A DNA stretch of 64,000 nt from Bryoerythrophyllum caledonicum (Eukaryota; Streptophyta; Bryopsida; Pottiales; Pottiaceae): assembly GCA_963971425.1 (NCBI GenBank), contig OZ020519.1, forward strand, positions 22,980,786-23,044,785, in the 5' to 3' direction. The translations under genes were made by a program, and so were the position numbers. The notes under the pieces were generated by a model. That model was not told the DNA's origin. It ran no database searches and worked only from the letters and a program-made list of their open reading frames with translations. Shown here one piece after another: positions 1-64,000 of the stretch; position 1 is the stretch's first letter, and each line of letters starts with the position of its first letter.

Positions 1-164
1 GTTTGGTTGAATTTATAACAAAACCCTAATCCTAGTGAAAATTTGGCAACGCTTCTGCGTGGTTTTTTTTGTAACTAGAAAATTAGGGTTCCCTTCATAC
101 ACAAGGAATTGAAATGGTCCGAGGGAGAGGAGAGGAGAGGCTCCCTGATTCAGTTCGGTTCACC

Positions 165-605
165 CTTCGCTCTTGCTCTTCAGTTCGTGTGCTCCAGCTC
201 GTGATCCTCGCTCTCTTGCTCTTCGTGTTCTGGTGATCTTGCTCTTGATCGTGTGCTCCAGATCGTGATCCTCGCCCTCTTGCTCTTCAGTTCGTGTGCT
301 CGAGCTCGTGATCCTCGCCCTCTTGCTCTTCAGTTCGTGTGCTCCAACTCGTGATCCTCGCCCTCTTGCTCTTCGTGTTCTGGTGATCTTGCTCTAGTTC
401 GTGTGCTCCAGCTCGTGATCCTCGCCCTCTTGCTCTCCAACTCGTGATCCTCGCCCTCTTGCTCTTCGTGTTCGTGTGCTCCAGCTCGTGATCCTCGCCC
501 TCTTGCTCTTCAGTTCGTGTGCTCCAACTCGTGATCCTCGCCCTCTTGCTCTTCAGTTCATGTGCTCCAGCTCGTGATCCTCGCCCTCTTGCTCTTCGTG
601 TTTTT
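165..605. repeat. Degenerate 43-bp tandem repeat, about nine copies
   Basis: The core gtgatcctcgccctcttgct recurs near 201, 265, 308, 351, 415, 443, 488, 531 and 573. Spacing is mostly 42-45 bp, with 64-bp and 28-bp variants, so the array has both a basic and a longer unit. The strand shown is pyrimidine-rich. The short open frames across it come from the repeat composition and are not called as genes. The sequence before it (1-164) shows no gene. Confidence 0.85.
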
Positions 606-1566
606 GCTCTAACCTAATTCACCTCCTCCAGTGGCCGGGGCTTCCGGCTCTCTTTCTCTTCCTCTCCTTTCTCTTCCTGTTCTCTCTCTCCCTACATTCC
701 TTGCACACCAGTCAAATGAACCTCTCCAGGGGGTAACCCCCCAAGCCTTGCTCTCCTTCCATTCCCAAGGATGTTCCCCGCCGCCTTTTCCACCTTCCAT
801 TAATGACTTCCCTCTTAAAACAACTATTAACCTATGACACTTATCTCCGTGCCACCCTTGCATTAACAAAGTGGGTGTCCCACTAACCAAGGAATATCTA
901 AATCTCCCACTTTAATTTCATGCTACATGGGGTGCGCATGATCTCCAATAAGTGAGCTATTAAGTTAATTCCAAGGATGCTAAATCTAATTAATCTACCT
1001 AGATTGAATTTCCCTTGCTTGGGGTAATTCCTAATTTTACTTAGTGATTGATAAGGGGTTTGCCCAAGCCTTTTGGACCGTTTTCACTATTTTTTTTAAG
1101 GGCTTTTTAAGCCTCCTCCTTTTTTTTCTTCCCCCCACCATCATTTCTCTTCTTCTCCTAATTTTTTTTTCTTTCGTGATTTCTTCATCGTGACCAATTG
1201 CGGTCCATGATTCGGTAGGAGGTAAATTCTTCTCCACCACTTCTATTTCTACTTCTTTTCTATTGTTTTGTTTTTTTCTACCTTTTCTCATTTTTTCCCT
1301 TTCTATTTATTTTTTGGTTAACTTCATAAAATTCTTGGTTGCCACTGTGTGGCTCCTAATTAAAGAATTAGCGCATGGAAAGGCTATTTAGCCATCTTGA
1401 TCAAAAACCATGAACTAACCAATGGGATAACCCATTTCTACTACTTTGTTAACCTTAATGGACACCATGCGTGGTCCATTTGTCACCATGAGCCGTTTTT
1501 GCGGCTCACAGTCATCAACTGTGGTAAATTCATGTCGTAGTAATTTTCAGCATGGGTTGAAGGAGT
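606..1566. other. Intergenic, no gene seen
   Basis: This stretch is pyrimidine-rich around 640-720 and contains long T and CT runs at 1085-1290. The open frames here are low-complexity (Lys/Arg-rich on the minus strand) and match no family I recognise. I see no RNA gene. Confidence 0.6.
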
Positions 1567-1829
1567 GTCCGCGCCAATCCGCGCCTCACTCCGTTATCGA
1601 AGGCTGTCCGCGGCCATTCCTCTCTTAGTCCGCGGCCATTCCGCGCTCATTCCGCGCTCAGTCCGCGACCATTCCGCGCTCAGTCCGCGGCCATTCCGTG
1701 TTCAGTCCGCGGCCATTCCGCGCTCAGTCCGCAGCCATTCCGAACCAGTGTCGCTTTCAGTCCGCGGCAGTCTGTGGCTGTACGCGGCTACGTCTGCTGC
1801 CAGTCCGCGCCCCAACCGCGCCTGCTCCA
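1567..1829 (+). repeat. Array A: 11-bp-period TCCGC motif array 5' of hAT gene
   Basis: Units such as agtccgcggcc and attccgcgctc alternate, placing a TCCGC core about every 11 bp. It is strongly CpG-rich compared with the AT-rich flanks. It ends about a dozen bases before a TATA box at 1842. On the plus strand the motif reads TCCGC, opposite to arrays B-D. Open frames through the array lack stops only because of its composition. Confidence 0.9.
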
Positions 1830-1841
1830 TTTGAATTTCAG

Positions 1842-1849
1842 TATAAAAT
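1842..1849 (+). promoter_or_regulatory. TATA box of hAT cassette
   Basis: TATAAAAT lies directly after array A and about 150 bp before the transposase ATG. The array-then-TATA order is repeated in four other cassettes in the window, which supports a core promoter. Confidence 0.6.
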
Positions 1850-1994
1850 AGTGTCCTTCCAAGGCGATGGTGCTTAATCCTACATAGTCGCTTTCAAGAC
1901 CTTGGATTCTTTGTACAAGAATGCATTGCTCGAAATCCCATTGCTGAGGAGGGAATTGTTGACCCCTTGTTGGCTCTGAATCACGTGCGACGCC

Positions 1995-4900
1995 ATGCTA
2001 CGTCGGAATTCTGTATGGGATCTATGGTTCGAAAACATGGGCAACGCTCCTTCAAGAGCAACACGACAAGTGAAGTGTCGGTTTTGTTCTCACTCCATGG
2101 TTTATAGAGCCGACAGGATGTTGTCGCACATGGGATACCGTCATCCTAGTAATCTAGGTCGTGACGTCCAACTGTGTAGCATGGTGCCTCCACATGTGCG
2201 TGTGTTGTTTCAAGGTTGTGATGGGATTGTTCCTAATCGTCTTGATGCTGCCAACGATGGACCCTGTCCCCAACAACGTGTTGATGACGAGAATGGGATT
2301 GGAGTGGAACACTTATTGACACAATCTGTGGTGAACGACGTGCAGCAGATTGAGAACTCCCAAACAAGTCGTGGCGTGGAATCCGTACACTTAGATAGGG
2401 AACCTCGAGATCTACGTCAAGCGACGTTGCCTGAGGGCTTCAACATTTCCAAAAGGCAACTCTTGGACAAGGCTTGGTCTAGTGCTTTCTATGAAGCGAA
2501 CATTCCATTCAATATCATTAGGCATCCTGCGTTTGTAAAAGCGGTTCAGGAAACTGCACGCGCACGAATGCCCGCCTACCATCCACCGACCTACAATGCC
2601 ATACGTACGAAGTTGTTGACAAACAAAAAAGCTGATGTACAAACGGCTGTCAATGTAGCCATGGGTGATGCTATATCAAAGTATGGTGTTACAATATGTA
2701 GTGATGGCTGGGACAACGTTCAGAACCGACCTTTACTAAATGTTGTTCAGTCATGCACAAAAGGGGATGTTTTCATAGGCACCATCGATACATCGGGAAA
2801 TTATAAAGACCACTTTTATGTTGCTTCTCAAATCCGACCATTTCTATAAATGATTGGACATGCAAATGTTGTCCAAGTATGTACGGACAATGCTCCAGTC
2901 ATGGCGGCCGCATGTCATGACATCATGCAAGAAATTCCACATCTCTATGTTCAAGGATGCGCTGTCCATTGCTTGGATCTTTTACTGGAAGATTGGGGCA
3001 AAGAAGCGTGGGTACAAAGGATTGTTAAGAAGGCAAGGGTTGTTTGTTTATTCATCAAGAACCACCATGCCCCACAAGCAATATTTCGAAGGTTATCACC
3101 CGATCTTTTTATTTGTTTGCCCGATGAGATACGATTTGCAACAAACTTTCTCACGATACAACGCCTCCTCCAAGTTCGTCAGGCATTGGAGCGGATGGAG
3201 GTTGATGAAGAATGGCATGCTTTTCTAGCGGGATTGCGGACTCAAAATACAAGGGCACATGCAAAAGGCCTTTATGCACGACGCGTTATACGCTTGGATG
3301 GATTTTAGGACGTTTGTGTGAATTTCGAGTACATGGTGTTACCGGTGGTACGTGCTCTTCGTGTGTTTGACGGCAATGCTCCCGCTATGTGTCATGCATG
3401 GAAGGTCATGCATGAATTGGGGATCCATGTTCAAGGATTTCGCAATGTTCCGTTTTGCTTGGAACTAGATTTGGCAACAAGGGCATTAGATGCTTTTAAC
3501 GCAAGGTGGAGGCTCATGATTACTGACCTTCATTTGGCGGGGGCTACGTTGAATCCTTCTTTGCGTGGATGGGCCCCGTTGCACGAGCACGAGCTTGCGA
3601 GACCAATCTTGAATGGTGTTCTTCGGAACCTAGTTACGAGGGAGGATGATCTAGGTTTGGTCCTCAATCAGTACCAAGATTTCATTGAGAGCAGAGGGAC
3701 ATTTGCAGATTCCATGCAACCAAATGTCTTGAATGTACCGCCCCATGAATGGTGGGATGCCATGGGAGGCGGGGCAAAGCAATTGTAGATTATAGCAAGA
3801 CGCATCCTTGCTCAAGTATGTTCTACTTCGGCATGCGAACGCAATTGGAGCATGTACTCTTATGTTCACAACAAATCCCGCAATCGCCTACAACATAGTC
3901 GGGCGGAGGACCTCGTTTACATTTACACCAATTATAGGCTCCTTAGGCATCGAAGAGGAATGAGGGTTGCCCAGTGGCTTGAGTTGAATGGCGTGCATTC
4001 CGATGATGAAAGCAATGAAGACAATTCTGATGATGCAAATGATGATGGCCATCATGTCGATCATGATGGACTTGGTGATTTTGACATGGACGCTGGTACT
4101 TTTGATTTGGACAATGAAGATTCAGATGGTGACGGTGGTGAGGGTCACCGTGATGAGAATAACAGTTCGGATTATGACGGTCTTCACTTTGATGGTGATC
4201 GTAGAACTGTAGATATTGGTGTTTTTGAGTTTACTGAAGGTGAAGAACCACAACATGTTCAATTGCCATCTAACCTTCGCGGGGATGATGATAGGCCGTC
4301 ATTTGGACAACTTTGTGCAGGACAAGGACTCTGGCGTGAACAAGAAGGGGGCGTTTACCACCAGGCCGTCCACGCAAACGTTGACTTGCAATCCCAGCCT
4401 GAAAGTGATTCGTTATCATTTGGTGGGGAAAGACAACATATCCCGGATCACAGGGATGAGGAGGCCACTACACCGGCGGGTGATACGTTTCTTGTGGCAT
4501 GGAGGGTGGTTTGCAATGGCAATTCCAATCTGCCATGTATTACGACTTCAAATGTTCAAGGGTTATCCACGCCTATTGGAGACGTTGTAGTGAATGTGTC
4601 AACCACGGAGGTTGATGTACCTCCCTAAGTTGGAATACAAAATCGGCCGATCACCCGTAGTCATGTAGTTGCGGGGAGATTCGGTGGAGCGACCACACGG
4701 GGGGTCGGTGCTTCATTGGTAGCACTTCAAAACAATCGCCCAAACATTGGACAAGGACGAAATTGTTGGCAATCCATTTGGTCGAATAATGTTCATAGTC
4801 CAACCGTTCGAAGGCAACCTCTCACTCCAGCAAGTGAGCGAGGTCATTCTGTACGCAGGGGTGGAAGGGTGCTTGTAACAAGTGGAAGAGGGATAGTTTC

Positions 4901-5285
4901 GTCCTTAGATGTAGACATCAATGCAATTGTTGATGTAGGTAGAGCACTTCCACATTGCGGGGAGGCTTCTACAAGCACCGCAAGTGCTAGTGGTCGACGA
5001 AGGACTACACAAGGGAGGAAGAGACGTCAAAGGGATCAAGGAATACTAATGCCATTTGTCGGTGAAGCTTACGACCCATCTGACGGAAGACCCAATATGG
5101 ATGACAATGGAATACGTGACATCGACGGCTCTCGTCCAACAAGGAGGTTGGTTATTGGTCGAGACGATAACTTGCAATTGAGAAGTGCTACTCCACAGTC
5201 CGATGATGAACAGAGCACGGATGAATCTGATGTGGATCCACGGTGCATAGAAGAGAATGACCCAACAGTTCGAGTGCGATCTTGA
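1995..5285 (+). pseudogene. hAT-superfamily transposase (BED-like finger, DUF659), nonsense-decayed
   Basis: One continuous frame of 1,097 codons is broken only by TAA at 2847, TAG at 3306, TAG at 3786 and TAA at 4626; no frameshift is needed. An N-terminal BED-like zinc finger (C28, C31, H45, H50) is followed by a DUF659-type region (about residues 190-320, with the SDGW and CTDNAP-type motifs). The hAT C-terminal dimerisation segment follows around residue 610, with CERNWS and the downstream RAEDLVYIY stretch. Next come a very acidic Asp-rich tail (codons about 670-740) and a basic Ser/Arg-rich C-terminus, which is long for a hAT protein. hAT transposases cut and paste DNA flanked by short inverted repeats; I could not identify the element ends. 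The gene lies between inward-facing arrays A and B. I infer that it is inactive. Confidence 0.88.
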
Positions 5286-5461
5286 GTGGATGTCTATTAA
5301 ATTTCCCATTATACATACTACGAGGTCTATTGATATTCTTTGTGTATGTTTTCCATATGTTTCATAATATACTCTTACTTTTTAATGCCATTATTATTTC
5401 AAGACATTCATCTCACACAATAAGGTACCCAGTATGTTGAATGCGAAAATATTTAGGAGTT

Positions 5462-5745
5462 AGCGGACATGGAGTGAAGTGCCCGCAGATATTGCATCGG
5501 ACTGGCGCGGACAGGTCGCGGAATGCCCGCGGAATGCCCGCGGACTGCCCGCGGAATGGTGGCGGACTGGACGCAGACTCCCCACGGACTGCCCGCGGAA
5601 TGGTGGCGGATTGGACGTGGACTCCCCACGGACAGGGCGCGAACGAGGCATGGACAAGACGCGGACGAGACGCGGACAGGGCACGGACAGGTGCGACCCT
5701 ACGGCCGCGGACAAGCGCCGATATGGGCGGACAAGGGCAGACAGG
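5462..5745 (-). repeat. Array B: 11-bp-period GCGGA motif array 5' of RING gene copy 1
   Basis: Between about 5500 and 5600 the period is almost exactly 11 bp (gcggaatgccc, gcggactgccc, gcggaatggtg and similar). Further right it becomes less regular. The motif reads GCGGA on the plus strand, the reverse complement of array A. The block ending gcgaccctacg...gcggac at 5690-5735 is also found at the end of array C. A TATA box follows at 5750. Confidence 0.92.
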
Positions 5746-5749
5746 GGGG

Positions 5750-5757
5750 TATAAAAG
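5750..5757 (+). promoter_or_regulatory. TATA box of RING cassette copy 1
   Basis: TATAAAAG sits five bases after array B. Copy 2 has the matching box at 14124 after its own array. The transcript would carry a leader of several hundred bases before the ATG at 6149. Confidence 0.7.
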
Positions 5758-5799
5758 GGGAGAGAAGAAATATTTTTTGCACACCTTCCCGCGAATCTT

Positions 5800-6148
5800 G
5801 GACGCCCTGACGCACTTGCCTCCACGTTGACGGCGGTGTGCGGGGTTTTCAAGGTGGGAAAGTGGTCCTTTTGAGGACGGAGATTACCCGAAAGGGGAAT
5901 TTTTAGTCCTCAAAAGCATCAGCACAGGTACAGAAGCTGTTGAAGTTGTCAGAGATTTTAAGAAGCCGTGTCTGTGATACTTTTTAACAATCTCTCATCA
6001 ACACTATTTTGAAGTGCTTGCATGGGATTAATTGTAGCACTATTTTGAAGTGCAATTAGTTATAGGCGGCATAATCATATTAGAATAGTTAGCTAGTATT
6101 AGAATAGCAATTAGAAGTATTTCGTAGTGGTTTAGGGTTATTTAAAGC
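5800..6148 (+). promoter_or_regulatory. Conserved leader of RING cassette copy 1 with paired hairpins
   Basis: A block beginning cttgcctccacgttgacgg at about 5816 is shared with copies 2 and 3. Near the ATG, the 16-mer cactattttgaagtgc occurs at 6002-6017 and again at 6038-6053. Each can fold as a 4-5 bp stem with a 7-nt loop. The same pair occurs in both other copies, so it is part of the ancestral leader and not random sequence. Its function is unknown. Confidence 0.75.
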
Positions 6149-8239
6149 ATGGCAACCATGCATAGCGGTGGTGGAGGTGGTGGAGGTGGTGGAGATGGTG
6201 GAGGGAGGAGGAATTTAAATGCGCCAGATTTGGGGGTGGGTCCTTCAAAAGGAGCCAATAAGGCTGCGGATTTGGAGCTAGATATTTACGGAGACCTTAA
6301 TCTTTTGGCGTACTTCGGATGGGAAAGTCTACCGGAGCCATGGACATGTCAGCAGGCGTATGGGCACATTGGTTTTGCTCACCTCAACCGATAGTATACT
6401 CCGGAAGTTCACGAGGATCATTGCCGAACGAAGCAATTGACGTATGCCAACATTACTTCCGTAGAGATAAAATGGAGGTTTTTGGAGATCTTACTAGCCA
6501 TCTCCTACGAAACACGTTGGCCTAAGAATACCATTCCTAGAAGAATAGCTGCGATGGTATACGCGGATTGTGTGTTGCACAAGCGGGTTGATTGGTCGAC
6601 GCTTAATCAAGCTTTGGACCTCCCTGGCAATGTTGGGAAGCATTTAGGCGACGCACTTACATCGAGGTTGCCTATACTATCAATTCCTAAAAATCCCGTA
6701 CCGGAGTGGTTTAGCAAAAAGAGTAGTTTGGTTGATCCACCAAGCCAACAGTTGCCAGCGGATCGAGCGATACCAAAGCCCCGCAATTGAAGGAATAATA
6801 TTGTGCCGGCTGGTGAAGCGCCTCGTGATGGTGGTTCCCAACTAGGCCCCCAGAATGTGGCCCTCGTTCAACATCCTCCGGAAGTCCCCCTCGTCCAACA
6901 AGATGTGGATCAACAAATCGTTGACGAGATATGGAATCAATGTAGTCCGAGATTGGAGGATCTTACTATCGGACATGTGACGGCACAACAACACGGTCAG
7001 TTACGCGGGGAGTATGAAGTGTACAAGGTTGAAGCAGAAGAACGTGCGAAAGAAGTAGCTCTAAAAACGGAATGCTTGGAAGCGGAGAAGAACGAGATGG
7101 TTGCTAGCATGGCCCAATTGCGGATTGAATTAGAAGAAGCCCGCAATTGTAATACGAAATGTGAAGCAAGTATTTCCGCAATGCAAAACGACATAGTCCA
7201 ACTCCATACCGATAGGGAAACCATGATGTTGGGCACGGTGTTGGCGGCATCACGGGCGAGACAATGTGAGGCTGAGATAGCAAAGATTATTGAAGAGTGG
7301 ACATCCAACCAGAAGCTGAGAGCCTTCTTACTTACATCTTGGCCGACGTTGGAAAAAATGTATCCAAGTAGATGGGATGACATGGACCCAGAAGTCACTA
7401 CTGCCAATGGTAGCATCGATTGGGCGCGCATTCAAGAAGATCACCGTTTTGATATCCATGAGAAGGGCAGAGATGGGCAACATAAAATATGGGCAAATGC
7501 GGGGACAATGACCACAGAGGGTCAAACTTGTCCCATTTGTCTATATCTATGGGGCCCGGAAGGGTGTTATACGCTCGCAGCATGTGGACATTCATTCCAT
7601 CCACAATGTCTCATTGAGCATATGATCCAAAGTCGCTCATGCATCATTTGTCATTCGCCATATCATGCCCGTCTATATTTGCAATTTGGCTTGAGAGATT
7701 TCATGCCGACACATTGGGAGTATCGTCAACAATACTTTCCAAATTTTGACGTAGGCACTGATGAAGGGAAACCCCTTAAATGGAATTGGAGATTCAACGT
7801 ATCACATGCAGAGCTGGTTGCAGCAAACGAAGCATATGGCACCTTAAAAGACCCAACGAACATACTGCGGGCGGCGGAGGGGTTGTATCCTAACCAACCA
7901 CCAGATTACGGTCTGAAGATGTTTTTCTACAATGTAATGGGGTGGGATTTTGATCGTGAGACACAGACAATATTGCATGGGCTTGGACCTGCACCACATT
8001 ACAACTCATCCGGAGAGCTGGCGATCACTGGTGCGGAATTCAGGCGTATGTATCGTGCGGTGGAAGAAGTCTCAGAACTATGCAATGCAACGGTGGACTT
8101 GGTTGCGGAAAGAACGTATCATCAACCCCGGCTACATAGTTTGGCCCTTGACTTTATCTTGAACGATGTTTCCCCAGAAGTCAAGGCTATCGTCGATGGT
8201 CTACGGAATAGACAGAGACCGGAAACAGAGGTGCCATGA
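6149..8239 (+). pseudogene. Coiled-coil RING-H2 protein, cassette copy 1 (two stops)
   Basis: One frame of 697 codons is interrupted by TAG at 6392 and TGA at 6788. The Gly-rich N-terminus is followed by an unrecognised conserved block (about codons 40-210) and an acidic coiled-coil at about 7000-7330. A RING-H2 finger (CPIC, CGHSFHPQC, CIIC; about 7528-7670) has all eight zinc ligands in C3H2C3 order. A conserved C-terminal block contains the KMFFYNVMGW and YNSSGE motifs. RING-H2 domains usually recruit ubiquitin E2 enzymes, so an E3 ligase-like ancestor is an inference. The family is present three times in 13 kb, always behind a GCGGA array. I recognise no named homologue. Confidence 0.8.
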
Positions 8240-9565
8240 GCTACTTATAGACCTCAAACGCGCCGTAATGATGGTGCCTCCTCGTCGCGCTAAGGGCATA
8301 GAAGATAAATAGTGCGTACTAATTCAGCGTATTTTTTTCTTTAGGCAGATATCGAATAGTTTAGGTTCCTAGAATCGCAAAATCTATTAAATATTTAGTA
8401 GAAAAGAGAGATGTAATGTACATGTGTACAAATTCCTTCTTGATTTTGAGAAAACAAATTTAGAAAACTTCCATCTACCGGAAGCACATTTTCCAATTCT
8501 GGCTACATGTTCTTCTAGAAACTTTCTAATTTCTTCTAGAGTAGACCTTTGTAAAAAAAGAATATTGATGTGCAAGTTGCATATCAAAATCATATTTTCT
8601 TGTATTATTTATCCGCTTATTATTTAAAAAAAATCTTTGGAAAGTAAGACTTGAAATGGATGTAAAATAATTCCAATAAAGACAGTATTTGTTGTTTATT
8701 GCGGACAATTCTTCGAATATTTCATCGTTTTTTTCTTCATCTTTGTTCGGCTTGGATTCCTCTCCCTATAACTTAGATTTAACGTTTAACATTCAAGTAA
8801 GATTTTTCTATGTAACATCGTTATCATCATTTCCAAGGTGTTGTAACGAATTAGACGAGGTAAAGAAAAGGCAACGCATATCTCAGAAATTGGTAGAAGC
8901 AGTGGAGGGTTGGCAAATTACAAATTCAGATTTACCATTTGTAGGAAATGAAATCCTTCTATTAATTCCCTAGTTGACAATGTGTGCCATTTTCCCTAAT
9001 TCCATGACTTTACATGAAATGCTCTTCTTTTGTATAGACAATAAATGATTTTCGATGTTGGTAATGACACACCTGAAAATGTATTGTTGCAAATGAAGAA
9101 CTTCTGAATTGAAATAGAATGAGAAGGAATTAAAAAAAATTGAAATGAGAACCTTGTTCCTTTGGTTCCCTCTCATTCTATTTTAATTGAATGCTTTAGT
9201 GATAAATCTCCTCCTCCTTCTCATTCTAATTTAGTTTAGATAGTCATTTGCGATTAACCCTCTTCCATTCCCTCCCCTTCTAATTTTATTAAGATATTAT
9301 TCATTATTGTCCCTTGGTCCTTCGTTCCATGTTCATTATCCTTCCAATTTAATTGGGATCTATTACCCCTAAAGGCAAGATCCCTTACGTGGCCCGTCCT
9401 GCCATCTTTGACAAGGGCGGGTCACTCCCATGACCAAAATAATTCCCCAACCCGCTCAAAGACTAGTTCAATCAACCACTCCCATAAAGAGACATTAAAA
9501 TCATATTTAAAGCAAAATTTTGGATTCTCAATCGTAAGGTCTTGAAATATAATTCTGTATGAATC
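8240..9565. other. 3' region of RING copy 1, then AT-rich intergenic
   Basis: Positions 8268-8560 match 15163-15440 downstream of copy 2 (shared agtgcgtactaattc and tttagtagaaaagaatga-type segments), marking a duplicated 3' region. Beyond that the sequence is AT-rich, with a small inverted repeat around 9105-9130 and 9166-9188 (gaatgagaagg / cctctcattc). I see no convincing gene. Confidence 0.6.
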
Positions 9566-9570
9566 CAAAA

Positions 9571-9593
9571 CCTAAACCCTAAACCCTAAACCC
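9571..9593. repeat. Short interstitial plant-type telomere repeat
   Basis: About three consecutive CCCTAAA units lie in AT-rich intergenic DNA. This is the TTTAGGG plant/green-algal telomere sequence read on the opposite strand. It is too short to be a chromosome end. Confidence 0.8.
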
Positions 9594-9885
9594 AAGTAAA
9601 CAATTATATTGATATCCATTCTTTATGTTTTCCATATGTTTCACAAAATACTCTTACTTTATGGAGATTTCCGATTCCTTCAAATTAAGACTAGTAAGTG
9701 TTAGGTGTTAAGTGTTACACATAAACAAGAGATTATTCAGTATCGTGAGACTGTTAGCTACTGGTGGAAAGTTTACCAATAGAGCATTAACTGCGTAGGC
9801 CATTGCACACTTTCAAATAAATGTGACTGAGATTAATATTGGAATAACAATAGTGCAAAAAGAACACTTCAGTTGACTTGATGTT

Positions 9886-10161
9886 GGGCACCTCCGTGAT
9901 TCCAAGCGCTTACAAGAGTCTCAATGCCCTGAAGTGGAGGAAGCCACTTTTACTTGGTTTACGACAATGCAGGAAAATAATGTAGTTCTATTTGATGACC
10001 TTGTGGTGGCTGCTGTAAAGAGATTTTGCGCATTACTTCCAAGAGGTGCTAACGAGAAGGAGCTTCTATTTTCTCATGGATGGGTGCAAAATTTCAAGAA
10101 GAGATATGATATCAAGGGCTATACCCGTCATGGTGAAGACGCGCTCAGGGGACATTTATGA
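9886..10161 (+). pseudogene. Tigger/pogo-type transposase fragment (CENPB-type HTH)
   Basis: About 90 codons resemble the second DNA-binding (CENPB-type helix-turn-helix) domain of pogo/Tigger/Tc5 transposases: an EEATFTWF segment, then a GWVQNFKKRYDIKG segment in the expected spacing. The frame ends at a TGA (10159-10161) and I see no catalytic DDE domain downstream, so this is a truncated relic. No terminal repeats were found. Confidence 0.7.
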
Positions 10162-11012
10162 AGAGGTTTAAAAAAATAAGGAATACATCAAAACACTTGG
10201 TATCTCAGTACATGCACTTTCTAAACCCGGAAAATATAGATACACAATGCCGTGCTAAAAAAAACATGGACGACAACAGAATTTTTTTTAACAATTTATG
10301 TTATATTTTTAGAGGAGGACTAGCAGTTGGCACTTGCTTTGCAACGCATTAGTTCAACCATTTTAATGTAGTTTTAATATCACAAAATATTTTTAAAAAA
10401 AAGGTAACAACAATCCACATAAAATATAAATATATCTTTGAAACCCATGCATGAATTTTTATAATGTAATAGAATAGAATAGGAAAAAATTAATTAAGTT
10501 TTAGATTTTTAACATGGATTTAAAAAATGTTATGAATGTCAAATTTGTAATCAAGAGTTTCAATCTTATTTTGGATAAGCACAAATTGCAACACACAAAT
10601 GCAAATTTTACACACCCACAAACTCAACTTGCAATTACAATCTCAAATTCACACACCCACAAACTCAATTTGCAATTACAATCTCAAAACTTGCAATCTC
10701 ACCTCACTACTTGTAATTTCAATCTCCACAACTCAAATATGCAACTTTGCAACTCCAACTTTGTATGCCAACCTCCAAGCTCACAACTCCAACTTCACAA
10801 CTTTTTCACTCGAAGTTTACAACTCATAATTTACAATTCAATCTTTTAGTGCTTAACTCAAAAAAAAATTTGAGCGTCCAATTTCTAATCAAAAGCACAG
10901 ATTCCAACACACAAATGCATATTTGTCACACCCAAAAACTCAAGCTAATGCTTTGCAACGCAATAGTCCAACCATTCTCATGTAGTTTTTATATTACAAT
11001 CGACCTTGAGGT
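10162..11012. repeat. AT-rich intergenic with CA/AAT-rich simple repeats
   Basis: From about 10570 to 10850 short phrases such as aactcaatttgcaattacaa recur irregularly. The Asn/Gln/Thr-rich open frames here derive from this low complexity. I see no gene. Confidence 0.65.
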
Positions 11013-11676
11013 CTAAATCTATTACCATCTTGTTAAGCATGATGTTAGCTCCTTACACACCAATTTATAGAGGTAGAGACAGGGTGTAGCATATTCAAAA
11101 CAAGTGTGCAAGGAGTGGAGGCTCGAAATTTGTTAATTCACACTTTAATTTTTTTTGAACTTAATATGTTTTCGATTGATAATCCAAATGGTCAATAAGA
11201 AGGTTTACATTACATATTGTTGTGGAAAAAATAAAAAGTGAAAAATATGAAGATCTCTAGGTTTTATGTGGAAAAGAAGAAGTTTTTTTGGTACCTTGCC
11301 CAACAATGAGTGACAATGTGTGAAAATGTTTGACTTGGGTTGGTATGCTATTTTTCACTAAAGACAAGAATTTTTTTTTGACAACATGAAGGGAAATAAT
11401 ATTACTTGCGAGTACTGAAAATCTCATTTTCAATAGAGTGTGCTATCAAAAGTTTTTGGAGGTGCCCGAGGTGCCCGCCCTCCCCATTTGAAATTAAAAA
11501 CCCTATAACTTTTTCATCAAATGTCCAATTTAGGAAAAAATTGTTTTCCCACTGAACTCTTGGTAATGTCTTTCTATATTAAAAATCTCAAAGTGGAATG
11601 TTGGAAATTGACACTATAGGAACCTGACCGATTTTTCAAAAAGCCAAATTTGGACACTTGGTCCTTTAGGGGTTAA
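11013..11676 (+). mobile_element. Dispersed repeat, copy 1, right end TTAA-bounded
   Basis: About 480 bp (11013-11490) match 63385-63860 in the same orientation, including a shared atgaagatctctaggttttat-type block. The right end, ggtcctttagggg followed by TTAA at 11673-11676, matches the terminal motif of the MITE at 35284-36090. I infer a non-autonomous piggyBac-type (TTAA) element that is truncated or diverged at its left end. It has no coding capacity. Confidence 0.7.
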
Positions 11677-12503
11677 TGTTGTAAGGTCCAACATGCATTT
11701 TTGGTGGCAATCACCTTTCAAAATCTATACGTTTTATATCAAGTGTAAAAATGTAGTAAAACTTGTTGGAAAAAATGTTTCTACTTGTCTAGTTTGTGTG
11801 GTAAAAAGCTCACATGATTTCAACATACAATGCAATATTGAGAGCCACTTATTACACCGGGTTAACTCTACATCTTGTATAGAAAACATAATCTAGCATA
11901 GAGTTTTTGGGCTACTATCAACTTTGAAAATCTAAGAAAGAGTAACAAGTAGTAAACTCCTACTCTAAACACAAACCCCACAATCATGTCATTACAATTA
12001 AAGTACAATTGAAAATCAATAGCAATAAAAATTTGCCCAGTATGTAGAACTCCATTCCACTAAAATGCACGTAACTCACTGAATGCTAATCAAACTAACT
12101 TTAAATTTGTACCACACAAACTAGAAAAAAATGCGCAACTTACTCAACAATTTTTTAAAAAGATAGACACTCGTGGAAGAAAAAGAATGAACTTGAACTT
12201 ATGTAAAATTCAGCAAATTTGTAGGGGGAAAGTATATTTTAAGTAATTTGTTCTCCTCAAGTGGTTTGGTTTCTTTTCCGGGGGTTGAGGTCGAAGAAGA
12301 AACTAATCCAGAGCAGAGGAACTCTTCAATAAAGTGTTGTCACATAGGCATCCATGTCATCTTTTCATCCATGCTTGAAGTTTTTCACCGGTCAAGTCTT
12401 AGCCATAGTGTAAACCCAATCCAATGAAGAACAATTTGTACTCCAATCTTATTGCTCCATTTCCCTTGAATTCTTTGCCGGTGGAGTTCTCCACCATAGT
12501 GTA
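11677..12503. other. AT-rich intergenic, nothing recognised
   Basis: No coding frame, RNA gene or obvious repeat stands out. The boundary at 12503 is the TA target duplication of the next element. Confidence 0.55.
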
Positions 12504-13827
12504 CAGTGGGGTCCAAAAATAGTTCGAATTTTTTGCTTATGTACGTATCCACTACACTGCTACCAACGTTGGCGCCCTCCTGAGGGCTGAAAAATTGTCA
12601 ATTTACCATGAAATTTTTGGCACAAGATCAATTCTATGCTGGAAACATTTGCGCCAAAACTCAAGGCCAAGAGATTTATACAAAAAAAGATATCCAAGAT
12701 TTACCAACATGGGATAGTTGTAAGAAAAGTTTCACAACTGCCAACTTTGACACCCTCCCAAGGATTGAAAGAATTAATTTTTCCCATAATTTTTTTAGCA
12801 TGAGACCACTTCTATGTTGATTACATATTAGAAAAATTTCAAGTCCAAAAGATCCACACAAATAAAACTAATTCAAAATCTAGCAACATGTGTAGTTGTG
12901 AGAAACATTTCACTCCTGGCCAATTTTGACACACTCCGAAGGATTGAATTTTAGGTGTTTTCCCATGAAATGTTTGACATGAGACTTCCCCCATGTTGAT
13001 CACATGCATGCCAAATATGAAGGCCAAAATATCTACATATCAAAAAAAAATTGACATCTACCAACATGCATAGTTCTAAGAAACATTTCATTGCTGCCAA
13101 CTTTGACACCCTCCCAAGGATTCAATTTTTAATTTTTCCCATGATATTTTGGACATAAGACCACCTCTATGTTGATTATACATGTGTTTAATTTCAAGTC
13201 CAAAAGATCCACAAAAAAAAAGAAACAAATCTAAATCTACCAACATGTGTAGTTGTGAGAAACAATTAGGGAAACCATTTCACTATTGCCAACTTTGGCA
13301 CCCTCCTTAGGTCGGAAAATTTGTTAATTGACCATGAAACTATTGGCACAAGATCATCTCCATGTTGATGACATGTGTGAAAAAATTCAAGGCCAGAAGA
13401 TGAATACAAATAACCATCTTCAAAATCTACCAAAATATGTAGTTATGAGAAACAATTTTGAATATCCTTTTTTGTATTCTTCACGTGGCCTTGGAATTTG
13501 GCACACTTATTATAAACATAGAGATGATCTTGTGCCAAAAATTTCAAGGTAAATTAAAAAATAAACAGCCCTAGGGAGGATGTCAAAGTTGGCAGCTGTG
13601 AATGGCTCACAACTACACATCTTGGTAGATTTTGAATATCTTTTTTTGTATTCATCATCTGGACTTGAAATCTGGCACACAATTTTTTAACATAGAAATT
13701 ATCATGTGACAAAAATTTCATGGTAAATTGACAAATTTTCAGCCCTGAGGAGGGCACCAAAGTTGACAGCAGTGGAGTGTGGAAACGTACATAAGCAAAA
13801 AATTCGAATTATTTTTGGACCCCACTA
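12504..13827. mobile_element. Mariner-like non-autonomous element made of about 180-bp subrepeats
   Basis: Both ends are flanked by TA (12502-12503 and 13828-13829). They share a long inverted repeat of well over 80 bp beginning agtggggtccaaaaata. Inside, a unit marked by gccaactttgacaccctcc recurs directly near 12561, 12739, 12909, 13096 and 13289 (170-193 bp apart), and in inverted orientation near 13590 and 13765. There is no transposase; the short frames are repeat-derived. Tc1/mariner-type mobilisation is inferred from the TA duplication. Confidence 0.8.
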
Positions 13828-13918
13828 TACAGCGGGCCTAAGTGTTAACAAAAAGAATGCTCCCAACCCCTAACACTTCTTGAGGTCTGACTGTAAAGGG
13901 AACGTGGGAAATATTTAG

Positions 13919-14115
13919 AGGCGCGCGAACAAGTAACTAAGTGGACGCGGAATCTGCGTCGGACTGGTCGCGGACGAAACGCGGACTGATCGCGGACTGC
14001 CCGCGGACAGGGCGCGGATGAGATGCGGACAACGCGTGGACGAGACTCGGGCTGCCTGCGGACAGTTGCGACCCTACGCCGCGGACACGCCCGGACATGG
14101 ATGGACATGGTCAGA
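13919..14115 (-). repeat. Array C: GCGGA motif array 5' of RING gene copy 2
   Basis: GCGGAC cores are spaced about 11 bp apart across the centre (gcggactgatc, gcggactgccc, gcggacagggc). The right end shares the gcgaccctacg block with array B. A TATA box follows at 14124. Confidence 0.88.
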
Positions 14116-14123
14116 TAGAGTGC

Positions 14124-14529
14124 TATAAAGGCGGAGAGAGGAAATTTTGCAGGCACACTTTTCGACGAATCTTGGGCACCCTGACGCACTTGCCTCCACA
14201 TTGACGGCGGTGTGCGGAGTTTCCAGGTGGAAAAGTGGTCCTCTTGAAGACGGAAATTACCCGAAAGGGGATTTTTAGTCCTCGAATACATCAGCACAGG
14301 TACATAAGCTGTTGAAGTTGTTAGAGATTTGACGAAGCCTTGTATTTAATACTTTTTAACAATCTCTCAACAACACTATTTTGAAGTGCTTGCATGGGAT
14401 TTATTGTAGCACTATTTTGAAGTGCAATTAGATATAGGCGGCATAATCATATTAGAATAGTTAGCTAGTATTAGAATAGCAATTAGAAGTATTTCGTAGT
14501 GGTTTAGGTTTGTTTAAAACATTTTTACC
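14124..14529 (+). promoter_or_regulatory. TATA box and conserved leader of RING cassette copy 2
   Basis: TATAAAG at 14124-14130 follows array C by about 10 bp. The leader is closely similar to that of copy 1. It carries the same hairpin pair at 14374-14389 and 14410-14425, with the identical 36-bp spacing seen in copy 1. Confidence 0.7.
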
Positions 14530-15162
14530 ATGCATAGCGGTGGTGGAGGTGGTGGAGATGGTGGGGGGAGGAGGAATTTAAATGTGCCACATTTGGGGGC
14601 GGGTCCTTCAAAAAGAGCCGAGAAGGCTGCGGATTTGGAGCTAGATATTTACGGGGACCTTAATCATTTGGCATATAGAGGATGGGAGGATTTACCGGAG
14701 CCATGGACTTGTCAACAGGCGTATGAACACATTGGTTTTGCTCACCGCGACCGATGGTATACTCCAGAAGCACACGAGGACCACTGTTGATTAAAGAAAT
14801 TGACATATTCGAATATTACCTCCATTGAGATAAAATGGAGGTTTTTAGAGGTTTTACAAGCCATCTCCTACAAAACACGTTATCGATCAAATAACATTCC
14901 GAGAAGAATTGGAGCAATGATATACGCGGAATGTGAGTTGGGCAAGCAGGTTGATTGGTCGACCCTTGATCAACCTTTGTACACTATTGGTAACCTTGGC
15001 GTTCATCTAGGCAAAGCACTTTCTTCAAAGCTACCTGTGCTATCGATTCCTAGAAACCCCGTGCTGGAGTGGTTTATGCACGACAGTACTTTGGTTGATC
15101 CACCTAACGAAGAGTTGCCAGCGGATCAAGCAAAACCAAAGCCCCGTATTCGAAGGAGGTGA
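14530..15162 (+). pseudogene. RING cassette copy 2, internally deleted (no RING domain)
   Basis: The N-terminal 210 codons match copy 1, with one TGA at 14788 where copy 1 reads CGA. Where copy 1 has a TAG (6392) this copy keeps TGG, and where copy 1 has a TGA (6788) this copy keeps CGA. The coding region then jumps straight to the copy 1 3' region. A segment equivalent to about 6793-8267, holding the coiled coil and RING finger, has been cleanly deleted. Confidence 0.82.
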
Positions 15163-15777
15163 AGGTGCCTCCTCGTCGTGCTCCGGATATGGAATGTAAA
15201 TAGTGCGTACTAATTCGGCATATGTGTTTCATGAGGCGGATATCAAATAGTTTAGGTGCCTAAAGTCGCAAAATCAATTAAATATTTAGTAGAAAAGAAT
15301 GATGTTGTGTACATGTGTACAAATTTCTACTTGATTTTGAGAAAACAAATATAGAGAACTTCCATCTACTGGAGGCACATTTTCCAACCCTCTCTACGTG
15401 TTCTTCAAAAAACCTTCTAAGTTCTTCTAGAGCACACAACCATGTAAAAAAGGAAGTTTGATGTGCAAGTATTGTTTTAAAGGCTTACTTTCTTGTATTC
15501 ATAATCGGCTTTTTTTTGTTTTTGTTTTGTTTTTGATGTATTTATTCCCTTGAAGACTACACCGTTCCTTGAATATAGTGTTGAATATAGTGTAGACAAA
15601 ACTATTTGAAATTTCCTACACTAATTGAAAATTTACATGCAATTTTTGACTGACACACACTTGCTTGAGAACAAATACCCAATCAGAACTTGGCATGCAC
15701 ATGCTTTTATGGAAATTAGTGTGATTGATCTACATCAATAATCCCTCTATACTATATTCAGACTGTGTTTAGTGTAC
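15163..15777. other. 3' region of RING copy 2 and AT-rich spacer
   Basis: The first 280 bp match the sequence downstream of copy 1. The rest is AT-rich with a duplicated gaatatagtg phrase near 15575 and no gene. Confidence 0.6.
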
Positions 15778-16058
15778 TGGACTGGGCGCGCGGACTAGGG
15801 GTTAGTGGGCTAGGACTGGGCGTGCTGACGGGTTGCGGACTGAGCGAGGACAGTTCGCGGACTGGGCGCGAACTGAGAGCGGACGGTTTAGACAAACTAG
15901 GAGCGGACGGGGATCGGACTGGGAGCAGACAGTCCGCGTCGCGCCCGCGGACTGTTCACGGACGGGATGCGGACGGGACGCGGACTGGACGTGGGCAGTT
16001 CGCGTCCTGTCCGCGGGCTGGGCAGGGAATGTCCGTGGACAGGGCGCGGACGGGGTGC
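15778..16058 (-). repeat. Array D: GCGGA motif array 5' of RING gene copy 3
   Basis: This is a degenerate array of gcggac and gaac(g)gg cores, with 10-12 bp spacing in many stretches and less regular ones elsewhere. It has the same strand sense as arrays B and C. It is more diverged, in keeping with the more diverged copy 3 gene. Confidence 0.8.
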
Positions 16059-16064
16059 ACATGT

Positions 16065-16500
16065 TATAGAAAGCGGAAGGGGTCCCCATGGTTTGACACT
16101 TTCTTAGTCCTAGAAAGCCTTGACGGACTTGCCTCCATGTTGACGGCGGTGTGCGGGGCTTCAAAGGGGGAAATTGCTCCTTTTGAGGACCTTCATTTTC
16201 CCAAGGGGAGATGTTTGTCCTCAGAAACATCTGTTTTTTAACTATTATAGGCGATGGTTATGCCAACGGTGGGGTTTCAGCAATCTATCCAAGCATGACA
16301 ACATTATTTTGAAGTGCATGCTTCAATTTGTAGCCTAGGCAACACTATTTTGAAGTGTAGGTAGTCTTCCGATCTTTGGAATAGAGGAGTTGTTCTAGAA
16401 TTCTTATATGATAATAGATAATGTGGGAAAGTAAATATATATTATTGGAAGTAACTTTTGTGATACGGGAATCTGTAGAAGACTTTAGAAGAATTTCATG
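16065..16500 (+). promoter_or_regulatory. Degenerate TATA and leader of RING cassette copy 3
   Basis: TATAGAAA at 16065-16072 sits where copies 1 and 2 have their TATA box. The cttgcctccatgttgacgg block recurs at about 16128. The hairpin pair is present at 16302-16317 and 16343-16358, with small changes and 41-bp spacing. Confidence 0.6.
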
Positions 16501-18729
16501 ATGGAAAGCGGAGGTGGCAATCAAGGAGCACGGAGGATGATGGTTGACAAACCAAGCAGGAGGGTTTTACAGTGAAAAGGACAAAGAGGAACCCAACAGA
16601 TTTGGAGATGGAGGTATACGTAAACCGTGATCTTCAAGCAAAGGAGGGTTGGGAATGAGTGCGTGAGCCATGGACAGTCGACAATGCATTGGAGTACATC
16701 AAGTTTGCGCATCTCGACAGATGGTGGCCTGCGGAGCTCCACCCTAAACATTGTGCAGCGAAAGCAGTCACGTACAGACAGATCAATGACGTGCATGTGA
16801 AGTGGAGGTTCTTCGAGATCCTACGTGCCCTTTCTAACTTGGAGAAATGGCCGAAAAATAATATTCCTAGATCCATTGTAGCATTGATGTATGAAGAATA
16901 TCAATTAGGAAAGCAAGTGGATTGGTCAACGATTCACGACCCCTTTTCAGGTGGTCGGAGACTTGGACGCCATCTTTCAGCAAAGAAACCTCGAGAGATT
17001 CTAAGAAACAATGCCCCTCAATGGTTCCTTGATAACCCTACCTTGTACGACGATCCAAATGATGAAGTGCCGTTCAATCGAGAAATAATTGTTTCACCAA
17101 GGAAGAGTAGCGGTCGAAAGCGTAGAGAAAGGAAGGTTGAGGCCACACATTGCAAAGAATTGGACAAGCATGCTCCAAACGAGATTGGGGAGGGGTCAAA
17201 CCCACTTTCAGCAACTTTGGAGATGGCCAATGCTATTCAAAGCAAAGCCGCTGACGCCCCGAAGAAGTTTGATGAAGATAAATATGGTGAGTTACAGGCA
17301 CAATTGGAAGTGCTTAGTGTGGAAATAAAGAGGTTGCAACATGGACGAGACGATGATGTGGAAACGGTGTCAAAAGTACGTGCGCTAGAGACTGAAAAGA
17401 AGAACTTGCTTGCTGAAGTGACCCATCTACGCAATCAAGTCAATCAAGTCAACAATAGCAATGAAAAGTACATGATTGAAGTTGCAGACTTAAAGAGGGA
17501 GCTACAAGAAATCAAGGCACAACATGTAGCAGCGGAGATGACGCATGCAAGTTTGCAGCAAGAGTTGGATGAATTAAAAGCATATCGGGAGAACAAGGAA
17601 TCGGCCCGAAACAATCTTAAATTGTTGGTTTCAACAATAATCGATGAGCGCAAAGAGATGATGCTCACGACGGTATTTGCCGTGGCACGGACACGGCAAT
17701 ACGAGGCGGAATTCTAGAGTATATGCGCTGAATGGACATCGGAGAAGAAGTGAAGGACCCTTTTGCTCACATCATGGCCTCGTGATGAAACCATGTATCC
17801 AATCAGCTGGGACGATAGTGATCCGTCGCTACTATTGAACAACAACAGTATTGATTGGAGGCTTGTGACAGAAGAGGATTACCGTTGGGACATTGGAGAA
17901 GTGCATGATCATCCAACTAAAATGATTGGAAAGCCGTTGTAACAAAGACTACACCCCAGGACATCTGACGGATCATCATGTCCTATCTGCGATAATCCTT
18001 GGGGTCTTGAAGGGTGTTATATGATTGGATCGTGTGGCCATTCGTTCCATCCGCATTGTCTAATCAAGAGTATGATTCGTTTGCGTACTTGCGGTGTATG
18101 AAGGGCGCCATTACATCCACGTTTGTATCTTCAATTGGCCTACAAGATATCATGCCAAGTCACTAGGTGTATCGTCAAAATGATTATGACTTTGCACTTG
18201 AAGACTTCAATGGGAACCCTGTTGAAGGAGTTGGAGACATAATATGTCCAAGGCACAATTGTGACATACCTTTCAAGGAGAAGAATTGTTAGATGATCCG
18301 GACAAACTAGTACATGCAGCAAATGAGATGTATCCTGACAAACCGGCAGATTACGACATGAAGATGTTTTTTTACCAGACCCTAGGGTGGCATTGGAATC
18401 GTCAAAGAAACGAATTGGTGCACGGCTTAGGACCGCCACCATATTACAACTCATCTGGCGAGCGAGCTGTGGGGGATCTAGAACTACGAAGGGCTTATTG
18501 TGATACAACACTACCTGCAAGAACTGGAACGGAGGAATTGTATTGGGAAGAACGCTACCGTAAAAAACGACTACTTGTGGCGGCGCTCGATGCCATTTTG
18601 GAAGACGTCGCCCCGGAGGTGAAGGAATGGCTTAATGGTAAGAAGAAACCTCGATATCGGCAAGGTCATGGACATCATGGATATCGAACGCGGAGTAATG
18701 TTCGTGCAAGAGATGTTGCAAGAGCTTAG
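16501..18729 (+). pseudogene. Coiled-coil RING protein, cassette copy 3 (frameshifted)
   Basis: This diverged paralogue of copy 1 has the same domain order. The N-terminal block includes PWTVDNALEYI, against PWTCQQAYGHI in copy 1. A longer coiled coil spans 17280-17717. The RING finger (about 17970-18100) has its last cysteine codon replaced by TGA. The conserved C-terminal block is at 18286-18729. At least two frameshifts (near 16570 and between 18140 and 18286) and several stops (17715 and others) are present. It is clearly non-functional, but the protein order is conserved over the full length. Confidence 0.78.
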
Positions 18730-19057
18730 AGCACCACATTAATTTGTGGAAGTAAAGGATTAAAGATTCAGTAAACTATGACCAAGTCTAATTTCCCGAT
18801 TGAATTAGTGTAACCAAAGCTCTCGTGTTCTTATCTTTGACATTACGAACATAGAATTCACAGTGAGTTGTACACAACGGGATATTTTTTGCCCATTTTG
18901 AATGCATTTATATCGAGGTTCAAAGCAAATTTGGACATTACCGTTCTCACATTACCAAAACTTGTAGTTACACGGCGACCTTGTTGTCTCTCTCAAACCC
19001 CACCCTTACAGCAACGGCAATTTCAAAGAACAATTCAAAGGAGAAAAATGACGCCCA
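18730..19057. other. Spacer between RING copy 3 and kinase cassette
   Basis: Mostly AT-rich sequence with no gene seen. It ends at array E. Confidence 0.5.
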
Positions 19058-19245
19058 TTCAGCGGACAAGTGCGGATAGTCCGCGGGCAATCCGTTGCCA
19101 GTCCGCGGGCTCTTCCAACCTAGTCCGCGCCCCATCCGCGGCCAGTCCGTGCCCAGTACGCGGCCAGTCTGTGCCCAGTACGCGACCAGTCCGCTCCCCG
19201 ACCGCGCTGTTCTCCAGGTTCCCAACCCTATCCGCAATGTTCCCG
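19058..19245 (+). repeat. Array E: TCCGC motif array 5' of kinase-like gene
   Basis: Units such as agtccgcgggc, agtccgtgccc and agtacgcggcc are spaced about 11 bp. The plus-strand sense is TCCGC, as in array A. It ends about 15 bp before TATATAAAGG. Confidence 0.85.
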
Positions 19246-19258
19246 ACCCCTTGCAACC

Positions 19259-19268
19259 TATATAAAGG
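19259..19268 (+). promoter_or_regulatory. TATA box of kinase cassette
   Basis: TATATAAAGG follows array E and precedes the ATG at 19475 by about 205 bp. The leader does not share the hairpin pair of the RING cassettes. Confidence 0.65.
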
Positions 19269-20689
19269 CGGATAGGCTATTGACGTCCTCACTTTTTTCC
19301 CTCCATTTCCTTGCCAAATAGGAACCCGAGACCTTTTTGCGCGAGCACCATTGCACGGGTTTCGAGGGTATAGGAGTTGGGAGAGACAAATGCGGGGGGA
19401 ACCCTTGTCATTTTTTTCCAGACTCACTCACTTTCGCACTGCACTTTAAGTGACCGGTTAATTACTTTACAGAAATGGCCAATAACAGGGTGCATTATCT
19501 AGATGCAGACATGCAACTCCACGAAGCTCATCAGGTGGAAATTCAATCAACCACTACTGCAGCCAATTGTGTAAGCGGTGGTATGTTGGCGAGAGGACAA
19601 AGTAGTGGAAGTGGGCGCAGTGACAGGGGTCGCAGACACGGCATGGAACAACTGCACCAAGAATTTCATGCACTTGGACGAAATAATTCTCGTGGGTCGC
19701 AATCACATTCACGAGGCACAGTAGGATCACGAAGGGTTCTACGAGGATCAGCGCGGGGGACCACTGAAGCAATGCGCTCACAAGGATCACAAAGTTTGAG
19801 CGGATTTCGACACCCGGGAGCTTGCAGTTCAGGCGAATCAAGTGGTGAGCCCGCAGCAGGAGAACCATCGTTGAGGGCTGTTCAACATGGTGCGGTACCA
19901 TCTACAACAAATTCCTTGGTTCTAAGCGAACCTTCAGTTGGAGCGGGATGAGGGCGGGATAAACGGCCAGCTCTTTCAGAAGACTCAGAGCCCTACAAGA
20001 AAAGAGTAAGGACAAGCCATTTGGATGCAATGAGCAAGAAATTTAAGTTCAGGGTTGTAGCAGATATATTATTTTGGATGATAGAGAAATGTCTATCCAG
20101 GTAGGAGAAACGGTACTTGTGTAACGACGCTACAGGATTAGAAGCTATGGAGGCAAGAGTGGTACTCATTATCCAAAATATTGCCAATGAAGAAAAATTT
20201 CGCGAAGATAAAATGAGACATTCAATGGACACATGGCCCATATTGTTTGCCAAACAAGCTATTCACAACCCCGTGAAGACTATTTGGGATGTCTATTACA
20301 AGGAAGATGTAAGCGAATAGGCAATGGATGTAAAGTTATTGTTTGAGAGACTCAAAGAGGGGGTAGAAGCAATCAAGCCGAAAGGGAGATCTAACCTCGC
20401 TATTCCTTGGATTGATCAAGATTTGGTTGCGCGGGTTGCGAGTAGAGGTCGCGAAGGTGTAGTGTGGCTTCCAATGCATGCGGAGGTAAAGGCGTTGGAT
20501 ACTAGAAATTATGAAGGAGGCTTTGGAGTTGTCCGACGTGTGAGTATTGACGGTATAAGTTGCATATCAGCACACATGGACTTTGCGGGGAAAACAATGA
20601 AGGAGGGTAGTCGTGAAAAAAACCGGGAGAAACGTTCAATTGAGGCGCTAGCGTTGTCGTGTAGAGAGGGGAGCGCTTTGAGAATTCAC

Positions 20690-22760
20690 GGGGAATCTGG
20701 CTGCAACCGGAATAGATGGCAAGAGAGTCCAGTCGTGTCTTCAATTCTTCAAATCTTCATATCTTCATCTCTTCGGCTCTTCAAACAGCTCCCCGTTGGC
20801 CTATCCTGTGGTGGCTCTAAACGGGTTAAGGGTAAAGATAAGGTGATAAGAACCCACGGCCTCGGACGGGTAAAACGGGACGGCCAGACCACAAGCTGAA
20901 ACCGTCCGAAAGATTGGCTCCTAAAATTCAAACCCACGGTGACCAGCAATCGCGCCTCATCGGTGGGAACAACATAAATACGACCGTGTGGGTGATCAAC
21001 CCCACTTCGCCGCAACAAAATTTACGAAGCAGAATTGAAAAGAACTAGCCTCCAAATCCGGCTGGGAATAACAAAAAAAAGACAACGAGCCTCCAAATCC
21101 GGCTAGGAATAACAAGCCACAAGCCACAACACACGAGTCTTCATGTCTTCTTATCTTCAAGTCTTCAAGTCTTCAAGTGTTCAAAAACACTAAGAAACTC
21201 AAAAGAAGTGTTCAAAAACACAATGGAAAAATTTCCGTCAAGGCTGTAACCTTCAAACAAGTGCCACAGATGACTCAAAATTCCAACTACTAAGTTTAAT
21301 AACTTTCTGGAAAGCTAACACAAATAAATAACACTCCTCCAAATTTCAAATCATTCTAAACTACTGTCCGAAAGTTATGTGAGTTCAAAGTTCCGCCCTT
21401 CTAGAAATTCAATCGCTCATAACTTCTTCTTCAAAACTCCAAATCTTAATTGTAATAGCTTTTTGGAGAGCTATAACAATGGTGCACACACCTTTTTAAT
21501 CTCAAACCATTCTAAACCACTGTCCAAAAGCTATGGCTTGTTGAAACCTCTGCCCTCTCAATGGATGGCCTCGGGTCTTCACAATTTCAAACCTTCATAA
21601 CTTTTGCAATTCAACTCTAATCAACTTGAATGATAAGTGTTTGGAAAGCTAAACAAAAGTTCTATAACTCCTGAAATTTTCAAAGAAAGACGCAAAAACT
21701 ACAAACTTTGGTGGCCGCCCGAATCTCTGCTCCTCTTCGTTGGGTGGCAGCAGACCCTCCTCCACTCACACGCTTGTAACTTTTTTCCCACAACTCCAAA
21801 TCAAGCGAAAAAAATCTCTCTAGAAGCGCATCTCAAAGAAGAAGAAACCCTCAAAATTTCATTTAAAAAAATTGCTTACAACCAGAGTTCTCGCCCATCA
21901 AACTCTCGGCTCTCTACACACACACACATTTTTCTCTCAAAGCACACTAACTCCTTTTTCCCCCAAAACCCGACTAGGAGGGAGAGAGAAGATGCCTACC
22001 TACCCTCTAGACCCCTAAGGTGGATAAGATCAGCCCATGTGCATATCACATGGGCCTCAAAACACCCATTGGCTCTAGGAAAACTCAAAAGATAAGTATC
22101 TACTTATCTTTAAAGGTCAACAAACCTTTAGAGTTCTAACTAGGAGGTAAACTACCCTCTATCTACCATCTTTTAACTTCTAACATTCAAATGAAACACA
22201 AAACACAAAAATTTAGTACAAAGCTTCAATCAAAAACAAGTAGAGGTAAAAACTAAAGTCAAAGAACAGTGCTACTCCATTTGCAAGAACTTGAGGATGC
22301 GCTTGATAGTACTTGCGATGTAATCTGCACGTTGAGTCTTTGTCAAAGGATTCACTGGCCATTCTAACCAACGATGGTGGCCAATGCTTAGCTCGATTGG
22401 CCTAGGTATACAGAAATAATGGTCTTCGTTCAGGCCCTCGAAACTGCCTTCAAATGTCACTTCACGGGTGCCCGGTTCAACACATCCAGTTTGAAGTAAG
22501 ATTACTAAAACACGCGCGTCCTTTTGGAGATTACCATGCCAACGCTGCTCAACACGAGGCTGCTTTAGCGGACGAGAAGATCCAGCTTCATCTTGCGGGT
22601 GAAATGGCAATGGTGAAGAAACCGCCGGCTGGGATGGTTGAATTGGCAACTGAGACAAGGAAAGCTGTAAATCTACCTCCGGTTCAGACTCTAGATCTTG
22701 TGACTCCATAAAAACCCTCCAGTTCGACATATTGGTTCGAAGTTCAAATCCAAACACAAA
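20690..22760 (-). mobile_element. Gypsy 3'-end fragment inserted in the kinase gene
   Basis: This contains a minus-strand accessory reading frame homologous to the one after the chromodomain of the gypsy element at 40408-48148. It is followed on that strand by non-coding, LTR-like sequence. That part carries degenerate repeats of about 165-190 bp (similar phrases near 21300, 21460 and 21650) and a tctcaaatccggct-type duplicated motif near 21050/21090. Exact ends and target duplication were not found. gag and pol are missing. Confidence 0.6.
22272..22709 (-). CDS. Gypsy accessory protein, fragment-borne copy
   Basis: Intact 145-codon frame beginning MESQDLE. A variable Pro/Ser-rich N-terminus (SQLPIQPSQPAV) is followed by a conserved C-terminal block with GHHRWLEWPV and a terminal amphipathic stretch (YIASTIKRILKFL). 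The frame at 45711 begins MDSQEID and carries GHYRWLQGPM with a similar end, so the two are homologous and occupy the same place relative to the element 3' end. I recognise no known domain. Its role is unknown; the conservation suggests that it was once under selection. Confidence 0.6.
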   Translation of the reverse strand: MESQDLESEPEVDLQLSLSQLPIQPSQPAVSSPLPFHPQDEAGSSRPLKQPRVEQRWHGNLQKDARVLVILLQTGCVEPGTREVTFEGSFEGLNEDHYFCIPRPIELSIGHHRWLEWPVNPLTKTQRADYIASTIKRILKFLQME

Positions 22761-23987
22761 CTCTAAGAACGTAAAGGAATACTTCGAATTGGTGAATATT
22801 GTTTACGGCTTTCGCCTTTTAAACAATTCCACGAGCAATAAGCGTCACCTTGAAGCTACTGGAAGCGTCACCAATAAGTTTCGTCCTCCTAATCAAAGAT
22901 CTTTCCAAAAAGGTAAACAAGTAAATATATTATACACTGAAAATATTTACATCAGGAGAGCGTGTCCAGTGGACCATACAAGGGTTATCAAAATCCAGTA
23001 CCTAGATAGAAGAATATACGAGTCGTAAAATCTATGGTGGAACGGTGGCTCACTAGCATCCATTTGGAGGATCGATTCAAAATATGACGAGGAACACGAG
23101 GATGATATTCTAAAAACAACTGGAATCGACCTTGAGGCTCGTATGGAACTATGCGTGTATCGTAAAAATCGGGCCTATTTAGCGTGGGCACTACTGTGCA
23201 TCATGGATGTGATACATTCCCAGCGCCTATTGTACAATGACTTGAGCCCCAACAATATTATGCTTCATTTTCCGCTAGAGTAAAAAAATGTAGTATACAT
23301 TGGGGTGTGTGATTGGGGAATGGCATCATGGGACGGCGAAGACAAGATGTCAAACTACGGCCGACCCTCTAGTACAGAGGTAGGTGCTTACCAAGTTAAG
23401 TATCGTCATGCTGCCCCCGAGCTATTCCATGTGTATGGGAAGCCCGGAACACCAACATTCCCGAGGAGAATGGGAATAAAGCATAACCACAATCATAGAT
23501 CTGAGGCGTATGCAGTGGGGTACTTGGCAAGGAGGATCTACAACCGCGATTTCTCTTTAAGCTTGTTCCTAAAGAACAAAGATCCGAGTTCATTGTCCAA
23601 GCGATTTGAGCAAGCCATGGACGAGTTGTTGAAACCCGATCGACTAGAGAGATCAACCGTCATGCATGTAGTAGACTTGTTGAAAGGACCGCCCTACAAC
23701 CTAGCTACACCATGGGATTTCTTCCGCAATGAGTAGTATATAGTATATTGTGATTTCATAGTCCTTAGATACTGTAGGGTATGTAGCATCTTCTCTATGT
23801 TGTGAAGTGTTGTCTAATTTGTACTCGGTTATTTGCAAGAAGAGAATGCCTTTTTGGACTTCCCTGTAATTTTGAATGAAGAACAACTTTGTACAAATTG
23901 TTTTGATTTGGTCTCCCAATCCCGCCCTTTGTATCTTCAGAAATAAAAATGGAATAACGAAATTCAAAAATATCCTAACTACCTATC

Positions 23988-24772
23988 CGCGCTCCCCCAC
24001 TCCCAATCCGCGTTGCATTGGCGCCCCCACACCTAGGCCGGTGCGAGTCCGCGATCAGTCCGCGGCCAGTCCGCGGCAGTGTCCGCGATCAGCCCGCAGA
24101 AAGTGTCCGCAGCCAGTCCGCAGATCAACTCTCAATCCGCGGGTCCCCATTCAGTCCGCTGTGTATCCGAAGCCAGTTCGCGGATCCCCATCCCGTCCGC
24201 TACGTATCCGCGGCAGTGTCTGCAGCCAGTCCGCGGGACTTCATCCAGTCCGCGGGTCCACATCCAGTCCGCTACGTATCCGCGGCAGTGTCCGTGGCCA
24301 GTCCGCAGCAGCGTTCGCAGCCAGTCCGCAGATTCGCATCCAATCCGCTGCGTATCCGCAACCAGTCCGCAGGTCCACATCCAGTCCGCTACGTATCCAC
24401 GGCCAATCCGCAGCAGTGTCCACGATCAGTCCGCAGCAGCGTTTGTAGCCAGTCCGCGGGTCTGCACTGAATCCGCGGATACACATCCAGTCCGTTGTAT
24501 ATCCGCAGCGAGTTTGTGGGTCCGCACTGAGTCCGCGAGACCAAGTTCATTCCGCAACGTATCCGCAGCCAGTCCGCGGGTCTGCACTCAGTCCGCGGGT
24601 CCAAGTTAATCCGCTGCGTATCCGCAGCCAGTCCGCGGGTCTACACTCAGTCCGCGGGTCCAAGTTAATCCGCTGCGTACCCGCAGCCTGTCCACGGTAG
24701 TGTCTGCACGTAGTCCGCGCCATGTCCGCGGACGGTCATCGCATGTCCGGGTGCAGTCCGCTCCTAAACCGC
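23988..24772 (+). repeat. Array F: longest TCCGC motif array (about 785 bp)
   Basis: TCCGC cores repeat at 11-13 bp spacing, with a longer-order unit around gtccacatccagtccgct and tatccgcagccagtccgcg. This is the largest of the six arrays and has TCCGC sense. It starts about 250 bp after the kinase gene stop. No TATA box or gene of the family follows, so it either bounds the kinase cassette or has lost its own gene. Long overlapping frames in all phases reflect the lack of A/T-rich stops. Confidence 0.88.
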
Positions 24773-25440
24773 TCCCTCTGAAAAACCCCCCAACTTAATT
24801 GATTTTCACTGAAAGGTTAATACAACACAACAAAAGGTAAAAGTGTTGAGATACACGTAGGATGTTAGTGCCACATAGGACGGCCACGTCGACGCCGAGG
24901 TAACATATGTACCATACATAGGGATAAAGTTCATCTTTGACCCTAGGTTGACTCTATTGTCTCGTGACGAGACGGTCCGTCACGACATGTCATGTCATGA
25001 CGGCACGTCACTGTCCCAATGTCACGATAGACAACCCTAGGTGAACCACAAAGTTTGATGGTTTTGCATGTACATGTTGGCCGTTCTTACCCTTACCTTT
25101 TAGATCGAACCCGTAGGTAGATCCCGAGGTGATTGTTGTTTATGGTAAATACCCAAAGTCGGTATTATCGCTCCCCCTCACCAGACCACTCGGAGAGTAC
25201 TTCCACTATAGACTTTGGACCAGGATTGGCTTCTGAGCCCATTTCCGCATTGGATACCGATTGTAGGCTTTGGATCTAGGGCGTAGGTCAATTGACGACA
25301 TGGAAGACGATCTCTGTCATGTCGTGCAAGACAGGTTCTCGGGATGGGCTGGGGGGGCTTTGATTCCAAATTTGGATGAAGGAGAAGCGTCAACGGACGC
25401 CCTCCTTTAATGACTGATATGTGTTTGAGCTATTGCCTAA
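24773..25440. other. Spacer between array F and the methyltransferase element
   Basis: This holds several short palindromic phrases at 24955-25020 (gtcacgacatgtcatgtcatgacgg). It may include the 5' LTR or untranslated region of the following gypsy element, but I could not define an LTR pair. No gene seen. Confidence 0.45.
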
Positions 25441-26345
25441 ACATTTGGAGTTGGAGGCCCTTTAGTTATATGGGAGGTGGACTACGGAGCACGGCGTAGA
25501 GTTACATCTGGTTGAGGAGTACTGGCGCCAGCGTGAGGAGTTGGTGACTGCACTGAACGAGAGTGTTGTTGCCCAACTCTCGACTTCCACCGAGGAGCCC
25601 AAGATGAAAGAGAGTATCCTCGGTGATAACTCCAGGGGCAAGGGTATTGCCATTGTGGGCGAACGGGTTGGCATTGGGCCCATGTCCTGTGTGGTTGTAG
25701 CCATACATGCGGCATTGATGGCGGTTGGCAATCCACCAGCCTTCAATCATTTGGCATAGTTCATGGCACATCTAGAGGTGGAGTAAGGGGGGTTTAGGCG
25801 TGATTAGATGCAACGCATCCAAAATTTCCGCAAGGAGAAGGAGGATATCCCACGCACTATGATACCCGGTTGATAAAATTGTCAGCGGAGGCCGGTAATG
25901 TGTTCACGGAACGCCGGCTCGTGAAGATCTTCATCTCTAAGCTGGATAAGCGCATGATGGAGTTGATTAGTCCGCATCTTCTTTTCGGTATCACAAGAAC
26001 GCTTCTTTGGCAAAAGCTTTCGCTGAGGTGGAGGCGCTTGATAGAGCATTGGGCGTGAGCCAGGCCACCGATTTAGTCACGGCGCTCATGAATGCTCCTA
26101 ATCCCAACAAGCTTTCCACTACGACCGATAGCTTGGAGGAGGCACAACCAGAAAAGGTTATTCATTATTAGGCCGTGGTCACACAAATGAGGACTCGAAT
26201 TGTGCCAAGAAAAAGAGGGCATGGACGAAGAAAGCTAAGCCTAAGATCGAGGCAGCCAAGTCTGTAGAGAAGGCTAGGACAAGGGAAAGAAGACCGTGAC
26301 ATGTTTCCACTCTTGCAAGATTGGCCACAGTGATGAAAATTGTTT
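25440..26345 (+). pseudogene. gag of methyltransferase-bearing gypsy element
   Basis: Translated pieces in several frames give a gag-like helical region (ERRLVKIFISKLDKRMMELI near 25913) and a degenerate zinc knuckle (CKIGHSDENC followed by a YPEKRP tail at about 26310-26370). Multiple stops and frameshifts are present. Gag would form the particle that packages the RNA. Confidence 0.6.
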
Positions 26346-27117
26346 TGTTCTTTATCCGGAGAAGCGCCCAGGGTCTTTGGCTACTGGATCGAATGTTGGA
26401 AAGACACTTTAGGCCAAACTAGCGGAGTTGAGAAGCAAATGAGCACGATGGCTTCTTTGGGACAAGGGACAGACACGCTATCTCCGATGAGGGATCAAGG
26501 CTCATTTTCAGCCCTAGATTGCTACTTGTATGGCGATAAGGAGAGATGGTGGCAACAATTGCCTCTCGTGCTCAGACTACCGCATAGGCGGTGGCACCTT
26601 CTCCCTCTGTGCTAGGTGGTAGTGGTTGTCTATGCTATACGGGTTTGCCAGACCACATTGGTCATTCCCGCTTGTCTCTTTTGTTCAGCATCGCGGGTGC
26701 GGCTTCTCCTATTGCCGCTCTCACTCCGACCTCGGTCCCACCGGTTTCTTCTAGTCATGGAGATGTGACACATACTTTGGCGTATAAGGTGTTGCACTTG
26801 CCGATACTTGCCGATGTGGACTTTCTGACACCAAATTTTCAACCATCCCGTATATTCTACTTTGGGAGTAGTACAATGGAGGGCAAGGTGCCTATGCCAT
26901 CGTTAGAGGTGTGGCAGGCAATGACGGTTCCATCCACCAAGGAGGATTTGGTGGCAACGCAAGCAAAGTTGGCGGCGGAGGCTATTTTTATCTTTGAGGT
27001 TAATGCCACGTCGACATCTATGGAGCAGTCCTCCGGAGACCAGTCCTTGATCTCTGGAGTGGTTTACTTGTCTGACGTTGCGGCCCGGTTGGCACGGCCG
27101 CACGGGAGTGACATAGT

Positions 27118-27591
27118 GTGCGTCGAGTGGTGGTACATTTTGTGAATGACGATCAAGCCATGGAGGTTGGTCGTACGGATGACAACCCCACTCGAGCTAC
27201 CCCTTTACGTGTTATGTTGGACTCCAGAGCTCAGCCAGTGATGATTGGCAAGCAGCTAGCCTTGGATTTGGATCTAGGTGCTTCAAACCTTGAGCCTTGT
27301 CCATTTATAATTGTTTCATCGGTGGAAGGCACAAAGAAGACCATGGGCTACACCTTACATCTGTTGCAGTTGATGTTCATCGTAGGATCTGGTCCATTGT
27401 TCTCCGACATATCTCTCCACTGCGCTGTAACTGGCGCCACCAACTATGACATATTGGTGTGTCAGGAGGCGCTTTATCCCCTCAATATTGGGGTGAATAA
27501 CTGGACGGAGAAGGCTTGGATTAGGCCTGGGTGGTCTGCTGGTGATGCAAAGAAGAGTTCATTCCAGTTGTCTTTGTTGTTAGCGCGATGA
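27118..27591 (+). pseudogene. Retropepsin domain with altered active site
   Basis: The motif MLDSRAQPVMIG lies where gypsy proteases have D-S/T-G-A, so the catalytic-loop glycine is replaced by arginine. The fold continues through the FIIVSSVEG and DILVCQEALYPL stretches, which match the second half of a retropepsin. The frame is open for 157 codons. The substitution probably removes activity. Confidence 0.65.
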
Positions 27592-27770
27592 TTTTCACGG
27601 CGGACGCTATGTTTGAATGTAGTGCTTTGGCATCCGATTTGCCATGTGGTTCTACGCTTTTGGAGGAGACGTATGCTTTTATGGTGGAGGTAGCAAAATC
27701 ACGTGAGCACAGATAGGAAGAGATCCCTGCACGTCATTGCAAGGATTCACTTCCCCCATGGAGAACTCAC

Positions 27771-28884
27771 TTGGAGCTCACTAGTTGCAACCGGGAGATC
27801 GTGGATGCTCTGGATGCTCCACATCTCTCACTGAACTCTTCCACTTTGTTGTTGGCTCGCACTATTCAGTGGCAACCACCAAATGAAGGTATTACCCTTG
27901 TCGAGCTATTTGCCTGTATTGGTACGGGGTTCGCAGCTGTGGTAGAGGTCGGGCTCAAGGTACGGCGATACGTCCACGGGGATAGTGGCTTTGTAGCCAA
28001 CCGTGCCGCTTACCATCACATTCAACATCTTCTGGCATTGTATCCGGAGCAATTACCACCTTCTCCCATTTGAAGGAGTTTTGGCAAATTTCCACGTAAT
28101 ATGACATTGATAAGTGAGGATGATCCGCGCCAGTTAGGTCACGTGGACTTTGTGATTGTCGGATGGCCTTGCCAAGGCCATTCACGGGCGGACGATATCC
28201 GTGGCTCGGATGATCCACGACCAGGGCTCTTTGCGGATTTGCTTAGGCTCAACCAGTGGTGGATTATCGACCAGTCAACGTGACCGGGGTACATTTTTGA
28301 GAATGCACATCTATTGGGGGATACATGGACAAAGGCGTGTGAGGATGGAACATACATCCATTACCTTCTTGGTCCCCCTCCACATTTGTTGATGCGGCGG
28401 CGATGGGCGCTTAGGAGATTCGGCCACGTTGGATTGGGACCATCATGGCATCATCAATGACGCTCACCTCCACACTTGCTGAAGTACAACGACCTGTGCG
28501 CGGTAAAGTCGATGACATCATAGACGACCACCGTGTTTCTACGGAGGTTATCAAGGATGATGATCTACCATTGATGGTGGTGAACCGCGTTGGTTTCACT
28601 CAGGGGGAATTTCCCACATTGATGTGCTGCTCGGATTCTTTGGCCTTTAGGACCTGCCGTTCGGGTGTGGTTTGGGATTCTACTTCCCAAATTTACAAAG
28701 AGCCTTCTGCCGATAAGAAGAAGTGGGCAATGTGTTTTTTGACATGCACCACCGTCGCATCGAATCTCTCTGAGGGCCAATGTCGTTATTTGTTGGATCA
28801 AACAATTGAACTCAAAACTCTTGTTTGGGTTTGTGGCCTCTATTTCGCTATTCAGCACCGTTTGGTAACCATCCACAGGTGCTA
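27771..28884 (+). pseudogene. C5 cytosine DNA methyltransferase domain inside the retroelement
   Basis: Motif I is seen as TLVELFACIGTGFAAVVE (about 27893). Motif IV, with the catalytic cysteine, is GWPCQGHS (about 28160). A motif VI-like FENAHLLGDTW is at about 28295. A motif VIII-like RPRWIGT follows a frameshift near 28385. The C-terminal part (28445-28884) has FPTLM and LSEGQ...LLDQTIELKTLVW, resembling motifs IX-X. Stops at 28071 and 28281 break it. The enzyme transfers a methyl group from S-adenosylmethionine to cytosine C5. Retrotransposon-borne DNMTs have been reported in dinoflagellates and charophyte algae. This copy is not functional as read. Confidence 0.82.
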
Positions 28885-29152
28885 GGGGCAGACTCTGATG
28901 GTCAGGTGGCAGTAGTGCGACATCCGACAGAGATCATGAAAGTAGAGTTTTTTTTTGTTTGAAGAAGTATGTAGCTGAGGAGCTTTGTGCTCTACGTGTC
29001 TTTGCAGCATTGGCCGAAGACTATGGTCGAGATGATGCTCGGGATATCATTTCACGGTTTTATCATCGGGGCACATATTTCCTTTAAACCTTGTGAGTGA
29101 GGAGCCTAGGGGCATCAATGCCCTCTTTGCTACTAGGTAGCAATCACCGGCC

Positions 29153-30258
29153 GTGCCGGTAGGCAGTGAGTCTTCTACGGTTGAAAAGGAGACCACGGAG
29201 TTTGATGATTGGCCTTTGGATTTGAGACCACATCTTACCTGTGCCGAGGCACGAAGGGTACTAGTGTTCATACATTCGTATCGTAGTTGTTTTGCCTTTA
29301 TTCTCGATGATTTGGAGAGTTACAAAGGCAAGCCCATTCACATTCAATTGGAGGACGACCACTTGATCTTCCGGGGGCTATACAAGCTCAATCTTTCAGA
29401 GAAAGTTGGGGTTCAGACTTGTTGCCAAGAGCTGTTGGCCATGAGCTTGATTGAACTCTACAATGGGGAGAACGCTTGTGCCACAGTTATGCCATGGAAG
29501 TAGAATAACTTTTGGCAACTGGACGGGGAAGCGGATGTGTGGAGATTATAGGCCAGTCAATCGCAAGTCCAAGTTTGACTGGTATCCCATGCCCACGCCA
29601 GAGGAGTTGTTTGATACGGTCGGCCAAACTAGAGTATTTAGTATTCTAGATTTGCGGTCTGGTTACCACCAATTATCATTAATGGTAGATGACCAATTGG
29701 AGAGTGCATTTTGGGGACTTGATCAAGATGGCAGAGAGCAACAGATGGGAGTTATGTGATACACTGGGCCATGCTAGAGTATTTAGTACTCTAGATTTGC
29801 GGTCCGGTTACCACCAATTTCCATTGATGGTGGATGATCGGGTGAAGACCGCATTCAAGGGAGTTGAATTGAATCGGAGAGATCAACTCTATCTTTGGAC
29901 GTTACTTCCATTTGGCTTCAAGAACGCACCACCTAAGTTTCAAAGGGTGATTATTTCGGTGTTGACCAATTTACCGTTTGCCCGATGCTACATTGATGAT
30001 GTTATCATTCTTAGAAGCACGCCGTAGGAGCATGTGAAGCACCTTCAGGTGGTGTTTAAGAAGTTACGATAGAGGAGATTGCGTTTGCACCATGGTAAGT
30101 GCAAGTTCATCCACGACCGGTTGCCATATTTGGGACATATGATTGTTTCAGGGGGTCTTTGCGTGTAGTAGGCCACGGTGGATGCATTGCAAAAGATTCT
30201 TGCCCCAACCAACGTGTCATGGCTTCAAGCTTTTCTTGGCTTGGAAAATTACTATTGC
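29153..30258 (+). pseudogene. Reverse transcriptase domain with an internal tandem duplication
   Basis: RT motifs present include CGDYRPVNRKSKFDWYPMP, LDLRSGYHQ, LLPFGFKNAP and YIDDVII (the YxDD catalytic box at about 29988). The segment FDTVGQTRVFSILDLRSGYH is followed about 144 bp later by a second version, CDTLGHARVFSTLDLRSGYH, so the motif-3 region occurs twice. Several stops and frameshifts are present. The downstream thumb/connection region is cut off at about 30258 (LGLENYY). Confidence 0.8.
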
Positions 30259-30259
30259 C

Positions 30260-30595
30260 AATGTCGTGAAGTAATTGAGTACATGATGTGAAAACATATA
30301 TTAATATAGAAAAAGAGTGGTATTGAATGGTCTAGGCCAACAGTGAAGATATGACTAGTGGATTCATCTTCAACCACACGGTCATACTTTATCGGGGCGA
30401 GCCTTATCTTGGAAATTATTCCTGCATCTTGTCACTAGCTCAAGATTCAAGAGTGTGAACCGGCTGTCACACTGTTGAAGTATCAACCGTCGCTGGACCA
30501 CGTGCCACAACAATTGTTCAGACAATTTGCAGGATTCGAACTCTGAATCGGTTTAGTGTGGCGGAACACTCAGCCAGCCCACTGAGTCGTGATCA
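30260..30595 (-). mobile_element. Possible tRNA-derived SINE
   Basis: On the minus strand a box A-like TGGCTGAGTGTT (30576-30565) is followed by a box B-like AGTTCGAATCC (30542-30532), as in RNA polymerase III promoters of tRNA-derived SINEs. It lies at the left edge of sequence that interrupts the RT/RNase H region. No poly(A)/T-rich tail or target duplication was firmly identified, so this call is tentative. Confidence 0.4.
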
Positions 30596-31945
30596 ATGTG
30601 TGTAGATATTATCCGGTAATATATAAAGCGTTTGTAGCACTATGGTTACCTAAAATATATAAAAAAATCAAACACGGTTGATAATATCTTTATAAGTTTG
30701 AAGTATGTTAAAGTAGTTGATAAATGAAATTGGAAGTTGATATAGAAAGCTCACTTCATACATTTTTAAATTAGCTGTGGTCTCTAGATTATTTAAGACT
30801 TAAATGTTTGATGTTAAGTCTTTAAGAAAAAAATTGAACTTAAAGTTTAGAGTTTAGATGTAAGTGTTTAAATTGAGAAGATAAAGATAGTCTATAGAAT
30901 CAAATGACATGGCAAGGGGATAGAAGGATAAGAGGAGGTTGCAAGGGATGGAGGGAAGTGGCGATGGATGGAGGGAGGATGGCTTTGGATGAAAGTCCTC
31001 ATCCCATTCGCCAATTCCTATGATCAATGAGGATTCAAAGGGTTGTCCGAGGCAGCTAGGGGGTTTTGAGCAACTATAAGGCCAGTTTTAAGGAAGAAAA
31101 GTTCAGAATAGATGGGATTGTGAGCTGTAGTTTTGGTATGAAGAACACGGGTTTTGGATCTTGGATGAATGAGATATAGCCGTTTGAAGTTAAGGTAAAG
31201 ATTTACGACCTACTGTCACTCTTTTGAACTTTGAAGGAGTTATGCAATATCTTTTGGAGATCGAGAGAAACAGTTAAAAAAGAATTTTCAAGTTCTATCT
31301 ATAACATGGAAGAATTGAAGGAATAAAAATTAAAATGAAGGAGATATTTGGAGCTGAACAGAGTGCATATGTTTTCTAAGATCGTAAGTATATCACTTTG
31401 ATGTTGGTGATGGTTTTGGCCATATCTTTTGGTTTTGGACGAGCTTTTGGCTAAAATTTTTGAGGAAGGTGTTTTATAAAGTTGAAAACCTACAGCTATA
31501 ATTTCGTTGTGTTTGGAGATTTTTCTTGAGATTTATGAAGATGATTGTACACGAGTGTTTGGAAACAAGGGTTTAAAGGGGCAGTGAGTATTTTGGCGAT
31601 ATCTCAAAATCTCTGACAAATTTGCGGTTGAGATTTAGAGTGAAAGTTATTTATAGCTTATCAATGCTTCTGTGAAAATTAAAAGTTGTTTCAAGGATTG
31701 AATTGAGAGATATATGCCCTTAGGATTTGCGATTGTTTCCCTTTCTAAGGTTTGTAAGTTTTACATCGTTTTCTTAAGTAGTTGGACACTTTTGTCCTAC
31801 AAAGAGTTGTATATTGAAGTAATTGTCTTTTAAAAGGGACAATCCATAAATATATTTGGGTTTATACCTCAAAGAACTTGATTGAGTAAAAGTTACAACC
31901 AGAAATCCACTGTTTTCTAGGGACACAAACTCTCTGCTACGACAC
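30596..31945. other. AT-rich non-coding insertion within gypsy pol
   Basis: About 1.35 kb without coding capacity separates LGLENYY (30258) from the continuation HRFVKNFG (31948) of the same pol polyprotein. It is an insertion of unidentified type; no terminal repeats are apparent. Confidence 0.55.
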
Positions 31946-31947
31946 CG

Positions 31948-32504
31948 GTTTGTCAAGAACTTTGGCTTGATTGTTACGCCGTTAACTATTCTCACGGAAA
32001 AGGATCAACCATGGATTTGGGGACAGGAACAACAATAGGCATTTTCTACTTTTAAGCTCAAGCTCGATTCAACGCCTGTGTTGTGGCGTATGGATGGTAC
32101 ACGACCCTTTCAGTTGCATACATACTCGAGTGTTGTGGGATTGGGGGCAGTGTTGATTCAGAAGGATGATGAGGGACGGGGGTATGTTGTGGCGTTTGGT
32201 TCTACGAGCAACAACGCGGAGTCAAACTATTTATCTTATGAGGGGGAGGCTTTTGGCCGCGGTTTGGGCCATAGTCCATTTTAGGCCCTATTTGTGTGGG
32301 CAACGTTTTACGTTGGTGACCGACCATCAACCTTTGAAGTGGCTCAAGGAGTCTGACAAGCTTACATGCAAGCTGGCCAAGAGGGCTTTGTTGCTTCAAG
32401 AGTATGACTTTGAGGTTGTACATCGGACGGACATCACAAACTTGGATGCGGATGGTCTATCTTGCAATCCAAGTCCTTTGGAGGAGAATTTGATTTGTGC
32501 CTAG
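31948..32504 (+). pseudogene. RNase H domain of methyltransferase-bearing gypsy element
   Basis: The pol connection domain (TPLTILTEKDQPWIWG) leads into an RNase H-like region at 32078-32504. It includes LQTYSS-like LHTYSSVVGLGAVLIQKD, the motif LSYEGE and VTDHQPLKWL. A frameshift occurs near 32230. RNase H removes the RNA strand of the DNA:RNA hybrid during reverse transcription. Confidence 0.72.
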
Positions 32505-32843
32505 TGGCATGGGGACTGTGATAGGGAGTCAGTCCCGCGGTGGCATGTAGCGGCTTAGCTTCCATTGATGTCTGGCTCCGCGACAACGCTACTTGATTTG
32601 GCAACGGATGAGGAACCGGATAGGGCTCAAGTTGTTAGCAATGTGTAGAAAAAGGGTCCAATCTTGCACAAGCTACAACATGGGACACTTACCTCACTTC
32701 TTTGTACAAAGGAGCGTGATCGAGTTGGGCACCAAATAGGAAGGTTCTGTTGGAAGAATGGCCTTCTATTTTAGGTGTGGCCGGATGGGACTAGGCGGAT
32801 AGTTTCTAGGCGAGATCAGAGGGCTTCGTTGCTATGACAAGTA
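32505..32843 (+). pseudogene. RNase H-integrase linker of the same element
   Basis: Broken coding sequence (stops near 32502, 32553, 32647 and 32776) reads into a zinc-finger integrase N-terminus (RRIVSRRDQRASLL). It is cut at 32843 by the Tc1-like insertion. Confidence 0.5.
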
Positions 32844-34540
32844 CAGTCCCCTCCACAAAGCAAGGTAACGGCTTGTTGTTTCTCACACACACAGGAAGAG
32901 ACCAACAAGAAAACTTGGCTAATGCTACTCCATGTGCACATCAAATATAGATTTTTTGTCCTAAAATAGTTAGCTTTATACATGTAGAAGCTTTTTGCTA
33001 AAAAAATACAATTTTTTTTGTAATCAATTCCAACCTGAAAATTGAATTGATCAACAACTACTACTACCATTGTATGCTACCTCCTCTGGCATCAATAACA
33101 ACTTCTATCCGTTTTGGCATGCTTGTAGTTAACTTGTCTAACATCTCCATTGGTATGCTCTCCCAAGCTCCTTGCACTACATTTGACATTTTCTCTTTGT
33201 TTTTTGGTCTTTTCATCTTCTGGACCCTATCTTTACAAATCATCCACATGTTTTCTAGAGGATTTAAGTCAAGAGAATTTGGAGGCCAATTGAGCATCTT
33301 TAAACCAATATCTTTGATGCAATTTTTTGTCACTCTGGTTGTATGTGTTGGTGCACCATCCAACATAAATACTAATTCTTCATGGTTAGCATGGTGGTAG
33401 AAGTAGGGCAATAATCCTTGCTCACATACAATCTCTACAAAGTCCATAGCAGTGCGTTGTCTAAAAGGAATTAAAATAAAAAAACACTTACTAGTTGCAG
33501 TAAAAGCACCCCAAACCATGATTGACATCCTTCTAGACTTGAATGTTGGTGCTAAACATTGTGAATGAAATTTTTATGAAGTAGACTGCCATACTTGAGT
33601 TTGACGTGAATAAGTACCGATCTCAAATGACGACTCATCACTCCAAATATCCAACTTCCATTGTTCCACGGTCCAATGTTTATGCTCTTTCGCAAAGGCT
33701 AACCTCAATTTCTTGTGTCTCTGATTCAACAAAGGTTTCTTCTTGGCAATTCGGCTGCCAAATTCAAGGTCATGCACTTCTTTTTGTATGATATTCATAC
33801 TCACAGAAATGGGCAAGTCACTAGCAAGTTCAGCAAGAGGTGTTCTACAATTCTTGACAATCTCATATTTGAGAACTCATCAATCAATCTCTTGCAGCTT
33901 TTTTGGACATCCAGATCTTTTTGCTATTCGTACTGAACCTCACTCTCGATATCTCTTGAAGACTATTGAAATGCTCTTTTTTTATTTTCCAACTACATTT
34001 GCAATTTCACTCAAAGATGCTCTAGCTGTGTTCATTCCTACAATAAAACTCTCCTCTTCTACTGATAAGAAGTAACTTGTTATGGTACTAGTGAGGGAGA
34101 GTAAAAATGAACTTGCTAAATGACAGACACAACAATTCTATGAGCTACTATACCAACAACTACAGCATCACAAGAAATCAATTTTGTAGAAAAACCTTCT
34201 AGGTATGAGTGACCTCACATATCATCACAACTACTCAACTTCATGACATTGCCACCAAAATTTAGCGACTTAGGTACTCACAGAGCTTCCTATTCTCAAA
34301 AATATCTGAATTGCTTCAAAAAGCTTCACATTCCACATGGTACTCAAACTGATGTAACATATGGAATTGCTAGTCTAAAAGCCATTGACGGCTCATAAAT
34401 GCATTCTCAAATACTACAATTATATAATTGCAATTTATTTTGGCTAAATCAACTTCCTAATTTGGATGTTCAATCAAATCAGCTGTGTAACACATGTGAG
34501 TTGACTCATGGTGGGTTACCTTATTTTGCGAAGGGGACTG
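32844..34540 (-). mobile_element. Tc1/mariner-like element in gypsy integrase
   Basis: TA lies on both sides (32842-32843 and 34541-34542). The inverted terminal repeats begin cagtcccct and extend about 28 bp with a few mismatches. Length is 1,697 bp. The element sits inside the integrase coding region of the methyltransferase gypsy element, so it arrived later. Confidence 0.85.
33064..34075 (-). pseudogene. Tc1-type DD34E transposase
   Basis: On the minus strand, an N-terminal helix-turn-helix region with several stops precedes a DDE catalytic domain. The first Asp is in IWSDESSF, the second in MLDGAPTHTT, and the Glu in LDLNPLENMW. There are 34 residues between the second Asp and the Glu, diagnostic of DD34E. 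The C-terminus ends GGSIQW. Stops interrupt the middle (near 33575) and N-terminus. Confidence 0.85.
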
Positions 34541-34544
34541 TACA

Positions 34545-35283
34545 CAAAGACCTAAGACATTTAGTGCGCCATGGACTCATTCAAAATTGCACTGGCAGTA
34601 TTGGTGGACCGGCATGTATCAGTAGGTCACCATGTATGTTTCTCGGTGTGATGTATGTGATCGGGTTCGATCAAGCTTCAACACCTTGTCACCTCAGTTG
34701 CAGCCTATGCCCATTATGAGGCTAGGCTATCGGTGGTCTTTGGACTTTGTTGGTCTACTTATTGTAATGCGACGCGGATCCAAAGTATGTTTTGGTGATG
34801 GTCGAGCATTTTAGCAATTGGATTGAGCTTGTCACTCTTCCGTAGAACTCTTTGTAGTTCGCGGCCATGGCATTCCTCGACCAAGTGTTGGCTTGTTTTG
34901 TAGCCCAAGGTAGGGTTTTGACTAATATGGGGCGTGAGTTCCTTAGGGCATTCAATGCTTTGTATACCAAGGCTTTGATTGACCATCATACCACTTCTCA
35001 AGATCATCCAAAAGTGGACGGTTTGGCGGATCGTGTGGTTCAGACCGTTAAGCGAGGCCTACAGAAGTATGGATTATTTTAGGATGGCCACCGTGATTGG
35101 AATCTGATGATACCACGGATTGCCATAGGGTACCGGTTTAGCCAATAGGCTTCACTAGCTGCTTTTAGTCCGTATCAGTTGTTGTATAAGCAGGAGCCAA
35201 TTTTACTGAGTTCCGTTCGGAAAAAGTAAGCTCCGCTTGTGGATTTGGACCATCCAGAGGTATGGGAGGTGATAGTCGATTAA
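34545..35283 (+). pseudogene. Integrase catalytic core of methyltransferase-bearing gypsy element
   Basis: WWTGMYQ and CDVCDRVR (the CC of the HHCC finger) precede the core aspartate in RWSLDFVGL. The second catalytic position reads TNMGREF, where integrases have T-D, so Asp is replaced by Asn. The Glu position in GLADRVVQTVK reads Asp. These two changes together predict an inactive enzyme. The coding sequence is cut by the MITE at the TTAA at 35280. Confidence 0.72.
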
Positions 35284-36090
35284 CCCCTAAAGGACCGATG
35301 TCTCCTTGGGGGACGTTTTGAGTTTAGGTGAGGTACCACGTTCTCAATTCTAGGCATTATTTTCTGAGATTTTTTATTGAATAGCCAACTTTTGATTAGC
35401 TTTGCATAGACACAAATTTCGTAGAATTCCGACTTACGGTTCAAAAGTTACAATTTATTTTCACTTACATATACAAATAGTGCAGCAGTTTAGTGTGACA
35501 TATCACAAATACTGTCACCAAACTTTAATAACTTCTAAATTCAATAGAAATTCGAGTTTTTGTCCATTTAAAAGACTGAAAATGTCCTCTTGGAAAGGAA
35601 ATTAAGATCTTTGCATCTACCGTACGGATTTGTGAATTTCAAATATTTGAGAAGGATATGATATATGCAAAATATAAAGTGTATTGTTGATTCTCGGCTC
35701 ATAGGTGCATTGCACGATTTTTTAGGACATCTTCTACACCTCTTCTACTTCTAAAATTTGGTGCACATGTGCCTAACATGATCCTTTTCAAGTTAAGACA
35801 ATAAAATCACGGCCCATAGTGCAAAAAGTTGCCATAGAAGGGGGTCGAAGTTTGTTGAAGGTGTATAGTATGACCTGAAAAAGAGATTATGTCGCACTTC
35901 AAAGGCTATTTCTTTCAATCCGTGCGGTCAAACTTACCAAAAATCTCACCACACACTCTCATACAAGTCTAGTACAAGATCCTACGGTTAACTTTTCAAA
36001 AAAATGATTTTGTATCATTTTGTGTCGAATGCGCTGAAAATGGCAGATTTGGAGTGTTTTTGAGGAAAAATTGCCTTGGTCCTTTAGGGG
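35284..36090. mobile_element. piggyBac-type MITE, complete copy
   Basis: It is flanked by TTAA at 35280-35283 and 36091-36094, with 13-bp perfect inverted terminal repeats ccccctaaagg-type (CCCCTAAAGGACC on the left and its complement on the right). At 807 bp it has no transposase. TTAA duplication with CCC-starting ends is the piggyBac signature. A second copy lies at 39640-40407 plus 48149-48163. It is inserted in the integrase gene of the gypsy element. Confidence 0.88.
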
Positions 36091-36094
36091 TTAA

Positions 36095-36489
36095 GGTGGT
36101 ATGAACTATATTTTTTCCATCATATTTTTCAAAACCTAATTTTCGGTGCCTTGATTCAACATATATATCGCGTAGTATGTTTGGTATATTTTTAGTCTCT
36201 GTAGTATGCATTATTCTCATCTCGGGAAAGGGTTGGGCCACTTATAGAGCAACATATGTTATGACAACACAAAGTCCCAAAAATCAGCACTTTGTTCAAG
36301 ATATTTTCTGTTCATCTAACATTTTGTTGGGCATGATTTCTTCGCACCTAATCAATGGACAGTTAGCATTCAACAACAATTTAACAAAAGGCTTCAAAAC
36401 AAACATACTATGGAGTATATTATTTTTGCCCAAAATGTACCCCCCTAAGTCGACTTCTACCTTGGGCCGAGTGTTTATGGGATCAAACA
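36095..36489. other. Unassigned sequence between MITE and PHD region
   Basis: About 400 bp of AT-rich sequence separates the integrase from its C-terminal continuation. It is not coding in the frame of either side and is probably another insertion of unknown type. Confidence 0.45.
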
Positions 36490-36492
36490 CAG

Positions 36493-37059
36493 TTCTTTAA
36501 GCGGGCCATGCCTATGGCTATGTAATACTTATCCATCATTCAACACCGTGACAACTTACGGTACACTTGTGTTTGTAGCGGTGCATACCAACCTGAGCTA
36601 CAAGGTTATTCCATGGAGGATTACGTTTATCTGCAGCGTGAGGCGCCCACGACGTTGGACGTCAAGGCAAGGCGCACTATTCTTTGCGTGAAGGATGTGT
36701 TGCCCAGTGACATCTTGTTGCCGGAAGGCAAGGATGGTCGGGAGTCACAACAGCACTATAAGAATTTTGATCCTTGTCATTTATCCATTGATGGTTTTGT
36801 TCATTCAAAGTTGGCCGTTGTGCGAGACAGTCTTTCCTATTTCATGTGTGGGGAGAAGAAGGACGCCGCTTCTATGTTGTTTTGTGACCATTGCCAACGT
36901 CGTTGGCATATAGCTTGCTTGACACCACCTCTCTCTACTCTTTCATCCGAGATTGGACTTGCCCTCTTTGTCGGAGGTCTTCGAGCCACGTTTCACCTGA
37001 TGAAACAGCTTGAATTCCTTGTGGACTTGTCACCGTGTGGTGCGTTGCCATCCAGTTGA
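36493..37059 (+). pseudogene. Integrase C-terminal region with PHD-like zinc finger
   Basis: The segment GAYQPELQGYSMEDYVYLQR resembles the GPY/F-like C-terminal part of gypsy integrases. It is followed by a PHD-like finger: CGEKKDAAS, MLFCDHC, RRWHIACLTPPL, with C, CxxC, H and C ligands in PHD spacing. The first and last cysteine pairs are damaged. PHD fingers bind histone tails, so the likely ancestral role is directing integration to particular chromatin (inference). A chromodomain occupies this position in other chromoviruses. Confidence 0.65.
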
Positions 37060-37325
37060 AGTTCATGGTTTTGATTTAATGATAGGCAACGTGAAGTTGT
37101 GAACATTGACCAAAGGATTGGCAACAAAGTTGCCCAAGGCAATTAAGGATAGGCTCACATTGCACCCGGCCTACCCTCTCTTTGTTACTTCTCCATATGC
37201 TTATTGATTTGGAAACGGGCAATATCTTCAACTCAATGCTTATAGTTGTTGCAGCAACATCACCATGGCGTATAGTCTTGTTAGTGTTGTTTGGTCATAG
37301 GTGGATAGAGGGTCTCTTTATCCGC

Positions 37326-37824
37326 TATGGTGGGCACTTGAGGGTGTACTACGTATATTATTTGTTCTAGTGTATGTTTTTTGTATATTTGGTGTTGGTT
37401 AGGACTCTCAATTTGTTGTAGTTACCGATCTTTCTTTACTCAACAACTATCATGGTATGTGGTGTTGAGGGCCTCTCCGTGTTGTAGTATTTTAGCGTAG
37501 ATTAGTTTGTTACTAATCTACGGATTTAGGGACGTACAATGGCATACCGCATTCATCCGTGGATGATTTCCATCCACTTAGGATTGTGTGTGTGTGCGTA
37601 CAATGACACACACGTCCTTAACTTGACGTCTTTGTCAAATCAAGCTTTGTGAGTGAGTTTGAAAGTGTTTAGTGATTACCTTTGCTAATAAGTGATTGTT
37701 TATCATTAGTGACGGCTCCGCATTCTCTCATACTACTTACATTCGTTGATTCTCCTTTTGTGGAGTGCAAGATGCTTGACTACACTTGTGATTCACTAAT
37801 TATTCCTTGAGGGTGTACTACGTA
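37326..37824 (+). repeat. LTR-like sequence with partial second copy
   Basis: cttgagggtgtactacgta occurs at 37336 and again at 37805. The second copy is interrupted by a Tc1-like element and continues at 39327-39415 (tttgttctag...gttggttaggactctcaat), matching 37354-37430. The first copy follows the end of the gypsy element and may be its 3' LTR. The tandem arrangement suggests two LTR pieces. Confidence 0.55.
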
Positions 37825-39326
37825 TACTGACTCAAAATACTGAGTCAATGTTTCAGTTTGTCAACTTTAGAGAGCAACATCTGGCATTCTAGAAGATATC
37901 TAATTTTAGAAATTGTGATAATGTGAAGATATTTTTATGTAGATTCATGCCACATAACCATTATCTCATTACAGGTGGTCGAATTTGAGAGAGAGATTAG
38001 GAAGAGAAGCGGCCTTTATGGACTCAATTTTTTGAGTAGTTTTGAAGCAACTTGTGATGAGTGAAACTTTGTCAATTTTGATCAATTTTGAGTGAAATTT
38101 TTTGTAGCTAGTGTTCATCTAATGGCGTAGAAGGTTTCTAGTGTGTTTAGAGAAGTTGTGAGGCAGAATGAGGTCAATTTCAAACAAAAAAGAGTTGAAT
38201 GTAGTTGCACCTTTGTAGAAGAATTTCAGCAGTAGAAAAGTAGCACTAGCGGTGGAATTGTCGCAGTCTACGATGAATAGAATTAGAAAGAAATGCTTTG
38301 AGAACATTGACATGTCAAAAAGAGGGCGTCCAAAGGCTTTAAAGAGTTATGAGAAGAGATTTGTTGTACGCTCAATGACTGTAGGTAGGTTGGAGAATGC
38401 AGTTCCAGCAACGAGAGCACTCAAAACTGAGACAAGAGTGGATGTTTGTGTTGAAACAGTGAGAAATGCTTTGAGAGACACAAGTTTATGGGCAATAGAG
38501 AAGGTTTCCAAGCGAGCTTTGTCTGCCAAGAATGTGAAAGATAGATTGGCTTTTGCTAAAATACACAAGTATTGGACAGTTCATGATTGGGAGAGGGTCG
38601 TTTTTAGTGATGAGACAAGAGTCAATCGTTTTAATTCCGATGGAAGGACTTGGTGTTGGATTCGTGATAAAAAGAACCTTCCAAGTCATGCTCTCAAACA
38701 AAGTGTGAAACATGGAGGAGGTTCAGTCATGTTTTGCATTTGATTTACTTTACGAGTAGGTAATGTGCACAAGATAGATGGGAGGATGAATGCTACAAAT
38801 TATCTTGAGCTGTTACAAGAGGAATTATATATTACATCGGTAGATTTTGACTTTGATCTTCATGAAGTTATTTTTCAACAAGACAATGCTCTTGTGCGCA
38901 CGGCTAAGATTGTTCAAGAATGGTTTTGGGAGCAACCATATGATGTTATGAAGTGGCTTGCTTAGTCTCCCGGCCTTAATCCCATTGAACATGTGTGGGC
39001 TTCTGTGCAATGGAGATTGATTTATTATCCAGTTGCTCCAAGGAATCTCCATGAATTGTGGACTTGTATTGAAGAGGTTTATGCTTCTATTTTTGAGTGT
39101 ATTCTAAAAAGTGCTCAAAAAACCTACTCCATGTATATATCCAATTTTCAAATTCCATATCTTGGAATCTATCAATTTAATTTGTGTTTTTTCACTTAGA
39201 TGTTGTTTATTACTTTATGCTTTACAATTTTAGTATACAAAGTTTTTCAATTTGTCCATCTGTTCTCATGGCATTGTAGATCTAATGTAACTAACTGAAA
39301 CATTGACTCAGTATTTTGAATCAGTG
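37825..39326 (+). mobile_element. Tc1-like element in the second LTR-like copy
   Basis: The terminal inverted repeats are about 33 bp with two mismatches (they share tcaaaatactgagtcaat). TA flanks both ends. The empty-site sequence is visible at 37336-37360, where the host repeat runs through uninterrupted, confirming the insertion. Confidence 0.85.
38125..39199 (+). pseudogene. Tc1-type DD34E transposase
   Basis: A single frame with about four stops (including 38741 and 38963). The helix-turn-helix region precedes GRPKAL. The first Asp is in VVFSDETRV, the second in FQQDNALV, and the Glu in LNPIEHVW, with 34 residues between the last two. The stop at 38963 replaces a residue just before the PGLNPIEH motif, where Tc1 relatives have Gln. 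It is distinct from the transposases at 33064 and 46619. Confidence 0.85.
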
Positions 39327-39639
39327 TATACTTGTTCTAGAGTATGTTTTTTGTTTATTTGATGTTGGTTAGGACTCTCAATGTGTTGTGGTTATCCATC
39401 TTTCTTTACACGACAAAGTGCAAAATCTCTATCCTAGTAAAATTGTTGTTTCCAATTCAAAAAGTGTCATACTTCACTCAAAAAGCATCCTTCTCCTTGT
39501 CCTATTTGATCAAATTGACTGGCCTTTTTCTAAATCCCTTGAATTACTAAGTGAAAAACGATAAATTCACTACTAGTGTGTTGCACCATCTTGAGTTGTT
39601 CCTATTATTCAATTTCTATCATTATTCATTTTGAATTAA

Positions 39640-40407
39640 CCTCCAAAGGCCCAATGTACCTTTGGGTAGGGTACCACGTTCTCAAATTTAGGCATGATTT
39701 TATGAGATTTTCTTATTGAATGGGAAATTTTTTATTACCTTCCGGCAGACATCATTTTGTAGAAATCTCACTTCTTCTTCAGAAGTTACAATTTTTTTGG
39801 AACATATACAAATAGTGCAGCAGTTTAGTGTGACGTATAACAAATAGTGTAGCAAAACTTTAATTAAATCTAAATTGAATAGAAATTCGATTTTTGTCCA
39901 TCTAAAAAAATAAAATTCCTCTTGGAAAGAAAATGGAGATCTTTGCATCTACCGTACGGATTTTTGAATTTATAAAATATGAGAAGGATATGGTACATGC
40001 AAAACTTGAAGTATATTGTTAATTCTTAGCACATAGTTGCATTGCAGGATTTTTAAAGACATCTTCTATCCCTCTTCTACTTCTAAAATTTGATGCACAT
40101 GTGTCTAACATGATCCTTCTTAAGTCAAAATCAAAAAAACCATGGAGCGTACTGCAAAAAGTTGCCATAGAAGGTGGTCGAAGTATGATGAAGGTGTTAA
40201 GTATGACCTCAAGAAGAATTTTTGTCTCACTTCAAAGGATGATATCATTCAATCCGTGCGGTCAAACTGATTAAAATTTTTACATTTGTACAATCCTAGT
40301 ACAAGATCCTACGATTAGATATGTAAAAAATGTGTTGATTTGTATTTTATGTTGAATGCATTGAAATTGGCAATTTTCAGTGAGTTTGGGTGCTAGAATG
40401 CCTTGGG
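39640..40407. mobile_element. piggyBac-type MITE, left part, split by gypsy insertion
   Basis: TTAA is at 39636-39639, then a CCTCCAAAGGCCCAA terminus. The body matches 35284-36090 (shared ggtaccacgttctca and aatagtgcagcagtttagtg). The last 5 bp, TTGGG at 40403-40407, are the target duplication of the gypsy element. The right end (48149-48163) is 7.7 kb away, and the reunited ends are inverted repeats. Confidence 0.88.
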
Positions 40408-40424
40408 TGTTAGGGACATAGTCT

Positions 40425-40580
40425 TAGAACCTTCTAGAGACAAGTTTCTAGAGCCTTCTAGAAACAAGTCTCTAGAACATTTTAGAAAGAAGTCTTTGGA
40501 ACCTTCTAGAAGGAAGTCTCTGGAACCTTCTACAAAGAAGTCTCTGAAATCTTCTAAAAAGAAGTTTCTAGAAGCTTCAT
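40425..40580 (+). promoter_or_regulatory. Tandem heat-shock-element-like array in LTR
   Basis: About seven 24-bp units each contain GAA-nn-TTC-nn-GAA-like modules. GAACCTTCTAGAA at 40499-40511 is an exact three-module heat shock element (nGAAnnTTCnnGAAn), and neighbouring units are one or two bases off. The 3' LTR holds exact copies at 46182-46194 and 46206-46218. Heat shock factor binding is inferred from the consensus. Confidence 0.75.
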
Positions 40581-40618
40581 GGTTAGCGGAAGTTCTAGAA
40601 GTTTCCTAGTTCTAGAAG

Positions 40619-40627
40619 TATATATAG
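40619..40627 (+). promoter_or_regulatory. LTR TATA box
   Basis: TATATATAG lies about 40 bp after the heat-shock-like array, in the position expected for the U3/R core promoter. The 3' LTR version is split exactly here by the Tc1-like element. Confidence 0.65.
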
Positions 40628-40816
40628 GAGTCGAGGCTGAAGAGTTCTTTAGTCTCGACAACGCATCTCTTGGAGCTCTAGCTCACCTCTCTTGGTGTTG
40701 TTCGTGTACTCTCTTGTTAATCCAAGTTCTTAGTTTCTTGCCTTCAACTCTTTTATAGCCGAACTTTCTTGTTGGTTATTTTTGTTTCCTTGACAGTTTG
40801 TCGAGACTGTATTATC

Positions 40817-40832
40817 ACTAATATCAGAGCTA
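40817..40832 (+). other. Possible primer binding site
   Basis: aatatcagagct resembles the tggtatcagagc binding site for initiator tRNA-Met used by many plant retrotransposons. It lies about 22 bp after the LTR, further than usual, so this is tentative. Confidence 0.4.
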
Positions 40833-41095
40833 TTTCCTTCTTGCTAGTGTGTGGATTACCCCTCTTCTTGAAGGTGTGCTAGTGTTTTAAAGGTTGCAGA
40901 TTATCCTACTTTAAACTGATATCTCTTCTATCTCAATATTGGAGCCTTGTTCTTCTTGGAGAGAGTGGATTACCCCTCTTCTAGGAGTCTTGAGGCATTT
41001 TAGAGGTTGTGGAGTACCCTCCTCTAAACCAATATTGCCCTCTTGTCACATTTTTTTTCTCTTGTCTTAGAATAGTTGGAGGTCACGACGTTAGC

Positions 41096-42094
41096 ATGGT
41101 TGAAAGTTTGGAATCCAAATTGGACGTCATCATGAACGTTCTTGCCACGTTATCACATAAGACTACGGAGATCGAAGGACTCATGGCAGGACTTCATAAC
41201 GGTGGAACCTTTGAGATAGCACAGTCTAGAGTCCACCGTTCTCAAAGTTCTGCACCAGAAGAAGTAGCTCTAGCTTCGGTTCGACAAGACCCGATGGTGC
41301 AACAACAAAAAGAGCCTCGAGTTAGCCTTCCGGATAAGTTCGATGGTACGCGCTCTAAGTTTCGAGGATTTGTCAACCAATTCAGATTGATCACAGTTTT
41401 ACAGCCTGAGCACTACTCAACGGAGGAGTCACGTGTTGGACTAGTGGGGACCCTGCTTACGGGACAAGCTCTGTCGTGGTTTGCTCCCTTGTTCGAGAAG
41501 CGATCACCAATTTTGAACAATTTTGAGACTTTCTTGGAGGCGTTTGCCGAAGCATTTGGCGAACACGACAAGGCTCGTTGGGCTACAACGAAGATCCGGT
41601 CACTACGGCAAGGATCACGCTCTGCATCAGTCTATGCATCGGACTTCCGACAATTGGCATGTGACATCAATTGGGACGAAGATGCGTTGATCATCCAATT
41701 TTATTGGGGTTTAAGAGACGACGTAAAGGATTTTCTATTGTCTCTCCCTGATCCACGAACGCTAAACAAAGCCATCAGTTAAGCGGTGAAATGCGATAAC
41801 CGCCTATTCGAACGTCGCCAAGACCAACGCTCGAGACAACACACGGTTCGCCACGACCCAACTATGTCGGCCACCAGAATGAGTTCCCACTTGGGAACAG
41901 ATGACATGCAAATTGATGCGGTACGTGTCAAGACCCTTACTCAAGAAGAGAAGAAGCGGCGTATGGAGGAAGGACTATGCTTGAATTGTGGTGAGGAAGG
42001 CCATAAAGTTGGAAACTGCCCCAAGAAGCAGAACCGACGCGTTGTGAGGACCAGGAGTGCGTTCGTTCAGGAAAACAAGGATGCCCAGCCATAA
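41096..42094 (+). pseudogene. gag of the chromodomain gypsy element (one stop)
   Basis: 332 codons from ATG at 41096 are broken by TAA at 41780, where the context (KAIS-stop-AVKCDNRLFERRQ) fits a lost glutamine codon. A retrotransposon gag domain (LPDKFDGTRSKFRGFVNQF) spans the middle. A CCHC zinc knuckle, CLNCGEEGHKVGNC, is near the C-terminus. Gag packages the genomic RNA. Confidence 0.9.
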
Positions 42095-42108
42095 TACGAA
42101 CCGTACAG

Positions 42109-45100
42109 TTGGACAGTCGAATACCACAACAACAATCAGGTTCCTTTCTTTCTGCCCAATCTGCCCTTTGCTTTACGATCCCTTTGTTTTTTGGCCCTCA
42201 AAAACTGAAAACCTTAGCATTGTTAGATTCAGGAGCATCTGCTTGTTTTTTAGACGAAGAATTTGCTAAGCGTTATAAGATTCCTTTAGTACGGAAATTT
42301 CAACCTGTTCACGTAGAAGTAATAGATGGACGACCTTTATTGTCTGGTAGAGTCACCCATGAATCTGAACTTATAGAAGTGACGTTTAAGGACCATAGTA
42401 GTTATATTGTTTTTAACATTATTAGAACTCCGTCGAACCCTTTTATTCTTGGTCTCTCTTGGTTAGAAAAACATAACCCATCCATAAATTGGAGACCGCG
42501 AAGGATAACATTTCTTGTAGAACATCCAAAGAGTAAATCTGTTAGGAGACCTCGAATCAAGAAACCCTTGTTTATTGAAGCGAGGGCATTTGTAAGATCG
42601 TCCGAGGAAGGGACACCATTTGTCATTTATGCAACTTCAACTAGCGGAGAGAAGATCTCGACAGCAAGAATACCGGAGCAATACAAGGCTTTTGAAGACA
42701 TGTTCCAAAAGAAGAATGCTGACATGCTATCAGAGCACTGACCATACGATTGTGCCATAGACTTGTTGGAAGAAGCACAACCGCCTTTTGGCCCAATCTA
42801 CAATCTGTCGCAAACGGAATTAGCAGAGCTGCGGAAGTACATTGACGAGAATTTAGCCAAGAACTTCATTTGTCATTCGAAGTCACTAGCTGAGGCACCA
42901 ATCTTATTTGTGAAGAAGAAGGATGGCTCGTTGCGAATGTGCATGGACTATCGAGGCCTCAAGAAGGTGGCAAAGAAGAATCGTTATCCGTTACCCTTGA
43001 TTTCAAGCCTCTTAGAACAACTTGGGCGTGCGAGGATCTTTTCAAAGATTGATCTGAGGGGAGCTTACAACCTTGTACGAATCAAGGAAAGATACGAGTG
43101 GAAGACAACTTTCCGTACAAGGTATGGCCATTTTGAGTATAATGTCATGCCTTTTGGTCTTACCAATGCTCCGGCGGTCTTTCAACACATGATGAATGAC
43201 ATCTTTCGGGAGTACCTCGACGACTTTGTTGTCATCTATCTTGATGATATTTTGGTATTGTCCAAGAACGAAGAGGAGCATGAAAAGCACGTTTGTTTGG
43301 TCCTAGAAAAACTACGGGAGCGAGGACTCTACGCGAAGTTGGAGAAGTGTATATTCCACCAAACTAAGATGGAGTTTTTGGGGTTCATCGCGACTATAGA
43401 AGGTTCGAAGATGGACCCGAAGAAGGTGGAAGAAATTATATCATGGGAAGTTCTAAAGACGGTTAGAGACGTACAATGTTTTCTTGGTTTTGCTAATTTC
43501 TATTGGATATTCATCAAGAACTATTCTCAAGTTGCTGCTCCGCTCATTTGGTTGACATGCAAGGACAAGCTCGAATGGGGACCTCAAACGGAAATAGCGT
43601 TTCAAGTCCTCAAGACAGCATTTACTATGGCTCCAACTTAATACACCCCGACTTTGCAAAAGCCTTCTATTTGGAGACCGATGCTTCAGATTTTTCTTTG
43701 GGAGCCGTGCTTTTGCAAATGGGCGTAGACGGAAAACTTCATCCAGCTGTGCTCTATTCTCGGAAGTTTTCCACTGTTGAGATCAATTATGAGATCCACG
43801 ACAAGGAATTCCTTGCAATAGTGGATTCTTTCCAAGAGTGGCGTCACTTTCTCGAAGGCGCTGCGCATCGAGTGACTGTATACACGGATTACAAGAATTT
43901 GGAGTACTTCATGTCGTCTCGAGTTCTTAACCGTCGTCAAGCTGGATGGAATATGTCGCTATCGCGATTTGACTTTGTCATCACCTACCGGTTTACGAAG
44001 GAGCAAGGGCTGTCTAATGCATTATCGAGGAGATCCTATCTTGCGCCAAAGGTAGGCGAAGCAACATTTGATCAACAATGTACGACATTGTTGAAGCCAG
44101 AGCAATTTCGGATTTGCGCTGCTGTTGTTCCAATTGATGCTGACTTCCTCAATTAAGTACGTGTTGCGGCTATTGAGGATTTTGTAGCTCTTGATATGAA
44201 GCAACGTGTCAATGGTGACAAGTTCAAGGTGGAAGGAGATCTTCTTTATTTTGAAGAGCGGTTGTATATTTCAAGGGGACCAGTACGACTTCAAGTTCTC
44301 CAATCCCGTCACGATTTTCCATCGGCGGGACATTTTGGATTCAACAAGACCTTGGAGCTCATTTCCCGGGATTTTTGGTGGCCCCAGATGTGGAAGGATG
44401 TTAAAGATTTTGTCCTCTCTTGTGACATTTGTTCAAGATCCAAGACTCCTCGGCATCGCCCTTATGGGCTTCTGCAGCCATTGCTTATTCTGCACCGACC
44501 ATGGTCTTCAGTTTCCATGGACTTCATTACGGATCTACCACCTTTGAATTCATTTGATATCATCTTTGTTGTGGTAGATCGGCTTACGAAGATGGCGCAC
44601 TTTATCCCTTGCAAGAAGACATCGTCAAGCAAAGATACAGCAAGGCTCTTTCTTGATAATGTATATCGATATCATGGCCTGCCAGATGATATCGTGCCGG
44701 ATCGAGGAACTCAGTTTGTATCCAGGTTCTGGAATCTCTCTTTGAGATATTGAAGGTGGATATCAAGATTTCTTTGCTTTTCATCCTCAAGCTGACGGTC
44801 ACACGGAACAAGTAGACCAAGTCTTGGAGCAGTATTTACAATGCACCATCAACTACCAGCAAGACAACTGGACCGTATATCTACTGTTTGCCGAGTTTGC
44901 TTACAATAATATCCTTCAAGCGCCGACTTAACAAACACCGTTCTTTGCCAATTATAGGTACCATCCAAAGTTCAATTTATTAAGTCCATCGACGAATAAC
45001 AATCCGGCAGCGGAAGACTTTGCGAAGCAGCTATCGGAGCTTCAAGCTACATTGAGACTTCAATTGTAGACTGCCGAAGAGTCTTACCAGGCGACCACGG

Positions 45101-45580
45101 ATAAATTTCGGAATGAAGCATGGTGCACCTACTTTCAAGATTGGAGATAAAGTATGGTTGATTCGACGGAATATCAAGACCAAACGACCATGTGACAAGT
45201 TGGACTACTGGAGATTGGGACTGTTGGTCATCCAAAAGCACATCAATCCAGTAGCGTACCGTCTAGAGTTACCAACTGCTATGAAGGTACACCCAGTCTT
45301 CCACGTATCTTTGTTGGAACCTTATCGACATTCGACTTTTCCCGGAAGAGTGCAAAGTCCGCTTTCTAGTATAGAAATCGAGAACCACGAGGAATACGAG
45401 GTAGATAAGATACTAGATTCACGGCAAAGATGGGGAAAATTAGAGTACTTTGTGCATTGGAGCGGCTATGATATTCATGAACGAACATGGGAATCGGCTG
45501 AAAGTCTCGCCAATGCGCCGGAAAAGGTACATGAGTTTCATCAACGATATCCTCTTAAACCTAAGCCATTTCGACGATAG
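42109..45580 (+). pseudogene. pol of the chromodomain gypsy element (protease-RT-RNaseH-integrase-chromodomain)
   Basis: Protease LLDSGASACF (about 42220) keeps its DSGA. RT has [36 protein letters not shown] and YLDDILV. RNase H carries ETDASDFSLGAVL. Integrase has a CC finger (CDICSR), core Asp in SMDFITDLP, second Asp in PDRGTQF and Glu in GHTEQVDQ. The chromodomain at the end includes YEVDKILDSR, EYFVHWSGYDIHERTWE. Stops occur at 42739 and 44154, with frameshifts near 43640 and between 44740 and 45113. Chromodomains bind methylated histone H3 and guide integration. Confidence 0.9.
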
Positions 45581-45710
45581 CTTCTTTCTGACGTTAGCCC
45601 ACCTAGGAATATAAAGGGAGGGAAAGCACCACCAAAATTCAAAGTCGATGAAGTTATTTTGTCCTAGACACAGTAGAATTTTTCCAGTAGCTATAGTTTG
45701 GTCTTCTAAT

Positions 45711-46063
45711 ATGGATAGTCAAGAGATAGACAATACGCCAGTCATGTCATCTCAGCCGACGAACTCGCGAAGGCGACCCCGAGATGAAGAATCGCTTGCA
45801 CCACGACGACGACAGAGGATATCAAGTAACCGATCGCTAGTGATCGTATTCGAGGTCGAGCCTGCTTCCAATGGTCTGCCAGAATGCGTGTTTGTAGGAC
45901 AATTCCTCAATGAGGACACGGAAGTTCATGCTTGGTCAGAAGTAGAAGGCATAGGTCACTACCGTTGGCTCCAAGGGCCGATGGACTACTTATCTCATTA
46001 ACAACAATTGGAGTTTATAGCAGAGGTTATGCGGCAGATCTTCATTTTTCTACGTTGGTACTG
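45711..46063 (+). pseudogene. Accessory frame 3' of the chromodomain
   Basis: The frame begins MDSQEID and is interrupted by TAA at 45999, after which it continues QLEFIAEVMRQIFIFL. It is basic (RRRPRDEESLAPRRRQRIS), then has a GHYRWLQGPM motif. Homology to the frame at 22272-22709 on the minus strand shows it belongs to this gypsy lineage. The function is unknown. Confidence 0.6.
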
Positions 46064-46100
46064 ACTGACATCAACATTGCTTCTTGGAGACCTCGAAGCT

Positions 46101-46114
46101 AAAGGAGGGGGTGA
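46101..46114 (+). other. Polypurine tract
   Basis: aaaggagggggtga lies directly before the 3' LTR at 46115, as required to prime plus-strand DNA synthesis. Confidence 0.8.
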
Positions 46115-46305
46115 TGTTAGGGACATACTCCTAGAACCTTCTAGAGACAAGTTTCTAGAGCCTTCTAGAAAGAAGTCTCTAGAACATTCTAGAAAGAAGT
46201 CTCTAGAACCTTCTAGAAAGAAGTCTCTGAAATCTTCTAAAAAGATGTTTCTAGAAGCTTCATGGTTAGCGGAAGTTCTAGAAGTTTCCTAGTTCTAGAA
46301 GTATA

Positions 46306-47972
46306 CAGTGGTCAGCAGAAGTGTTCGGACAGTAATTACAATCTCAATTTAATAGTAACACTTGTCGAGTTTGGTAGGTAGGTGCTGATTTTTTCAGCTA
46401 ATTATAACTAAAGAGCCACTTGTAAACTAGAAAGAGTACCATCATTCACATTGAGCCACTTGCATGGGCTGCAGTTCATGATGTGTCAATCATGGGTGTC
46501 CAATTCATTATGCACACAAGTTGTGCATCTGAAAAATCTTGAGAATCGACATGTATTTATGGAGACCTCTTGCATTTCAAGACACATTGTGATTGAATAA
46601 GATTGCTCTTGATTAGCTATGGCTCCTAGAAGGACTCTTGCTGAACGTAAGTTAGTTCTTCAGATGCATGAGAGAGGGAATTCGTACTCCGAAATTTCAG
46701 CGGTTCTAGGCATCTCTCGAAGCACTTGCCATGCTATTGTGCGGAGGTTTACAATGAGAGGTCATTTGAGAGATGCTCCTTCACAAGGGAGACCTCGAAT
46801 TCTTGATGAACGTGGTGATCGTGAGGTTGTAAGGTTGTTGAATGCACCATCTAATGGTACAGCTGCAGCAGTGGGTAGAGAAATGCGATCTCAAGGATTG
46901 GATTTGAGTGATGATACAATTAGAAGATGTCTTCAGAGGTAAGGATTGAGAGCACGAGTGAAAACTAAGAAGCCATTCTTGTCAAAGAAACACAAAGCAC
47001 GTCGATATGCATGGGCAAAGAAGTGTAGGCATGCAAGTTGGATGGACTGGAGTTATGTGGTTTTTTCAGATGAGTCAAAATTCAATTTGTTTGGCTCAGA
47101 TGGGAGGCAGTATTGTTGGAGGAAGAGAGGAGAGCATCTTTTAGATCAGCATGTGCAACCTACTATCAAATTTGGAGGTGGAAACATTATGGTTTGGGGA
47201 TGTATGACTTGGGAGGGAATTGGCAACCTTCGTCTTATAGAAGGAAACATGGATAAGTTTGTGTATCGTGAAATTTTGGAGATGGAGCTCATGAATACTA
47301 TACACATGTATGATTTAGGAGAGGAGAATGTTATTTTTCAGCACGACAACGATCCCAAACATACTTCTAAGTATGTTACAGATTGGTTGTTAGCACAGAA
47401 GTTTCAACTAATTTGGCATCCGGCTCAATCTCCTGACTTGAATCCTATAGAACACCTTTGGAATGAAGTAGATCGTCGTATGAGAATGTCAAAGAAGAAA
47501 CCCACTAACAAGAAGGATTTGTGGGAGAAATTGCAAGAAATTTGGTATAGCATTGAGATTGATACCGTGAGGAAATTGATCATGTCTATGCCTGAGAGAG
47601 CTGCAGATGTTTATCAAGCAAAAGGTGGCTATACACGATGGTAGTCATTATGATTGTACATTCAAGTTTTTAGGTAGTCCTCATGATTCTACATTCAAGT
47701 TTTTAGCTTGATTTTGTAGCTCATGGCTTTGTTTCCAATGTAAATAGATAACCACTTCACTTTTTGCATAAAGAATTGGACACCCACATCATGTGTTTTA
47801 TTTTTGATTGATTTCTTGATTGACATTTTTTATTATGAATGTTATGTTACATGTTTTTTGTAACTATGTGATTGTATGTTTAAATTTTTACAACTTGAAT
47901 GTGAGTTACGTAAGAAAACTAGCTCATATTGGAAGTGGAAGCGTCCTGTCCGAACACTTCTGCTGACCACTG
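46306..47972 (+). mobile_element. Tc1-like DD34E element with perfect terminal repeats
   Basis: 27-bp inverted repeats (starting CAGTGGTCAGCAGAAGTG) are identical at both ends. TA is duplicated at 46304-46305 and 47973-47974. The element is 1,667 bp. Perfect ends and a nearly intact transposase suggest it is the youngest insertion in the stack. Confidence 0.95.
46619..47644 (+). pseudogene. Tc1-type DD34E transposase, one in-frame stop
   Basis: 342 codons with a single TAA at 46940. An N-terminal helix-turn-helix (ISAVLGISRSTCHAIVRRF) and GRPRILDERG linker precede the DDE domain. The first Asp is in VVFSDESKF, the second in FQHDNDPKH, and the Glu in LNPIEHLW, with 34 residues between. It ends KGGYTRW. 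The stop sits in aggtaagg, which resembles a splice donor, but no acceptor is evident, so a point mutation is the simpler reading. Tc1-type DD34E elements are uncommon in plants, which mostly carry DD39D mariners. Confidence 0.9.
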
Positions 47973-48148
47973 TATATAGGAGTCGAGGTTGAAGAGTTCT
48001 TTAGTCTCAACAACGCATCTCTTGGAGCTCTAGCTCACCTCTCTTGGTGTTGTTCGTGTACTCTCTTGTTAATTCAAGTTTTTAGTTTCTCGCCTTCAAC
48101 TCTTTTCTAGTCCAAACTTTCTTATTGGTTATTTTTGTATCCTTGACA

Positions 48149-48163
48149 TTGGGCCTTTAGGGG
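48149..48163. mobile_element. piggyBac-type MITE, right end
   Basis: TTGGGCCTTTAGGGG followed by TTAA (48164-48167) is the missing right terminus of the MITE whose left part is at 39640. It pairs as an inverted repeat with the left end. Confidence 0.85.
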
Positions 48164-48167
48164 TTAA

Positions 48168-49135
48168 AGATGAACGTTGAGAGATGTGGTGAAGCTACAA
48201 CATCACATTTTGGACCTAGGTACATTTAGTAATTTATGTGATGGCCCTTGTCTTCCTTCTCCATTTCATTATTTTCCTTCTTATATTTTGTTTTGGAACT
48301 AGGTACAATTGCAATTTAATGATATATCTTTGGCAAGTGTATTGAAAGTACCATAAGACTGACATAGAAACACTTTATGTACACCCGCCAGAGATATGAC
48401 AAAGAGCATTTCATTCATGTTGGCCCTTAATATAGGAATGAGTATTCTCCTTCATTCTCTTCACCTACGCGAAAAAACGTCTTCCAAAGGAAAAGAAACA
48501 CAAACAAATTTAACTTATAGAAAAAAAGATGACAAAACAAGATTTGTCTCTAATTCAAACGATACAAAAATAATATAGGTAATAGATATCTCTACCATGG
48601 GCTGCAATTTGAAACACTCCAAATTGAAAACCATAAAGTGCACTACAAACCATAAAGTGCACATGTAGAAGTGTGTTGAGAGGGTTGTTAGATGACCATC
48701 CAATAGTCATCTAAGAAACTAGATGTTGCTTATGCTTTGAACTGCCACATAATCTTGAGGGGCAGTTCAAAGTGGATTATGTGGCCTGCAATTATGTGGC
48801 CAAGGATCATATGCATAATAGGATAACGACAAGAGAACAACAATGGTAACCCCTTGGTACCCAACCAAAACCCAAAACCCGATAGCCATAAAATTGAGGT
48901 ATGTCTAAGCCACTTCCATCCTATTACAACCCATTCTATAACCAGTACACCCATATATGCACATTGCTTAACTTGTCAACTATGAGGAAGTTTACCTTAT
49001 AACCATAAGAGAACAACCCAAAACCTATGACCTCCAATAAACAAGTCACTTGGCACTCACCAATGACTCCTATAATTTGGCATTCACCTATGACTTGAAG
49101 GTTCTAGAGCCGCCTCAAAGCTTAAAGCCTAAGCC
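48168..49135. other. Intergenic 3' of the P450 gene, with a hairpin
   Basis: CTTTGAACTGCC (48735-48746) and GGCAGTTCAAAG (48761-48772) form a perfect 12-bp stem. A segment at 48844-48950 resembles 49361-49460 in the last P450 intron, so the last exon lies between two related segments. No gene seen. Confidence 0.6.
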
Positions 49136-51934
49136 CTAAACCCCAAGGCGGGGTGTGGCCATAACGCGTAGGCCGTGGCGGAGGCTGAGTACCAACGAGA
49201 CACGATAGTGGATGGGATGGCCGGGCACCAACTGCAACGAAAAGAAGCGCAACACCAATGCCGCAGTCACCTTCATTTGCAAGTACGCAGAGTCCTTCCC
49301 TAAGCACATCCTGGGCCCTGCCTGCAAATTCATACATTCCAACATGATTGTATTTAAGGAACCCCCTTGGTAACCAACTAAAATCCATGACCAACACCTA
49401 TAAAATTGGGGTATACTCAACTCGCTTCTACTCCATTACCACCCATTCAGTTCCAAATGGAGGTTTACTATTAATCAAGACTCCTTACTTTTAGCCAGCA
49501 CTTACGGGTGCTTATTGGTGGCCACCAGCTAAGCATGACAACACACTTTGAAAACTCATAACTAATTAACACTAAATATGAAATCACTGGGTTCAAATTG
49601 TAATTCTATTGTATTTCGCTTTGGTCTCTCCATATTATACACACATTTCTTAACCCTTACACGTCATAAGGTGCTGTTGGTGGCCATAGTATTCTACATG
49701 TGTAATGTTGTATTGGAACATGAAAAGGTTGAGATATTGAAATGACCTCCAAATGAAAGATGTTAGTAGAAAAATTTTCAATCCGAAGGTGTAAGTCTTG
49801 CTAGGTTTTAGTACTTTTTTGGTATTCTACAGAGTAAAATACGTCCCTATATACAGGGTTCCCGACTGACGTTAACGTGCCGGTTATGATGGGGTTTACC
49901 TTAAATTCTACTACAACCACAACCTGATATTCATTACAAGCAGAGATCATTGGCAGCCCATACACTCCTTTGACTACTTCATACATCATACATCCATACC
50001 ATGACTACATCATGGTGGCCCAGGAGATCAACTGTAAGAGTGTACCTGGAAGGCTGTGAACGTATAGAGAGATTGGGGCTGGAAGACGCCGTCCTTGAGC
50101 CACCTGCAGGGCTTGAACTCCACGGCATCGTCGCCCCACAACGCAGTCATCCGGCCCATGGAGTAAGGCACATAGCCCGTGATGTTGCCCTTCTTCACCC
50201 GAGAGCCATCCGGAAGCACATCGTCATGCGCTGCCTCCTTGCCATCCTACAATCATCCAACAATAAACTGAGGCAAACATTCCAAAACTGCTGACCAGTG
50301 TTTTCTCAGTTTGAATAATTACTCAACTCAATCCTAAAAGGCAGCTTACATCCTGGAACTATTAAGATGAGTACTCACCACGGGAACAGCTGGATACAGT
50401 CTCAAGGTCTCTGACAAGGCGGCGTGCAAATAATGCAGCTTCCCCAACGTCTCGTAGGTCAACAGCTGGGCAAACTCCGCAATCTCTTCCTCCATCACTT
50501 GTGCCATCAAAAGATCATGTGTTATGTGATCATGATGTGCTAAGATAATGAAGTACCGTAAATTGTATTCAAAAGTAGGGATGGGCTGAGCAATATGATA
50601 GATGTAGTACCTTGTGTGAGATGTGGTGACGCTGGTCGTTCTGTGACGGTGACGAGCTCTTGGACGATGTTGTGAGCGACCTCGGGATGGCAAGTCATCA
50701 TGTAGAAAAACCAGCTCAATGTGAGGGCCGTGGTGTCGCGCCCAGCAATGATGAAGTTGAGGATCATGTCACGCAGGGCCTTGTTCGTGAACTCTGATGA
50801 TTTGTCGCGCTTGCACATATCAACGAAGCGAGACAGGAGATCCGACTGCGAAGGCTGGGAAAACAACAACAATGAACCCTCCTGTATCAGGCAACCACAC
50901 ACTTGAATTCGAGCACGTTGCCGTGGGCAGGTGATCTCACCTTGTCAGGCGTGGAGGTGGCCGCCATGTCGTTCCTGCGTCGGTTGATGATGTCGAAAGT
51001 GAAGTCGTCCAACACTTTGACGCATTCCTTGAGCTTCCTCTCGCTCCCGACGTTGAGCGCGCGCTTCAGCTGCCACAGCGGGTTGGCGAAGCGGTGGAAC
51101 GAAATGTAGTTGGCTTCGTCGAAGCAGGCGGCGAATGGGACGCGCGGCAGGGACGGGGACAGGCAATCCAAGTCCACTCCGAATCCAATTTTGCAAGTCG
51201 AGTCCAGCGTCATCCGCAAGCACAAATCCTGCAATTCCACCAATCTCAGGACCAGATGACCTGTGCTAGCTAGCTTCCAAACAAGAAAAGAGGGTCAGTA
51301 CCTGGAGGTCGAAACTCTCCGCGGTGGAGGCGAACCGGGCGAGAATGGAAACGAGCTTGACGGCGTGCTCACGAAAGGCAACCGTGCTGTAATCACGGAG
51401 CGTCGCAGATGAGAATTCGTAGCTCGCCACGCGACGCTGCTCCTTCCACAGGGCGCCATCCGTGGTGAAGATGCCGGTCCCGAGCAGCTCTTGCAAAACG
51501 TAGGTGTTACTGTAACCCTAAAAAGCCAATCAGCACGCACAGACGTAAGAACTTGGGCCGGTTGCAAACTTGAGAATGCATCCACCTTTCAGTGAGGTCC
51601 TCACTTTCGGGTAATTGGCGAAGTTGGTCTTGAGGATGTACTCGACGTTGGTCGGGTCGACCGTGTACACGCCCACGAGGGGAGACACGAACGCGATGTA
51701 GATGGTTGTGGTGGCGTGACGCTCAAACTGCTCCAGAAACCAGTCGTGCATTCGCCACCAGTTCGCCATTACCTCCAGCGTGCACCCGATCACAGGCCAT
51801 CCCTTGGGCCCTGGCACCCCCCGCTGCGCCGGGCGGTACCACCAAATCCACGCCACAACTCCCGCGATGCACGAGGCGACCAACAACACCGGGCTCATCA
51901 CCCAACCTGCTGGTGATGACGCGCTAGTCTCCAT
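49136..51934 (-). CDS. Cytochrome P450, CYP704-like, 7 exons
   Basis: Exons (minus): 51934-51605, 51517-51302, 51228-50941, 50854-50611, 50497-50379, 50246-50046, 49321-49136, giving 527 aa. All junctions are GT-AG and in phase. An N-terminal membrane anchor (about residues 12-33) is followed by the proline-rich PGPKGWPVIG. The oxygen-binding I-helix is AGRDTT (315-320), the K-helix ExxR is ETLR (389-392), and the haem loop is AGPRMCLG with Cys472. The segment RMHDWFLEQF and VEYILKTNFANYPK are like CYP704/CYP86-clan fatty acid omega-hydroxylases, which work on the ER. The PERF-type motif reads FKPCRW, with Cys where Glu is expected. The final intron is long (724 bp). No premature stop, so probably functional. 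Confidence 0.9.
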
Positions 51935-53940
51935 GCTCGTCAAATTGCCAACCGCAAACGCAAGCCAGTCCAGCTCATGATCTCATACGCTTGAAGGGAT
52001 TGAAGGCATGGCACCAGCTGCACATGATTGAGGACACATCCGGTGGTTTGCGAGAAGGAATTACCCACTTCACTGCCATCTGCAAGCGTGGGCTACGCTT
52101 GGCTTCTCGTCAGAAACGGTGATGACGTGATTTTGATCCAATGGCCTGCAATTGGCTGCTTGGTTCCCCTACTTTCCTTCTAGACTCGGATACTTTGCAG
52201 CAGCAGCAGCAGTGACTCCACAACTCCACACCTGAGTCATTCCTACCAAAAAGTAGACGCACATAGGGCTTCATCTTCCAGATATGGTCCCTAAAAGTCT
52301 GGGTTGGGCTCCTCATGCCCACCACTTTCATGGTAAAATATGATACGGATCCTAACCAAACCATTTGGTTGCCCTCTTCTGATTTACCTTTTTAACACAA
52401 CGTTCCCATTGCGTTCCTGATGTGTTCCCATGTTGTTCCCTAGAGTTCCCCACCGTGTTCTCAAATGTGTTCCTCAAGTTCCCCCCCTTTCCCAATGCGT
52501 TCCCATGTTGTTCCCTAGAGTTCCCCACCGTGTTCTCAAATGTGTTCCTCAAGTTCCCCCCCTTTCCCAATGCGTTCCTTTTGTTCCCAAAGAGTTCCCA
52601 ACGCGTTTACATTGGGAACCAATTTATATTTTTAAAATTTTATCCAAATTTACCTTTTGTTTGGTAGGGTCCAATTGTAGGGCCCCAACCGAGGCTCATC
52701 CGCACACATGTGCAAGAGCTTAAAGCCTGACGTCTCCTGCAAGTCCATGGATGCATGAGATTGAGAGAGAGATAGGATGTTTTTTTCCAATTGTAACTAT
52801 GTTTCCAATGATTCTTTGTGAATCTCAGGGTCTGTTCGCACTTGGTGTTAGAGTGATGTTTAGAAAAATGAATTTATGTGGCGCTTTAGAATGGATGCAT
52901 ATGCTATTATTAGTCCTAGAACAAAGTGCGAAAAGACCCTCATTTGCACCGCACCAAAAGGTTAATCCTTTAACGCCTATGAGGCCCTGGGAGGGTTGTT
53001 TCTTGTGCTTTTGGTGTTGTAACTTTCACCATCAGTGCTCATTGTCTTTGGGTTACTCATAATTCACTTTGAGCTTCAAAAGAGTTGTCCAACGCATCTT
53101 TCTGATCTCCAATCAATGCAGGCATTGACAACCTAGAGTGATTTTTGTGAAGTGGGGTCACGATGAATGTGCGTGTTGTGTAGATGATGCTCTACATTAT
53201 CTATTAGTCTCGAAGATTCTCCTAGTGCCTCATGGTCCAGTTAGTCGGTAAAGGGTTAACCCTTTAGTGACCAGGGACTTTTCCTACAATCTCAAGATTT
53301 GCGTTGAAATTTTCTTTAAGTTGCTTCTCATGGAAATATGATTTCTAATTTCAGTATCTAACCTTACAAAATGGGACTTAACCCATGATTTTAATTTTGG
53401 GGAAACTTTGCTCAACATGCAATGGTTGATGTAATTATAGATTATTGTGTTTAAAGTCACTGTATTGATTGATAGTGAAAATTGTGAAGTTTGGAGAGGT
53501 GAACTATTCTATAAATCAATTGAATCTTACCAAAAAAATCCTTACGAACTAGACAAGGTTTGAACATGGTTTCTTCTCATAGCTTTGCATCAATATATAA
53601 CACGCAAGGTAAACAATCATGCATTATGAATTTTCATCTAGTCTCTACTCAATGTTCCAAAACTTATACAAATCATAACAAAAGTTTCATGCGTGATTAG
53701 AGAAATCAGCATTCACAAAACATCGGAGAGTCTTTCAATCAAAATCATTTTGCATGTGTCAAAAATACACCATACTATGTGGCATTATTGTGTATGGGTT
53801 TCCAAATAAGACACAATACAGATGATTTACAAGAACAATAATGGATTCCAGTTTGTCTCAACCCATGATTCGGGAACTGTAGAAATATACAAACATCGCC
53901 ATAAACGAGGAGATTTGTCAACTGCTGCAATTTTGGTGCA
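51935..53940. other. Upstream region of P450 and spacer
   Basis: This contains the P450 5' flank, a GTTCCC-rich tandem duplication (annotated separately) and AT-rich sequence. No gene was recognised. Open frames across 52352-52723 come from the repeat. Confidence 0.55.
52424..52573. repeat. 75-bp perfect tandem duplication, GTTCCC-rich
   Basis: The units 52424-52498 and 52499-52573 appear identical. They lie within a longer run of diverged GTTCCC/GTTCCT motifs (52400-52610). The unit length is a multiple of three, so both strands show stop-free frames. I read it as non-coding. Confidence 0.85.
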
Positions 53941-53947
53941 GAAGAAA

Positions 53948-54115
53948 GAAAGAGTCCTTCAGTCCCGACAACGCATCTCTTGGAGCTCTAGCTCGCCTTG
54001 GTGTTGGTGTTGGAGTTGGTGTTGTTTGTGTACTCATCTTGTTACTTCAAGGTCTTGTCAGCTTTCCTCTTGAATTCTTCTTCTAGTTTCAGGTTTAGAT
54101 TTCTTGCACAGTTTG
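53948..54115 (+). mobile_element. Gypsy LTR relic upstream of dioxygenase gene
   Basis: cgacaacgcatctcttggag, then agctctagctcgcc and tgttgtttgtgtactc, match the downstream half of the LTRs at 40640-40800 and 47995-48148, followed by a similar start of internal sequence. The heat-shock-like U3 part is not included. The relic ends about 20 bp before the ATG at 54135. Confidence 0.8.
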
Positions 54116-54134
54116 ACTATCCACACCCTTGGCC

Positions 54135-55324
54135 ATGACATTACCTCCAGAGCGCATCATCCAGAACTCGGGGCTGCTGCGCTCGCGCCGCACGCTGGAG
54201 GAGTTCGTGCTGCCCGCGCATGACGCCCCAGTCGCACCCGCAAGCAGCTCGCGGCTGCCGTGCATCGACCTGCACTCCGCGCGCCGCGAAGAGCACCTGG
54301 CCGCGGCGTGCCGCGACTGGGGCTTCTTCCAGATCCGTAATCACGGCGTGGCGCCCGCGGTCCTCCGCCAGCTGCGCGCGCACGCGCACTCCTTCTTCCA
54401 GCTCCCCTTGCAGCAGAAGCAGCTCGCGGCCGCGCGCAGAGCGACCAATTTCTACGGCTATGGCGTGGCCAAGGCGCGCACCTTCTTCCCCGACGACTGG
54501 ATGGAGGCCTTCGACATGGAGTGGACGCCCGCGGCTCGTGTGCGCCACCACATCGCGCGCCTCAATCTCCCAGAAGCCCAGCATCACGACTTCTGGTGAG
54601 AATAATCTTGTCGACGATTGTAACCATTTTGTCAATTGATTGTGTGATGTTGAAGTGGGGTTGTGGAGGAGTTCGCCGCGGCGACGCAGAAGCTGGCCAT
54701 CGCGCTCACGGAGATGGTGGCGCTGGGTCTAGACCTGGACGCAGCGGCATTTTCGCGCCAGTTCGCAGATGCGACCACGTCCACGGTGCGCATGAACTAC
54801 TACCCCCCATGCCCGCAACCCTCGCGCACGCTGGGCATCTCGGCGCATTCCGACTTTAATGTGTTCACCATTCTCCTGCACGACAGCGTCCCTGGGCTGC
54901 AGGTGCTCAAGGACGGCGAGTGGATCACCGTGGTGCCCAGCAGCCCGGACGACACGCTGATCGTCAACGTCGGAGACACCTTTCAGGTCGAAAACTCATG
55001 ATCCCGCTTCCAGCTTATGTTTTTCTCTGAGATAGATCTCGCAGATCATGGTACTAGTTTACGTTTGTTCGACAGGCGTGGAGCAATGGAAGAGTGAGGA
55101 GCGTTATGCACAGGGCGCTCGTGAATGCGGTGGAACCCAGGTTGACAGTGGTGCACTTCTTCGGGCCGCATCCTGACACGGTCATCGTCCCGCCCGCGGC
55201 GCTCGTCGATGAGCGCCATCCTTTGCAGTACCGAGCTTTCGCGTACAAGGAGATGGTGGAGCAGATCGTGCACGTTCGAGGTAAGAAGGTGTTCCAGAGC
55301 CCGCTTAACTCTTTCCTTCTGTAG
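54135..55324 (+). CDS. 2-oxoglutarate/Fe(II)-dependent dioxygenase, 3 exons
   Basis: Exons 54135-54595, 54656-54986 and 55076-55324 give 346 aa. An ATG at 54135 fits better than the TTG two codons earlier. The N-terminal DIOX_N region ends with GFFQIRNHG. Iron ligands are H218 and D220 (SAHSDF) and H276 (VMHRAL). The 2-oxoglutarate-binding R-x-S is R286-L-T288, a conservative change. The length and order match plant DOXC enzymes that act on hormones or specialised metabolites; the substrate cannot be predicted. GC-rich exons contrast with AT-rich flanks. The first intron acceptor is uncertain. Confidence 0.85.
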
Positions 55325-55802
55325 CCACGAATTTGCACCATCCATCCCAGCTCTGAGGATCATATCGTCACCACCTATGTGATACCTACATACATCCTTG
55401 TACTATACAGACAAGCTTTATAACGATTTGAACAGTCCAATGCGAGAAGTATCTCCTCGTTTCCAATGCCACATGTTCACTGCCACTACGTTTTTTCCAA
55501 CAGATGCAAGAAGCTCTTTATAATCACGAGAAGGAAAACAACAAACCAGGTTTTCCAAACCCTTTCAGAAGCTGAAAACCACATAATTCACCCAAAAGCC
55601 CAATATGCTATTAACGTAGCTGTCAAAGGTTGCATATGCACACAACTCGATGATAAATAACCTACTTTTTCTGCACCAGAATCCTTGCACGCATCTTGAC
55701 TCGTCTGATGGCTGCTGCTGACACCGAAGATGCATGGCAAATCATACCGTAAGCTTCATTGATATCTTCAGAAGAGGGTTGGCTTCGGGGAAGAAGAAAT
55801 GA
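55325..55802. other. Spacer between convergent dioxygenase and glutaredoxin genes
   Basis: This probably holds the two 3' untranslated regions. No gene or repeat was seen. Confidence 0.5.
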
Positions 55803-56946
55803 TCAGTGGCTCCCCTGCTTCTTCACGTCTTTCAGCAAAGTCTCAAGCTCCCCCGACTGTTGCAAAGCAGCAACATGTAAACAATGAGTAAATCACATCA
55901 AATGCTCGTACATGGCATAATAGTTAGTACTCGATTGGTGGACGCACCCTGTGCATCGAGATGAGAATATCTGACCCTCCAACGAACTCGCCGTTCACAT
56001 AAACCTGTGGAATGGTTGGCCATTTGCTGCAGCATATCACGAAAAACATGATTAGTCAGTTCTATCTGAAACTATGACTGATGAACGTGAAGAATCCACA
56101 AGAATGAGGTGAATTCATTCCATCACTCCAACACAAACAAGTACCTGTAGTCTTTGACGGCCGTTCTGAGCTCGGGATCAGCTAAGACATTTCTCGACTT
56201 GTAGTCCACCTCTGCAATCAACAACGCATCAAAAACTTCCCTACTCGATCATCAAACTTCGGAAAACCAATCATCAAATCGACCTAGCTTTCTAATCACC
56301 GATAGGTACCGTATTCGTCCAGAATGCGAACCACCATGGCGCTGAATCCGCACTGAGGCGCTTGAGGGACGCCTTTCATATACACCATCACGGGATTCTC
56401 CTTCACGTCCTGTAACCATCCACAACAAAGTACTTACAGCATCATCGCCATGAAAAATCATCTCCCAAGCCCTCACTCGGTCTAAACCTAAAATTACCTT
56501 CTCGATAGCCTCATGCGCAGAGGGGACAGACGAAGCCTGTTTCTGGACGGGCTTGAAATCGTCGTGCGAATCTGCTTCATCTCCAGCAGGGATGGTGAGG
56601 GACGACCGCTGCTGCAACCACGGCACTGCAAACAACGTGGATGTCAGTCTCCGCAAAGCAACAGCTTCCAAACTGTTACAGAAACTCTCCATACAAGACA
56701 TCCCATCAAGCCCGTCCTCCCAAAACCATTCCGCCGCTCTTTCTCTTACCCTAATCCTTACCAATCCTACAGAGTTACAACCACAAGCAGAAACTCCAAA
56801 CAAAAAGCGTTACCGGCGCTGAACCGAGACGGAGAAGAAGCCGCCACCGCAGCTGCTGCAACCCTCGTTGAGTGGCCACCATGAGACGCAGGCGCCACAG
56901 CCCTGCGCAGTAGCTGCGACAACCCTCGGCCCCCCGTCCTCAACAT
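55803..56946 (-). CDS. Monothiol CGFS glutaredoxin, GRXS15-like, organelle-targeted, 6 exons
   Basis: Exons (minus): 56946-56814, 56625-56498, 56409-56310, 56211-56145, 56026-55948, 55856-55803; 186 aa. The first about 80 residues are Arg/Ala/Ser-rich and low in acidic residues at the start, as in a mitochondrial presequence. The fold contains [17 protein letters not shown] (Cys107 active site), WPTIPQVYV and GGSDIL for glutathione binding. Single-domain CGFS glutaredoxins of mitochondria (GRXS15 in Arabidopsis) transfer [2Fe-2S] clusters. The gene is head-to-head with the PPR gene. All junctions are GT-AG and in phase, and it looks intact. Confidence 0.92.
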
Positions 56947-57230
56947 CCTCGAAATCAACTCCTCTCAATCTGCGAACAACCCACAAACAATCGGTCCACC
57001 CTAATCGCTGCAAACCACACAACCAAACCGGAAACGTCACAACAAATGGTCTGAGAACAAGCACCAAGCGCATCCAGGTTTTAGATTCTCCCAAATGGAC
57101 ACATCAAAGGCCATGTCACCGCGCGTTACCGCACATCTTGCGGACCGTGTCATTTAGCTTGGTCATCAGTATTAACCCTGGTTCAGTCCTGTTCGGTTGT
57201 GATCTTCATTTGGGTTTTGCGAGGAGCAGG
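56947..57230. promoter_or_regulatory. 284-bp divergent promoter region
   Basis: The glutaredoxin start (56946, minus) and PPR start (57231, plus) are separated by only 284 bp, so both promoters must share this interval. No TATA box was obvious. Both products carry organelle-type N-termini. Confidence 0.65.
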
Positions 57231-58329
57231 ATGTGGAGGCGAGCGTTGTCGCAGCTGCTGCAGAAGAGAGTTGTCGTCGCGTCGCCATCGGTTTTAGCAG
57301 CTCAGTGCTTCCACTCCACGCGATGTGCGGAGGAGGCGTTGTTGCGGAGGGGAAAGTCGAAGGATTTTTGGCGTGTGGCGGAGGCGAGATTCATGGAGAA
57401 AGTGTGTAGTGTTGTGAGGGGGAGCCGAGGGGAGTGGGAGACGGGCGAGACTGTGAGCGCGCTGGAGAAGCTCAACATCCGGTTGCGGGCCAAGGTGGTT
57501 TACAAGATGCTGCGCGGACTCGACGACGCCGAGGTCGCGCATCGCTTCTTCCAATGGGCGCGGACGCAGCCCTCCTTCCACCACAGCTTGCAAGCGTATC
57601 ACGCCATCATCGAGATTATGGGCGCGGCTCACAACTTCGACGCGCAGACCCAGCTCCTCCAGGTATTGATGCCTGATTGTGTTTTCTTTGTATTGATCGT
57701 GTGTTGGTCTGTGAGGTTTTTGTTAGGGTCCGGTGTCCTGGTTGTGTTGTCTTTGCATTGATGATGTGTTTTTTCTTGGTTTGCAGGTTATGCGTCGTCA
57801 AGGGGTGCAAGCGAACACCTCCACGTTCAACATTCTCTTGCTAGGGTTTAGTGGCGCCAACCAGACAGACAAGGTGGTGGAGACGTTCCATGAGATGGTG
57901 AGATCCGGGTGGAGCCCCAACGCGTTCACGTTCAAGTGCGTGATCCGGTCCTTAGTCTGGAGCGAGTGTGCGTTGGAAGCGCTCTCGCTCGACAATAAGA
58001 TGGTGGAGTTCGGTTTCGTCCCGGACAACTTCACCTACAACGGCCTCATCGAGGGGCTCTGCACAGCAGGGTACGTGGACGAGGCGTTCCTCATCTTCCA
58101 GGAGATGGAGGACCGAGGTCTGCGCCCCGACGCCATCGCCCACGGCGCGCTCATCCAGGCGCTGGACACCAAGGGGCGCATCGACGAGGCGTGCCGCATG
58201 TTCCAAGAGATGACGGAGAAGAACCTCCGCTCCGTGGTCAACACGCACGAAGGCGTCATGGGCGTGTTCAGCAAGCGCCGCAAGGAGGATTTACAGTCTG
58301 CAACAAACGCTGCCACCACTGTGCCTTAA
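57231..58329 (+). CDS. P-type pentatricopeptide repeat protein, 2 exons
   Basis: Exons 57231-57662 and 57787-58329 give 324 aa. The N-terminus is basic and Arg-rich (MWRRALSQLLQKRVVVASPS), typical of an organelle transit peptide. The repeats show P-type 35-residue signatures such as TFNILLLGFS, GWSPNAFTFKCVIRSL, GFVPDNFTYNGLIEGLC, AGYVDEAFLIFQEMEDRGL and RIDEACRMFQEM; about five motifs. PPR proteins bind organellar RNA. The protein is short with no C-terminal E/DYW domain, so editing is unlikely. The target RNA is unknown. Confidence 0.88.
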
Positions 58330-59440
58330 ACCCTAAGCCCTCATCTGTTTGCAAATCTATCAGCTCTTTCTCGGCAGGAAGGCGAATCTACAACGTCTTT
58401 ATGAATTCGAGCAAGAGTAAGCCTGCTTCACCATCAGTTGCTCTTTTCCTACCTTGCTAGGTTTAAAGAAATTCATGTGAGTACTTCAGAGCTTCAGACT
58501 TGCTAATACCTGCCTTCCAACCTTGTATTTACATGCTAGAAATGGCCATTCAATCACAGTAACTCCAAACTATCTTACAACAATTTTGCCCCTTTTTCCT
58601 ACAGATGACAAGGAGAATGCCCATTCTGTGACGACACAAGCTTTGAACGACTGCATCTTGGAGTTTCTCTGAGTGTTGGTACTTGGGCAGGAGAATGGAT
58701 CTCTTCACAGAAGTGGCTGTTGAAGATGAGTGTCATTACCGATGAGATTCAGAGGTTCATATGGCACTTCATCTTTTAGGTTTAGGGATCAATTTATATT
58801 CTCCACTCATGGGTTTATGTAGTAGCTGAGAGTGAGTTCTTTTTGTAGGTTCATACGGCAATAGCGCACCCAGTAGCTTTCCTTGATTTATCTTCTCATT
58901 AGTGAGACTTTGAAGTTTTGATACGTTAGGTATGGAATTGAAAAACCCTTCGGAGTGGGTTTTATGCACGTCCATGATTGTGTACAGTGGTTGTGACGAC
59001 GTGCCGGCAGGCATAAATGTTTGATTTATGAGGGTGGTGAGCAGTGAGCATTGATTGACAAGCTAATTTGTATCTAGTACATGATAACAGTAAATAATAA
59101 CAAAATAGACTCAAAGTAATGAAGGGTTGGTGAATCTATGCTCGCAGGCATTCGTAAATAATGATAGACAAAAAATATCTGAACATCTCATCAGTGCAGT
59201 GAGCACCGAGAACCAAATGTAACACCTAACGTTGTTGATAATAATCCGTGAATGGGGTGACGTTGTCGATGATCCAAGCTGATACCAGAGCCCCGAGTGT
59301 TGGTTGATCCCAAGGGAATGATACACATGTCTAGATGGCCGCGTTGTTCAGGTCCGATCTCTTTCAAGCATTGAGAGGATGGCTTATAGAACCGCAACCC
59401 AACCTGTACGTATCGTGGTTCTCACCACGTTTTGGAGCAT
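58330..59440. other. Intergenic between convergent genes
   Basis: This presumably holds 3' untranslated regions of the PPR and membrane protein genes. Mixed-composition sequence without a recognisable gene. Confidence 0.5.
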
Positions 59441-61091
59441 TTACAAACACCGATGATAATAGGTGGAATCCAATCTGCACAGTTCCTCTCGAAGCTCCGG
59501 GGCGGCACCTACAACCACAAGGTACCTGCTGGTCTGGTCACGTTTCCTCCACAGCAAGAACGGTTGACGGGAGCCCTGCACGGAGTGCACGATGGAGTCC
59601 TGGTTCTTTACCACCTTGAGATGATCTGCAATCCGTTTCCCCAGAGCAGGCTTCTTATGAATCCACATGTTGAGGACCGCCTTGTCGTGGAACGTGCGCC
59701 GGCTCTTGCGCTCCATGGCTACTCGCACAATCTCGGACGTCATCTTGTTGGCCAGTCCCCGGACGTAATGGACCCCGCCCATGATCACTGCGGGGTTGAC
59801 GACCACATGCTGCTTGTCAGGCTCCTCGAACGTGCTCCAAACCTGGGGACCATAGACGCTCTGGATCAACCCCTCCGGAGTCTCATTGGAGTTGCTGCTA
59901 CTCTCGCGCAAGCTCCTTCGGATGGACTCATGCCGGGCGGAGGGGAGGTCCACAACGGCGGACCGAGGGGCCTCCTCCTCTACGATTTGCGCAGCAGCCA
60001 CGGGCTCCCGCTTCGCATCGCTCCACACCATGTCCTCCGCCGTAATGTACAACGTCTGCTTCCTCCGAGTGGCGGACAGCGCGTCGCCGAGCACGAACAC
60101 ACCCTTCACCTGCGAGACAAGCACGTTCTTGAACCGCGACTTGATCATTCCGAGCAGCATGTCGTAGCACACCCAGCGCCGGAGCTGCACCGGCGGCGTG
60201 TCGAAGAAGCCCTGGAGCGCGTCCTGGGGGTCGAGCTCCTGCACCTCGAACGACACCACGCTGCCAAACGACGCCCAGTCATGGCTCACGGTCTCCGCGG
60301 CCTCCATGTCGCCATACCGCCTCCCCCAGATGATTTCCTCCAAGACCGCCCCCTGCTCGTCCTCCACGGGCCTCCTGAACGCCGCAGAATTGAAAGGCAC
60401 AATTGAGGAGTTCGCGTTCTGATCCTGGAGAAGCTTCTGGAAGCTGTCCTCCTCCTCGCGGATGACTTCCGCCATGGCGAGCGTCATGAACGGAAACAGT
60501 AGCACGATGTCCGCCTTCGCGGTCGCCCCGCTCCGGTGGAGCGACCGCAAGAAGAGGCGCAGCTCCTCGCTAGTCGTGTCCTCTGTCAGATGCGCGACTA
60601 TCACCTCCTGCATCGCGCGCGTCCCCGTCCGGTGCAGCGTGCCCATGCCTTGGAGCGCCGCGGCTCTGCTGATCCTCTCGACCGCTCCTCTCCCGCGTCC
60701 TCGCAACAAACTCCACCGCGAGTGCTCACTGCGCGGCCAAAACCTCAAACCTATGAACCTCAAAACATCTACAAAACGACCTAAAAAGCTCATACCCGAT
60801 GAACGCTTACCCAATGAACTCCAGCGGCGGCCCGTCCAACGAAATCCACGGCTGCCTGGTCGCAGTCACCTCGATGCTGTCAATGGCGCACACAAACATC
60901 ACCAGCGGCACAATGACGAGAACAGCGCAGAGCGCGAACGCCATCCACCACTGCACCTTGGACCGCAACGCGCCCCGCGAGTCCGGTCCCATGTCCTTGA
61001 AGCAGACGCTCACGTGCCCGTTCCTATCCTTGCATTCCTGCCAATGCTGCTTCGGAATCACTAACTTGCTCAGATTGCCGGCGCTTCCCAT
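59441..61091 (-). CDS. Type II membrane protein, plant-type, unknown function
   Basis: Exons (minus): 61091-60811 and 60728-59441; 522 aa. There is a short cytosolic N-terminus, one hydrophobic signal anchor at about residues 49-70 (WWMAFALCAVLVIVPLVMFV), and a lumenal domain with LHRTGTRAMQEVIVAHL and LRLFLRSLHRSGATAKADI, then HYVRGLANKM near the C-terminus. The topology is that of many Golgi type II glycosyltransferase-like proteins, which is only an inference. I do not recall a confident family name. The GC-rich exon has a long antisense open frame, which is not a gene. It appears intact. Confidence 0.8.
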
Positions 61092-62014
61092 CCCTGCCTG
61101 CCGTTCAAAAACAGCCCACTCTTCTCGATCTCACGCCCAATCGGATACCCCCCCGAGGGCGAGCAAGAAACAGAACCTGGACTCCGCTGCCATCCAATCC
61201 AGAGCTAACTTACTGCATCTAAGCATCCAAATTTTCTAGACATGCAGCCGCTGAGAAATCGATAAAACTCGCCGCGCACGACAAAATTGAAAGTGAATCC
61301 AACACACACTCCGTAGTCCTACACCAGCAAGCTCGCAACAATCATTTTGCAGCGCCTGCGCGTGCAGAAGACTAGAGCCTGAGCGAAGCTGCTCCGGTTC
61401 TGTTTCCGGGTTGCGCGACAGCGCAGACAGACGAGCGCCGCGAGCGAGCGAGCGGCGGGAGCGGCTTCTCGGTAGCGAAACGGGGAAAAGGGGTATTGGA
61501 GTGGTATCGCGTGCGGGCTTGGCGACCGAGAACGGGGGGAGCCGGTTTTAGCGACTACTCTATGTCCTCTCAGTTTTAGCGGCCTGGTGCATGTGCTCTG
61601 TCAATCTCTGTGTCATATTTGCTTGGTTCGCGCCTGGCTGTTTTGCCATACCTCACGCATCCCCTGCCAAAGTATTTATTTTTCCAATTTTGGGCACAAG
61701 GGGTATCACCTAGGTATTACATGAGTATTGCCTGGGTAATACATGGGCATGACCTTGGGATTACATGGGTATGAGTTTGGGATTACATGGGTATCACGTT
61801 AGATAAGTCCCTTGAATTTTCCGATTTCTTTTACAATCTCCATTTACGGAACCGACCAACATGTAGGGTACATTAGTGTTGGTATGGTAAGTGAGGTCTT
61901 ATTTCACATGTGGTTGTGGTGTGGATTAAGGCTCCATGAAATAGCCCACCTACAAGTTGCTATGATTCCCTTCTTGTGGTTTTTCTTTGTGATTTTATGT
62001 TGTGAAGATAGTTA
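61092..62014. other. Upstream region of the membrane protein gene
   Basis: The GC-rich block 61380-61540 suits the promoter and 5' leader of the minus-strand gene. At about 61693-61800 a tacatgggtat-type motif recurs at roughly 21-23 bp intervals (61717, 61738, 61760, 61783). No coding gene was recognised. Confidence 0.55.
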
Positions 62015-62568
62015 GAGCATCCGCATTGTTCCTCACAGTATGGAGCCTTGCGTGTTGTCAGGCCCAGGGCGGGATGTTAGGCGAGCGAACAAAAGACATC
62101 AAGTTCCCACATCGCAACCACACTTGACATGCCCCTTTAAAAAAAAATCCAAGCACCACACGTCTTTATCTTCGTGTCTCCCCCTGTTTCAGCCCCGTTT
62201 GCAGCTCCCTATCTGACTTGATTGTATTGTCCGCAAAATATGACGTCTATGTAAGCTCACACCAAGTTGCTGTGAAAAAACCTAGCTTTGGCGTCCTTGT
62301 ATATTTGGAGTGATGATTGTTACTTGTTACTTATCTTGTGTTACATAGTGCCTATCCTTGAGAGGGGGGAGTAGTTCCTTACTACTAACCTGTGTCATGT
62401 GGGCATGGGCTCAGCAGTGGTACAAAGAGAACTTTATTCACACCCACCCCCCCCCGTTACTGGAGTTCCTCTTCTTCTTTGGAGTGATGAATTTTTCTTG
62501 TGGTGGGGAGCTCCTAGTGAATCCGACTGCATTGGTGTGCCGGTTGGCACGGTGGGTGCGGATGCTCT
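62015..62568. mobile_element. Short MITE-like element
   Basis: TTAGAGCATCCGCA at 62012-62025 and its perfect complement at 62557-62570 are 14-bp inverted repeats around a 554-bp core, with TA on both sides. It is non-coding. The superfamily is not determined: the TA could also be part of a TTA/TAA duplication (PIF/Harbinger). Confidence 0.7.
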
Positions 62569-63107
62569 AATAAGTTAGTGCAATTGCAAGTGTTTGGGCT
62601 GAGCTGGAAGGGGCATCTCATTGTGGAACGCATTCTCTGACACGAAAGTGGGTGGCCATGATGGTTGTTGTTCATCAACTGCGGGTAGATGATTGTTCCA
62701 TTATGTGAACATTTTTGGAACGGAATCTGGTTTTTTAATGGTGATGGATGATGCCCTCATGGGTGATGAGTTAGTACCTTTGTGGTTGCGGGAATTTTTT
62801 GAGTGTGGGGTTTCATTGAGTTGGTTTTGATGCTAGGGGACGTAAGCTGATGTTAGCAAGGTGATACCACGTGGTGCGTAGTGTTGAATGTTGGGTTCCT
62901 GTGGAGCAAAGGATTGGTGCATGTTGTTGCTGGCCTCAACTTTGTGTACGGTTGTCAATGTGGCATTCAATATATTACTTAAAGATTGGTCTAGTCTCCG
63001 CACTCCAGTGAATCCCTACCCCAGTCCTGCATGGCATGATGTGGCACGACTTGTGAGTGATCTGAGTCAGCACCCAACGTGTAAAATATGGAATTTTCTA
63101 GTGAAAT
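62569..63107. other. Intergenic
   Basis: No gene, RNA or repeat was recognised; the short frame at 62888-63118 has no family features. Confidence 0.5.
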
Positions 63108-63111
63108 TTAA

Positions 63112-64000
63112 CCCCTAAATTTCTTTGACAATTTCAAACGAAAAACACTTCAAGACTGCTGATTCTAGTGCAGTAAGCAAGGAAGGAAACAAAGACTTTA
63201 TTTTCTATTTTTAATAGTAGGATCTCAATTAAGACTTCCTTATTAACATACTCACAATTTTTCATACACTTAGACCGCACACATTGAATGATCATAGTGT
63301 TTGAAGTTGAGAAAACAAATCATTTTCTTCTTGAGTGGATTAGCAAACTTTGGCTTCACTTGTTTGCACTACACAAGGCCTAAATTCACTACCATCTTGT
63401 CAAGCATGATATTAGTTCTTTGCACACCAATTTTTAGAGGTAAAGAAGGGGTGAAGCATATTCAAAAAAATTGTGCAAGAAGTGGAGGTTCAAAACTTGC
63501 CAACTTACTTTTACTTTTTTTTTATGAGCTTGATATGTTTTAGATTGATAGTCCCAACAGTCAATTAGAAGCTTCACACCACATCTTGTAGTTGAAAAAA
63601 TAAAAAGTAAAAAATATGAAGATCTCTAAGTTTTATGTGGAAAAGAAGAAATTTTTTTGGTACCTTGCTCCAAAATGTGTGAGAATGTATGAAAATGTTT
63701 GACTTGGGGTAATACGTTTGTTTTTCACTAAAGACAAGAATAATATTTTGACAATATGGAAGGAAATGATATTAGTTGTTGCTACTGAAAATCTCACATT
63801 TAAAAAAGTGTTATAGCAAAAGATTTTGGAGTTGCCCGACGTGCCCGCACTCAATAAATTTTTGTTTAGGATGGCACAACTTTTTTTCCATAGGTTCGAT
63901 GAGAATAAAAATTATATTACTATGTACCTCTTTTCTTCTTGCACCTTTGTACAAAATTTTGGGAATTTTGAATATAGATTGCAACCATGAGAACATGCCC
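63112..64000 (+). mobile_element. Dispersed TTAA-bounded repeat, copy 2 (runs off window)
   Basis: TTAA at 63108-63111 is followed by CCCCTAAAT, similar to the MITE terminus at 35284. The body at 63385-63860 matches 11013-11490. The right end lies outside the window. It has no coding capacity. Confidence 0.65.

What the first reader, a model, noticed from the sequence alone, without database searches (positions are those of the whole stretch)
1567..24772. One promoter-array type drives three unrelated mobile-type gene families
Six CpG-rich arrays of an 11-bp-period GCGGA/TCCGC motif were found. Five of them (A-E) lie 5-15 bp or a little more upstream of a TATA-like box and then a gene: a hAT transposase, three coiled-coil RING genes, a kinase-like gene. 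These proteins share no homology, so the shared array suggests either one large element family with several genes or convergent recruitment of the same control sequence. I know of no described element with this layout.
Basis: partly seen in the sequence, partly recalled or inferred. Interest (0 to 1): 0.88.

Follow-up and report, generated by a model that had tools for sequence, protein, structure and literature searches.

The report
Multi-gene plant transposon with shared switches
The repeat arrays and the unrelated genes behind them belong to one large jumping element, copied many times in this plant genome, in which a hAT transposase travels with RING and kinase genes that carry the same array in front, perhaps a shared switch the element uses to keep its genes on.

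Summary
In detail: six GCGGA/TCCGC arrays of 11-bp period at 1.57-24.76 kb, five just upstream of a TATA-like box and a gene. In the window's own genome the gene order recurs: 27 of 42 listed hAT copies have a listed RING downstream on the same strand (0.24 expected), 20 of 62 RINGs a kinase downstream, 28 of 51 type-I RINGb genes a kinase downstream. Three of five copies tested have CAGGGTTGTC-type inverted repeats at both ends; two of those three show near-perfect 8-bp target duplications. It is a hAT transposon of 18-21 kb; the window copy is decayed, about 23.5 kb, left end lost. The array triplet occurs 2,048 times against 14 for a reversed control. Arrays at different promoters share one predominant motif within a subfamily (GCGGACTG or GCGGATGG) and differ between subfamilies, like the target repeats of Arabidopsis VANDAL anti-silencing proteins. 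I propose that they are the element's common control sites. Binding, promoter activity and anti-silencing are inferred. My searches listed no such hAT element.

The parts
1511..25039 (+). the window's copy of the multi-gene hAT element; left about 200 bp incl. left TIR lost or replaced, right TIR kept
   Evidence: DNA homology to the C11 copy begins at 1511; homology to the right end of the C7 copy ends at 25038, in separate pieces between; right TIR found, no left TIR in the window at up to 4 mismatches in place
1568..1808 (-). array A (TCCGC on +), upstream of hAT; TATA-like at 1842
1995..5285 (+). hAT transposase gene, one frame, 4 in-frame stops (2 TAA, 2 TAG)
   Evidence: DUF659 and Dimer_Tnp_hAT; relative P0078 72% over the whole query; stops
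5463..5731 (+). array B (GCGGA), upstream of RING1; TATA-like at 5750
6149..8239 (+). RING1 (RINGa type) coiled-coil RING gene, 2 in-frame stops
   Evidence: zf-RING_2 E 7.8e-6, just under the curated cut-off; relatives; genome copies
8600..13840 (.). AT-rich interior with ~175-bp satellite-like repeats; partly shared with the C11 copy (direct and inverted pieces)
13947..14135 (+). array C (GCGGA), upstream of RING2; TATA-like at 14124
14530..15162 (+). RING2 (RINGa type), internally deleted relative to RING1, 1 in-frame stop
15790..16077 (+). array D (mostly GCGGA), upstream of RING3; TATA-like at 16065
16498..18730 (+). RING3 (RINGb type, relative of P0002), broken by stops and frame changes
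19062..19272 (-). array E (mostly TCCGC on +), upstream of kinase; TATA-like at 19259
19475..20654 (+). kinase gene, first part, 3 in-frame stops
20655..22958 (.). 2.3-kb insert in the kinase gene flanked by a 5-bp direct repeat AGCGT (20650-20654 and 22959-22963)
   Evidence: junction placed by relatives
22959..23736 (+). kinase gene, second part (catalytic YND and DWG motifs), 2 in-frame stops
   Evidence: protein kinase domain in 20 of 23 aligned relatives
23986..24761 (-). array F (mostly TCCGC on +), between kinase and right end, no gene behind it
   Evidence: same place in the C9 copy
25025..25039 (.). right terminal inverted repeat CGATAGACAACCCTA (2 mismatches to the 15-base query)
6001..6053 (+). 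twin GCACTATTTTGAAGTGC motifs in the RING1 5' leader (also 14373-14425, 16301-16358)

Best explanation
The arrays belong to one family of large hAT transposons (18.0, 18.8, 19.2 and 20.6 kb in the four copies measured) that carry four kinds of gene: hAT transposase, two RING/coiled-coil genes (RINGa, RINGb) and a protein kinase. SHOWN: recurrent gene order in many copies, common TIRs, 8-bp target duplications (7 of 8 letters) in two of three copies, an array beside the core promoters of the genes in the copies read, and one predominant array motif per element subfamily across unrelated promoters. INFERRED: the arrays are cis-control modules with repeats about one helical turn apart, read by one sequence-specific factor, most likely encoded by the element, which co-activates or de-silences all its genes. 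Motif turnover between subfamilies would then reflect co-evolution of factor and target, as in VANDAL/VANC. Which protein binds is not known; the hAT N-terminal zinc-finger-like region and the RING proteins are the first candidates.
For: Co-linearity: hAT-RING 27 of 42, all downstream and same strand (0.24 expected); RING-kinase 20 of 62 (0.39 expected in any orientation); 12 hAT-RING-kinase triples. RINGb-kinase: type I tandem 28 of 51, type II divergent 6 of 10 (0.19 expected for all 61). Ends: exact 17-base left TIR in 4 of 5 copies, right TIR (0-1 mismatch in 15) in 4 of 5, TSD 7/8 in 2 of 3 copies with both ends. 200-bp left end: 41 matches listed, 269 candidates. Contig L121 of another genome: hAT, RING, then the start of an array. 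P0078 (best hAT relative) and P0016 (second-best kinase relative) both list a 15,563-bp contig. Motif coherence: GCGGACTG:GCGGATGG is 48:1 in the ten arrays of three type-I copies and 10:143 in the ten arrays of three type-II copies (counts, summed in 137); 6-mer cosine 0.65 between promoters of one copy, 0.24 between the same promoter of two subfamilies. Array triplet 2,048 places against 14 for the reversed control. In the C9 copy one array lies between the divergent RINGb and kinase core promoters.
Against: No binding, expression or methylation data. L121 has no GCGGA array between hAT and RING (lag test), and the C7 copy has an insertion between RINGb and the nearest array. Array F heads no gene. 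One of the three two-ended copies shows no TSD, and the two TSDs are 7 of 8; in the other two of five copies one end was not found. 15 of 32 array clusters on C1 (1.5-20.1 Mb) have no listed element feature within 5 kb; only 40-70 of hundreds to thousands of candidates are listed per search, and some of these clusters have a different repeat, but I could not read them. 15 of 42 listed hATs have no listed RING within 20 kb, and 30 of 42 lack the full ordered triple. Homogenised arrays could arise by gene conversion or copying without a binding factor. Arrays E and F were read in only three copies.
Confidence: 0.75

Rival explanations
1. The arrays are promoter elements read by a host transcription factor; the element encodes no factor for them.
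For: Position directly upstream of TATA-like boxes; a helical-turn period suits cooperative binding by any factor; GC-rich, CpG-rich sequence.
Against: A host factor should hold the motif constant, yet it differs as a set between two subfamilies in one genome.
Confidence: 0.3
2. The arrays are transposase-binding subterminal repeats of the Ac type, needed for excision rather than for expression.
For: Arrays A and F are the outermost arrays; in Ac, repeats in the terminal 200 bp bind transposase (PMC3260210, passages).
Against: The outer ~120 bp carry different repeats (CGTCACGA/TGTGACG type) at both ends (read by eye); B and E lie far inside, at core promoters; A and F are in direct, not inverted, orientation.
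Confidence: 0.1
3. The arrays are functionless tandem repeats grown by slippage and spread between promoters by gene conversion.
For: Copy number and spacing vary widely; GC-rich repeats are slippage-prone (general knowledge).
Against: They recur at the same promoter positions with the core kept while spacers vary, in both subfamilies.
Confidence: 0.12
4. Independent mobile families recruited the same control sequence.
For: The proteins share no domain in the Pfam scans; each gene type has listed copies with no listed partner.
Against: Fixed order and strand in dozens of copies, shared ends.
Confidence: 0.02

Closest known systems
Ac/Ds-like hAT transposons
   Same: hAT transposase (DUF659 + dimerisation domain), (C/T)AGGG TIR start, 8-bp target duplication (here 7 of 8 letters), short repeats inside the ends (Ac features from passages of PMC3260210)
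   Different: Ac is 4.6 kb with a single transcript; here 18-21 kb with RINGa, RINGb and kinase genes and long promoter arrays. That paper calls gene capture a rare feature of hAT elements.
VANDAL / VANC anti-silencing system (Arabidopsis)
   Same: Multi-gene DNA transposon; short motif at high density, same orientation, in tandem repeats of non-coding regions (upstream of VANA, introns of VANB and VANC); motifs turn over between subfamilies (PMC5735166 passages; PMC10398659 outline and passages)
   Different: VANDALs belong to the Mutator group (recalled); no search with a VANC sequence was run here; the binder and any effect on methylation are unknown here
Spm/En of maize with TnpA
   Same: An element-encoded protein activates its own element, correlated with DNA demethylation (cited in PMC10398659, passage): the kind of mechanism proposed
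   Different: CACTA ends and unrelated transposase, no RING or kinase (recalled)
Starship giant transposons of fungi
   Same: Large element with cargo genes (search listing only)
   Different: Fungal, classified by a tyrosine recombinase (listing); here a hAT with TIRs and a recurrent gene set

Membership tests
hAT superfamily | hAT transposase with DUF659/RNase-H-like part and C-terminal dimerisation domain | tested here: met
   PF04937 and PF05699 above curated cut-offs in the window's frames
hAT superfamily | short terminal inverted repeats, (C/T)AGGG start in Ac-like members | tested here: met
   CAGGGTTGTCTATTGTG exact at the left of 4 of 5 copies; right with 0-1 mismatch in 4 of 5; both ends in 3 of 5; window right end with 2 mismatches
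hAT superfamily | 8-bp target site duplication | tested here: inconclusive
   7 of 8 letters in 2 of 3 copies with both ends, none in the third
hAT superfamily | N-terminal BED-type zinc finger | tested here: inconclusive
   C-x2-C followed by two H seen by eye in the frame; no BED match in the Pfam scan
hAT superfamily | cut-and-paste movement | not testable with these tools
   no second individual or expression data
VANDAL (anti-silencing system) | Mutator-type transposase (recalled) | tested here: not met
   transposase is hAT type
[quoted passage not shown]
VANDAL (anti-silencing system) | motif set differs between subfamilies in a concerted way | tested here: met
   GCGGACTG:GCGGATGG 48:1 versus 10:143; cosine 0.65 within copy, 0.24 between subfamilies (20 arrays of 6 copies)
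VANDAL (anti-silencing system) | element protein binds the motif and removes DNA methylation | not testable with these tools
   needs binding and methylation data
CACTA (En/Spm) | CACTA terminal repeats | tested here: not met
   ends are CAGGGTTGTC

The most novel reading that the evidence does not exclude
A hAT lineage has evolved its own address-tag system: each subfamily writes one short motif in helical-turn arrays at all its promoters, and an element-encoded, sequence-specific factor, working with the element's RING ligase and kinase, removes silencing only from its own kin. It would be an anti-silencing system convergent with VANDAL/VANC, in a different transposon superfamily, with ubiquitin and phosphorylation functions as possible effectors.
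Probability: 0.38. Interest if true: 0.9.

Novelty: new variant of a known kind. Interest (0 to 1): 0.76.

Why it matters
The best-known hAT element, Ac, has one transcript; this family carries RING and kinase genes as well, has dozens of confirmed copies and thousands of unscored candidates, and marks its promoters with one motif set that differs by subfamily. It gives a natural test of how transposons target activation or anti-silencing to their own copies, with two subfamilies in one genome as each other's control. It also means that many RING and kinase genes a genome annotation would list here are transposon genes.

Tried and rejected
Convergent recruitment by unrelated families: rejected by co-linearity. 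Giant virus or other viral origin: no relatives of RING, kinase or hAT in viral contigs (the tool warns that records near the window's genome may be left out). Altered genetic code to explain the in-frame stops: rejected; all three stops occur, many genome copies of RING and kinase and some of hAT have no stop, and P0078 reads Q, W and Q at three of the four hAT stops. TIR search in the window alone failed because the left end is lost; the ends came from comparing copies. My first idea that RING3 is inverted in the window was wrong: in subfamily I RINGb is tandem with the kinase, in subfamily II divergent. Rfam: nothing at gathering score. L122 and L123 carry other hAT pieces; by eye no RING in their frame lists. 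A kinase search of L121's own MAG gave one weak match, judged irrelevant. Two coincidences of contig length among short contigs (3,297 between P0021 and P0070; 2,929 between P0011 and P0121) show that equal length proves nothing for short contigs; the 15,563 and 476,656 cases are less likely chance but remain indirect.

Literature: ten searches. Among the rows listed, whose titles and abstract starts are what I saw, none describes a hAT element with RING and kinase genes or with such arrays; several listings are capped (6,735 papers, 20 listed), and two searches returned nothing. Passages were read of PMC5735166, PMC10398659 (also its outline), PMC13317346 and PMC3260210. Most subscription papers are not held.

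Rows folded or dropped before counts: RING list 63 rows to 62 loci (two pieces at C1:17.21 Mb joined); RINGb list 73 rows to 61 loci (12 second pieces left out). hAT 42 and kinase 68 rows were used whole. Listed rows are the scored best of 3,420 (RINGa), 3,423 (RINGb), 3,103 (hAT) and 2,237 (kinase) first-look candidates. One search used hand-typed array ends for C, D and E that were off by 3-7 bases; one search replaces those distances.
Full report
What is there. Six arrays of GCGGA/TCCGC with an 11-bp period lie in the first 25 kb of the window; a scan of the window finds no other paired cores. Five are followed by a TATA-like box and a gene on the + strand: hAT, RING1, RING2, RING3, kinase. 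The sixth, F, lies after the kinase and heads no gene. The genes are broken by stops, frame changes, an internal deletion and an insert.

Relatives. The RING, kinase and hAT proteins have relatives with uninterrupted frames in mostly metagenome-derived sets: 14, 63 and 55 hits at E <= 1e-3 (only the 7,992-7,995 candidates sharing most words were scored). The best hAT relative (P0078, 72%) and the second-best kinase relative (P0016, 68%) both list a single 15,563-bp contig; a RING (P0013) and a kinase (P0039) both list one of 476,656 bp. P0018 is a kinase whose first ~120 residues match the tail of hAT P0080 at 83% and whose rest matches kinase P0017 at 98%, as if hAT lay upstream of the kinase, though a misassembly is possible. 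A 6.3-kb contig in a cyanobacterial MAG (L121, CADCWO010000266.1; I take it for eukaryotic contamination) reads hAT tail, an open 855-aa RING frame, and then the start of a TCCGC-bearing array of 20/21-bp period. It has no array between hAT and RING, which counts against a universal layout.

The genome. The window is C7:22,980,786-23,044,785 of a 437-Mb assembly in 894 contigs. Its name is not given; that it is a land plant, perhaps a moss, is my inference from gene content read by eye, not a result. RINGa, RINGb, hAT and kinase have 3,420, 3,423, 3,103 and 2,237 first-look candidates, of which 62, 61, 42 and 68 loci were scored and listed; many of these are open frames, on many contigs.

Co-linearity. 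27 of 42 listed hATs have a listed RINGa within 20 kb; all 27 are downstream on the same strand (0.24 expected by chance). 20 of 62 RINGs have a listed kinase downstream on the same strand within 20 kb (0.39 expected in any orientation); one more RING has one on the opposite strand. 14 of 42 hATs have a kinase downstream on the same strand within 25 kb, and 12 hAT-RING-kinase triples are in order, in three of which the kinase is more than 20 kb from the hAT. 15 of 42 hATs have no listed RING within 20 kb. RINGb of type I (74% or more to P0002) has a kinase within 10 kb in 29 of 51, 28 of them tandem downstream and one on the opposite strand; type II in 6 of 10, all 6 divergent. The window is of the tandem kind.

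Ends. Three loci were read with flanks (C7, C11, C14). All three carry TCCGC array, hAT, GCGGA array, RINGa; the C7 locus goes on to RINGb, array, kinase, array. Pairwise alignments begin at a common left end, CAGGGTTGTCTATTGTG. In five further copies, whose ends were fetched at predicted places, the left TIR was found exactly in 4 and the right (0-1 mismatch) in 4; three have both. Target duplications: catacatg/catatatg and gtacgcgc/gtacgcac (7 of 8 each), and none in the third. From these positions the spans are 19.2, 18.8 and 18.0 kb; the C7 copy spans 20.6 kb. A 200-bp left-end query gave 41 listed matches among 269 candidates. The window copy has no homology to the other copies left of 1511 but keeps the right TIR at 25025-25039. 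Its part from 1511 to about 15,000 matches the C11 copy in direct pieces at 87-95% and two inverted pieces at 95-97%, so the AT-rich part belongs at least partly to the element, with indels and rearrangement.

Arrays as a set. In the C9 copy (L160 and L161 end to end) the arrays lie at 418-883 before hAT, 6055-6806 before RINGa (TATA at 6892), 15882-16332 between divergent RINGb and kinase (TTTAAAA-like and TATATAAAGG on either side) and 18820-19185 between kinase and right end. Genome-wide the triplet GCGGA-N6-GCGGA-N6-GCGGA occurs 2,048 times against 14 for the reversed control. Of the 32 clusters formed by the first 100 listed places (C1, 1.5-20.1 Mb), 17 lie within 5 kb of a listed element feature (about 0.3 expected); 15 do not. 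Some of those carry a visibly different repeat, others may belong to unlisted copies; I could not fetch them. In 169 kb of other stretches and the last 39 kb of the window there is no GCGGA-N6-GCGGA pair.

Motif by subfamily. Twenty arrays of six copies were compared. The window, C11 and the left C7 copy carry mostly GCGGACTG repeats (48 against 1 GCGGATGG); C7, C14 and C9 mostly GCGGATGG (143 against 10 GCGGACTG; sums). Arrays E and F were available only from the window, C7 and C9. 6-mer cosine: same copy, different promoter 0.65 (27 pairs); same subfamily, different promoter 0.67 (42); other subfamily, same promoter 0.24 (28); other subfamily, different promoter 0.22 (72). The L121 array is nearer the second type (0.30-0.43 against 0.08-0.18). 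Copies within a subfamily are related, so the pairs are not independent.

How it may work. Shown: one transposon, shared arrays at core promoters, motif concerted within a subfamily. Inferred: one factor reads all arrays of an element. The closest precedent is VANC21, which binds a 9-base motif arrayed at high density in one orientation in tandem repeats of VANDAL21 non-coding regions, with different motifs for VANC6 (PMC5735166, passages; PMC10398659, outline and passages). CpG-rich arrays would be methylation targets, so a factor that keeps them open could control all the genes at once. The kinase family keeps glycine-loop, lysine, HND and DWG positions in most aligned members (by eye), and six cysteines and a histidine of the RING are invariant in the 12 aligned members, so both may be active enzymes.

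Membership. It is a hAT element by transposase domains and ends, with the TSD test not fully met. It works, perhaps, like VANDAL but is not one: the transposase is of another superfamily. I found no description of such a hAT element in the searches named under Tried and rejected; that is not proof that none is in print.

Noticed in passing
window 5749-6148, 14119-14530, 16062-16498; L121 2447-2827; RING leaders in L160, L141, L144, L161: The RING 5' leaders hold a conserved ~110-base segment and twin GCACTATTTTGAAGTGC motifs (6 sites in the window at up to 2 mismatches, all in RING leaders). RNAalifold gives hairpins with 51 pairs, 6 with two-sided changes, but a positive covariation term, so a structure is not established.
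   Followed up: partly
window 20655-22958: Insert in the kinase gene with a 5-bp direct repeat; about 0.9 kb of it (22048-22964) recurs at 83% beside the right end of the C7 element, so it is another repeat family. It holds a 176-aa frame on the - strand (22272-22802) that looks, by eye, related to a frame at 45615-46001.
   Followed up: partly
G000 C7:5,242,172-5,242,589 (L147): Two elements of different subfamilies lie head to head with their left TIRs abutting, one lacking its first two bases.
   Followed up: partly
L160-L161 and the genome lists: RINGb has switched strand between subfamilies: tandem with the kinase in type I (28 of 29 pairs), divergent in type II (6 of 6 pairs), where in the C9 copy both share one array.
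   Followed up: yes
L121, L122, L123: hAT sequence of eukaryotic look sits in contigs filed under Synechococcales, Halorubrum and Lachnospiraceae MAGs, which suggests contamination in public prokaryote genomes.
   Followed up: no
window 33064-33573 (-), 38219-38743, 46943-47644, 40994-45580: Frames that look by eye like Tc1/mariner DDE transposases and a Ty3-type polyprotein with chromodomain (names recalled, no family scan run; frames).
   Followed up: no
window 1995-5285: At three of the four in-frame stops of the hAT frame the relative P0078 reads Q, W and Q, as expected of C-to-T or G-to-A changes (by eye).
   Followed up: no
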